Assembly: GCF_000830005.1 (NCBI RefSeq)
Contig: NZ_CP010407.1
Coordinates: forward strand, 744,001 to 808,000
Direction of reading: 5' to 3'
Length of the DNA stretch: 64,000 nt
Source: Streptomyces vietnamensis
GTDB taxonomy: Bacteria > Actinomycetota > Actinomycetes > Streptomycetales > Streptomycetaceae
Shown here: positions 1 through 64,000 of the stretch, piece by piece
Layout of the letters: each line of letters starts with the position of its first letter
How positions within the stretch are numbered: position 1 is the first letter of the stretch
Made by a program: the position numbers and the translations under genes
Notes under the pieces: generated by a model
The model's database searches: none
What the model saw: the letters and a program-made list of their open reading frames with translations, nothing else
What the model was told of the DNA's origin: nothing

Positions 1-65
1 TGCCCGTGATCCGCCTCGCGTTCCTCACCCGCGGCACCGCCCTGCGGACCGCCTTCTCCCGGTGA
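1..65 (+). CDS. 3' end of an upstream gene (partial)
   Basis: Read from base 3, an open frame in the cluster-typical GC-rich codon style runs to a TGA at 63-65 and ends with residues LRTAFSR. Only about 20 codons are visible, so no domain or function can be assigned. It is reported because it ends cleanly 228 bases before the next gene and lies on the same strand. It could equally be chance open frame in GC-rich DNA. Confidence 0.35.
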   Translation, partial: PVIRLAFLTRGTALRTAFSR

Positions 66-292
66 ACCCTCCCCGCACGGAGTATCCGGCCCGGCGCCGG
101 CCCGAACGGCCCGCACGCCAGGCGGCACGCCGGACGGACCGGCCCCCGACGAGGTGTCGCGTGCCTCGGATGCGCCGCCGCCGTGTGCGGTTCCTCCCGC
201 TCTCGGTTAGACCTGGATCACAGCGTGTCGGCCTGCCCGCCGGAAGCCACTCGTCCGGCATCACGTGCCGCCCACCTCCCGGGAGGAAGTCG

Positions 293-1762
293 TTGATCAA
301 CCGTCGCACCGTGCTCGGCGGGGCCCTCGCCGCCGCAGGCCTGCCGCTCCTCGCCCCCGGGATCCCCGCCGGAGGCGAGGCACACGCGGCGGAGGCCCTG
401 CCCCCGGCCGGCCCCCACCGTGCGCAAGACCCCGTGCCGCCCGCGTTCACCACGGCCATGCCGGTTCCGCCCGTGCTGCGCCCCCTGTCCTCGACGGGCG
501 ACGTGGACGTCTACAAGCTGACCATCCGCAGGTCCACCGCCGAGATCCTCCCGGGCACCGCCACCGATGTCCTGACCTACGACGGGCACTTCCCCGGCCC
601 CGTCATCCAAGCCCGCTCCGGGCGCCGGGTCCTCGTCCGTCACCACAACGACCTCGACATGCCCGTCACCGTCCATCTGCACGGCGCGAGCGTCCCGCCC
701 CCTTACGACGGCAACCCGATGGACGTGTTCGCCCCCGGCACCTCGCGGACGTACGTGTACACCAACCGGCAGCCCCATGCCTCGCTCTGGTTCCACGACC
801 ACGCCCACCACATGGAGGCCGAGCACGTCTACCGCGGGCTGACCGGCACGTACCTGCTCACCGACGAGCTCGAACAGAGCCTCCCCCTGCCCAAGGGCCA
901 GTACGACGTCCCCGTCACGATCCGCGACGCCCGCTTCGACGAGCAGGGGCAGCTGGCGTACACGATGTCCGACCGCAACCGGACCACCATCCTCGCCAAC
1001 GGCAAACCCACCCCCTACTTCCAGGTCGCGGCCCGCAAATACCGTTTCCGGCTGCTCAACGCCTCCAACCTGCGCCTCTTCGCCCTGGGCCTGTCCGACG
1101 GCACTCCGCTCACCCAGATCGGCTCGGACGGCGGCCTGCTCGAACGCCCCGTCGCCGTGCCCGCCCTCGTCCTCTCGCCCGGCGAACGCGCCGACGTGGT
1201 GATCGACTTCTCCCGCCACCCCGTCGGGACCCGCCTCGTGCTCACGAACAGCGGCCCCGGGCGGCCCGATCAGGTCGGCAAGGTGCTCCGCTTCGACGTC
1301 GTCCGCAAGGCCGACGACCCCAGCAGCATCCCCAAGGTGCTGCGCACCCTGCCGCCGGCCACCGCCCTGCCCAAGGCCGCCGTCACCCGCCACATCGCAC
1401 TCAGCATGGACGAGGACGGGCGCCCCGACCCCCGGGGGTTCATCAACGGCCGGTTGTACGACCCCGATCGCATCGACACCACCGTGGCCTTCGGATCGTC
1501 CGAGATCTGGAACGTCACCAACACCAACAGGCGCATCGCGCACAACTTCCACCTGCACCTGGTCCAGTTCCGGGTCCTCGAACGCGGCGGACTGCCCGCG
1601 GGCCCGACCGAGGCGGGCCTGAAGGACACCGTCCGGGTGGCGCCGGGCGAGACGGTGAAACTGCACGTGACGTTCGACGCCTTCCGGGGCGACTACGTGT
1701 ACCACTGCCACATGCTCGACCATTCGGCCATGGGCATGATGGCCACCTTCCGGGTCCGGTGA
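293..1762 (+). CDS. Tat-exported multicopper oxidase (laccase / bilirubin oxidase type)
   Basis: An extracellular copper oxidase that would couple oxidation of phenols or metals to reduction of O2 to water. The TTG at 293 is chosen because GGGAGG lies just upstream and because it gives a twin-arginine signal (NRRTVLGG) followed by a hydrophobic stretch and AHA near residue 32. Frame upstream of it is open but only Arg/Pro-rich. All four copper motifs are present in the 489-residue product: HLHG (about 128-131), HDHAHH (168-173), HNFHLH (417-422) and HCHMLDH with axial Met (471-482). The length fits the three-cupredoxin CotA/bilirubin oxidase group. The exact substrate cannot be told. It stands alone, 97 bases before the next gene, and probably lies outside the biosynthetic cluster. 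Confidence 0.9.
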   Translation: MINRRTVLGGALAAAGLPLLAPGIPAGGEAHAAEALPPAGPHRAQDPVPPAFTTAMPVPPVLRPLSSTGDVDVYKLTIRRSTAEILPGTATDVLTYDGHFPGPVIQARSGRRVLVRHHNDLDMPVTVHLHGASVPPPYDGNPMDVFAPGTSRTYVYTNRQPHASLWFHDHAHHMEAEHVYRGLTGTYLLTDELEQSLPLPKGQYDVPVTIRDARFDEQGQLAYTMSDRNRTTILANGKPTPYFQVAARKYRFRLLNASNLRLFALGLSDGTPLTQIGSDGGLLERPVAVPALVLSPGERADVVIDFSRHPVGTRLVLTNSGPGRPDQVGKVLRFDVVRKADDPSSIPKVLRTLPPATALPKAAVTRHIALSMDEDGRPDPRGFINGRLYDPDRIDTTVAFGSSEIWNVTNTNRRIAHNFHLHLVQFRVLERGGLPAGPTEAGLKDTVRVAPGETVKLHVTFDAFRGDYVYHCHMLDHSAMGMMATFRVR

Positions 1763-1859
1763 GGCGGCCACCGCCTCCGCTGGTCGCGGAGCCCGCCCGG
1801 CGGGGGCAGACTGAAGGGGTAGCGCGGCCGGCCAGCAGGGGTGCCCTGGAGGAGTGGTC

Positions 1860-3248
1860 ATGGGCGGCACGGCGGTGGAGAGCCTGCGCGCGTTGCTGCG
1901 CGGCGAGGTGATCGGCCCGGAGGACACGGGATACGACGAGGCCCGGAAGATCTACAACGCGATGATCGACCGGCGGCCGGCCGTCATCGCACGGTGCGCG
2001 GACACCACGGACGTCCGGGCGGCGGTGCGGTACGCCCGGGAGAACGACATGGACCTGGCGGTCCGCGGCGGCGGTCACAGCGGCGGCGGCCTGTGCCTGG
2101 TCGACGGCTCGCTGATGATCGACCTGTCCGGCATCCGCTGGGTGCGGGTCGATCCCGCGACGCGGACCGCCCTCGTGGGCGGCGGCAGCCAGCTCGGGGA
2201 CCTGGACCACGAGGCGCACGGCTTCGGGCTCGCGACGCCCGCCGGGATCATGTCGACGACCGGGGTCGGCGGGCTGACGCTGGGCGGCGGGCACGGTCAC
2301 CTGACCCGCGCCTACGGGCTGACCATCGACAACCTCCTCGCGGCGGACCTGGTCCTCGCGGACGGCTCGGTCGTCACCGCGTCGGCGGACGAACACCCCG
2401 ACCTCTTCTGGGCCTTGCGCGGCGGCGGCGGCAACTTCGGCGTGGCGACCTCCTTCACGTACGCCCTGCACCCCGTGGACGACGTCGGGGTCGGCGTCAC
2501 CCTGTGGGATCCGGAGCACATCGGGGCCGTACTGCGCTGGTACCGGGAGTTCCTGCCGGCGGCACCGGACGACCTGAACGGCTTCTTCGCCACGCTGACC
2601 GTCCCGCCCGGACCGCCGTTCCCGGAGGAGATCCACCACAAGAAGGTGTGCGGCGTGGTGTGGTGCAGCACGGGCCCGACGGACGAGGAGAGCCTCGCGA
2701 AGACGTTCGCGCCCGTCGCCGATCCGGCCCCGCCCGTCTTCCACTTCGCGACGCCGATGCCGTACCCGGCCCTCCAGTCGATGTTCGACGAGCTGATCCC
2801 GAAGGGCCTCCAGTGGTACTGGCGCGGCGACTTCTTCGACCGGATCACGGAGGACGCGATCGACGTCCACCGCACCTTCCTGGAGAACATCCCGACCGAG
2901 CTGTCGACGATGCACCTCTACCCCGTCGACGCCGCGGCCCACCGCGTGGGCCCCATGGACACGGCCTGGGCCTACCGGGACGCGATCTGGTCCGGCGTGA
3001 TCGGCGGCATCAGCCCCGAACCGTCCGAAGCGGAGGCGATCCGCACCTGGGCGGTGGACTACTGGGAGGCCCTGCACCCGCACTCGATGGGCGCCGGATA
3101 CGTCAACTTCATGGGCGCGGACGAGGGCCATGACCGGGTGCGGGCCACGTACCGCGGGCACTACGACCGGCTGGCGGAGGTGAAGCGGACGTACGACCCG
3201 GACAACGTCTTCCACCACAACCAGAACATCACCCCTGCCGGATCCTGA
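1860..3248 (+). CDS. BBE-family FAD-linked oxidase
   Basis: A flavin oxidase of the berberine-bridge-enzyme / 6-hydroxynicotine oxidase family, which oxidises alcohols, sugars or amines with O2. The ATG at 1860 is preferred over the in-frame GTG at 1854 because the ribosome site CTGGAGG needs the extra spacing. The FAD-binding signature GGGHSGGG puts the covalent-FAD histidine at about residue 73. The second segment (STTGVGGLTLGGG, about 130) carries Ser/Thr where bicovalent members have Cys, so FAD is probably held through His only. The C-terminus has the family ending YDPDNVF..NQNI. The 462-residue length is normal. The substrate is unknown. Such enzymes also occur in biosynthetic clusters, but this one is on the opposite strand from the cluster operon and far from it. 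Confidence 0.88.
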   Translation: MGGTAVESLRALLRGEVIGPEDTGYDEARKIYNAMIDRRPAVIARCADTTDVRAAVRYARENDMDLAVRGGGHSGGGLCLVDGSLMIDLSGIRWVRVDPATRTALVGGGSQLGDLDHEAHGFGLATPAGIMSTTGVGGLTLGGGHGHLTRAYGLTIDNLLAADLVLADGSVVTASADEHPDLFWALRGGGGNFGVATSFTYALHPVDDVGVGVTLWDPEHIGAVLRWYREFLPAAPDDLNGFFATLTVPPGPPFPEEIHHKKVCGVVWCSTGPTDEESLAKTFAPVADPAPPVFHFATPMPYPALQSMFDELIPKGLQWYWRGDFFDRITEDAIDVHRTFLENIPTELSTMHLYPVDAAAHRVGPMDTAWAYRDAIWSGVIGGISPEPSEAEAIRTWAVDYWEALHPHSMGAGYVNFMGADEGHDRVRATYRGHYDRLAEVKRTYDPDNVFHHNQNITPAGS

Positions 3249-3308
3249 CGACCGGGTCCTGACGACCGGATCCTGACGGCCGAGTCGACGGCCGAGTCTT
3301 GACGGCCC
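3241..3308. repeat. 14-bp imperfect tandem repeat after the BBE gene
   Basis: About five copies of a 14-base unit (GATCCTGACGACCG and variants) begin at the stop codon of the FAD oxidase and run into the gap before the slipin gene. Later copies are degenerate and one is shortened. No hairpin terminator is obvious. It looks like local slippage duplication. Confidence 0.6.
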
Positions 3309-3391
3309 TTTGACGTCCAGCGGGGATCCGGCGGGCCCCGGACGGTGTCATCTTCGGTGTTCTACTCACCGTTCGGGGAAGGGTGGCCGCC

Positions 3392-4342
3392 GTGGAAGGC
3401 GCCGTAACAGGATTCGTGGCCCTCGTGGTCTGTGTGCTCGTCGTACTGCGCAGTGGGATGCGGATCGTCAACCAGGTGGAGCGGGGGGTGGTCTTCCGGC
3501 TCGGCAAGGCGCTGCCCGGTCACCGGCAGCCGGGGATCACCTTCCTCGTTCCGTTCGTGGACCGGATGCGCAAGGTGAACGTGCAGGTGGTCACGTTGCC
3601 GATCCCGACGCAGGAGGGCATCACGCGGGACAACGTCTCGGTGAAGGTCGACGCCGTGGTCTACTTCCGGGTCGTCGACCCGCTGCGGGCGGCGATCGAG
3701 GTCCAGGACTACGTCTTCGCCGTCGGGCAGGTCGCGCAGTCCTCGTTGCGGTCGATCATCGGCAAGAGCGACCTGGACGACCTGCTGTCCGACCGTGAAC
3801 GGCTGCACGAGGGGCTGGCGTTGATGATCGACAGCCCGGCGGCCGGCTGGGGCGTCCACATCGACCGGGTCGAGATCAAGGACGTCCAGCTGCCGGAGTC
3901 GCTCAAGCGGTCGATGTCCCGGCAGGCGGAGGCCGAGCGGGAACGGCGGGCTCGGGTGATCACGGCGGACGGCGAGTTCCAGGCGGCGCAGCAGCTGGCC
4001 AACGCGTCGCGGATCATGGCCGACACGCCGGAGGCCATGCAGTTGCGTCTGCTGCAGACGGTCGTCGAGGTGGCCGCGGAGAAGAACTCGACCCTGGTGA
4101 TGCCGTTCCCGGTGGAGCTGCTGCGCTACTTCGACCGGGCCGCGCGGAACCTCGGCGCCGGCGCCGTGGACGACGCGCCGGGCACCGGCGGTTCGACTGC
4201 CACCGACGGTTCGACTGCCACCGGTGGTTCGGCCGCCATCGGCAGTTCGGCTGCCGCCGACGGTTCTCCCGTCGCGCACGGTTCGCCCGCCGTACACGGC
4301 GAGAAGCTCCCGGATCCGCGCACCCAGTCGCCGGCCTCGTAG
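3392..4342 (+). CDS. Slipin / stomatin-like SPFH membrane protein
   Basis: A membrane-anchored SPFH (band 7) scaffold protein that would assemble at the cytoplasmic membrane. GTG 3392 is chosen because GGGGAAGGG sits about 8 bases before it. The in-frame GTG 3383 overlaps that site. One hydrophobic helix (residues 5-22) is followed by the slipin core: ERGVVFRLGK, GITFLVPFVDRM, the TRDNVSVKVDAVVYFRV strand and the charged RQAEAERERRARV helix. About 55 C-terminal residues form a low-complexity Gly-Ser-Ala-Thr tail not typical of the family. There is no NfeD gene beside it. The 316-residue size is otherwise usual. Its role here is unknown and probably housekeeping. Confidence 0.88.
   Translation: MEGAVTGFVALVVCVLVVLRSGMRIVNQVERGVVFRLGKALPGHRQPGITFLVPFVDRMRKVNVQVVTLPIPTQEGITRDNVSVKVDAVVYFRVVDPLRAAIEVQDYVFAVGQVAQSSLRSIIGKSDLDDLLSDRERLHEGLALMIDSPAAGWGVHIDRVEIKDVQLPESLKRSMSRQAEAERERRARVITADGEFQAAQQLANASRIMADTPEAMQLRLLQTVVEVAAEKNSTLVMPFPVELLRYFDRAARNLGAGAVDDAPGTGGSTATDGSTATGGSAAIGSSAAADGSPVAHGSPAVHGEKLPDPRTQSPAS
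4187..4300. repeat. Short repeats encoding the slipin tail
   Basis: Irregular 18-24-base units beginning GGTTCG/CGTTCG and GCCACC repeat six or so times in frame. They encode the Gly-Ser-Thr-Ala tail of the slipin. The repeats keep the reading frame and look like slippage expansion of a disordered tail. Confidence 0.6.
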
Positions 4343-4421
4343 GCGGCGCGAGCGGGCTCTTCGAGTCGATCCGCCGCTCCAACTTCCAGCCTCCGGCGGA
4401 GATTCGAGCAAAAACCCCTTG

Positions 4422-4451
4422 CCTAATGGTCAAGAAGTGTTGACCATTAGG
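4422..4451. promoter_or_regulatory. Perfect 12-bp inverted repeat, probable ArsR-type operator
   Basis: Two perfect 12-base arms (CCTAATGGTCAA and its exact complement) flank a 6-base spacer, and the site ends 3 bases before the ATG of the regulator. It is much richer in A/T than its surroundings. The position fits autorepression of the regulator-exporter pair. There is no separate ribosome site between it and the ATG, so the message may be leaderless or start inside the palindrome. Confidence 0.75.
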
Positions 4452-4454
4452 GGC

Positions 4455-4994
4455 ATGCCTAGCGATGACCTTCCCGAGACGTTCCACGTCACCACCGACG
4501 AGCAGTTGCGCGCCGTCTCCAACCTCACGCGCCACCGGATCATGGCCGTGCTCCGCTTCGAGCCCGCGACGATCACGCAGATCGCCGAGCGCGTGGGCCT
4601 CGCGAAGGGGAGTTCCAGCTACCACGTACGGACGCTGGAGCGGGCCGGCTTGGTGAAGGTGGTGCGGACGCGGAAGGTCCGGGGGGTCACCGAGCGGTAC
4701 TACGCCATGGCCGCGCGGTCGATCGTGCTGCCGGATCCGGGCGAGGGAGGCCCGGACGTGCTGATGCGGCACGCGGTGGCGGACCTGGAGGCGTCGCCGG
4801 CGGATGCCGAGCGGCACGTGCGGATGGCGCATCTGCGGCTCACCGAGGAGCAGTTCGCTGAGCTGGGGGCGCGGCTTCACGCGCTGGCGGACGAGTACCG
4901 GGAGCTGTCCGATCCGTCGCTTCCGGACGCGTCGCTCGTCTTCGCGCTCTTCCACCCGGCAGCGATCAAGCAGGCCGAGGGGGACGCCAAGTGA
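4455..4994 (+). CDS. ArsR-type winged-helix regulator
   Basis: A DNA-binding repressor of the ArsR / HTH_20 group. Residues about 15-95 form a winged helix with ITQIAERVGLAKGSSSYH as helix-turn-helix and VRGVTERYYAM as wing. The C-terminal half is an effector or dimer region of unknown ligand. There is no Cys-rich metal site. The ATG at 4455 is the first credible start and lies directly after a perfect palindrome that is the likely operator. Its stop overlaps the start of the exporter gene by 4 bases (GTGA), so the two are translationally coupled, which is typical of a regulator controlling its own efflux pump. The 179-residue size is normal. The inducer is unknown. Confidence 0.87.
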   Translation: MPSDDLPETFHVTTDEQLRAVSNLTRHRIMAVLRFEPATITQIAERVGLAKGSSSYHVRTLERAGLVKVVRTRKVRGVTERYYAMAARSIVLPDPGEGGPDVLMRHAVADLEASPADAERHVRMAHLRLTEEQFAELGARLHALADEYRELSDPSLPDASLVFALFHPAAIKQAEGDAK

Positions 4995-6277
4995 CCTCGG
5001 ACGTTCGGAAGTTGCCGGCCGGGTTCGGACGGCTGTGGACCGCGCAGACGGTGTCCTCGCTCGGTGACGGGGTGATGCATGCCGCGCTGCCGCTGCTCGC
5101 GCTGACGTTGACGCGGGATCCGCTGGCGCTCGCCGTCGTCACGGCCGCCGGAACGCTGCCGTGGCTGCTCTTCGGGGTGCTCGGCGGCGCGCTGGTGGAC
5201 CGCTGGGACCGCCGGCGCACGATGTGGGTCACGGACGCGGCGCGTGCGGTGCTGCTCGCGATACCGGCGGCCGCGGCCGCGCTCGACGTGCTGAGCATTC
5301 CGCTGCTCGCGGCCGTCGCCTTCCTCCTCGGCCTCGGCGGACTCTTCTTCGACACGGCCGCCACGGCCTATCTGCCGGATCTGCTCGGCCGCGACCCCGC
5401 GCTCCTGGAGCGCGCCAACTCCCGCCTGCGCGGCACCCAGACCGCCGCGTCCGGCTTCGCCGGACCGCCCGCGGGCAGCGCCCTGCTCGCGCTCGGGCGG
5501 GCGGTTCCGCTGCTCGCCGACGCGATCTCGTTCGCGCTCTCCGCACTGCTCGTACGGTCGCTGCCCGCCATGCCCCGGCCCGTACCGGAGGCCCGAGAGT
5601 CGCTGCTGCGGCAGGCGCGGGCCGGCGCCTCGTACGTCTTCCGGGATCAGCTGCTGCTCGGGCTCGCGCTGCGTCCGGCGATCGGGAACGTCGCCTTCAT
5701 CGCCGTGGACACGGTGCTCGCCCTCTTCGCGCACGACCGTCTCGGCATCGGCACCTTCGGCTTCGGCCTGCTCCTCACGGCGGAGGCCGCCGGCGGTCTG
5801 CTCGGCGCGGGCATCGCCTCCTTCCTCGGCCGACGACTCGGCACCGGCGCCGCGCTGACCTGCACGGCCACCGTCGAGGGGCTCGCCGTCCTGGGCCTCG
5901 CCGCCGCCCCGAACCCGTACGTCGCCGGCCTCGCGCTCGCCGTCTGCGGAGCGGGCGTGGGTGCCACGATGGTGCTCGGCCCCTCCCTCCGGCAGGCGAT
6001 CGTCCCCGCCCACCTGATGGGCCGGGTCGCCTCCACCTCCCGCATGCTCTCCATGTGCGCCGCCCCGTTCGGCGCCTTCCTCGGCGGCTGGCTGGCCACC
6101 ACCTACGACGTACGCACCCCGCTCTACACCGCCGCCGGCCTCCTCCTCACCATGACCGCCGTCACCGCGACCATGACCAGCAACCGCCGGGTCGAGGCGG
6201 CGCTGCGTGCCGCCGCCCCGGCCGACGTTCCAGATCGCCAGGAATCCCGGGATCCCGTTCAGGAGGGCGCCGTTTAG
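4991..6277 (+). CDS. MFS drug exporter (12 TM)
   Basis: A proton-driven efflux protein of the major facilitator superfamily, in the enterobactin-exporter-like / MFS_3 group. The 428 residues hold about 12 hydrophobic helices. The loop 2-3 motif region reads GALVDRWDRRRTM, and paired Gly-rich helices (GPPAGSALLALGRA and TAEAAGGLLGAGIA) follow the family pattern. GTG 4991 overlaps the stop of the ArsR gene. The palindromic operator in front of the pair suggests ligand-induced expression. It ends 17 bases from the convergent mutase-like gene, leaving no room for a separate terminator. The substrate is unknown, and a role for the cluster product cannot be excluded. Confidence 0.88.
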   Translation: MTSDVRKLPAGFGRLWTAQTVSSLGDGVMHAALPLLALTLTRDPLALAVVTAAGTLPWLLFGVLGGALVDRWDRRRTMWVTDAARAVLLAIPAAAAALDVLSIPLLAAVAFLLGLGGLFFDTAATAYLPDLLGRDPALLERANSRLRGTQTAASGFAGPPAGSALLALGRAVPLLADAISFALSALLVRSLPAMPRPVPEARESLLRQARAGASYVFRDQLLLGLALRPAIGNVAFIAVDTVLALFAHDRLGIGTFGFGLLLTAEAAGGLLGAGIASFLGRRLGTGAALTCTATVEGLAVLGLAAAPNPYVAGLALAVCGAGVGATMVLGPSLRQAIVPAHLMGRVASTSRMLSMCAAPFGAFLGGWLATTYDVRTPLYTAAGLLLTMTAVTATMTSNRRVEAALRAAAPADVPDRQESRDPVQEGAV

Positions 6278-6293
6278 GGCTCCGCGAGCCCGG

Positions 6294-7109
6294 TCACGTG
6301 GGGCAGTCGGCCCCATCGGCCCCGTTGACCCCGTTGACCCCGTTGGCCCCGTCGGCTCCGTCGGCTCCGTCGGCATCCCAGAGTTCCCGCAGGATCGCGG
6401 ACACCTCGCCGACCGTGGCCCCGGCGGAGAGCGCGTCCGTCAGGGAAGAGACGACGTCGCCGTCGGTCTTGACGGCCCACCGGAGCACGGTCAACGCCGT
6501 GTCCACCCGGTCCTGGCAGCGCCAGGCGCGCAGTTTGGCCAGTCGCTCGGCCTGCCGGACGGCCAGCGACGCGGACGGCGCGGAGGGCGACACGGTGGAC
6601 GGCGCGGAGGGGTACGGCTCGGTGCTTCCGGAGCCGACGGAGACATGCGTACCGGTGACTTCGACACGCAGGCCGACCGACGCTCCGAGTGCGCGCACAC
6701 ATCCGACGAGGCGCTCCTCGTAGCGGCTGGTCGGGCCCGGTCGGCGAAGGACGACCGAGAAGCGCCCCGCCACCCGGCCCTGCTCCTGCTCCTCCTGCAC
6801 CAGCCGGTACAGGAGGAGCAGGGGAACGCCCGGCGGGTCGATCGTCAGGGTCGGGGCGACCGCGCCCAGAGGGATCCCCGCCAGGAGGACCCTCATGTCG
6901 TCGATCGAATCGATCGCCACCCCGCCCACGCCGACCCTTCCCCGCGCGACAGGGGAATCACTGTCGTACCCGCGGCGGGTCGGCCAGTCGAACACGACCG
7001 TCAGGTCCTTCGCACCCCGCGCGAGCGCGGCCTTGAGGTGGGCGTTGTACTCCGTGGCGGCTCCAGGAACAGTGGAGTGGCCCGGAGTGTCCATCACGGC
7101 CGATCTCAT
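6294..7109 (-). CDS. Short methylmalonyl-CoA mutase-like protein, catalytic core missing
   Basis: The 271 residues join two ends of the cobalamin-dependent methylmalonyl-CoA mutase large domain. Residues 1-105 match the barrel entry (FDWPTRRGYDSD, GVAIDSIDDMRVLLAGIPL), and about 190-245 match the helical tail (RVDTALTVLRWAV, SAGATVGEVSAILRELWD). Most of the TIM barrel, including the active-site Tyr/His region and the substrate-binding loops, is absent, as is the B12 domain. AGAGGTGAT before the ATG at 7109 is a good ribosome site and the frame is open, so it may be expressed. It follows ahcY by 70 bases on the same strand. The last 25 residues are a Gly-Ala-Asp/Asn repeat. It is either a remnant or a small protein with a new role. 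Mutase activity is not expected. Confidence 0.6.
   Translation of the reverse strand: MRSAVMDTPGHSTVPGAATEYNAHLKAALARGAKDLTVVFDWPTRRGYDSDSPVARGRVGVGGVAIDSIDDMRVLLAGIPLGAVAPTLTIDPPGVPLLLLYRLVQEEQEQGRVAGRFSVVLRRPGPTSRYEERLVGCVRALGASVGLRVEVTGTHVSVGSGSTEPYPSAPSTVSPSAPSASLAVRQAERLAKLRAWRCQDRVDTALTVLRWAVKTDGDVVSSLTDALSAGATVGEVSAILRELWDADGADGADGANGVNGVNGADGADCPT
6306..6374. repeat. 9-bp tandem repeat encoding a GAD/GVN tail
   Basis: Seven or eight 9-base units (GTCGGCTCC, GTTGACCCC and variants, plus strand) form the 3' end of the mutase-like gene and encode alternating Gly-Ala-Asp and Gly-Val-Asn triplets. The units keep the frame and point to slippage growth. Confidence 0.7.
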
Positions 7110-7179
7110 CCGATCACCTCTTCCGTTCCCGCCTTCGCGGTCGAGCCGCCACGTTCACTCTTCGTCGGATCAGTCCGGA

Positions 7180-8566
<1,387 letters not shown>

Positions 8567-8589
<23 letters not shown>

Positions 8590-9454
8590 GTGTTTCTCCG
8601 TAGGACTTGAGGTCGAGGCCCAGGACGTTGGCATGGATGTCCAGGGCCGCGGTGGAACGGTTCAGGGTGATGTAGTGAAGCCCGGGGGCGCCTTCTGCCA
8701 GGAGGCGACGGCTCATCTCCGTCGCGTGCTCGACACCGATCTCGTACGCAACATCGCGGTTGTCGCGGGCCGCGTCCAGTCGTCTGGCGAGTGTTTCCGG
8801 GAAGGCCGCGTTCGACAGCTCGGCGAAGCGGCTGATCTGGCGTACGTCGGTGGCCGGCATGATCTCCGGGATGATCGGGGTGTCGCAGCCGGCGGCGGCG
8901 ACCCGGTCCCGCAGCCGCAGATAGTCCTCGGGGTCGAAGAACATCTGCGTGATGGCGTAGTCCGCACCCGCCCGGCACTTCGCGACGAAGTGCCTGATGT
9001 CGCTCTCCCAGTCGGAGGAACGCGGATGCCGCTCCGGGAAGGCCGCGACACCGACGCTGAAGTCCCCCAACCGACGGATCATCCGGACCAGTTCGTGAGC
9101 GTGGGTGAAGCCCTGCGGGTGCGGGGTCCACTCCCCCCGCGGATCGCCCGGCGGGTCGCCGCGCAGGGCCAGCACGTCACGGACTCCGGCGTCGGCGTAC
9201 TGCCCGATGATGTGCCGCAGTTCGGCGACCGAGTGCCCGACGGCCGTGAGGTGCGCGACCGGTCGCAGGGTGGTCTCGGTGACGATCCGCTTCGTGACCT
9301 CGATGGTCCGGTGACGGGACGAGCCGCCCGCCCCGTACGTCACCGACACGAAGTCCGGCTTCAACGCCTCCACGCGCCGGATCGCGTCCCACAGGGTCTG
9401 CTCGCCCTTGTCCGTCTTCGGCGGGAAGAACTCGAAGGAGAAGGTGGGGCTCAC
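8567..9454 (-). CDS. metF: Methylenetetrahydrofolate reductase
   Basis: Flavoprotein that reduces 5,10-methylene-THF to 5-methyl-THF, the methyl donor for the neighbouring methionine synthase. GTG 9454 overlaps the metH stop (GTGA) and yields 295 residues, the normal bacterial MetF size. Motifs seen are [13 protein letters not shown] at the N-terminus, [11 protein letters not shown], the FAD/folate barrel strand [11 protein letters not shown], and [10 protein letters not shown] in the second half. The 3' end runs 23 bases into ahcY, so translation of the two is probably coupled. It acts in the SAM regeneration cassette. Confidence 0.95.
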
Positions 9455-12400
9455 AGCCGTCGGCCTCCCGCGTTGAAGTAGCTCGCCTCCGGGTGGTGGA
9501 CCACGAAGGCGTCCGTGGACTGCTCGGGGTGCAGTTGGTACTCCTCCGAGAGCTGGACTCCGATGCGCTCGGGCCCGAGGAGTCCGGCGATCTTGGCCCG
9601 GTCCTCCAGGTCCGGGCAGGCCGGGTAGCCGAGGGAGTAGCGGCAGCCCTGGTACTCGGTGCGGAACATGCCCTCCATGGCGGCGGGGTCCTTCCCGCCG
9701 ATGCCCCACTCTGTGCGCACCCGGGCGTGCCAGTACTCGGCGAGCGCCTCCGCCAACTGCACGGACAGGCCGTGCAGTTCGAGGTAGTCGCGGTAGGCGT
9801 CGGACTCGAAGAGCTCGGCCGTGGCCTCGCCGATCTTCGAGCCGACCGTGACCATCTGCAGGGCGAGCACATCGGTCTCGCCGGACTCCTCCGCACGGAA
9901 GAAGTCGGCCAGGCAGAGGCGGCGGCCCCGCTGCTGACGGGGGAAGGAGAAGCGGGTCCGCTCGCTTCCGTGCTCGTCCAGGACGATCAGGTCGTCGCCC
10001 TTGGACACACAGGGAAAGTAGCCGTAGACGACGGCCGCTTCGAGCAGGTGGCCCGTCTGCAGCCGATCCAGCCAACCGCGCAGACGTGCCCGGCCTTCCG
10101 AGTCGATCGTCTCGTTGTCCTTCAGCCCCCACTGGCCCTTGAATAGGGCGGTCTCGTCCAGCCAAGGCGCGTACTCCGCGAGCGGGATTCCCTTGACGAC
10201 CTTCGTTCCGAGGAAGGGGGGCTCGGGTACGAGGTTGTCGGCGGCCACGTCGGAGCGGCCGGCCGGCTCGGGCTCCCGGACCTCCGGAAGCACCACCGGC
10301 TGCTTGGGCACCCTGCGCTGCTTCAGCTCCGGGAGTACGGCTCCGGGGACGCCCCGCTTCACGCCCATCAGCGCGTCCATCAGCCGCAGGCCCTCGAAGG
10401 CGTCGCGGGCGTAGCGCACCTCGCCCTCGTACAGCTCGTGCAGGTCCTGCTCGACGTACGCCCTGGTCAGGGCCGCCCCACCCAGGATCACCGGGTACTT
10501 CGCGGCCAACCCGCGGCCGTTCAGCTCCTCCAGGTTCTCCTTCATGATCACGGTGGACTTCACCAGCAGGCCGGACATGCCGATGACGTCGGCGTTGTGC
10601 TCCTCGGCGGCCTCCAGGATCGCGGAGACCGGCTGCTTGATGCCGATGTTGACGACGTTGTAGCCGTTGTTGGACAGGATGATGTCCACGAGGTTCTTGC
10701 CGATGTCGTGGACATCGCCCCGCACGGTCGCGAGCACGATGGTGCCCTTGCCCTCGGCGTCGGACTTCTCCATGTGCGGTTCCAGGTAGGCCACGGCCGT
10801 CTTCATGACCTCGGCGGACTGGAGCACGAACGGCAGCTGCATCTGGCCGGAGCCGAACAGCTCACCGACCGTCTTCATGCCGTCCAGGAGGGTGTCGTTG
10901 ACGATGTCCAGGGCCGGCCGGTCCACGAGGGCCTCGTCGAGGTCGGCCTCCAGGCCGTTCTTCTCGCCGTCGACGATCCGCCGCTTCAGACGCTCCTCCA
11001 GCGGCAGCGCGAGCAGCTCCTCCGCCTTCCCCGCCTTCAGGGACTTCGCCGTCGCGCCCTCGAACAGGGCCATCAGCTTCTGCAGCGGGTCGTAGCCCTC
11101 CCGCCGCCGGTCGTAGATCAGGTCGAGGGCGGTGGTGACCTGCTCCTCGTCGAAACGGGCGATCGGCAGGATCTTGGAGGCGTGCACGATCGCCGAGTCC
11201 AGGCCCGCCTTGACGCACTCGTCCAGGAAGACGGAGTTGAGCAGGATGCGGGCGGCCGGGTTGAGGCCGAAGGAGATGTTCGACAGGCCCAGCGTGGTCT
11301 GCACGTCCGGGTGGCGGCGCTTGAGCTCGCGGATCGCCTCGATGGTGGCGATGCCGTCGCCCCGGGACTCCTCCTGCCCGGTGCAGATGGTGAAGGTCAG
11401 GGCGTCGATGAGGATGTCGGACTCGTGGATGCCCCAGTTGCCGGTCAGGTCGGCGATCAGCCGCTCGGCGACGGCCACCTTGTGCTCGGCGGTGCGGGCC
11501 TGGCCCTCCTCGTCGATGGTCAGCGCGATCAGCGCCGCGCCGTGCTCCTGGGCCAGTCGGGTGACCTTGGCGAAGCGGGACTCCGGCCCGTCGCCGTCCT
11601 CGTAGTTGACCGAGTTGATCACGGCGCGGCCGCCGAGCTTCTCCAGGCCGGCGCGCAGCACGTCCACCTCGGTGGAGTCGAGCACGATCGGCAGGGTGGA
11701 GGCGGTGGCGAAGCGGCCGGCGAGTTCCTGCATGTCGGCGACGCCGTCGCGGCCCACGTAGTCCACGCACAGGTCGAGCATGTGCGCGCCCTCACGGATC
11801 TGGTCCCGGGCCATCTCCACGCAGTCGTCCCACCGGCCCTCGAGCATGGCCTCGCGGAACTTCTTCGAACCGTTGGCGTTGGTCCGCTCGCCGATCGCCA
11901 GGTACGAGGTGTCCTGCCGGAACGGCACGGTCTGGTAGAGGGAGGCGGCGCCCGGCTCCGGTCGCGGCTCACGCGCCGACGGGGTCAGACCTCGTACGCG
12001 CTCCACGACCTGGCGCAGGTGCTCGGGGGTCGTACCGCAGCAGCCGCCGACCAGGGACAGGCCGTATTCCCGTACGAACTCCGCTTGTGCGTCGGCCAGT
12101 TCGGGCGGCGACAGCGGGTAGTGCGCGCCGTCCTTGGTGAGCACGGGCAGGCCGGCGTTCGGCATGCAGGAGAGCGGGATGCGGGAGTGGCGGGCGAGGT
12201 GACGCAGGTGCTCGCTCATCTCCACCGGGCCCGTGGCGCAGTTCAGGCCGATCATGTCGATGCCGAGCGGCTCCAGGGCCGTCAGGGCCGCCCCGATCTC
12301 CGAGCCGAGCAGCATCGTGCCCGTGGTCTCCACGGTCACCGAGCAGATCAGCGGGACGTCGAGACCCAGGGCGTCGAGTGCCCGCCGGGCGCCGATGATC

Positions 12401-12951
12401 GAGGACTTGGTCTGCAGCAGGTCCTGCGTGGTCTCGACGAGGAGGGCGTCGGCGCCGCCGGTGAGGAGGCCCTCGGCGTTCTGCTGGTAGGCGTCGCGGA
12501 GGGTGGCGTAGTCGACGTGGCCGAGGGTGGGCAGCTTGGTGCCGGGGCCCATGGAGCCGAGGACCCAGCGCTGCTGTCCGGTGTTCCGTGTGGACGCATC
12601 GGCGGCTTCGCGGGCGATCCGGGCGCCGGCCTCGGAGAGTTCGAAGATCCGGTGGGCGATGTCGTACTCGCCGAGCGCGGCGAAGTTGCAGTTGAAGGTG
12701 TTGGTGCCGATGCAGTCGGTGCCGACGGCGAGGTAGGCGTCGTGGACCGAGCGGACGATGTCCGGCCGGGAGACGTTCAGGATCTCGTTGCAGCCCTCCA
12801 GCTGCTGGAAGTCCTCCAGGGTGGGGTCCTGGGCCTGGAGCATGGTGCCCATGGCGCCGTCGGCGACGACGACCCGGACCGCGAAGGCCTCGCGCAGCGC
12901 GGCGGCTCTGTTCTTCTGTTCGCTCTTCTGTTCGTTCTTCTGTTCGTTCAC
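9451..12951 (-). CDS. metH: Cobalamin-dependent methionine synthase
   Basis: Transfers a methyl group from 5-methyl-THF through cobalamin to homocysteine. The 1166 residues hold the full four-domain order: homocysteine-binding barrel (about 20-320, zinc ligands in NCATG and GGCCGTTP), folate-binding barrel (about 345-610, [12 protein letters not shown]), B12 cap and Rossmann domains (about 640-880, axial-ligand motif DVHDIGKN near 747) and the SAM-binding activation domain (about 930-1166, ending [11 protein letters not shown]). GTG 12951 overlaps the kinase stop as GTGA. The N-terminal [13 protein letters not shown] run is an unusual polar leader. Full length and intact motifs indicate a working enzyme that needs vitamin B12. 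Confidence 0.96.
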
Positions 12952-13931
12952 AGCGCCCTCGACAGGTGTGCTGCCAGTGCGTCCGCCGCCGTCGGCCCGT
13001 ACGCCTCGGACAGTCGGAGCAGCAGGTCGTCCCGCTCCGGCTCGTACTCCTGCGTGCCGACCGTCTCCAGGGCGGTCGTGGCGAGCGCGCTGCCCAGTTG
13101 GGCCGCCCGCTCGATGTCCGTTCCCCAGGCGACGCCCGCGAGGAATCCGGCGCGGAAGGCGTCCCCGACGCCCGTCGGGTCGGCGACCGAGGTCGCCGGC
13201 ACGGCGGGGACGTCGAGGGTGCGGGCGCCGGCCCGCTGGATGCGGCAGCCGTCGGCGCCGAGCGTCGTGACCCAGAGGCGGGTCCGGCCCAGGACCTGCT
13301 GTTCGGTCCAGCCGCTGCGCTCCTGGAGGAGGACGGACTCGTACGCGTTCGTGAAGAGCATGTCCGAGTGGTCGATCAGGGTGCGGACCTCGTCCCGTTC
13401 GAGGCGGGCGAGCTGCTGGGACGGGTCCGCGGCGAGGCGGGCGCCCAGTTCGCGGCACTCCGCGGTGTGGCGCAGCATCGCCTCCGGGTCGTTCGGGGAG
13501 ACGAGCACGAGGTCGAGGCCCCCGGACCGTGCCGCGACCCGGGCGAGGGAGATGGTGCGTGCCTCCGCCATCGCGCCCGCGTAGAAGGTCGCGATCTGGT
13601 TCTGGTCCGCGTCCGTGGTGCAGACGAACCGCGCGGTGTGCCGTTCCGTGGAGACGTGCACGGAGTCGGTGTCCACGCCGTGGCCCTTGAGCCAGACCCG
13701 GTACGGCTCGAAGTCGTCGCCCACCGCGCCGACCAGCAGGGGAGACAGGCCGAGCCGGCCGAGGCCGAAGGCGATGTTCGCGGCCACTCCCCCGCGGCGG
13801 ATGTCGAGGCGGTCGGCGAGGAAGGACAGCGAGACGTGTTCCAGCCGGTCGGCCACGAGCTGGTCCGCGAACCGGCCGGGGAAGACCATCAGATGGTCCG
13901 TGGCGATGGACCCGGTGACGGCGATGCGCAC
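12948..13931 (-). CDS. PfkB-family kinase, probable adenosine kinase
   Basis: A ribokinase-fold kinase. Between metK and metH its likely job is phosphorylating the adenosine released by AhcY to AMP, pulling the SAM cycle forward. It shows the PfkB N-terminal Gly signature RRGGVAANIAFGLGRLG and the C-terminal signature DPTGVGDAFRAGFLAG with the catalytic Asp. The 327-residue length fits. Start GTG 13931 lies 3 bases after the metK stop, and its own stop overlaps metH. The adenosine assignment rests on context and overall resemblance to actinobacterial adenosine kinases. Another ribosyl substrate is possible. Confidence 0.88.
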   Translation of the reverse strand: MRIAVTGSIATDHLMVFPGRFADQLVADRLEHVSLSFLADRLDIRRGGVAANIAFGLGRLGLSPLLVGAVGDDFEPYRVWLKGHGVDTDSVHVSTERHTARFVCTTDADQNQIATFYAGAMAEARTISLARVAARSGGLDLVLVSPNDPEAMLRHTAECRELGARLAADPSQQLARLERDEVRTLIDHSDMLFTNAYESVLLQERSGWTEQQVLGRTRLWVTTLGADGCRIQRAGARTLDVPAVPATSVADPTGVGDAFRAGFLAGVAWGTDIERAAQLGSALATTALETVGTQEYEPERDDLLLRLSEAYGPTAADALAAHLSRAL

Positions 13932-13934
13932 GCG

Positions 13935-15143
<1,209 letters not shown>

Positions 15144-15198
15144 GGGGACTCTTCTCTCTGTCGGGCAGGTTTCGGTGGGGGCGGGCGTTCGCGCGGGG

Positions 15199-15447
15199 CT
15201 ACCGCGCGGCGGCCCAGGAACCCGGGGCTCGATAGGTGCGGTCGAAGCCCCAGGTGGGGGCCGGGATGACGGGATCACCCGGTGCGGCACGGCCGGCCGG
15301 TGTCCGCGCGCGGAGTACGGCGAGCACGGCCAGGGTGGCGGCGGCGATCTGCTCCTCGTCGGGGAGGCCGCGGACGAAGCGCAGGACGTGTGCCTGCTCC
15401 TGCGGGGTCATGGCCGTCGGGGGCGCGGCCGTCGTCACGGCCGTCAT
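15199..15447 (-). CDS. accE: Acyl-CoA carboxylase epsilon subunit
   Basis: A small non-catalytic subunit that stabilises or activates actinobacterial propionyl/acetyl-CoA carboxylase complexes. The 82 residues have the short family layout: [26 protein letters not shown], a Pro/Ala linker and a Trp-containing tail ([12 protein letters not shown]). Its ATG overlaps the stop of the truncated PKS gene (ATGA), which is an odd but deliberate-looking coupling. No alpha or beta carboxylase subunit is in the window, so it would work with subunits encoded elsewhere. The context suggests a role in raising methylmalonyl-CoA for the PKS. The family is weakly conserved, hence moderate confidence. Confidence 0.78.
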
Positions 15448-18350
15448 GCGGCCCAGGCCAGGGGGGCGGGCTCGGGGTGGTCGGCCGTGTCGTCGGTGGC
15501 CGTCCACAGTCGAGGTGCCTCGGGCAGGGCGTGGAGCACCCGGGCGAGCGCGAGGCCGGCGAGCGTGCCGCGCGGGACCATGAGGCCGTCGCCGCACGGG
15601 GAGCCGTCGACGTCGAGGAGGGAGAGCACCCCCGCGGGAGCCGCTTCCGTGATCGTCCCGGTGAGGATCCGGCCCAGTGCCTCGTCGTCCGCCGCGTCCG
15701 TCAGGTCCACGCTCCGGACGGTGACCCGTGCTCCCTGGGCGGCCAGTTCCTCCACGGCCCGCGTCACGAAGGGCTCGTCGGTGAAACCGGCGGGCACCAG
15801 GGCGAGCCAGGTGTCGGCGGCCGCACCGGTCGGGGTGTCCGCCGGCCGCCAGTGCAGCAGGGTGCGTGCGGTGACGGTGCGCTCCGGGGCGCCGAGCCAG
15901 TAGTGGTGGCGCTGGAAGGCGTACGTGGGCAGGTCGACGGGGGCCGCGTCGGCGGGGGACAGCAGGCCGGACCAGTCGACGGGAGAGCCGTTGACGTACG
16001 CCCGGGCGAGTCCGGTGAGCAGGGACGCCCCGCCCGCCAGGTCCACGAGGACGGCGTAGTCTTCCCCGCCGCCGCCCGCGGCGGCCTGCTCCGTGGGGCG
16101 GAACCAGAGCCAGGACGGCTGGTCGGCGGTGTGCTTCTCGCCCAGTGCGGCGCAGCGCGCGGCGCCGTCGAGGGTGAGGGCCCCCGCGAGGTGGACGGCG
16201 GTGGCCTCGTGCACCGGGTGTCCGACGAAGGCGTCCATCCGGGTGCCGAGGGCCCGGCAGGTGCGGACCAGGGCCACGGTGACGGCGAAGAGCGCGCAGC
16301 GCAGGGTCTGTTCGTCGGCCGGCCGGTCCGGTCCCGCCGGGTCGAGGACCGCGTCGCGTACGGGTGCGGTGGTGTACGGGGTCAGGGCGCGGGCGCAGAC
16401 GTCCAGGTGCTCCCGGAAGACCGGCGAGGTGTCGGCGAGCTCGCGGGCCATGGCGCGCCACGGGCCGTCCGGGTCGGGCAGGACGTATCCGACGCGCTCG
16501 TCGGTGTGGACGCCGACGGTCACGTGCGGGGACTCCTCGCCGGCGGCGAGGGCGCGCAGTCCCCGCTCCAGCTCGTCCCGGTCCTCGCCGACGACCACGG
16601 CGCGGTGGGTCAGGGTCGCGCGGGTGGTCGCCAGGGCGTGGGCGACGGCGGTGTCGGGGGCCTCCGGGTGGGCGGTGCTGAATTCGAGGAGTCGCGCGGC
16701 CTGGTCGCGCAGGGCCGCCTCGCCGCGGGCGGACACCGGCCAGACGAGGAACGGGGAGGCGAGCACGGGGGTCGGTGCGGGCGCCGGATCGACGGACCCG
16801 GGAACCCGCTCGGCAGACCCGGGAACCCGCTTGACGGACCCTGGAGCCCGCTCGACGCCCTCGGAAGCCGGAGCGGCGGCCTCGGGAGCCGGCCCGGGGT
16901 TCTCGGGCGTCCGCTCGGTCCGTGGGGCCTGTTCGAGGATGACGTGGGCGTTGGTGCCGCTGATGCCGAAGGACGAGACCGCGGCGCGGCGCGGGCGTCC
17001 GGTCTCGGGCCAGTCCACGGCCTCGGTCACCAGCTCCACCGCGCCGGCCGACCAGTCCACGTGCGGGGACGGCTCGTCCACGTGCAGCGTCTTCGGCACG
17101 ACGCCCTCGCGCAGCGCCATCACCATCTTGATGACCCCGCCGACGCCGGCCGCCGCCTGGGTGTGTCCGATGTTCGACTTCAGCGAGCCGAGCAGCAGCG
17201 GCCGGTCGGCCGGCCGGTTCTTCCCGTACGTCGCGAGGAGTGCCTGCGCCTCGATCGGGTCGCCGAGGCGGGTGCCCGTGCCGTGGGCCTCGACGACGTC
17301 CACGTCCGCCGGGCGCAGTCCCGCCCGGTCCAGGGCCTGGCGGACGACCTTCTGCTGGGACAGGCCGTTGGGCGCGGTCAGGCCGTTGCTGGCCCCGTCC
17401 TGGTTGACGGCGGTCCCGCGGACGAGGCCGAGCACGCGGCGCCCGTTGCGTACCGCGTCGGACAGGCGCTCCAGGACCAGCAGTCCCGCGCCTTCGCCCC
17501 AGCCGGTGCCGTCGGCGGCGGCCGCGAAGGCCTTGCAGCGGCCGTCGGGGGCCATGCCCCGCTGGCGGGAGAACTCGACGAAGACGCCGGGGGTGGCCAG
17601 GACGGTGACGCCGCCGGCGAGCGCCAGGTCGGTCTCGCCGGACCGCAGGGACTGGACGGCCATGTGCAGGCCGACCAGGGAGGAGGAGCAGGCGGTGTCC
17701 AGGGTGACCGCAGGACCTTCGAGGCCGAGGACGTAGGAGATGCGGCCGGAGACGACGCTGGAGGTGGTGCCGGTGAGCAGGTGGCCGTCGGCGCCCTCCC
17801 ACGGGCGGTGCAGGGGCGGCCCGTACTCCTGGGCGATGGCGCCGACGTAGACGCCGGTGTCGCTGCCGCGCAGGGAGAGCGGGTCGATGCCGGCGCGCTC
17901 CAGGGCCTCCCAGGAGGTCTCCAGGAGCAGCCGCTGCTGCGGGTCCATCGCGACGGCCTCGCGCGGCGAGATCCCGAAGAACTCGGCGTCGAACTCGCCC
18001 GCGTCGTGCAGGAACCCGCCTTCGTACGCGTACGAGGTGCCGTGCCGGTCCGGGTCGGGGTCGTACAGCTCCTCCGTGTCCCAGCCGCGGTCGTCGGGGA
18101 GTTCGGTCAGCACGTCGCGGCCTTCGGCGACGAGCCGCCAGAGGGCTTCGGGCGAGGTCGCTCCGCCCGGGTAGCGGCAGGCCATGCCGACGACGGCGAC
18201 GGGCTCGTCGCGGCGCTCCTCCTCTTCCTTGAGACGGCGCTTGACCTCGCGGAGTTCGGTCGTCGCCCTGCGCAGGTAGTCGCGCAGCTTGTCCTCGGTG
18301 CCGGCGTTGCCGGTGCCGTTCGTGTCGCCGGTGTCGTTCTGGTGCCCCAT
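15444..18350 (-). CDS. Truncated type I PKS: docking-KS-dead AT-partial KR, no ACP
   Basis: A 968-residue modular PKS protein. Residues 1-50 form a coiled-coil docking helix ([19 protein letters not shown]). The KS (about 52-475) is intact, with Cys221 in DTACSSS, HGTGT and GHTQAA. The AT region (about 570-790) is shortened and dead: the nucleophile motif GHSxG reads GHPVH (Pro712), the GQGxQ motif is lost and the YASH/HAFH region is missing. A KR structural half starts near 800 and breaks off at LWTATDD, ending PLAWAA. There is no catalytic KR, ACP or TE, and the stop overlaps the next gene, so this is not a simple sequencing frameshift. The docking helix suits the C-terminus of the preceding PKS. 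It may act as a KS-only partner for an AT-ACP protein. Confidence 0.9.
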
Positions 18351-18367
18351 CGGACCGTCAGCCTTTC

Positions 18368-21300
18368 TCAGTCGCGGAAAAGATCGAGTTCGTCTTCGAG
18401 GGCCGCGAAGAGCTCCTCGTCCGTCGCCGTGCTCAGGTCGCCGCCCCCCGTGTCGGCGCTCGCCTCGGGCTCCCAGCGCTGCAGCAGGGAGCGCAGGCGG
18501 GTGCCGATGCCCTGGCGGGTCGTGGCGTCGGGCGCGGCGGCGAGCAGCGCCTCGAACCCGGCCTCCAGGCGGTCGAGTTCGGCCGTGTCGGGACCGCCGT
18601 CGTCGGCGCCGGCGGCGCCCGGAGCGCCGTCGGTGACGAGTTCGCCGTACAGGTAGTCGGCGATGGCGGCCGGTGTCGGGTGGTCGAAGACGAGCGTCGC
18701 GGGCAGGCGCAGTCCGGTGGCCGTCTTGAGGCGGTTGCGCAGTTCCACCGAGGTGAGCGAGTCCGAGCCGAGCTCCTTGAAGGCGCGGTTCGGGCCGATC
18801 GCGGCCGGTGAGGACTCGCCGAGCACCACGGCGGCGTGTTCGCGGACGAGGTCCAGGAGGACCCTGCGGCGCTCGGCCTCGGGCAGGGGGCCGAGCCGGT
18901 CGGCGAGCGAGGCCGCGCCGGCGGCGGTGCCGGCCCGGGCGCGGCGGCGTGCCGGCTTGCGGACCAGGGAGCGCAGGAGGGCGGGGACTTCGGCGCCGGA
19001 GGTGGTGAGTCCGGCGAGGTCGAGCCGGACGGGTACGAGGGCGGGCCGGGTCGCGGTCAGGGCCTCGTCGAGGAGGGTGAGCGCCTCGGCGGTGGGCATC
19101 GCGGCCACGCCGGTGCGGGCGAGCCTGCGCAGGTCCTTGTCGTCGAGGGTGCCGGTGAGGGCGCTGGTCTCCTCCCACAGGCCCCAGGCGAGGGACACCG
19201 CGGGCAGGCCCTCGGCCCTGCGCCGGTGTGCGAGGGCGTCCAGGAAGGCGTTGGCGGCCGCGTAGTTGGCCTGGCCCGCCGTGCCGAGGGTGCCGGCGGC
19301 GGAGGAGAACAGGACGAACGCGGCGAGGTCCAGGTCGCGGGTGAGCTCGTGGAGGTGCCAGGCGGCGTCCGCCTTCGGCCGCAGGACCCGGTCCACCTGC
19401 TCCGGGGTGAGCTGGTCGACGGCGGTGTCGTCGAGGGTGCCCGCGGCGTGGACGACGGCGGTCAGCGGGTGGGCGGGGTCGATGCCGTCGAGCGTGGCCC
19501 GGAGGGCGGTGCGGTCGGCGGCGTCGCAGGCCACGACGGTGGCGCGGGCTCCCGCCTCGGCCAGGGCGGCCACCAGTTCGTCGGCCCCGGCGGCGGCCGG
19601 GCCCTGACGGCTGGTCAGGACGAGGTTCCGTATGCCGTGCGCGGTGGCCAGGTGGCGGGCGACCAGGCCGCCGAGGGTGCCGGTGCCGCCGGTGACGAGC
19701 ACCGTGCCGTCCGGGTCGAGCGGGCGGGGCACGTCCAGGACCAGCTTGCCGGTGTGGCGGGCCTGGGACATGTGGCGGAAGACGGCGGGGGCGTGGCGCA
19801 GGTCCCAGGTCATGGCGGGCAGCGGGGTGAGCGTTCCGTCCGCGAAGCGGGCGAGGACCTCGGCGAGCATGTCCCGGACCCGTTCGGGGGCGACGAGGTT
19901 CAGGTCGTACGCGTGGTAGGCGGTGCCGGGGTACGCGGCGGCGACGCGGTGGGGCTCGCGGATGTCCGTCTTGCCCATCTCGATGAGCCGTCCGCCGGGT
20001 GCGAGCAGGCGCAGCGAGGCGTCGACGAAGTCGCCGGCGAGGGAGCCGAGGACGACGTCCACGCCGCGGCCCCCGGTGGCCTCCCGGATCCGCTGCTCGA
20101 AGCCGAGGGTGCGGGAGTCGTAGATGTGGGCGTCGTCGAGGCCGGCGGCGCGCAGGGTGTCCCACTTGCCGTGGCTCGCCGTGGCGTAGACCTCGGCGCC
20201 GAGGTGGCGGGCCAGTTGGACGGCCGCCATGCCGACGCCGCCGGCGGCCGCGTGGATCAGGACGGTGTCGCCGGGGCGGACCCCGGCGAGGTCGACGAGG
20301 CCGTAGTACGCGGTGAGGAAGGCGACCGGGACGGAGGCGGCCCGGGCGAAGGTCCAGCCCCCGGGGACGGGGGCGATCAGCCGGCTGTCGGCGACGGCCA
20401 GCGGGCCGAAGCCGTCACGGACCAGTCCCATGACGCGGTCGCCGGGCTTCAGTCCGGTGACGCCGGGGCCGGTCTCGGCGATCACGCCCGCCGCCTCGTA
20501 GCCGAACTGGTCGCGGTCCTCCTCGATCATGCCGAGGGCGAGGACGACGTCGTGGAAGTTCAGTCCCGCGGCCCGGACGGAGATCCGTACCTGGCCGGGG
20601 GCGAGTGCCGCGGCGGCCTCCGGTGCCGGGGCGAGGGAGAGGTTCTCCAGGCTGCCCTTGCCCTCGCTCACGAGGCGCCAGGCGTCGCCGCCGGCGGGCA
20701 CGGGGAGGGCCGGGTCGTCGGCGGCGCGGGCCAGCCGCGGGATGAGGAACCGGCCTGCGCGGACGGCGAGTTCGGGTTCCGTGCGCAGCAGCTCGGGGAG
20801 GGCGTCCGGGAGCGGCGTCCGGCTCTCCTCCGTACCGTCGAGGTCGAGCAGGGCGAAGCGGCCGGGGTGCTCGCGCAGGGCGGAGCGGACCAGGCCCCAG
20901 ACGGCCGCGCCGGTGAGCGAGGCGGGGCGCTCGTGCGGTCCGGTGGCGACGGCTCCGGTGGTGGTGAACACGAGCGGGACGTCGGCGAGCCGGTCCTCGG
21001 CGAGCCAGCCGCGGATCAGGGCGAGGACGGTGTCGGTCGCGGCGCGTACGGCGTCGGCCGGGGTGGTGTCGGGCGACGCGGGCGTGTCGGCGGCGACGGG
21101 GGCGAGTACGGCGGCCGGCGGCCGGGTCCCGGAGGCGAGGGCCGCCAGGAGGGCCGGGAGGTCGGCGTGGTGGGTGGCGTGGGGGTGGTCCTGGAGGCCG
21201 TGGCCGGTTCCGAGGACGGCGACCGGCTGCGGGGAGCCGTTCGTCTCCGGCCGGTCGACCGGTGTCCAGTCGACGAGGTAGAGGGAGCGCCGGTTCCGGC

Positions 21301-24300
21301 CGTCGGCGGCGGTGAGGGCGCCGGGTGCCAGGGCGCGGACGGTGAGCGCGTCGGCCGAGAGGACGGCGGCCCCGGTGGGGTCCCAGGCGGTCAGGGCCAC
21401 GGTGTCGGCCGCGGAGCGGGTCAGCCGGACGCGCAGGGTGGTGGCGGCCTCGGCGTGGACCCGGACGCCCGCCCAGCCGAAGGGCAGGACGACCTCGCGG
21501 GGGCTCTCGTCGTCGGGGCCGGGGACGATCAGCGGGTGCAGGGCGGCGTCGAGCAGCGCGGGGTGTACGGCGAACGCGGCGGCGTCCTTGTGGTGGTCGT
21601 CGCCGAGCGCGACCTCCCCGTAGAGGTCGTCGCCCAGTCGCCAGGCTGCGGTCAGGCCCTGGAAGGCGGGGCCGTACGCGTAGCCGGAGGCGGCGAGGCG
21701 GTCGTAGGCGCCCTCGGTGTCGATGCGTTCGGCGCCGTGCGGGGGCCACACGGCCGGGGCCGGCTCCGTGGGCCCGCCGCCGGCGGCCAGCTGTCCGCCG
21801 GCGTGGTAGGTCCAGCCGGCGTCGGGGGCGTCCTCGCGCAGGGCGTGGAGGCCGACGGTGCGGCGGCCTTCGGCGTCGGGGGCGGCGACGGTCACCTGGA
21901 TGCGGACGCCGTCGTGCGGGGGCACCACGAGGGGGACGGCGAGGTCGAGTTCCTCGACGAGGTCGCAGCCGACCCGGTCGCCGGCCTGGACGAGGAGTTC
22001 GAGCAGGGCCGTTCCGGGGAGCAGCACCGTGCCGGACACGGCGTGGTCCGCGAGCCAGGGGTGGCTGTGCAGGGACAGCCTGCCGGTGAGCAGGGTGGTG
22101 CCGTCCTCGGCGGACTCGACGGCGGCGCCGAGCAGCGGGTGGTCCAGCGGTTCGAGGCCGAGACCGGCGGCGTCCGCGGCCTGCTCCGGGGCGTCGAGCC
22201 AGTACGGGCTGTGCTGGAAGGCGTACGTGGGGAGGTCGGCCGGCGGCAGGCCGGAGGTGCCGAGGACCGCCTGCCAGTCGACGGGCAGGCCGTGGGCGTG
22301 GGCTCGGGCCAGGGAGGTGGCGAGCCGGACGGGCCCGCCGTCGTCGCGGCGGAGGGTCTCCAGGACGACGGCGGTGCGCTCGGCGGCCTCGGCCAGCTCC
22401 TGCACGGCGGAGGTCAGCAGGGGGTGGGCGGTCGGTTCGACGAAGACGCGGTGGCCGTCGTCGAGCAGGGCCCGGACGGTGTCGGTGAAGCGGACGGTCC
22501 GGCGCAGGTTGCGGTACCAGTAGGCGGCGTCGAGTCCCGTGGTGTCGTACGGGCGGCCGGTGACGGTGGAGTAGAAGGGGACGCGGGACGGGCGCGGGGT
22601 CACCGGGGCGAGGGCGGTGAGCAGTTCCCGCTCGATCGTCTCGACGTGCGCGGTGTGCGAGGCGTAGTCGACGGCGACGCGGCGGGACTTGACGCCGCCC
22701 GCCTCCCAGGCGGTGAGCAGGGCGTCGAGCGCCTCGGGCGAGCCGCCCACGACGGTGGCGGTGGGGCTGCTGACGGAGGCGATCGAGACGTCTCCGGCCT
22801 CCTCGGTCTCCGCGAGGAGCCGCTCGACGGTGTCGGCGGGCAGCATCACGGAGGCCATGGCGCCGGTGCCGGCCAGCCGGTCGCGGGTGATGAGGCTGCG
22901 CAGGGCCACGACGCGGGCCGCGTCGTCGAGGGTGAGCGCGCCGCAGACGTACGCGGCGGCGATCTCGCCCTGGGACTGGCCGACGACGGCGGCGGGGCGG
23001 ATGCCGGCGGCCTGCCAGACGTCGGCGAGGGCGGCCATCACGGCGAACAGGGCGGGCTGGACGACGTCCACGCGCTCCAGCGGCGGGGCGCCGTCGGCGC
23101 CGCGCAGCACGTCGGTGAGGGACCAGTCGACGTACGGGGCGAAGGCCGCTTCGCACGCCTCGATGGTGGTGCGGAAGACCGGGGAGGCGTCGAGGAGTTC
23201 GCGGGCCATGCCCTCCCACTGGGCGCCCTGGCCGGGGAAGACGAACACGGCCCGGCCTCCGGACGCCACCGCGCGCACCAGGTGCGGGGCCTCCTCGCCC
23301 GCGGCGAGGGCGCGCAGCGACTCGTCCAGGCCCGCGCGGTCGGCGCCGATGGCGACGCCCCGGTGGGAGAGGGCGGCCCGGGTGGTGACCAGGGCCCGGG
23401 TGACGGCGGCGGGGTCCGCGTCGGGGTGGCCGGTGCCGTAGTCGAGGAGGCGGCCGGCCTGGGCGCGCAGGGCCTCGTCGCCGCGTGCGGACACGGGCCA
23501 GACGAGGGGCGCGGAGGTGAGGACCGGGGTGGGGAGGTCCTGTTCCTGCTGCTCCTGCTGCTCCTGCTGGGGTGCCTGTTCGAGGATGACGTGGGCGTTG
23601 GTGCCGCTGATGCCGAAGGAGGAGACCGCGGCGCGGCGGGGGCGTCCGGTCTCGGGCCAGTCCACGGACTCGGTCACCAGCTCCACCGCGCCGGCCGACC
23701 AGTCCACGTGCGGAGTCGGCTCGTCCACGTGCAGCGTCTTGGGGACCAGGCCCTCGCGCAGCGCCATCACCATCTTGATGACCCCGCCGACCCCGGCGGC
23801 CGCCTGGGTGTGTCCGATGTTGGACTTCAGCGAGCCGAGCAGCAGCGGCCGGTCGGCCGGGCGGTCCTGCCCGTACGTCTCGATCAGGGCGGTCGCCTCG
23901 ATCGGGTCGCCGAGCGTGGTGCCGGTGCCGTGCGCCTCGACCGCGTCGACCTCGTGCGGCGCGAGGCCCGCGTCGGACAGGGCCTGGCGGATGACGCGTT
24001 CCTGGGAGGGGCCGTTGGGGGCGGTGAGGCCGTTGCTGGCGCCGTCCTGGTTGACGGCGGAGCCGCGGACGACCGCGAGGACCCGGTGTCCGTGGCGTAC
24101 GGCGTCGGAGAGGCGTTCCAGGACGAGCATGCCGACGCCCTCGCCCCAGCTGGTGCCGTCGGCGGAGGCTGCGAAGGCCTTGCTGCGGCCGTCGGGGGCC
24201 AGGCCCCGCTGGCGCGAGAACTCCAGGAAGATCGTCGGGGTGGGCATGATCGCCGCGCCGCCGACCAGCGCGAGCCCGCACTCGCCGCGGCGCAGCGACT

Positions 24301-24958
24301 GGACCGCCATGTGCAGGGTGACCAGGGAGGAGGAGCAGGCGGTGTCGACGGTGACCGCGGGACCTTCGAGGCCGAGGGTGTACGCGATGCGGCCGGAGGC
24401 CACGCTGGACGAGCCGCCGGTGATCGCGTAGCCCTCGTACTCCTCGGGCACCTGGCCGAGCCGGGCCGTGTAGTCGTGGTACATGAGCCCGACGAAGACG
24501 CCGGCGTCGGTGCCGCGCAGTCCGGTCGGGTCGATGCCGGCGCGCTCCAGGGCCTCCCAGGAGGTCTCCAGGAGCAGCCGCTGCTGCGGGTCCATCGCGA
24601 CCGCCTCGCGCGGCGAGATCCCGAAGAACCCGGCGTCGAACCCGGCGGCGCCGTGCAGGAAGCCGCCCTCGCGGACGTACGACTTGCCGGACTTCCCGGG
24701 CTCGGGGTCGTACAGGTTCTCCACGTCCCAGCCGCGGTCGACGGGGAATCCGCCCATCGCGTCGGTGCCGGTGGCGACCAGCCGCCACAGGTCCTCCGGC
24801 GACTCCACGCCGCCGGGGAACCGGCATCCCATGCCGACGACGGCGATCGGCTCGCTGCTGCGCTCGTCGATCTCCCGCAGGCGCTGCCGGGTGGTGTGGA
24901 GGTCGGTCGTGACCTTCTTCAGATAGTCGCGGAGCTTGTCCTCGTTGGACATGGACAT
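18368..24958 (-). CDS. Type I PKS module: KS-AT-DH-ER-KR-ACP
   Basis: A 2196-residue fully reducing elongation module. Order: N-terminal docking helix (1-38), KS (about 40-460, Cys208), AT (about 560-860, Ser662 in GQSQGE, YASH at 765-768, the methylmalonyl signature), DH (about 930-1200, His972 in HxxxGxxxxP, DAALH later), ER (about 1440-1740, [15 protein letters not shown] loop), KR (about 1745-1925, [11 protein letters not shown] motif of B type, Tyr1899), ACP (Ser2067 in LGSDSL) and a C-terminal class-1 docking segment ([15 protein letters not shown]). ATG 24958 lies 14 bases after the preceding PKS stop. All catalytic residues look intact, so it should add a methylmalonyl unit and reduce it to a methylene. 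The next gene starts 17 bases on. Confidence 0.94.
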
Positions 24959-24972
24959 TCGACCAACACTCC

Positions 24973-33552
<8,580 letters not shown>

Positions 33553-33600
33553 GTGAACTCGTGTCCCCTCGTCGTGGGCATGGCGGGTCGTGGGCATGGC

Positions 33601-33627
33601 GGGGGGGGGGGGGGGGGGGGGGGGGGG
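33601..33627. repeat. 27-base G homopolymer upstream of the first PKS gene
   Basis: There are 27 consecutive G on the plus strand (27 C on the coding strand), followed by one C and five more G. It lies 48 bases before the PKS start codon, inside the 251-base gap after the alcohol dehydrogenase gene. Such a tract could change length by slippage and alter expression. It could also be an assembly or read-through artefact. Confidence 0.85.
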
Positions 33628-33780
33628 CGGGGGCCTGGCAGGCAGGTCGGGAGCCCGGCAGGCGGGCCGGGGGCCCGGCAGGCAGGTCGAGAGCCTGGCA
33701 GGTGGGCCGGGGGGCCGACAGGTGGATCGGGGGCCCGGCAGGTGGGTCGGAGGCCCGGCAGGTGGGTCGGGGCCGGCCGG
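33628..33780. repeat. About 20-bp G-rich tandem repeat in the gap before the PKS
   Basis: About seven tandem units of 19-21 bases, close to GGCCCGGCAGGTGGGTCGGG, run from the homopolymer almost to the alcohol dehydrogenase stop. There is no open frame and no spacer structure like a CRISPR array. With the G tract, the repeats fill nearly all of the only long gap within the PKS and tailoring region, where a promoter for the PKS genes would be expected. No clear -10/-35 could be picked. Confidence 0.75.
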
Positions 33781-33803
33781 CTCCGGCCGGCCCCGGGGCG
33801 GTG

Positions 33804-34907
33804 TCAGCTGGAGAGCACGGCCTTGAGCGTGGTGCCGTCCGCGACGGACCTGAGCGCGGCCTCGTGGTCGGCCAGCGGGTAGGAGGTCACCAGGCTCGCC
33901 AGGTCGAACCGCGCGCTGAGCGCGGGCAGCAGCTTCACGTACTCGGTGAGATGGGCGCCGGTGAAGGCCCAGGACCCGATCACGTCGAGCTGCCGGTGGA
34001 CGATCTGGTGCGGGTTGAGCAGGGTGTCCCCGGCGTCCGTGTACTGGCCGATGATCAGGTACGCGCCGCCCCTGCGGGCCAGGGTGAGGCCCTGGGCGAC
34101 CGCCACCGGGACTCCGGCGCACTCGATCACCAGGTCGGCGCCGTGGCCGCCGGTCTCCTCGCGGACCCGGTCGAGGGCGGCGTCCGTGCCGCCCGGTCCG
34201 GTGATGTCGATGTGCACGTCGCCGATGCCCGCCTTCGCCGCGAGGTCGAGCCGGCCCCGCGGGCCGCCGACGACGATGACCTTGGCCGCTCCGGCGAGCT
34301 GGGCGAGCGCGGCCGCGGCGAGTCCGACGGGGCCGCTGCCCTGGACCACGACGACCTCGCCGACGCGCACCGGGCGGCGCTCGTACAGGGCGTGGACGAC
34401 GGTGGGGCCCGCGCAGGCGAAGGACATGGCCGCGATCGGGTCGATGCCCTCGTCGAGGCGGACGACGGTGGCGCCCTCGTGCAGCACGATCGCCTCGGCC
34501 CAGGCGCCGGCGAGCGGGGAGCCGTCGGCGAGGGCCCGGTTGACGCCGTAGGTGCGACGGTTCTCGCAGAGGGTCGGCTCGCGGTGCAGCCGGCAGGGCA
34601 CGCAGGTGCCGCAGGCGATGGAGGAGGCCCACATCACCGTGTCGCCGACGGCCAGTTCGGCGCCGGTGGCGTCACGGCCCGGGGTGCCGGGGCCGAGCTC
34701 GACGACAGTGCCGAGGCCCTCGTGGCCGAGGACCAGCGGGGTGGGGATGGGGAGGTGTCCCGCCTTGAGGTGGAGGTCGGTGCCGCAGACGCCGCCGTGG
34801 CGGCAGGCGACGACCATCCCGCCGGCCGGGGCCGCGGGGACGTCGAACTCCCTCAGTTCCAGCGGCTCGCCGAACCGCTCCAGGACGACGGCCTGTGCGC
34901 GCTTCAT
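33804..34907 (-). CDS. Zinc-dependent alcohol dehydrogenase (MDR family)
   Basis: A medium-chain NAD(P)-dependent dehydrogenase of 367 residues. Catalytic zinc ligands are visible as Cys41 in GVCGTD and His62-Glu63 in LGHEGLG. The structural zinc loop keeps all four cysteines (CGTCVPC...C). The coenzyme fold shows [16 protein letters not shown] 34907 overlaps the stop of the upstream oxygenase gene (ATGA). It probably oxidises or reduces an alcohol or aldehyde in building-block or product tailoring. It might act on the product of the SDR/oxygenase pair or on the aldehyde released by the NRPS reductase. Its substrate cannot be read from the sequence. Confidence 0.9.
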
Positions 34908-35716
34908 GCCGCGGCTCCTTCGAGGGCGTCGAGGAACGGGGCGTCGAGGGCGCGCAGCGGGTCGGTGTCGCGGCAGACGACGTAGTCGGGGCGCGGCTCG
35001 CCGTCCCAACGGGGCAGGTTGGTGGTGTCGTTGTACGTCATGATGAGCAGTCTGCGCGGGAACGGCGACATGTTCGGGGCCGAGCCGTGCACGATCTCGG
35101 GCGAGAAGAGGACGACCGATCCGGCCCGCCCCTTGGGGCTGACCATGCCGCGTTCGGCGACGAGCCCGGAGAGCTGCTCCTCGCTGAGGGCGATGTCGTC
35201 GGGGTCGAGGTGTTGGGCGGACTTCGCGGTGGCCTTGCGGGCCTTGTTGACCAGGCCGGAGCGGTGCGAGCCGGGGAGGAAGATGACGGGCCCGTTGAAC
35301 TCGTCGACGTCGTCGAGGAAGACGGCGACGTTGACCTGGAGCGGGGCGGGCAGGTTGTCGGCGATCTGCCAGGCGACGTAGTCCTGGTGCCAGGACCACT
35401 TCTCGCCGCCGAAGGCGGGCTTGGCGTTGATCTTGAACTGGTAGACGTAGACGTCGTCCGTGAGGAGCTGCTGGACCGGGACGAGCAGCCGGGGGTCGCG
35501 GACCAGGCCGGCGTACTCCGGCTGACGGTGGTGGGAGGCGTACACGGCGCGCACCTCGTCGCGTCCCTCCTCGGCGACGCGCTGGGGGCCGGGGACCCGG
35601 CAGTCGCGGTCGAACGCCTCGCGGAGGCGGGCGATCTCGTCGTCCCCCAGCGCGGAGTCGAGCAGGAGGAATCCGTCCTCCTGATAGCGGTCCATCTGTT
35701 CCTGGGTCAGACGCAT
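34904..35716 (-). CDS. Phytanoyl-CoA dioxygenase / EctD-like Fe(II)/2OG hydroxylase
   Basis: A non-haem iron, 2-oxoglutarate-dependent hydroxylase of 270 residues. Iron ligands are His110 and Asp112 in WHQDY and His210 in VHGSAPN. The N-terminal MDRYQEDGFLLLD and the segment NGPVIFLPGSH follow the PhyH family. The local pattern KINAKPAFGGEKWSWHQDY resembles ectoine hydroxylase relatives. ATG 35716 is preceded by GGAGAG at 8 bases. It lies between an SDR and an alcohol dehydrogenase in the tailoring block, so an amino-acid or polyketide carbon may be hydroxylated and then oxidised. Ectoine genes are absent, so ectoine itself is an unlikely substrate. Confidence 0.88.
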   Translation of the reverse strand: MRLTQEQMDRYQEDGFLLLDSALGDDEIARLREAFDRDCRVPGPQRVAEEGRDEVRAVYASHHRQPEYAGLVRDPRLLVPVQQLLTDDVYVYQFKINAKPAFGGEKWSWHQDYVAWQIADNLPAPLQVNVAVFLDDVDEFNGPVIFLPGSHRSGLVNKARKATAKSAQHLDPDDIALSEEQLSGLVAERGMVSPKGRAGSVVLFSPEIVHGSAPNMSPFPRRLLIMTYNDTTNLPRWDGEPRPDYVVCRDTDPLRALDAPFLDALEGAAA

Positions 35717-35782
35717 GCGAATTCTCTCCAGACGTTTCAGGCGTTTCGGGAAGCGAGAGGAAGGGGAAGGAGGGGGACGGGC

Positions 35783-35802
35783 CCCGGCTTTCGTGGGCCG
35801 GG
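35783..35802. terminator. Small GC stem-loop after the SDR gene
   Basis: Six-base arms CCCGGC and GCCGGG flank an 8-base loop, starting 3 bases beyond the SDR stop in its direction of transcription. There is no T-tract. It could be a weak attenuator between the SDR and the oxygenase gene or mere GC-rich coincidence. Confidence 0.3.
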
Positions 35803-35805
35803 CGC

Positions 35806-36546
35806 CTATCCCATGAAATTCCCGCCGTCGACGATGAGTTGCTGCCCGGTGACATAGCCGCTTTTGGCGTTCACCAGGAATTCCAGAGCATCGGCGATGT
35901 CCTGCACCGTGCCGATTCGCCGGGAGGGAATGGTGCGCAGGATCTCCGCGCGCCGCCCGGGGTCGTCGAGCCCGTAGCGCTCCACGACTTCCGGGGTGTC
36001 CGTGAATCCGGGAATGAGGGAGTTGACCCGTACCGCGGGGGCGAGTTCCAGGGCGAGGCACCGGGTCAGGTGGAGCAGCCCCGCCTTGGCCGCGCAGTAG
36101 TTCGCCCCGTTGGCGCGGGGTCGGATCCCCGTGGTGGCGCCGATGTTGACGATCGACCCCCGTCCCGCCTCGACCATGGCCGGGGCGAGCGCCCTGGTCA
36201 GCCGGAACGGTCCCGAGAGGTTGGTGGCCAGGACCTGGTCCCAGTCCTCGTCGATGAGGTCGAGGAAGGGGCGGTCGCGGTTGACGCCGGCGTTGTTGAC
36301 CAGGACGTGAGGTGCGCCGCCGGCCGCGAGGATCCGCTCGCAGCCCTCCGCGACGTCCCGGGGGCGCGCGACGTCCATGCGGACCGGCTCGATCGCCCCC
36401 TCGCTCTCGGCCGCCGCCCGCATCGCCGCGGCCTCGTCGTCGCGGTAGAGGGCGTAGACGTGGTGGCCGAGGGCGGCGAGCCGCAGGCTCAGGGCGAGCC
36501 CGATCCCGCGGGTGCCGCCGCTCACCACCGCTGTGCGTCGTGTCAT
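35806..36546 (-). CDS. SDR-family oxidoreductase with atypical active site
   Basis: A 246-residue short-chain dehydrogenase/reductase. It has the NAD(P) loop GGTRGIG near residue 10, NNAG at 84-87, catalytic Tyr150 and Lys154 in YCAAK, and the C-terminal VDGGNFMG. The position of the catalytic serine, 13 before Tyr, is Ala137 (GATTG), with Thr138 and Thr139 beside it. Either a neighbouring Thr substitutes or activity is altered. ATG 36546 follows the stop of the upstream oxygenase after 2 bases, so the two are coupled. A role as a beta-ketoacyl or alpha-hydroxy reductase/oxidase for a tailored residue is plausible. The substrate is unknown. Confidence 0.88.
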   Translation of the reverse strand: MTRRTAVVSGGTRGIGLALSLRLAALGHHVYALYRDDEAAAMRAAAESEGAIEPVRMDVARPRDVAEGCERILAAGGAPHVLVNNAGVNRDRPFLDLIDEDWDQVLATNLSGPFRLTRALAPAMVEAGRGSIVNIGATTGIRPRANGANYCAAKAGLLHLTRCLALELAPAVRVNSLIPGFTDTPEVVERYGLDDPGRRAEILRTIPSRRIGTVQDIADALEFLVNAKSGYVTGQQLIVDGGNFMG

Positions 36547-36548
36547 CG

Positions 36549-37391
36549 TCAGGACCAGTACTGGAGGGTGCCGCCCGCGGTGACGCCCAGGAAGAAGGAG
36601 AGGGCCACCCGCCGGCCGGGGCCTTCGTTGCCGCGCACCGCGTGGTAGTTGCGCGGGTCGAAGAGGACCGCGTCCCCGGCGCCGGGGCGCACGGTGACGC
36701 TGGGTTCCCGCTCGGCCAGGCCCTCGGCGTAGCCGTAGCCGTCGCGGACGTCCTCGTCGCCGGGCTGCCAGCGGCGGCGGTAGATCCGGGTGGCGCCGCC
36801 GCCCTCGGGCATGGACAGGTACCAGTTGAACCCGAGCTGCGCGATGACCGGCTCGTCGAGGGCGCCGGGCAGTTCGCGGGCGATCTCGTCCCAGTGCATC
36901 TTCATGCCGCCGGTCGTCTCGCGGATCATGCCGGCGTACATGGGCCGGCCGTCCGCGGTCGCGGGCCGCATCTCGCCGCCCCAGGCCCCGCGGATCCGGT
37001 CGACGGCCGTGTCGAGCGGGTCGCCGCCGTCGAGCAGCGTCGAGCGGTGCAGGGCGGACTCCCGGGCGTCCTGCCAGTAGGCGTCGCCGAGTCCGTGGAC
37101 GTCGTAGTGGTCGTACGCCGCGGGGCCCAGCTTGGGGATGCGCGGGACGACGATCTCCTCGTCGTAGGATCCCATCGGGCAGTTGTCGAGTCCGGTCAGG
37201 ACGCTGCCGCATTCCTCGGGGCTGCCGAAGTTCTTGATGTGGACGGCGCCGAGGGTGCCGGCCGCCAGCCTGACGAGGTGGTCGCGGGTGAGTTTCTCGG
37301 CGCTTTCGACGGTTTCCACGTCGAAGAGGACGTAGATGGGCGTCTGATTGCTGCTGACGTTCTCACGCGTCGGTACGGTGGTTGTTCCCAC
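36549..37391 (-). CDS. Fe(II)/2-oxoglutarate oxygenase, amino-acid hydroxylase/halogenase-like
   Basis: A 280-residue non-haem iron oxygenase. Candidate iron ligands are His166 and Asp168 (MHWDE) and His250 (DPRNYHAVRG), with Arg260/261 for 2-oxoglutarate. The segment GFNWYLSMPEGGGATRIY resembles the group that includes free-amino-acid halogenases and hydroxylases. Because Asp168 is present rather than the Gly or Ala of halogenases, hydroxylation is expected. GTG 37391 is preceded by TGGAGA at 6 bases. It begins a tailoring block after a 104-base gap that holds a paired TAGGGG element, so it may have its own promoter. The family placement is by motif only. Confidence 0.75.
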   Translation of the reverse strand: MGTTTVPTRENVSSNQTPIYVLFDVETVESAEKLTRDHLVRLAAGTLGAVHIKNFGSPEECGSVLTGLDNCPMGSYDEEIVVPRIPKLGPAAYDHYDVHGLGDAYWQDARESALHRSTLLDGGDPLDTAVDRIRGAWGGEMRPATADGRPMYAGMIRETTGGMKMHWDEIARELPGALDEPVIAQLGFNWYLSMPEGGGATRIYRRRWQPGDEDVRDGYGYAEGLAEREPSVTVRPGAGDAVLFDPRNYHAVRGNEGPGRRVALSFFLGVTAGGTLQYWS

Positions 37392-37482
37392 AGGTTCTCC
37401 AGATGATCGCTCGAGGAATAACCGTCTGTCTCTCGTGTTTCCCTCGACTTCGACGGTACGAGGGGCCGGTCGCCCCGTTGCA

Positions 37483-37498
37483 CCCCTATCGGCCCCTA
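37483..37498 (-). promoter_or_regulatory. Paired TAGGGG direct repeat, copy 1 (candidate SARP box)
   Basis: On the minus strand two TAGGGG hexamers occur 10 bases apart, the second as ATAGGGGTGC. The first overlaps the TAG stop of the thioesterase gene. The pair lies about 90 bases upstream of the oxygenase gene at 36549-37391. An almost identical element is found before the SnoaL-like gene and a variant before the DHA2 exporter. Confidence 0.5.
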
Positions 37499-38302
37499 AG
37501 CCTTCAGGGGGTCGATGTGTGCCGTGAGGGTGGCGATGACCTCGCGCTGCCGCTCGGCGAGGTAGAAGTGCCCGCCGGAGAAGACCCGCAGGGCGAAGTC
37601 GGCCGTGGTGTGGTCCCGCCAGGCGGCGGCCTGCTCGGCCGTGACCCGGGGGTCGACGTCGCCGATGAGGGCGACCACGGGGCAGTTCACGCGGGCGCCG
37701 GCCTCGGGCCGGTAGGTCTCCACGGCGGCGAAGTCGGCCCGGATCGTGGGCACGACGAGCTGGAACAGCTCGGGGTCGTCCAGCATGCGCACGTCGGTGC
37801 CGCCGAGCTTCTGCAGTTCGGCGAGGAGGGCCCGGTCGGGGAGGCGGTGGATGCCGTCGTCCCGGCTCAGCGCGGGGGCGCGCCGGCCGGAGGCGAGGAA
37901 CAGGTCCGGTGCCCGGCCCGTGCCGAGGCGTTCCAGGGCGCGGGCGGTCTCGAAGCCGACGACGGCGCCCATGCTGTGTCCGAAGAAGGCCAGGGGCCGG
38001 TCCGCGGGGACGCGGGCGGCCAGTTCCGCCGCGATGGTCCGGGAGAGTTCGCCGACGCTCTCCATACAGGGTTCGCGGTGGCGGTCCTGGCGGCCCGGGT
38101 ACTGGACGGCGATGACGTCGTACCGGGCCGACAGCGCTTCGGAGTACGGGTAGTAGAAGCTGGCGGACCCGCCCGCGTGCGGGAAGCACACGAGCGTGGC
38201 GCCGGCCCGGGCCGGGGTGCCGTGGTAGCGGCGCAGCCACGGCCCGGGGTGGTCGAGCGGGAGGGTGCGCCCGCCGGTGGCGGACGGGCTCGTCGCGGTC
38301 AC
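37496..38302 (-). CDS. Type II thioesterase
   Basis: An editing alpha/beta hydrolase that clears stalled or misprimed acyl groups from PKS/NRPS carrier proteins. The 268 residues include [15 protein letters not shown] at the N-terminus, the nucleophile motif GHSMGA, the Asp region IGDVDPRVT and the C-terminal catalytic GGHFYL. GTG 38302 overlaps the panD stop (GTGA), tying it to the building-block genes. No assembly-line thioesterase domain is found in the window, so besides editing this enzyme could take part in chain release. The reductase at the end of the last NRPS is the more obvious exit. Confidence 0.93.
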
Positions 38303-38715
38303 GAGGCCACGAGGTCGCCGCGGAACAGCCCGGAGCCCTCGGGGGTCTCCGCCGGGTCGGAGCCCAGGTGCCGGACGGTGTTGTGCTCGTCGACGAAGAC
38401 GACCCGCGGTTCCAGCTCGCGTGCCTGGGCGTCGGTGACGGTGGCGTACGCGATGATGATCACGAGGTCGCCGGGGCTGATGAGGCGGGCGGCGGCGCCG
38501 TTGATGCCGATGACGCCCGAGTCGCGCGGGCCCTCGATGACGTACGTGGACAGCCGGTTGCCGTTGTCGATGTCGACGATGTCGACCTTCTCGCCGGGCA
38601 GCAGGTCGGCGGCCTCCATGAGTTCGGCGCTGATGGTCACCGAGCCGACGTAGTGGAGGTCGGCCTGGGTCACCTTGGCGCGGTGGATCTTGGACTTGAA
38701 CATGGTTCGGTACAC
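38299..38715 (-). CDS. panD: Pyruvoyl-dependent aspartate 1-decarboxylase
   Basis: Converts L-aspartate to beta-alanine. The proenzyme cleaves itself between Gly24 and Ser25 (YVGSVTIS here) to form the pyruvoyl group. The 138 residues keep the typical [17 protein letters not shown] start, the Tyr/Arg pocket and [23 protein letters not shown] 38715 is taken with AGGAG upstream. ATG 38703 would also preserve the cleavage site. It sits between mbtH and the type II thioesterase, overlapping the latter, and no panB or panC is nearby. It is therefore probably a dedicated source of beta-alanine for an adenylation domain rather than part of pantothenate synthesis. Confidence 0.95.
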
Positions 38716-38764
38716 GGTCTTCTCGTCTCCTGAGGACTGGTGGTGGGAGGTGTTCGGGAGGGGG

Positions 38765-38971
38765 TCAGCGCTCGCCCATGCGGCGGCGCAGGCCGAGCGG
38801 GCGCAGGTCGGTCCAGTCGGCGGCGATGTGGTCCAGGCAGTCCTCGCGGGTGCCGGTGAACCCGACGGTGTGCCAGCCGGCCGGCGGCTCCTGGTCGGAG
38901 GGCCAGACGGAGCGCTGCTCCTCGTCGTTGACGACGACGGACCAGGTGGGGGCGGTGGTCGCGGCGGTCAT
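38765..38971 (-). CDS. MbtH-like NRPS activator
   Basis: A small chaperone that binds adenylation domains and improves their folding and activity. The 68 residues carry the family signature [19 protein letters not shown], and the C-terminal [14 protein letters not shown]. The start overlaps the methyltransferase stop (ATGA). With three A domains in the cluster, at least one probably depends on it. Confidence 0.95.
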
Positions 38972-39867
38972 CGGGCGTCACCGGCCGGCTTGGTGCCGGA
39001 GAACATGAAGAACACCAGCATCATCGAGGCGTCCGGGCGGGCCAGGAACTCGTCCATGGCGTCGGCGGTGACCTCGCAGGGCCGCTGGGCGGCCGGGTTG
39101 ACGGCGACCATGGCGGCGGTGCGGGAGCGGACGTTCAGCTGCGGGGCGAGGACGTCGAGGCCGACCTCCTCGCTGGAGATGGCGATCGCCTCGACCTTGA
39201 TGTCGGTGAAGCCCGCGGCCTTCATCAGCTGCCCGAGCTCGCGGCCGATGAGACGGTTGCCGCCCCGGCTCGCCTGGAGCTGGATGCGCAGCTTGACGAC
39301 CTCGTCGAACTCGGGCAGGTCGGGCTGCGGGTGCAGCAGGCCCCACAGGGCGTCGTCGACGTCGGTGACGACGAGCTTGCCGCCGGGGCGCAGGGTGCGG
39401 TGGATCTCGGCGAGCGCGTCGGGGGTGTGCGGGACGTGCTGGAGGACCAGGCGGGCCAGGGCGAGGTCGTAGCTCTCGTCGGGCAGGCCGCTCTCCAGGA
39501 CGGAGCCCTGGACGAGGGTGAGCTGCTCGGGGCGGGCCGGGGTGAGGTGGCCGCGGGCGTGCTCGATCAGGTCCTCGTTCAGCTCCAGGGCGGTGAGGGT
39601 GCCGTCCGGGATCTCCTCCAGGAGGCGCTCGGTGATGTAGCCGGGGCCGGGGCCGATCTCCAGGACGTCGGCGTCGGTGGTGAGGCCGAACTCGCGCAGG
39701 GTGCGGACCTCCTTCTGCCAGGAGGCGGCGACCTGCTGGCGCAGGCGGTGGATCTCGTTCTCCGGCGCGTGGTGCTCGCCGGGCTTGTAGTACGAGGAGG
39801 GGCGGGACAGGTCGGCGCCCGGGACCTCGGAGGCGTCGGTCTGCGGGGTCTGGGTCACGGTGGTCAT
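38968..39867 (-). CDS. SAM-dependent class I methyltransferase
   Basis: A 299-residue Rossmann-fold methyltransferase with motif I VLEIGPGPGYIT, the acidic motif II residue in LTALELNEDL, motif post-I LARLVLQHVPH and the RPGGKLVVTD strand. It is the only clear methyltransferase in the window and the likely consumer of SAM from the embedded SAM cycle. ATG 39867 follows the NRPS gene by 51 bases, with GGAG 12 bases upstream. Whether it acts on N, O or C, and on a free building block or the finished product, cannot be told. Unlike integrated NRPS methyltransferase domains it is a separate protein. Confidence 0.9.
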   Translation of the reverse strand: MTTVTQTPQTDASEVPGADLSRPSSYYKPGEHHAPENEIHRLRQQVAASWQKEVRTLREFGLTTDADVLEIGPGPGYITERLLEEIPDGTLTALELNEDLIEHARGHLTPARPEQLTLVQGSVLESGLPDESYDLALARLVLQHVPHTPDALAEIHRTLRPGGKLVVTDVDDALWGLLHPQPDLPEFDEVVKLRIQLQASRGGNRLIGRELGQLMKAAGFTDIKVEAIAISSEEVGLDVLAPQLNVRSRTAAMVAVNPAAQRPCEVTADAMDEFLARPDASMMLVFFMFSGTKPAGDAR

Positions 39868-39918
39868 GGGGTTCGGTGTCTCCGTCGGTAGGGGTTCGGC
39901 AGGTGGGTCGGGTGGTGG

Positions 39919-42900
39919 TCAGTGGGGCGCCGGGAGGTACCCGGTGCGCACGAAGTAGTCGAGGTAGGTGCGGAACAGGTCCGCGTCGAGCGGCGGGCAG
40001 CTCACGCCGGTGCCGGCGAGGTGGGCCCGGGTGTCGTCGTCGGAGAAGCGGACGGCGACGAAGCCGCCGCCGGCCGGGTCGAAGAGGCTGAGCAGCGGGT
40101 AGGCCGCGTTGTCCGGGTCGGCCTTGATGAGCTCGACCCAGTCGCCGAGGCTCTTCTCCACGAGCGGATGGCCGTGGTCGCGGACGTGGTCGAGGACGTC
40201 GGCGAGGGGCACCGGGCGGGTGTTGACCTGGTGGTGGATGCCGCCGAGGGCCTCGGGGCGCGCGGCGACGGCCACGATCGCGCGGGCGACGTAGTCGACG
40301 GGCACGAGGTCCGCCTCGGCCGTGATCCCCTCGGGGACGGCGCCGGCCTGGACGCAGCCCTTGACGACCCGCCACAGGAAGTCGTCGGCCTGGCAGGCCC
40401 CGGTCACCGTGTGGCCGGCGATGCGCGCGGGGCGGTGCACGGTCACGGGGACGCCCTCCGCCCGGGCGAGCGCGACGACCTGCTCGGCGACCCACTTGCT
40501 CTGGGTGTAGCCCTGGCGCAGTTCCTCCGGCGGTCCGGTGACCGCGGTCTCCGACAGCGCTCCGCCGTCGGCCGGCGGGCCGGCGAAGACGCCGACGGTG
40601 GAGACGTGGTGGACGGCCGCGCGGCCGGTCGCGGTGGCGAACCGGAGCACTTCGCGGGTGCCCTCGACGGTGGCCGGGCTGAGCTCCTCGTACGGCAGCA
40701 CGAGGTTGACGGCCGCCCCGGAGTGGTAGACGGCGTCGATCCGGGCCGCGAGCTCCCGGTGGGTGTCGGGGTCGAGGCCGAGGCGGGGGGCGGCGAGGTC
40801 TCCGGGGACGGCGTGGATGCGGTGGGCGCGGGCCTCGTCCCACAGGCCGAAGCCGGTGAGCACCCGCTCCAGGCGCTGCCGGGCGGCGGGCCCGTCCTGG
40901 GCGCGCACCAGGCAGTGCACGGTGGCGTCGGTGTGTTCCAGGAGGGCGTCGAGCAGGAAGGCCCCGAGGAAGCCGGTGGCTCCGGTGAGGAGGACGTCCT
41001 TCTCGCCGCCGGGCCGTTCGTGGGCGGTGTAGCCGTGGATGCCGTCGCCGAGGTGGATGTCGGCGCGCATGGCCTCGACGGGTGCGGCGGGGATGTCGTC
41101 GCCCGCTCCGGCCTCGTCGAGCACGGTGGCGATGCCGGCCACGGTCGGGTCGGAGAAGAGGACCCGCAGCGGCAGTTCGGTGTCGAACTCCTCGCGGAGC
41201 CGGAAGACGAGCCGGGTGGCGAGCAGGGAGTATCCGCCGAGGTCGAAGAAGTTGTCGTGCACACCGATCCGGTCGAGGCCGAGCAGCTCGCGCCAGGCGC
41301 GGGCGACCCGCGCCTCGGTGGCGGTGCGCGGGGCGACGTAGGCGGTGGCGGAGGCGGTGCGGACCGGCTCGGGGACGGGCAGGACCTTGCGGTCCACCTT
41401 GCCGTTGACGGTGAGCGGCAGGGCGTCGAGGACGACGACGGCCGTGGGCACCATGTAGGCGGGCAGGCGCTCGGCGAGGTGCTCGCGCAGCACGGCCGCC
41501 GTGTCCTCCGGGCTCTCTCCGGCGCGTGCGCCGGGCTCCAGGGTGGCGTAGCCGTACAGCCGCGTCTCGCCGTCCGCCCCCTGCTGGGGGACGACGACGG
41601 CGGCGTGCACGTCCTCGTGGTCGAGCAGGGCGGCCTCGACCTCGCCGGTCTCGATGCGGTAGCCGCGGATCTTGACCTGGTGGTCGGCCCGGCCGACGTA
41701 CTCGAACTCGCCGCGGGGGGTGAGCCGGGCGAGGTCGCCGCTCTTGTAGAGGCGCTCGCCGGGCCGGTCGGAGAAGGGGTGGGGGACGAACCGGTCGGCG
41801 GTCTTCCGCGGGTCGCGGAAGTAGCAGCGCGCCAGGCCGGGACCGCCGACGTACAGCTCTCCGGTGACGCCGATGGGTACGGGCTGGAGCAGGTCGTCGA
41901 GGGCGTACAGCTCCATGTCGGGCATGGGTCGGCCGATGGGGCTGCGCCGGTTGAGCCGTACGTCCTCGGCGGTCATCTCGCGGATGGTGACGTGGATGGT
42001 CTCCGTGATGCCGTACATGTTGACCAGGCGCGGGGACCGGTCGCCGTGCCGCTCGAACCAGCTCGCGAGGACGCCGGACTCCAGTGCCTCGCCGCCGAAG
42101 ACGATGACGCGCAGCGGGAGGTCGTCCGGGTCGTGCCGGGCGTCGACGGCGGCGAAGTGGACGAAGGCGGAGGGGGTCTGGTTGAGGACGGTGACGCCCT
42201 CCTCGCGGACCATCGCGTAGTACGCCTCGGGGTCGCGGGCGGTCTCCTGCGGCACGACGACGAGCCGGCCGCCGTGCAGCAGGGCTCCCCACATCTCGAC
42301 GACGGAGACGTCGAAGGCGTAGCTGTGGAGCATCGGCCAGACGTCGTTCTCGTCGAAGTCGTACGTGGAGGTGGCCTGCATGGCCGCGAACATCCGGGCC
42401 ACCGTGGCGTGGGTGACCTGCACTCCCTTGGGCGTGCCGGTGGATCCCGAGGTGTAGATGATGTACGCGGTGTTGTCGGGCGCGAGCGGCGCCGGGTCCC
42501 GCGGGGGCACGGGGCGGGCCGGATCGGGGAAGGGCTCCTCGGGCCGGTCGAGGACCAGGAGGTGGCCGTCGTACGCGGGCAGGGCCTCGCGCAGTGAGGC
42601 GTGGGTGATCAGGACGTGCGGGGTGGCGTCGCCGAGGATCCGGGCCAGCCGGGCCGCCGGGTAGAGCGGGTCCATGGGGACGTAGGCGCCACCGGCCTTG
42701 AAGACGCCGAGGATGGCGACGGCGGTGTCGAGTCCGCGCTCCAGGAACAGGCCCACGAGCGACTCGCGGCCCACGCCCGCCGCGCGGAGCCGTACGGCCA
42801 ATGCCTCGGCCCTGCGGTCGAGTTCGGCGTAATCGAGGTGCTCGCCCTCACAGCTGACGGCGATGGCCTCGGGCCGCCGGAGGGCGTGGCGCCGGAAGGT

Positions 42901-44339
42901 CTCGTGGAGGCATTCCCCGACGGGGAAGTCCTGCGCCCGGCGGCCGATGTCGAGGACCCTGCGCCGTTCGGTGCCGCTGAGCAGCGGCAGCCGGGAGAGG
43001 CGGGTGCCGGGGGCGGCGACGGCTCCTTCGAGCAGCACCAGGTAGCGGTCGAGCATGCGCTCGGCGGTGGTCCGGTCGAAGAGGTCGCTGTCGTACTCGA
43101 GGGTGGCGACCCAGCCGTCGGCGCGGCTGCCCAGGATGAGCTGGAGGTCGAAGCGGGAGGTGCCGTTGTGCGTCTCGACGGGCTCGGCGGTCAGGCCGGG
43201 CAGGTCGAGGGCGCTGGTGGTGGCGTTCTGGAGGACGAACATGGTCCGGAACAGCGGGGTGAGGTGGTTGCCCCGGTCGGGGCGCAGGTCCTCGACGATC
43301 TTCTCGAAGGGCAGGCCCTGGTGGGCGTAGGCGCCCAGGGCGCTCTTGCGGACGCGGCGCACCAGTTCGCCGAACTCCGGGTCGCCGGTGAGGTCGATGC
43401 GCACCGGGAGGGTGTTGACGAAGAGGCCGATCAGCTGCTCGGTGTCGACGTCGCCGCGGCCCGCGATCGGCGTGCCGACGATGATGTCGCTCTGGCCGGC
43501 GCAGCGCTGCAGCAGGGCGCCGTAGGACGCGAGCAGCACCATGTACGGGGTGACGCCGCGGCCGCGGGCGAGGGCGGCGACGGCTTCGACGAGCGGCTGC
43601 GGGATGTCGCGGCGGACGCGGGCGCCCCGGTAGCCGGGCTCCTCGGGGCGGGGCCGGTCGGTGGGGAGTTCCAGGGCCGGCAGGTCGCCGGCGAGGCGCT
43701 CGCGCCAGTAGGCGAGGTCGGCGTCCATGGCTCCGTCGGCGAACCGCTGCTGCTGGCGGGCCGCGAACTCGGCGTACCGGACCGGCGGTTCGGGCAGCAG
43801 GTCGCCGCCCCCGGCGTCCCCGGCGCCTCCGGAGGCCAGGGCGGTGTAGGCCCGGTTGAACTCCCGGATGAGCACGTCGAGGGACCAGCCGTCGCACACC
43901 ATGTGGTGCACGGTCAGGGCGAGGACGTGCTCCTCGTCGGCGAGCCTGGCCAGGCCGATCCGCAGCAGCGGCGGCCGGTCGAGGGCGAACGGAGCGGTCG
44001 CCTGCGCGGTCAGCCAGTCGGCGAGCTCCTTCGCGCCGTCGGTGCCCGTGCCGTCCGTGTCCGTGCCGCGGCGGAAGTCGACGTGCTCGACGGCGGGTTC
44101 CGCGTCCTCGGGGGCCAGGACGGCCTGCCCGGGGGTGCCGCGATGGACGCCGAACGCGGCGCGGAGCGTGTCGTGGCGGCGTACGACCGCGCGGAAGGCG
44201 CCCTCGACGGCCGCGACGTCGAGGGGGCCGGTCAGCCGCACGGCCAGGGGGATGTTCTGAAGGGCGGTGCCCGGCACGAGTTCTTCCATGAACCACATGC
44301 GCTGCTGTGCGAACGACAGCGGTTCGGTCGTCTGGATGG

Positions 44340-44343
<4 letters not shown>
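39919..44343 (-). CDS. NRPS module C-A-PCP with terminal thioester reductase
   Basis: The last module of the peptide line, 1474 residues. The condensation domain (about 8-440) has HHMVCDGW. The adenylation domain (about 460-960) has YTSGSTGTPKG, YAFDVSVVE and MYGITET. The carrier protein has Ser1039 in LGGYSLL. The reductase (about 1095-1474) has NAD(P) motif GATGFLG and catalytic YTQSK, so the peptide should be released as an aldehyde or alcohol. Read by eye against GrsA, the A-domain pocket begins D-V-V-N-I-F-M. One residue seems missing after YGITET, so I make no substrate call. GTG 44343 overlaps the preceding PKS stop. Confidence 0.94.
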
Positions 44344-47385
<3,042 letters not shown>

Positions 47386-47393
<8 letters not shown>

Positions 47394-50300
47394 CCCCCTG
47401 TCCCCTTCTCATCCGGCGCCGCCGGTCGGCGGCCCGTCTGGCGCGCTGGGCCGCTTCGTCGCGTACGGCCTGGTCGTTCGTGTGTGCCGCGGTCCCGCCC
47501 GCTTCGGCCCCGCCTCCGGCGAGGCGGTCCAGATGACGGGCCAGGGCGGCGACGGTCGGGTGCCGGAGCAGGTCGACCACCGGTACGTCGAGGGAGAACT
47601 CCTCCCTCAGGCGGGTCTGCAGCGGCACCAGCTGGAGCGAGTGGCCGCCGCGGCCGAAGAAGGTGTCGTCCCGTCCGATGTCCTCGACGTCCAGGAGTTC
47701 CCGCCACAGGCCGCGGACGCGTTCCTCGGTGCGGGTGACCGGGGTGCGGGTCGTGCCGGCCCGCTCGGCGGCGCGCCGCCGGGCCCGCAGCCGGGCCACG
47801 TCGACCTTGCCGTTGGCGGTCAGCGGGAAGGCGTCGACCACGTCGAGGACGCCCGGCACCATCGCGGCGGGCAGCCGCGTGAGCAGGTGCGTCCGCAGCG
47901 CGTCGGCGTCCGCCGGTGTGGCCGCGGCGGTCTGCACGGTGACCCAGGCCGCGAGCGACAGCTCTCCGGTGGTGTCGGACACCGGTGCCACCACGGCCGC
48001 GGTGACCGCGGGGTGGCCGCGCAGGCAGTGCTCCACGCCGGCGAGGTCGACGCGGTGGCCGCGTACCTTCACCTGGCGGTCGGCGCGGCCCGCGAAGACG
48101 ACGGTGCCGTCCTCCCGGTGGCGGCCGAGGTCACCGGTGAAGTAGAGGCGTTCGCCGTGGCCGCCCGCCGGGTCGGCGGTGAACCGGGCCGACGCGTCGC
48201 CGCCGAGGTAGCCCTCGGCGAGGTACGGGGTGCGGACGACGATCTCGCCCAGCTCGCCGACCGCCGCGGGGAACCGGCCGCGCATCACCAGGAGCTGGGC
48301 CCCGTCGATGCCCGTTCCCAGCGGCACGGCCTCGTCGGGGGCGGTCTCGCCCACCGGGTGCCAGGCCGGGGCCTGCGGCGTCTCGGTGGCGCCGTAGAAG
48401 TTGACCAGCCGGACGCCCGGCGCCAGGCGGCGCAGGGTGGCGGCCTCCCGGCCGGTGAGCACGTCGCCGCCGAAGAAGGCCAGCCGCAGCGACGGCAGGG
48501 AGCCGTCGGGAAGGCCGGCGAGGAAGCGCGCCATCGGCGGGGTGAGGTGCAGGACGGTGATCTCCTCGGCGGCCAGCCAGGCGGCGAAGGCCTCCGGGGT
48601 CGCCCGGTCCTCCTCGTCCGGTACGTGCAGCCGGGCGCCGATCGACAGCGGGACGAACAGGTCGCGCAGCAGCGGGTCGTGGCCGAGGCCCGAGGTGAGC
48701 GCGAACCGGTCGGCAGCGCTCACGTCGAAGGTGCGGGTGTACCAGTCGACGAAGTGGGCGAGCGGGGCGTGGCTCGCCACGACTCCCTTGGGGGCGCCGG
48801 TGGTTCCCGAGGTGAAGGCGATGTACGCGGTGTCGGCCGGGAGCGCGGGCACGCGTGCCGGCGCCGGGTGCGGCGTCCCGGTGGCGGTGGTGGTGGCCGT
48901 GGTGACGAGGACGGGCGGCGGGCCGAGGACCTCGGGCTCTCCCGCCCGCGTCTCCAGCCAGGCCTTCGCGCGGATGAGCCGTGCGCACTGCTCCCGCCGC
49001 TCCGCGGGGTGGGTGCGGTCGAGGACGGAGAAGGCGGCTCCGGAGCGGAGCGCGGCCAGGACGGCGACCACCAGGGCGGGGCTCCGCTCGGCGTGCACGG
49101 CCACGACGTCGCCCCGGCCGGTCCCCGCGGCGTGCAGTTCGGCGGCGAGGGAGTCGACGGCGCCGGCGAGTTCGCCGTACGTCAGCTCCGTGCCCCGGTG
49201 CCGGAGGGCGACGGTGCCGGGCCGTGCGGCGGCCGTGGCGGCGAACCGCTCGTGGACCGCGGCCGTCCACGGCTCCGGCGGCAGCGGCCGGCCGGGGTCG
49301 GGCAGCGTGGCCGGCCGGGGCGGGACCAGTTCGTCCAGGGGGCGTTCGGGCTCGGCCACGACGGCGGCGAGCAGCGCCTCGAACTGGTCGAGGAAGGCCG
49401 TGACGGTCCGGGCCTCGAAGAGCGAGGCGTCGTGGACCAGGTCGAGGCCGAGCGAGCCGTCGGCCGCGGGCCGGACGTACAGTGTCAGGTCGAAGCGGGC
49501 GCTGAGGTCCTCGGTGCCGACGAGCCGGGTGCGTACGCCGGGGATCGGCGGGTGGGAGTCGTCCAGGTTGAGCATGTTGAACAGCACCTGGAAGACGGGG
49601 GTGCGGGTGAGGTCCCGGTCCGGGGCGAGCCGGTCGACGATCCGCTCGAAGGGCACTCCCTGGTGGGCGTCGGCGTCCAGGGCCTTGGTCCTGACCCGGC
49701 GCAGCAGCTCGCGGAAGGCGGGGGCGCCGGAGGTGTCGGTGCGGACGGCGACGGTGTTCACGTACAGGCCGACGCTGTGCTCCAGGTCCTTGCGGGCCCG
49801 GCCGGCGACGGGCATGCCGACGACGACGTCGTCCTGGCCCGACCACCGCGACAGGAGGGCGTTGTACGCGGTGAGCAGCGCCATGGAGAGCGAGGCGTTC
49901 TCCTCGCCGGCGAGGCTCCGCAGCCGCTCGGCCAGGCCGGCGGCGACCGTGCGCCGCTCCCGGGCCGCGGGCCGGTCCTGCCGGTCCCGGCGCGGGCGGT
50001 CGGTGGGCAGGTCGAGGGCGGCGGGGGCGCCGGCCAGCACCTCGGTCCAGTGCGCGAGTTCGGCCTCCCCGTCGGCGCCGTTCTGGTGCCGCGTCTGCAT
50101 CCCGGCGAAGTCCGCGTACTGCACGACCGTGTCGGGGAGCACGGCGGATGCGTCCCGCTCGCCCTGCGCGAAGGCCGCGTAGAGGGCGGACAGTTCGCGG
50201 ACGACGAGGCGCATCGACCAGCCGTCGGCGGCGATGTGGTGCACGGACAGCTGCACCACGTACCGGTCCTCGGCCAGCTTGATCAGCTGGGTGTGGAGTG

Positions 50301-53300
50301 GGGAGCGGGTGAGGTCGAAGGGCCGCCGGTTGAAGGAGGCGGTGTGCTCCTTCCGCGCGGCCTCCCGGGCGTCGGCGGCGAGCCCGGAGAGGTCGGTCTC
50401 GGGCAGGATCCCGTCGGGCAGGCCCTCGGTGACGACCTGGCGCGGCTCGCCCGACACGGCGACGTACACGGTCCGCAGCGCCTCGTGGCGGGCGACGACC
50501 TCGGTCAGCGCCGCGCGCAGGGCCTCGGGGTCCACGGGTCCTTCGAGGTGGAGCTCGCCGGCGATGCGGTACGCGAGGCCGCCCGGTGCGAGCTGCTCGA
50601 CGAACCACATCCGCTGCTGGGCGGAGGAGAGGGGCAGTCCCTCCGGTCCGCGCTCGAGGCGCGGGATCGGTTCGGTCCTGGCCGCCGGGTCGGTCGCGGC
50701 CCGGCCGGCGTCGGCGAGCGCGTCGATGCGTGCGGCGACGTCCCGCAGGACGGGGGCGTCGAAGAGCTCGCGCAGCGGGAGTTCGACGCCGGTGGCCTCG
50801 TGGAGGCGGGAGGCGGCCTGGATGGCGAGGAGGGAGTGGCCGCCCAGTTCGAAGAAGTTGGCGTCGGCGGCGATCCGCTCGGCGCCGAGGAGCTCGCTCC
50901 ACACCTCCGCGACGGTCTTCTCGCTGGGTGTGGTGGGCGGCAGTGCTTCCGGGGTGCCGTCGTCCGGCAGGTCCTCCGGGGCGGGGAGCAGGGCCCGGTC
51001 CACCTTGCCGTTGGGGTTCAGCGGGAAGGCGTCCATGACGAACAGGTGGGAGGGGATCATCGCGGAGGTGAGGCGCTCGGCCAGGTGGGAGCGGAGCGCG
51101 CCGACCGTGGGGGGCTCCTGCGCGGTCGCCTCCTTCAGCACGTATCCGGCGAGGATCAGCCGGCCGTCGCGGCCGGGCCGGGCCATGACGACCGCCTCCC
51201 GGACGCCGGGGTGCGCTTCGAGGGCGTCCTGCACCTCGGCCGGTTCGATGCGTACGCCGCGGATCTTGACCTGGTGGTCGGCCCGGCCCAGGTAGTGCAG
51301 GGTGCCGTGGCGGTCGAAGCGGACGCGGTCGCCGGTGCGGTAGACGCGGGCCCCGGGGACGTCCGAGAAGGGGTGCGGGACGTAGCGGTCGGCGGTCAGG
51401 TCGGGCCGGTTCTGGTAGCCGCGGGTGACGCCGGTGCCGCCGAGGTACAGCTCGCCGACGACGCCGGGCGGTACGGGGCGCAGGTCCGCGTCGAGGACGT
51501 ACAGCTCGGTGCCGGGCAGGGCGCGGCCGATCGGCGGGAGGGTGCCGTCGGGGACGCAGACCTCGGTGGTGCAGAAGACCGTGATCTCGGTCGGGCCGTA
51601 GGCGTTGACGATGCGCCGCCCCGGTGACCAGGTCCGGACGAGTTCGGCCGAGACGGCCTCGCCGACCGAGGTGAGTTCGGTGACGGTCGGCAGGTCGGCC
51701 GGGTCCATCGTGGCGAGGACGGACGGGGTGGCGCTGAGGGTGGTGACGCGTTCGCGCCGGATGGTGTCGACGAGCGGCGGGCCCGGGCGGAGCTCCTCGC
51801 GCGGGGCGACCACCAGGGTGCCTCCGGTGGTGAGCGCCATCATCCATTCCCAGGTGCTGACGTCGAAGCTGATGGAGGCGTTCTGCAGGACGCGCCGGCC
51901 GGGCCGCGGCGGCATCGACTCGCGGTGCGCCAGGTCGAAGTCGACGAGGCCCGCGTGCTCGACCATCACGCCCTTGGGGCGGCCGGTCGACCCGGAGGTG
52001 TAGATGACGTACGCGAGGCGGCCGCCGTCGGGCTCGGGGAGCGCGGGGGCGGGCACGGGCGGCTCGTGCTCGTCGTCGAGGCAGAGGACCGGCACGTCCA
52101 CCGCCGGCAGCCTGCCGAGCACCGCGCGCTGGGCGAGGAGCAGGGCCACCGAGGAGTCCTCGATCATGTACTCCAGGCGCTTGACCGGGTACGTCGGGTC
52201 GAGGGGGATGTACGCGCCGCCCGCCATCAGGATGGCGAGGAGGCCGACGAAGAGCCGGGGGGTGCCGTCGCCGGTGAGGCCGACCTTGGTCTCCGGGCCG
52301 ACGCCGTGGGCGCGCAGGACGAGCGCCAGCGCCTCGGCCTGCTCCACCAGTTCGCGGTACGTGAGCCGCTCGTCGCCGCTCTCGACGGCGGGGGCGTCCG
52401 GGGTGCGGGCGGCCTGGGCGAGGACCAGCTCGTGGACGCCCCGGTGGGCCAGGGCGGCCGGGTCGCCGGGGCGGCTCCAGTCGGTGAGGACCTGCCGGCG
52501 GTCGTCGTCCGAGAGCATCGGCAGCAGGGCGTGGGGGCTGTCGGGGCGGGCGGCGCAGGCGGCGGCCAGGGCCTGGAAGTGGCGGCCGAGTCCCTGCGCG
52601 GTCTCGGGGTCGAACAGGTCGGTGGCGTAGCGCAGGGAGCAGCTGACCCGGCCGTCGACCTCTTCGGCGAAGACCGACAGGTCGTGCTCGCTGCCTTGGA
52701 CGGGCACCGGGTGGGGCTCCATGACGAGGTCGCCGACGGTGAGCCGGGCTCCGGCGGCGCCGGTGGCGAAGAGGGAGAGGCCCTGCTCGGACGCCGAGGA
52801 GGTGGACTCGTAGAAGAAGGCGACGTCGAACAGGCCGCCGCCCCGGCCGCTCTGGGCGGCCTGCTCGGCCACGAGCGGGTACGGGTAGTCCTGGTGCTCC
52901 ATGGCGTCGAGCGCGGTCTCGCGGACCTGCTCCAGGAGGGAGCGGAAGGTCTGCTCCCGCTCGATCCGGGTGCGCAGCACCATCAGGTTGGCGAAGTAGC
53001 CGACGACGTCCTCGAAGGCGGCCCTGCCGCGGCCGGTGGAGACCGAGCCGAGCCAGATGTCGTCCTGGCCGGTGTAGCGGTGCATCAGCAGGTTGAACAC
53101 CGACAGGACGGCCGTGTAGAGGGTGCCGCCCGTCTCGCGGGCGACGCGGCGGAGGCCCGCGGTGACGTCCGCGTCGAGGGTGAAGGCGTGCACGGCGGTG
53201 CGGTGGCCGGGGCGGGCGGGGCGGGGGCGGTCGGCGGGCAGTTCGAGGCGGGGGACCTCGCCGGCCAGGCGCTCCGCCCAGTAGGCGGCGCTCGCGGCGC

Positions 53301-53976
53301 CCCGGGCCCCGTCGACGAACTCGCGCTGCCGGTCGACGTACTCCCGGTAGTCGGCGGCCGGCCGCGCGAGGGCGACGGGGCGCCCGGCGCGTGCCGCCGG
53401 GTAGGCCTGCTGGAGGTCCCGGAGGATCAGCGAGAAGGCCCACAGGTCGGCCGCGATGTGGTGGGTGCCGAGGAGGAGCACGTGCCGGTCCTCGCCGAGC
53501 CGCAGCAGCCGGCAGCGCAGGAAGGAACCCTGGGCCAGGTCGTAGGGGCGCTCGACGAACGCGGTGACGGCGGCGTCGACCTCGGTGTCGTCGCGGCCGG
53601 TCAGGTCCTCCTCGGTGAAGTCGACCCGGGCGCCGGTGGTGACGCGCTGGACGAGTCGCTCCCCGTCCTGGAGGACGGCCGTGCGCAGCACGGGGTGGGT
53701 GTCGAGGACGGCCTGCAGCGCGGTGCGCAGGGCCGGCGCGTCCAGCGGTCCGCTGACGCGGGCCGCGAAGCAGAGGTGGTAGGCGGGGCTGCCGGGGTGC
53801 ATCTGCTCGAACAGCCACAGGGCGCGCTGGCCCTCGGACACCGGGTGGGTGGTGGGCGGGGCGGCGGCGGGCCGGGCGGCGGCCCGGCGCAGCAGCTCGG
53901 CGCGGAGAAGGGCGCGTCGCTCGTCCGGGGTGGCGGCGGCGGTGCCCGTCGCGGGCGGGGCCTGGTGTGTCGTCAT
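47386..53976 (-). CDS. Two-module NRPS: C-A-PCP-C-A-PCP
   Basis: A 2196-residue NRPS. Module 1: C (about 45-480, HHIAADLW), A (about 500-930, YTSGSTGRPKG, SFDVSTWEW, AYGPTE), PCP (Ser1048). Module 2: C (about 1070-1500, HHIAADGW), A (about 1520-2010), PCP (Ser2113). The second A domain is atypical: core A3 reads FTSGTTGAPKG, the A4 region GLGHDPLLRDLF replaces the usual FDxS, and A5 is FYGATETPQ. My by-eye pocket reading is D-V-W-S-T-V-A-V-F for A1 and D-P-L-H-A-F-F-Q-A for A2, neither of which I can assign. No epimerisation or methylation domains are present. ATG 53976 overlaps the AT-ACP stop, so the first C domain probably takes its acyl donor from that ACP. Confidence 0.94.
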
Positions 53977-56213
53977 ATCTCGCCCGCTGCGTCACCGGCC
54001 AGTCGGCCGAGCAGCGAGTCCACCTCCTCCGGGGAGAGCGCGTCGAGGTCGGCGAGGAGCCGCTCGATGTCCGCGGGGTCGTCGAGGTCGGGCAGTCCCG
54101 GGCCGTGGCCGGGTTCCCGCTGGTCGTGTGTCGTGCCGGGCGTCGGCTGCGGTGCGAGCCCGTCGGCGATGTCGGCGGCGAGGTCCGCGGCCGTGGCGCC
54201 GCGCAGGATGCGGACGAGTCCGATCTCGACGCCGAAGTCGGCTTCGAGGGTGCGTCGCAGCTCCAGGCCCATCACCGAGTCCATGCCGAGCTTGCTCAGG
54301 GGCCGCTGGGCCGGGATCCGGTCGACGGTGGTGCGCAGCGCGGCGGCGGCGACCCGGCGCACCCGCTCGGTGAGCAGGGCGACACGGGTGGCGGGGTCGG
54401 CGGCCGCGAGCGTGCTCGGGTCGACCTTCTCCTCCGTGTCCTGCCGCGCGGCGGAGGGTGCCTCTTCCGTCGGGCTGCCGCCGGGCGTCCGGTCGCGCCA
54501 GGCGGACCGCGCGATGCGCAGGAGGGGGCCGCCGTCCTCGGCCATGACCGTGGTCGTCGCGGTGCCGTCCCCGGTCCGGGCGATGTGCACCCAGCGGGGC
54601 CCGGCCTCGGTGTCGTACGGCTCGATGCCCCGGGCGGAGAGCGGCGCGTGGGCACCGAGTACGGCGGCGGTGATCCGGAAGGCCACGTCGAGCGCGGAGC
54701 GCCGCCCGGGGGCGATGCCCCGGCGCAGCCGTACGAGGACCTCGTCCCCGGCGTGCCAGGCGGTGTCGGCGGCGGTGTCGGCCACGGTGCGCGGGGTGGT
54801 GCAGCGTCCGGTCAGCTCGGCGAGGTCCGGCGGTCCTGCGTCCGCCGGGGCGGGCGCCTCGTGCCGTGCGGTGAGCAGCCGGGTCCAGCCGGATCCGGTG
54901 GTGCGGCCGTACGCGGCGACGGTGGCGGCGCCCGGGGCGACGGGCCCTGCGACGACGGACGCCTCCGCGGGCGCCAGGTCCTCGGTCGTGTCCCAGTCGA
55001 CCGAGACGCTCCGCCGCTCCGGGTCCGCCGGTGCCGTCGCCCCGCCCGCCGTTTCGAGGGCGGTCATGGCGGTGGCCGTGACGCCGGCGGCGAACTGGGC
55101 GGCCCGTCCGCGCAGGGCGATACGGGGGGCCTCGGTGCCGGCCGCCGCGAGGAACCGGACCTTGCCCGCGCCGTGCGTCCGGGCCGCGCCGGTCCGGCGC
55201 AGTTCCCACACGGTCCGCAGGACGTTCTCCTGTTCGCCCTCGCCGCGCCGCAGCGTGGGCAGGACGAGGGGGTCGACGCCCCGTGCCGTGCAGCACTCGG
55301 TGAGCGAGGGTGACAGGGTCGGGTGCGCGCCGACCTCGACGAAGGTGCGGCAGCCGAGGTCGACGAGGGTGTCGACGGCCTGGACGAAGCGGACGGGGCG
55401 GCGCAGGTTGTCGGCCCAGTAGGCGTGGTCGAGGGCCGGGCCCTCGACGACCTCGCCGGTCACCGTGGAGACGAGGGTGGCGGTGGTGGCGCGCGGCCGG
55501 ATGCCCGGCGCCGCCGCGGCGAACTCCTCGCGCAGGGGCTCGAGGAAGCGGCTGTGGAAGGCGATGTCGCCCGGCAGCAGCCGGCCGAACACCTCCTGCG
55601 CGGCCAGCTCGTCGACCATGGCCCGCACGGTCGCGGCCTCTCCCGCGACGAGGGTGGAGCCGGGCGCGTTCCAGGCGGCGATGTCCGCTCCGCCGCCGTG
55701 GCGGGCGATGAGCGCCGCGGCCGTCTCGGCGTCGACGCCGAGGAGCGCGGTGCGTCCGGTGCCCACGGCCCGGCGCATGAGTTCGCCGCGGAGCCTGGCC
55801 AGGCGCAGCGCGTCGGCCAGGTCCAGGGCTCCGGCGGCGGCAGCGGCGGCGATCTCGCCGAGGCTGTGGCCGACGAAGACGTCGGCGACGACGCCCCGTT
55901 CGGCCAGCAGCCGCGCGAGGGCGATCTGCAGCGCGACCAGCGTGGGCTGGAGGACCGCCGGGTCCTCAAGCCGTGACTCCTCCTGGGATGCGGCCAGTTC
56001 GCCGAGGAGCGACCATCCGGTGGCGGGGCGCAGGACGGCGTCCGCCTCCTCGAGCACGGCCCGTGCGGACGGCTCGTGGGCGATGAGGCCCTGCCCCATG
56101 CCCGGCCACTGGTTGCCCTGTCCGGAGAAGACGAGGGCGGTGCGGCCCGTGCCGTGGGCGCGCGCTGCGTCGGCCGCCACCGTCGCGTGGCCGGCCCGAG
56201 TCGATGTCGTCAC
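53973..56213 (-). CDS. PKS protein AT-(DH remnant)-ACP lacking a KS
   Basis: A 746-residue protein. The AT (about 28-330) has Ser117 in GHSLGE and FHS (about 218-220) in the specificity region, neither the clear YASH nor the clear HAFH type. About residues 470-570 resemble the back half of a hot-dog dehydratase without the HxxxGxxxxP half. The ACP has Ser646 in LGMDSV. It ends in a helix DALSPEEVDSLLGRL, typical of C-terminal docking segments. There is no KS. GTG 56213 has CCGGAG upstream, and its stop overlaps the NRPS start (ATGA). It could load a starter for the NRPS, or supply the AT and ACP missing from the truncated PKS at 15444-18350. Confidence 0.9.
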   Translation of the reverse strand: MTTSTRAGHATVAADAARAHGTGRTALVFSGQGNQWPGMGQGLIAHEPSARAVLEEADAVLRPATGWSLLGELAASQEESRLEDPAVLQPTLVALQIALARLLAERGVVADVFVGHSLGEIAAAAAAGALDLADALRLARLRGELMRRAVGTGRTALLGVDAETAAALIARHGGGADIAAWNAPGSTLVAGEAATVRAMVDELAAQEVFGRLLPGDIAFHSRFLEPLREEFAAAAPGIRPRATTATLVSTVTGEVVEGPALDHAYWADNLRRPVRFVQAVDTLVDLGCRTFVEVGAHPTLSPSLTECCTARGVDPLVLPTLRRGEGEQENVLRTVWELRRTGAARTHGAGKVRFLAAAGTEAPRIALRGRAAQFAAGVTATAMTALETAGGATAPADPERRSVSVDWDTTEDLAPAEASVVAGPVAPGAATVAAYGRTTGSGWTRLLTARHEAPAPADAGPPDLAELTGRCTTPRTVADTAADTAWHAGDEVLVRLRRGIAPGRRSALDVAFRITAAVLGAHAPLSARGIEPYDTEAGPRWVHIARTGDGTATTTVMAEDGGPLLRIARSAWRDRTPGGSPTEEAPSAARQDTEEKVDPSTLAAADPATRVALLTERVRRVAAAALRTTVDRIPAQRPLSKLGMDSVMGLELRRTLEADFGVEIGLVRILRGATAADLAADIADGLAPQPTPGTTHDQREPGHGPGLPDLDDPADIERLLADLDALSPEEVDSLLGRLAGDAAGEI

Positions 56214-56230
56214 TGGTGCGCTCCGGCCCT

Positions 56231-56659
56231 TCAGTCGCCGTCGATGACGGAAAGGGCCTGCTGCGGGTCCCAGTAGTTCTGGGCCTGGTAGATCTTTCCG
56301 TCCTTGAAACGGGTCTTGCCCGTGTACGTGAGGGTGAAGGTCTTTCCGGTGGGCTCGCGGTCGAAGATGTAGCCCTGGTGGGTCACGGTCGTCTTCCAGG
56401 CGAGGTGGGCGATGTCGCCCTCCCAGCGCACGATCTCGGCGCTGTAGTGCGGGGCCAGCTTCTCGCGGACCTCGATCAGACCGGCCTTGATGCCCTCCAG
56501 GTCGGTCCCGTCGTTCTCCAGGGCGAGCGCGCTCTCGTCGGTGAAATGACGGAACTCAGGGTGCATGAATTCCTCGACGAGTTCGTCCTTGTGCCCGTTG
56601 AGGAGTTCGTCGATGTAGCGGTGCAGGACTTTTTCGAGTTCTTCCTGGGTCTGGGTCAC
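56231..56659 (-). CDS. SnoaL-like (NTF2-fold) protein
   Basis: A 142-residue alpha+beta barrel protein of the SnoaL/NTF2 superfamily: an N-terminal helix with LHRYIDELLNGHKDELVEEF, a strand pair around EIVRWEGDIAHLAWK and DGKIYQAQNYWDPQ at the end. Family members cyclise or hydrolyse polyketide intermediates or act as small binding proteins. GTG 56659 with AAAGGGA is the first start after the promoter region, and the AT-ACP gene follows by 17 bases. It is therefore the leading gene of the biosynthetic operon. Its catalytic role is unknown. Confidence 0.8.
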   Translation of the reverse strand: MTQTQEELEKVLHRYIDELLNGHKDELVEEFMHPEFRHFTDESALALENDGTDLEGIKAGLIEVREKLAPHYSAEIVRWEGDIAHLAWKTTVTHQGYIFDREPTGKTFTLTYTGKTRFKDGKIYQAQNYWDPQQALSVIDGD

Positions 56660-56670
56660 GGAATTCCCTT

Positions 56671-56711
56671 TCGAACGGATGTCTACGTGAAAACGCTACG
56701 CATCCGTTCGA
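56671..56711. promoter_or_regulatory. 11-bp perfect inverted repeat in the main operon promoter
   Basis: Perfect arms TCGAACGGATG and its complement are separated by 19 bases, and the inner edge lies 12 bases before the SnoaL-like start codon. Between the arms, on the minus strand, lies TAGCGT, a possible -10 box. The arrangement suits a dimeric repressor or activator site over the promoter of the long biosynthetic operon. Confidence 0.6.
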
Positions 56712-56721
56712 TTCGAGGGCA

Positions 56722-56738
56722 CCCCTATCCGTCCCCTA
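56722..56738 (-). promoter_or_regulatory. Paired TAGGGG direct repeat, copy 2 (candidate SARP box)
   Basis: On the minus strand TAGGGG is repeated with an 11-base period, the second again as ATAGGGGTGC. It lies about 23 bases upstream of a possible -10 box and 63 bases before the SnoaL-like start. One helical turn between repeats matches how SARP activators read direct repeats near -35. Copy 1 at 37483-37498 differs by only one base of spacing. Confidence 0.55.
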
Positions 56739-56786
56739 CCGCTGCCCGCCCCACCCCGACCGCGGCCGGGGTCCGGGCAGCGGAAA

Positions 56787-56828
56787 AGCAGGCCGCCCAC
56801 GCGTGGGGGAACGCGTGGGCGGCCTGCT
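56787..56828 (-). terminator. Strong intrinsic terminator of the DHA2 exporter gene
   Basis: An 18-base perfect stem (arms 56787-56804 and 56811-56828) with a 6-base loop is followed on the minus strand by TTTT. It begins 24 bases after the exporter stop. It separates the exporter transcript from the biosynthetic operon promoter that follows on the same strand. Confidence 0.9.
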
Positions 56829-56851
56829 CATGGGGGGGTGGTGAGGGGGCG

Positions 56852-58399
56852 TCAGGCGACGCTCTGACGGGTGGCCGGCGCCTCGGCGGCGGCCGCCTCC
56901 GGGGTGTCGTCGGTCTCGGGGCCGCCCAGCAGCCCGGGCAGCAGGACGGCGGCGGCCACGGCTCCGAGGACCGCCACGCCCGCGCACACCGCCGCCGAGG
57001 CCGAGAACGCCTGCGAGAAGGCCGACTTGGCGGCGTCGACGGTCGCCCGGGCCGTCGCGTCGGGCAGCGTCTTCGCCGCCTCCAGCGCCTGGTCGAGGGA
57101 GTGCGTGGCGGCCTCCGGCCCGTCCGGTGTGTACGCGGCCGCGTACCGGGCGGCGAGCACGCTGCCGACGACCGCGACGCCGAACGCGGCACCCATCTCC
57201 TGCACGGTGTCGTTCATCGACGAGAGCAGACCGGACTTCTCCGGGGGGCCCGCCGTCATGAGGACGTCGTTGACGAGCGGCTGCGAGAGCCCCATGCCCG
57301 CGCCGACCAGGGCCATCGCCCCGACCATGGCGCCGTATCCGTACTCCTCGGTGAAGAGGGCGAAGCCCGCGTATCCGGCGGCGAGGACGAGCAGCGAGAG
57401 GACGACGGTGTTGCGCACGCCGAGGGCCTTGGCGAGGACCGGGGAGAGCGGGGAGCAGATCATCAGCGCCACCGCGAGGGGCAGGATGGCGGCGCCCGCA
57501 GCGAACGGCGAGTAGCCGAGGACCAGTTGGAACTGCTGCGTGAGGACGAACAGGCTGCCGGTGAGGGCGAACATGAGGACGGCCATGGTGCCGCTGGAGC
57601 CCAGGAACCTCCGGTTGCGCACCACCGCCAGGTCGATCATCGGGTGCCGCGCCGTCGCCTGCCGCACGAAGAACAGGACCGTCACGACCGCGCCTCCGAT
57701 CAGCCCGGCGAGGACCTCGGGGGACGACCAGCCGAACCGCGGCTGCTCGATGACGCCGTACACGAGCGCCGAGACGCCCACGATGGAGAGCAGCGTGCTG
57801 AGCGGGTCCAGCGGGTGGGACCCCGGGTCGGTGGACTCGGGCACGAGGACGGCCGCGCCGAGCACGGCGGCGGCGACGACGACCACGTTGACGAGGTAGA
57901 GCGAGCCCCACCAGAAGTGGTCGAGCAGGGCGCCGCCGATGAGCGGTCCCGTGACGGCGCCGAGGGCCGTCACCGCGCCCCAGACGCCGATCGCCTTGGG
58001 GCGCTCCTCCTCGGAGAAGACGTGCACCAGGATGGAGAGCGTTCCGGGCATGAACGCCGAGGCTCCGGCGCCCATGAGCGCCCGGGCCGCGATCAGCTCC
58101 CAGGACTCGGTGGAGAAGGCGGCGGCCACCGACGCCGCGCCGAACAGCAGCAGACCGATGATCAGCAGCCGCTTGCGGCCGAACCGGTCGGACAGGCTGC
58201 CGGCCAGGAGCAGCAGGCCCGCGAGGACGAGCGAGTACGCGTCCACCATCCACTGGAGTTCACTCGTACCCGCGTCCAGCTCTCTGCCCAGGGTCGGCAG
58301 CGCCACGTTGAGTACGGTCGAGTCGATCGACACGACGAACACGGCGACCGCCAGCACGGCCAGAATCGCCCACCTGCGCGGGTGCTCCCTCTTGTCCAC
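56852..58399 (-). CDS. MFS multidrug exporter, DHA2 (14 TM) type
   Basis: A 515-residue proton-driven exporter, the likely self-resistance or export pump of the cluster. About 14 hydrophobic helices are visible. Family motifs include DSTVLNVALPTLGREL in helix 1, the helix 2-3 loop GSLSDRFGRKRLL and motif C GAVTGPLIGGALL. GTG 58399 is preferred over GTG 58402 because GAGGAG is then 5 bases away. It has its own strong terminator. The divergent gap with the HypE-like gene holds several TAGGGG elements, so it may be switched on together with biosynthesis. Confidence 0.92.
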   Translation of the reverse strand: MDKREHPRRWAILAVLAVAVFVVSIDSTVLNVALPTLGRELDAGTSELQWMVDAYSLVLAGLLLLAGSLSDRFGRKRLLIIGLLLFGAASVAAAFSTESWELIAARALMGAGASAFMPGTLSILVHVFSEEERPKAIGVWGAVTALGAVTGPLIGGALLDHFWWGSLYLVNVVVVAAAVLGAAVLVPESTDPGSHPLDPLSTLLSIVGVSALVYGVIEQPRFGWSSPEVLAGLIGGAVVTVLFFVRQATARHPMIDLAVVRNRRFLGSSGTMAVLMFALTGSLFVLTQQFQLVLGYSPFAAGAAILPLAVALMICSPLSPVLAKALGVRNTVVLSLLVLAAGYAGFALFTEEYGYGAMVGAMALVGAGMGLSQPLVNDVLMTAGPPEKSGLLSSMNDTVQEMGAAFGVAVVGSVLAARYAAAYTPDGPEAATHSLDQALEAAKTLPDATARATVDAAKSAFSQAFSASAAVCAGVAVLGAVAAAVLLPGLLGGPETDDTPEAAAAEAPATRQSVA

Positions 58400-58489
58400 C
58401 ACAACTCCTCGCGCGGCCGTGTGCGCCGCTCTACGACGGAAGGTACGTGTCGAACGTAGGGGCGGCCCCCGACCGGCGACAACGAGGAA

Positions 58490-58511
58490 AGGGGTGATTA
58501 GGGGTCCCCTA
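58490..58511. promoter_or_regulatory. Clustered AGGGGT repeats and palindrome between divergent genes (variant copy 3)
   Basis: On the plus strand AGGGGT occurs twice 10 bases apart (58490-58495, 58500-58505). The second forms the palindrome TAGGGGTCCCCTA (58499-58511), and another TAGGGG lies at 58457-58462. The site is in the 187-base gap between the exporter and the HypE-like gene. It shares the hexamer and spacing of the two elements at 37.48 and 56.73 kb but has a different layout. Confidence 0.45.
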
Positions 58512-58586
58512 TCCCGGGTGCGGGGGCGCCGGTTCCGCGGCGGCGGACCGTACCCTCGGGCGCCCGGCGAAGGAGGAGACCACCCC

Positions 58587-59576
58587 ATGGCGCACGATCG
58601 GCAGACGGGGCTCGACGACGATCCCGCAGCCCTGGTCATCGAGGAGCTCGGGGGCCTCGTCGGCGCGGCACCCGCCGCACCGACGGGCTTCGCCCCGTCC
58701 GTCGTCACCGGCACGTACGTGTGCGATCCGCCGTTCTTCGGCGGCGCCGATGTCGGCCGGCTCGCGGTGAGCGGCGTGGTGAACTCCCTGGCCGCGGCCG
58801 GAGCACGGCCGCGGACCGTGGCCCTCGCGCTGACCGTGGAGGCGGGGCTGCCGCGGCAACTGCTGCGCCGGCTCGCCGAGTCGCTGCGCGACACCGTCCA
58901 TGAGTCCGGGGTCACCGTCGCGGCCGTCCACGGGCGGGTGGTACGGGCCGGGGACGCCGACCGGGTCTACGTCACGGCCACCGGAATCGGGACCGCCGCC
59001 CCCTGCCCGCCGGACGGGGCACGTCCGGGCATCCGGCCGGGCGACCGGGTCCTGGTGACGGGCCCCCTCGGGGACCACGAGGCGCATCTGCTGTCGCTGC
59101 GCGCGGGCCTGGGTTTCGAACACCATGTGGCCAGTGGCTGCGCGCCGTTGACCGGTCTGCTCGACACCGTCCGCGCGGGCGGGTACGAGGGTGCGGTACG
59201 GGCGGCCGCCGAGCTCAACGAGGGCGGACTCGCCTCCGTACTGCGGTCCTTCGGGGCCCGGGGACGCGCCGGCATCCGGATCGACGGGGACGCGCTGCCG
59301 GTGCGGGCCGAGACGCGGGTCGCGCTCGAGACCCTCGGCATCGCCCCCTGGGACGCGGCGAGCCCGGGCAGCCTCTGTCTCGTCGTCTCCCCGGAGGCCG
59401 CCGCCGGCGTCCTGGCCGCGCTGCGCTCCCACCGGTACGGCAGGTGGGCCGCGCTCGTCGGCCGTGTCACCGCCCCCGCGGAGCGGCTCGCCGGGCCCGT
59501 GGAGGTACGGGACGCGGACGGCACGGCGCGCGCCCTGCCGGCGCCGGTGAACGCGCCCGCACGGCGGCTCTTCTAG
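58587..59576 (+). CDS. HypE / AIR-synthase-like ATP-binding protein (orphan)
   Basis: A 329-residue protein of the PurM/HypE superfamily. The N-terminal half has DPPFFGGADVGRLAVSG and VVNSLAAAGARP, matching the ATP-binding face. The C-terminal half has PGDRVLVTGPLGDHEAHLLSLR, LNEGGLASVLRSF and EALG-like RVALETLGI. HypE normally ends with a conserved Cys that carries the carbamoyl group for [NiFe]-hydrogenase maturation. This protein ends PARRLF without it, and no hydrogenase or other hyp gene is nearby. AGGAGGAG 9 bases before ATG 58587 is a strong ribosome site. A cluster-specific ATP-dependent reaction is possible. The function is unknown. Confidence 0.75.
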   Translation: MAHDRQTGLDDDPAALVIEELGGLVGAAPAAPTGFAPSVVTGTYVCDPPFFGGADVGRLAVSGVVNSLAAAGARPRTVALALTVEAGLPRQLLRRLAESLRDTVHESGVTVAAVHGRVVRAGDADRVYVTATGIGTAAPCPPDGARPGIRPGDRVLVTGPLGDHEAHLLSLRAGLGFEHHVASGCAPLTGLLDTVRAGGYEGAVRAAAELNEGGLASVLRSFGARGRAGIRIDGDALPVRAETRVALETLGIAPWDAASPGSLCLVVSPEAAAGVLAALRSHRYGRWAALVGRVTAPAERLAGPVEVRDADGTARALPAPVNAPARRLF

Positions 59577-59611
59577 GCGCCGGAGGCCCATCGGGCGCGT
59601 CGGCTCTTCTC

Positions 59612-59649
59612 GTTGCCGCGGTATCCGCTCTAGTTGCTGCGGTATCCGC
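59612..59649. repeat. 17-bp direct repeat across the GPH transporter stop
   Basis: GTTGCTGCGGTATCCGC at 59633-59649 (last codons of the transporter) recurs with one mismatch at 59612-59628, just beyond the stop. It is a short tandem duplication of the gene's 3' end. Confidence 0.7.
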
Positions 59650-61015
59650 GCAGCGACACCGCCGCGATCGCCGTCGCCAGCACGGGGACCACCGCCATCC
59701 CCACCAGGATGCCCAGTTCGGCCAGGGACGTCTGCTCGACCGCCCGGCCGCTGTCCGAGGACAGATAGCCGAAGGCCTGCAGGACCAGGGCGAAGAGGAA
59801 CGGACCCACGGCCAGGCCGACGGCCTCGCCCGTGGAGAACAGCCCGGCGAGCAGGCCTCCGCCGCGCGTGCCGGTGCGCTCCGCCGCGCGGGCGATGCAC
59901 TCCGGCAGCATGGCGTACAGGAACAGCAGCTGTCCCGCGTGTCCGGTCCCCGCGAGGAGCATCCCGGCGAGCACCACCGGAACCGGCACCGGCAGCACCG
60001 GCGCCACGAGGACGAGCACGCATCCCGCCGAGAACAGCATGCAGGAGGCGGTGTAGGCGCGGCGGCCGCCGAGCCGGACGCCGAGCCGCGACCAGACGGG
60101 CGTCGAGACGAAGTTCGGCGCGACGAAGCAGGCGACGAGGGCGCCGGTCCATCCCGCGCCGCCGAGGACCTGGCGGGCGAGGTACGGCGCGCCGGCGAGC
60201 AGCACTCCGGTGGCGACGGTCTGCACGGTGGCCGCCCGCAGCAGCGCCATGAACGGCGCGTCGCCCCGCGCCACCCGCAGCTGGCGCAGGAGGCTCGGTT
60301 CGCTCGCCAGGACCGGTCCCGGCCGGGCGCCGGCGGTGCCGAGGAAGACGCCGAGGGCCCCGGCCGCGATCACCGCCGCGCCGAAGAGCCCCGCCCAGCG
60401 GTGGCCCGCCACTCCCCCGCCGCCCGCCTCGACGAGCGCGGGCGCGACGGAGCCGGCGACGAGCGCGGCGATGCCGATCACCGCGACGCGGCCCGCGGCG
60501 AGCCGTACCTGGTCCCGGCGGTGCGCGCCGAGTTCGGCCGGCATCGCGGCGTACGGGATCTGGAAGAAGGCGAACGCGGTGGCCGTCAGCAGGAAGCCGC
60601 CCTCCGTCAGCCAGGCGCCCGCGGTGCCGTGCGCGAGCCCGGAGAACATCAGCGCGAACGCCGCGGCCATGGCGAGGCCGCCGCACAGGACGTACGGGCG
60701 GCGGGCGCCCCAGCGCGATCGCGTCCGGTCGCTGACCCTGCCCACCAGGGGGTTGAGCACGGCCACCCAGGCCTTGGGCAGGAGCACGGCGAGACCGGCG
60801 GCGGCCGCCGCGACCCCGAGGGTGTCGGTGAAGTACGGCAGCAGCAGGAGCCCCGGCAGGGTGGTGAAGGTGCCCGAGGCGAGGGCGCCGACGGCGTATC
60901 CGGTGCTCACCCGCCGGGGCAGTCCGGCCCCTGCACCCGGGTGGGCGGGGTCCGCCGCGGGCGGGACGCCCGGCCGGGCCGGCGCCTGGGCGCCCTCGAC
61001 AGCTGCGGTGGTCAT
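59630..61015 (-). CDS. MFS transporter, GPH (glycoside-pentoside-hexuronide) type
   Basis: A 461-residue membrane protein with about 12 helices. It shows the GPH/MFS_2 pattern: YFTDTLGVAAAAAGL early, NPLVGRVSDRTRSRWGARRPY in the first loop and FFQIPYAAMPAELGAHRRDQVRLAAGR further on. These transporters usually move sugars or lipids such as lysophospholipid with a cation. ATG 61015 is preceded by GGAG at 6 bases. It is convergent with the HypE-like gene and divergent from the AfsA-like gene. A link to product transport is possible but not shown by the sequence. Confidence 0.88.
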   Translation of the reverse strand: MTTAAVEGAQAPARPGVPPAADPAHPGAGAGLPRRVSTGYAVGALASGTFTTLPGLLLLPYFTDTLGVAAAAAGLAVLLPKAWVAVLNPLVGRVSDRTRSRWGARRPYVLCGGLAMAAAFALMFSGLAHGTAGAWLTEGGFLLTATAFAFFQIPYAAMPAELGAHRRDQVRLAAGRVAVIGIAALVAGSVAPALVEAGGGGVAGHRWAGLFGAAVIAAGALGVFLGTAGARPGPVLASEPSLLRQLRVARGDAPFMALLRAATVQTVATGVLLAGAPYLARQVLGGAGWTGALVACFVAPNFVSTPVWSRLGVRLGGRRAYTASCMLFSAGCVLVLVAPVLPVPVPVVLAGMLLAGTGHAGQLLFLYAMLPECIARAAERTGTRGGGLLAGLFSTGEAVGLAVGPFLFALVLQAFGYLSSDSGRAVEQTSLAELGILVGMAVVPVLATAIAAVSLRGYRSN

Positions 61016-61259
61016 CTGGCTCCGCCTTTCCTCGACTCGCGCGGGCCCGCCCGGGGGGCGGGGGAATCTCCCGGGCGGGGCCTGCACCCCACTGTCCGGC
61101 GGTGCGGTTGGGTTTCGCTAAAGAGCGCGGCGCCCCGGCCTGCGCGGACCCGGCAGAACCGGTCGTGCAGCTTGCTGCCACCGTGCCGTGCTGGCGGGCG
61201 GCTCGGCGCCCGCGCACCCTTGATCGAGAGCGCGTTCGACGCCGTATCGAGGGGGCACC

Positions 61260-62270
61260 ATGACGGACGCCATGACGGCGGGGCACAGGCCCGCGACGTA
61301 CACCCACGGGAACGAGGCCGCACCGTTCGGCACCACCCGTCATCTGATCCACTGCCCGCTGTCGTGGGACCGCTGTCTGGACGCACCGGGGGTCGGCGAG
61401 GAGCACTTCGTGATCGCCGACCACCTCCCCGACGGGCACCCCCTGTTCAACGACGGGCCCGGTTCGTTCCACGACGTCCAGGTCGTCACCGAGTCGGTGC
61501 GGGAGATCGGCGAGTTCGTCGGGCACCGCTACTTCGGCGTGCCGCCGGAGCGTCCCGGCCTCTTCCACGCGTACGGCCTCGACCTCACCGACCTCTCCGC
61601 CTGGCGCACCGGCCCGGACGGCGGCAGCCGGCTCACCACCCGGCTGCGGGCGACCCCCGTCCACGTCATCAACGGGGTGCCCCGCGGCCTGACGTTCCAC
61701 GTCGAGGTGAGCATCGACGGCCGCCGCTGCGGCACCGGATCTGCCGGCGTCGTCTTCCTCGCGCCCGCGCTCTACCGCAGCCAGCTCGGGTACGCCCGCC
61801 CCGCCGAGGCCGCGCCGCCGGAGGAGGACCGGGCGCCGCACCGGCCCCCGGTGCGTGCCGACGCCGCGTCGGTCGGCCGCTCCGACCCCGGGAACGTGCT
61901 CGTGGGCGAGGCCGAACAGCTCTCGGGAGGCCGTCTGTCGGCCCGCATCCTCACCCAGGGGCTCGGCGCGGTCTTCGCCGGGGCGGACGGCCGGCTGCCC
62001 GGACTGCACCTCCTGGAGTCGCTGCGCCAGACCGCCCTGCTCGCCGCAGGACGCGCCCACGGGCTCGTGGCGGGGCGCAGCACCCTCGCCGCCTCGCAGG
62101 TCCAGTTCCGCGGCTCCGCCGCGACCGGCGCCCCGCTGCGCTGCGTCGCCGTGCCCGGCCCGCTGGAGCGGGACCCGGCGGGCCGGCCGTCGCTGCCCGT
62201 CACGCTCACGCTCACCCAGGACCGCAAGGCCGTCGCGGAAGCACGCACGGTCGTGGTCCAGGACCTGTGA
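61260..62270 (+). CDS. AfsA-family gamma-butyrolactone synthase
   Basis: A hormone synthase that condenses a beta-ketoacyl thioester with dihydroxyacetone phosphate on the way to A-factor-type butyrolactones. The 336 residues hold two hot-dog repeats. The first has HFVIADHLPDGHPLFND and FHDVQVVTESVREIGEF, and the second has DPGNVLVGEAEQLSGGRL followed by HLLESLRQTALLAAG. ATG 61260 follows GAGGGGG by 4-5 bases. The SARP gene begins 10 bases after its stop, so the pair is one unit. The 244-base gap upstream shows no clear operator. No TetR-type butyrolactone receptor gene is visible in the window. Some AfsA relatives make other signals, so the exact molecule is open. Confidence 0.88.
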   Translation: MTDAMTAGHRPATYTHGNEAAPFGTTRHLIHCPLSWDRCLDAPGVGEEHFVIADHLPDGHPLFNDGPGSFHDVQVVTESVREIGEFVGHRYFGVPPERPGLFHAYGLDLTDLSAWRTGPDGGSRLTTRLRATPVHVINGVPRGLTFHVEVSIDGRRCGTGSAGVVFLAPALYRSQLGYARPAEAAPPEEDRAPHRPPVRADAASVGRSDPGNVLVGEAEQLSGGRLSARILTQGLGAVFAGADGRLPGLHLLESLRQTALLAAGRAHGLVAGRSTLAASQVQFRGSAATGAPLRCVAVPGPLERDPAGRPSLPVTLTLTQDRKAVAEARTVVVQDL

Positions 62271-62280
62271 GGGACCATCC

Positions 62281-64000
62281 ATGAGATTCCGGATCCTGGG
62301 CCCCCTCGAGGTCGTGGGCGACCCGGGCCCGGCCTCCGCGGGAGCGCGTACGCCCGGTCCCCCCAAGGTCCGTGCCGTCCTGGGCACCCTGCTGGCCAGG
62401 ACCGGGGAGATCGTGCCGGTCGACGGCCTCGTCGACGAGCTGTGGCCGGACGGCCCGCCGCGCACCGCCCTGACCACCCTCCACGTGTACGTGTCCCAGA
62501 TCCGCAAGGCGCTGTCCGCCGCGGGGCCGCGCGACGGCCGGGAGGTCCTGGAGACCCGGCGGCCCGGCTACGTCCTGCACACGGCGCCCGGCGAACTCGA
62601 CCTGGCGGTGTTCGAGGGCCTGCGCGAGCAGGGCCGCGACGCGCTCCGGGACGGCGACCACGCCCGCGCCGCCGCCCTGTTGAGGCGGGCCGAGGAGCTC
62701 TGGCGCGGCCCGTTCCTGAGCGGCACGCCCCGCGGCCCGCTCCTGGAGGCCACGGCCGCCCGGCTCGAGGAAGCCCGTCTGGAGACCGTCGAGCAGCGCG
62801 TCCGGGCCGACCTCCACCTCGGCCGCGCACGGGAACTCGTCACCGAACTGCGGTCCTTGACCGTCGAGCATCCGCTGCGCGAGGAGCTCCACGCCCTGCT
62901 GATCACCGCGCTCCACCACGACGGCAGGCTGGCGGAGGCCCTGCACGCCTACGCGCAGGTGCGCCGCCGGCTGGTCGACGAGCTCGGCGCCGAACCGGGC
63001 GCCCGGCTGCGCGGGCTCCATCAGGAGCTCCTGAGCACCCAGGACGAGCCGCTTCCGCCCGCCACGGCGACGCTCCGCCCGCTCACGGCCTCCGCCTCGC
63101 CGCGGACCGCCGTGCTGCGGGGGCTGCCGGCGCCGGACGAGGGGTGGGTGGGCCGCGAGCACGAACTCGCCCTCGTGGAGCAGGCGTTGACGGAGTCCCG
63201 CTCCGGCGGGTGGACCGCCGTGACCGGCCCGCCGGGCTCCGGCAAGACGGCCCTCGCGGTGGCGGCGGCCCGGCGTGCGGCCGACGCGTTCCCCGACGGG
63301 GTGCTCTTCCTCGGTCTGCGGCCGGACGGCGGCCCGGCCCTCGACCCTGCCCTCGCCCCTGCGGCCGGTCCGACCCACGACCCCGCTCTCGGCCCCACTC
63401 TCGGCCCTGCTCTCGGTCCGGCCCACGGCCCCGCTCTCGGCCCCGCTCTCGGCCCGGCCCACGGCCCCGCTCTCGGCCCGGCCCACGGCCCCGCTCTCGG
63501 TCCCGTTCTCGGCCCCGCCGAGGCGGCCGCCCGGCTGCTGCGCCTGGCGGGGGTGCCGGTCGACCCGGCGGTCGACCCGGCGGCCGACCCGCTGGAGGCG
63601 CTGCACCGCCTGACAGCGACGCGCCGCGTGCTCCTCGTCCTGGACGACGCCCCGTCCGTGGCCCATGTGCGGCCCCTGCTGCCCACCGGCGCGGGCAGCA
63701 CCGCCCTGGTCACCGGGCGGTTCCTGCCGGACGGTTCGTCGGGGCTCCGCTCCGTGCGCCTCGGCCCGCTCGAACAGACGGAGGCCGAGGAACTGCTCGC
63801 CGCCGCGGGCCCCACGGCCGCCGCGGAGATCGCGCGGCTCTGCGGCCGGCTCCCCCTGGCGCTGCGGGCCGCCGCGCTCCAGCTCTCGGCCCGCCCCCAC
63901 TGGACGGGCGGGACGCTCGCCGGGCGGCTCCGGGACGAGGCGACCCGCCTGGACGTCCTGCGCGTCGGCGAACTGGACGTACGGCAGCGCCTGACGAGCG
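62281..64000 (+). CDS. SARP-family transcriptional activator with NB-ARC (partial, runs off the window)
   Basis: A cluster-situated activator of the AfsR/DnrI type. The first 573 codons are visible with no stop. Residues 1-95 form an OmpR-like winged helix (FRILGPLEVV, VDELWPDGPPRTALTTLHVYVSQIRKAL). About 100-245 is the BTAD helical domain (LREELHALLITALHHDGRLAEALHAY). A P-loop ATPase starts near 315 (TGPPGSGKTAL), with Walker B-like RRVLLVLDD near 449. About 50 residues of Gly-Pro-Ala-Leu/His repeat are inserted between the two. GAGGG 7 bases before ATG 62281 is the ribosome site. It probably reads the TAGGGG direct repeats in the cluster. Confidence 0.92.
   Translation, partial: MRFRILGPLEVVGDPGPASAGARTPGPPKVRAVLGTLLARTGEIVPVDGLVDELWPDGPPRTALTTLHVYVSQIRKALSAAGPRDGREVLETRRPGYVLHTAPGELDLAVFEGLREQGRDALRDGDHARAAALLRRAEELWRGPFLSGTPRGPLLEATAARLEEARLETVEQRVRADLHLGRARELVTELRSLTVEHPLREELHALLITALHHDGRLAEALHAYAQVRRRLVDELGAEPGARLRGLHQELLSTQDEPLPPATATLRPLTASASPRTAVLRGLPAPDEGWVGREHELALVEQALTESRSGGWTAVTGPPGSGKTALAVAAARRAADAFPDGVLFLGLRPDGGPALDPALAPAAGPTHDPALGPTLGPALGPAHGPALGPALGPAHGPALGPAHGPALGPVLGPAEAAARLLRLAGVPVDPAVDPAADPLEALHRLTATRRVLLVLDDAPSVAHVRPLLPTGAGSTALVTGRFLPDGSSGLRSVRLGPLEQTEAEELLAAAGPTAAAEIARLCGRLPLALRAAALQLSARPHWTGGTLAGRLRDEATRLDVLRVGELDVRQRLTS
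63367..63516. repeat. Tandem repeat inserted in the SARP ATPase domain
   Basis: Mixed 12-, 15- and 18-base in-frame units built from GGCCCCGCTCTC and GGCCCGGCCCAC repeat through about 150 bases. They encode alternating GPAL and GPAH units, roughly residues 363-412. The insert lies between the P-loop and Walker B strand, where family members have a short loop. Confidence 0.85.

Follow-up and report, generated by a model that had tools for sequence, protein, structure and literature searches.

A PKS module probably split in trans between an orphan KS and a distant AT-ACP protein would link a KSQ-led PKS to an NRPS in Streptomyces vietnamensis

Split modules in described assembly lines

PKS modules divided between two proteins are already known, and the likely precedent for the form considered here is found in mycobactin assembly, in which MbtC is the KS, whereas entries named MbtD have AT, KR and ACP but lack a KS (Pfam column). 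The sources, as far as their accessible text goes, name an 'MbtC-MbtD polyketide synthase system' (PMC9505556) and assign the malonyl addition in mycobactin to MbtC and MbtD (PMC8150894). Split cis-AT modules of the form KS-AT // MT-ACP are described for barbamide, jamaicamide and lyngbyapeptin, and the ACP half of the lyngbyapeptin module delivers to an NRPS (PMC10127204, in the part available). Split modules are common in trans-AT systems, and cis-AT junctions lie mostly between modules, according to the accessible part of PMC9113145. A preliminary description of the locus studied here had held that known systems supply only the AT in trans; this was too narrow, given the published split cis-AT modules and MbtC-MbtD.

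The locus lies in a stretch of 64,000 nucleotides of the S. vietnamensis genome, which we analysed as a whole and call the window. It resembles MbtC/MbtD in that one PKS step would be shared by two proteins. Unlike MbtC/MbtD, the KS-bearing protein retains the remnant of a dead AT as well as a docking helix that faces an upstream modular PKS, its AT-ACP partner is devoid of a KR, and 36 kb lie between the two genes; the AT-ACP protein reaches 201.7 bits against the MbtD model NF037940, far under the cut-off of 1150. With barbamide, jamaicamide and lyngbyapeptin it would have in common a natural split module with a cis AT, but those systems keep the AT with the KS and are divided between AT and MT-ACP, whereas the division here separates KS from AT. 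The macrolactin KS/KR junction, a trans-AT case, is similar in that a KS ends one protein and the rest of the module stands on another (PMC9113145, accessible part). However, trans-AT split modules have free-standing ATs and known docking pairs, while in this locus AT and acceptor ACP form one protein, so that the free-standing AT of a trans-AT system is not what is found. Nor could we recognise a docking pair between the C-terminus of the KS-bearing protein and the N-terminus of the AT-ACP protein, residues 1-20 of which are modelled with a pLDDT of about 30. What appears new from the domain content is thus a KS and an AT-ACP on separate proteins, which would connect a PKS led by a KSQ with an NRPS line; the relatives of this line have a cis KS.

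Two incomplete proteins at opposite ends of one cluster

The orphan KS protein (15444..18350, minus strand; 968 aa) consists of a class-1-type docking helix (PF08990, residues 18-44), a KS (Pfam, residues 49-424), a degenerate AT, a post-AT linker and, beyond this linker, a tail of about 140 aa. The alignment shows a complete KS triad, Cys221, His356 and His396. The AT is only a fragment, positions 11-115 of the 319 of the PF00698 profile being matched, with Pro712 at the position of the catalytic Ser and Gly737, placed by eye, at that of the Arg of extender ATs. Its decay goes beyond a point mutation, as two thirds of the AT profile, including the region of the expected catalytic His, are unmatched. 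Pfam detected no ACP (PF00550) in this protein. The docking helix and intact KS (Cys221) of the preliminary description, together with its dead AT (Pro712) and missing ACP, are all borne out by these observations. Possibly the tail represents the structural half of a KR; it gave one weak alignment with PKS2 (E 0.09) and none with the corresponding part of PKS1. The AF2 model of the protein has a mean pLDDT of 41 and supports no claim on its fold. A frameshift, or a KR/ACP missed at the 3' end of the gene, was considered and rejected, as the three frames below 15444, inspected by eye, show no remainder of a module; the next gene downstream encodes a SAM synthetase.

The AT-ACP protein (53973..56213, minus strand; 746 aa) has an AT (residues 28-343), a middle region (about 369-573), an ACP (616-680) and acidic C-terminal helices, and Pfam found no KS in it. 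Ser117, His220 and Arg142 of the AT and Ser646 of the ACP are in place, in agreement with the intact AT and ACP and the missing KS described earlier, and a 4-base overlap of the gene's end with the start of the NRPS gene (53973-53976) confirms that the one leads straight into the other. The middle region is predicted to form helices and strands in the structure model and has no Pfam match in the window protein, and the structure comparison of the protein covered mostly residues 1-372. That this region is a decayed DH is only a guess, prompted by a weak, below-cut-off PS-DH match in the relative P0017. The acidic C-terminus is predicted to form helices at residues 713-724 and 728-745, the N-terminal segment of the NRPS is basic (by eye), and look-alikes of both termini are seen by eye in both fused relatives described below. 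Their charge and position fit a contact between carrier and C domain.

A gene call by a simple codon score yields one minus-strand run from 58402 down to 6294, with the AT-ACP gene at the upstream end and the orphan KS gene at the downstream end of the assembly-line genes. The co-directional arrangement over 36 kb of the preliminary description is thereby retained, and the strand, minus for both genes, is now established. In order of transcription, and all on the minus strand, an MFS exporter gene is followed by those for a SnoaL-like protein (56231..56659; the same upstream neighbour of the AT-ACP gene is found in strain A1136 and in Streptomyces caatingaensis), the AT-ACP protein, a C-A-T-C-A-T NRPS (47386..53976), which is the presumed acceptor from the AT-ACP protein, a complete KS-AT-ACP module (44340..47393), a C-A-T NRPS with a terminal thioester-reductase-type domain (PF07993; 39919..44343), a methyltransferase (38968..39867), an MbtH-like protein (38765..38971), a PanD-like aspartate decarboxylase (38299..38703), a possible source of beta-alanine, and a thioesterase (37496..38302), type II by its position. 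Then come a tailoring block (33804..37391) of a WelO5/2OG-like oxygenase, an SDR, a PhyH-type dioxygenase and a Zn alcohol dehydrogenase; PKS1 (24973..33552), with a KSQ-AT-ACP loading module (active-site Gln, by eye) and a KS-AT-DH-KR-ACP module; PKS2 (18368..24958), with a fully reducing module, docking-KS-AT-DH-ER-KR-ACP, and an acidic C-terminal tail (by eye), the presumed donor to the orphan KS; and the orphan KS protein itself. It is followed by a SAM recycling set (7180-15143, minus strand) of SAM synthetase, PfkB kinase, methionine synthase, MTHFR and SAH hydrolase, and by a piece resembling methylmalonyl-CoA mutase; in A1136, too, the PfkB kinase and SAM synthetase genes adjoin the orphan KS gene.

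Several further genes deserve mention. The WelO5/2OG-like protein (36549-37391, minus strand), near the PhyH-type protein, is a distant match (28.3 bits against the Pfam cut-off of 27) and could be a hydroxylase or a halogenase. An AfsA-type (A-factor biosynthesis) protein is encoded near the cluster at 61260-62270 on the plus strand, a possible butyrolactone signal gene. About 16 kb past the right end of the window (L053:15753-18848) we noticed by eye a KS-AT-ACP PKS gene with a KAS III-like gene alongside, which apparently belongs to a different cluster. As to the product, our literature searches on this cluster type and on S. caatingaensis revealed no paper on such a cluster among those that they listed.

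The domains of the cluster balance in a simple way. There are five KSs and five PKS ACPs, three of each in PKS1 and PKS2 taken together and one of each in the KS-AT-ACP protein, and the only unpaired ones are those of the orphan KS protein and of the AT-ACP protein. In A1136, likewise, the former has no ACP of its own and the latter no KS.

Relatives, conservation and origin of the orphan KS

Two peptide patterns, scanned against species genomes, turned up four loci with an AT-ACP relative, in S. murinus, A1136, S. caatingaensis and Paenibacillus profundus; for the comparison of relatives, 22 proteins of the window served as tblastn queries. The corresponding protein is a single ACP-KS-AT-ACP in S. 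caatingaensis (L011:8144-12457) and in P. profundus (L012:8183-11551), and in Kitasatospora fiedleri (P0025) KS, AT and ACP also stand on one protein, with an ACP-like stretch at its start (by eye). S. caatingaensis keeps the NRPS half in order: SnoaL-like protein (37%), fused PKS (54% over the AT), NRPS (55%), KS-AT-ACP (61%), C-A-T-reductase (59%), methyltransferase (49%), MbtH (62%) and thioesterase (41%), the exporter match (56%) lying apart on the opposite strand. In the 58 kb examined there, tblastn gave no match for the ADH, PhyH, SDR, 2OG, PanD and SAM genes, and the PKS1, PKS2 and orphan KS queries matched its two PKS proteins, and these in their KS-AT parts alone. The 21.5 kb of P. 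profundus show window matches solely in the fused PKS, the NRPS (34% identity) and the KS-AT-ACP protein (43%).

These two clusters thus share with the window the AT-ACP half, the NRPS and the KS-AT-ACP protein, but differ in how the line begins. An AMP ligase gene is located directly upstream in P. profundus and within the cluster in S. caatingaensis (36% to the P. profundus ligase), and both have a starter ACP and a KS in cis; starts of the iturin type parallel this initiation by AMP ligase and ACP-KS-AT-ACP. The window contains no AMP ligase, the ligase query matching only NRPS A domains; in place of the ligase and the cis ACP-KS it has the KSQ-led PKS that ends in the orphan KS.

Neither incomplete form is a chance product, since the orphan KS protein aligns with nine database entries and the AT-ACP protein with 15. 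Among the former, the KS Cys and His356 are kept in all nine rows that cover them (P0129 is partial) and His396 in 10 out of 10, whereas the AT Ser is replaced in every one of the ten (Pro in nine, Thr in one) and the position of the extender-AT Arg, placed by eye, is Gly in nine and Asp in one. The truncated form is common to these ten rows (the window's and the nine others), all of which stop at one W-containing motif. In the AT-ACP alignment (window plus 15), the Ser, His and Arg of the AT and the Ser of the ACP are kept in 16/16.

For a single pair, the window and A1136, the Nei-Gojobori method gave a dN/dS of about 0.17 for the KS of the orphan KS protein (dN 0.089/dS 0.52), 0.64 for its KS-AT linker, 0.47 for the dead AT (0.293/0.62), 0.76 for the loosely constrained post-AT stretch (0.38/0.50) and 0.35 for the tail (0.317/0.90). 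The KS is thus firmly kept and the remainder of the protein is held more loosely. In the same comparison the ACP (dN 0.241/dS 0.42) and the middle region (0.418/0.64) of the AT-ACP protein are both loosely constrained.

Both genes are present in all five strains that could be checked for both, the window's own included; among them are S. vietnamensis, A1136, S. murinus NRRL B-2286 and NPDC006326. S. vietnamensis and NPDC006326 count because each appears among the database entries for either protein, in the case of NPDC006326 on contigs of equal length. This count leaves out the AT-ACP entries for NPDC049602, NPDC051452, NPDC091259, NPDC048111, NPDC001717 and P0010 and the KS entries P0123, P0124, P0127, P0129 and P0130. 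In S. murinus NRRL B-2286 the orphan KS gene is cut by the contig end and is 100% identical over residues 1-505 of P0128. In A1136, tblastn covered 19 of the 22 queried genes over >90% of their length, in the same order and with the AT-ACP and orphan KS genes on one contig; a piece of the methionine synthase gene lies at the contig end, and SAH hydrolase and MTHFR gave no match in this strain, whose contig ends before them. A search of 392 Streptomyces genomes with the AT-ACP protein minus its AT, and with the C-terminal part of the orphan KS protein, gave strong matches in the same two only, namely the window's own genome and another, which agrees with A1136 in contig number and coordinates and is very probably that strain, so that the five strains very probably include this second genome. 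The AT-ACP search also returned 30 weak matches (E 9e-15 or weaker), restricted to the ACP part. Two more draws, of 121 and 340 Streptomyces genomes, turned up these two positives again and so add nothing to the evidence.

Related clusters with one gene and without the other, which the preliminary description had itself set against its reading, are absent among the five strains, but AT-ACP relatives with no KS do exist in other genera (P0013, P0016, P0018 and P0020), and these keep a leftover KS-AT linker. A search for plasmid-borne AT-ACP relatives matched 249 records, in none of which a single place covered 80% of the query.

Where does the orphan KS come from? In a KS tree of 23 rows, which took in no trans-AT KS, it groups with modular type I KSs of the PKS1/PKS2 type and not with the ACP-KS found in the relatives. 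A fully supported branch separates the 13 rows of this group from the rest, the order among them being unsupported; P0130 does not join the other orphan KS rows with support. Six outside entries were tried for the tree, of which five yielded a KS (P0177 one of only 303 residues) and P0203 none. This grouping points to a KS from the PKS side rather than to the relocated cis KS of the relatives, as would be expected of a replacement.

A probable junction between two assembly lines

We consider it probable that the orphan KS carries out the condensation that brings the PKS chain onto the AT-ACP protein and so joins the PKS and the NRPS into one line. The fused relatives, the absence of the ligase, the domain balance, the conservation, the selection on the KS, the co-occurrence and the position of the orphan KS in the tree all argue for this reading. 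The proposal of a single split module joining the two systems, made in the preliminary description, thereby gains support from the fused relatives, the co-occurrence in five of five strains and the balance of one KS against one AT-ACP. Judged from the domains, the ACP of PKS2 would hand its chain to the orphan KS through docking helices, and the AT of the AT-ACP protein, with its intact Ser, His and Arg, would load a malonyl-type unit on its own ACP. The orphan KS would condense the chain with that unit, leaving a beta-ketoacyl chain on this ACP. The first C domain of the NRPS would accept the chain from there, perhaps by contact between the acidic and basic helices. The line would then proceed through the NRPS, the KS-AT-ACP protein and the C-A-T-reductase to a reductive release.

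The most serious alternative, though an unlikely one, is that the AT-ACP protein is a mere loading didomain that primes the NRPS, and that the orphan KS either is a relic or serves, with PKS1 and PKS2, a line with its own product. AT-ACP loading modules are known, 36 kb separate the two genes, which stand at the two extremes of the assembly-line genes, other genera have AT-ACP relatives without a KS, and the orphan KS protein has a dead AT and no ACP, all of which would suit such a division. However, the Arg of extender ATs, which binds the malonyl carboxylate and is lost in AT-ACP loading didomains for monocarboxylic starters, is kept (Arg142) in all 16 AT-ACP rows; a malonyl-ACP requires a KS for elongation, and the homologues have one in cis before the same NRPS. 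Moreover, a relic would hardly be expected to keep its triad, a KS under purifying selection and a conserved truncated form.

The orphan KS might also pass its chain to another acceptor, be it a free-standing ACP elsewhere in the genome, a different PKS ACP or, with no elongation, an NRPS carrier. The genome does hold other KS genes, and the KS-AT-ACP gene beyond the window has been mentioned, but all other PKS ACPs of the cluster have their own KS. Non-elongating KS domains typically do not have both His residues, whereas these are present here, and we regard a different acceptor as quite improbable. Still less credible is the view that the orphan KS gene has become a pseudogene, or that a frameshift has left it as the front part of a complete module. 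The degenerate AT and the missing ACP could be read in this way, but the SAM synthetase gene that comes next, the three frames with no module remainder (by eye), the one end point shared by ten rows and a dN/dS below 1 in all five parts measured speak strongly against it.

How could a module split in trans have arisen at this place? The ancestral line would have started from a carboxylic acid, probably a fatty acid, by way of an AMP ligase, ACP, KS, AT and ACP. It would then have lost the ligase and the ACP-KS, which a KSQ-led PKS whose last module had decayed to its KS would have replaced, the order of these events being conjectural. We suggest tentatively, and with slightly more doubt than confidence, that two unrelated lines were joined by this swap of the KS and that the dead AT and the conserved tail persist as a docking surface for the AT-ACP protein.

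If the split-module reading is true, this locus would provide a natural example of a KS-to-AT-ACP junction by which a modular cis-AT PKS is connected with an NRPS line, and relatives still have the fused form. The two forms would make a comparison pair for how assembly lines get re-primed, and the junction a template for joining PKS and NRPS without gene fusion. Clusters of this type would then have to be understood as a single line making a single product, rather than as a truncated PKS beside a separate NRPS.
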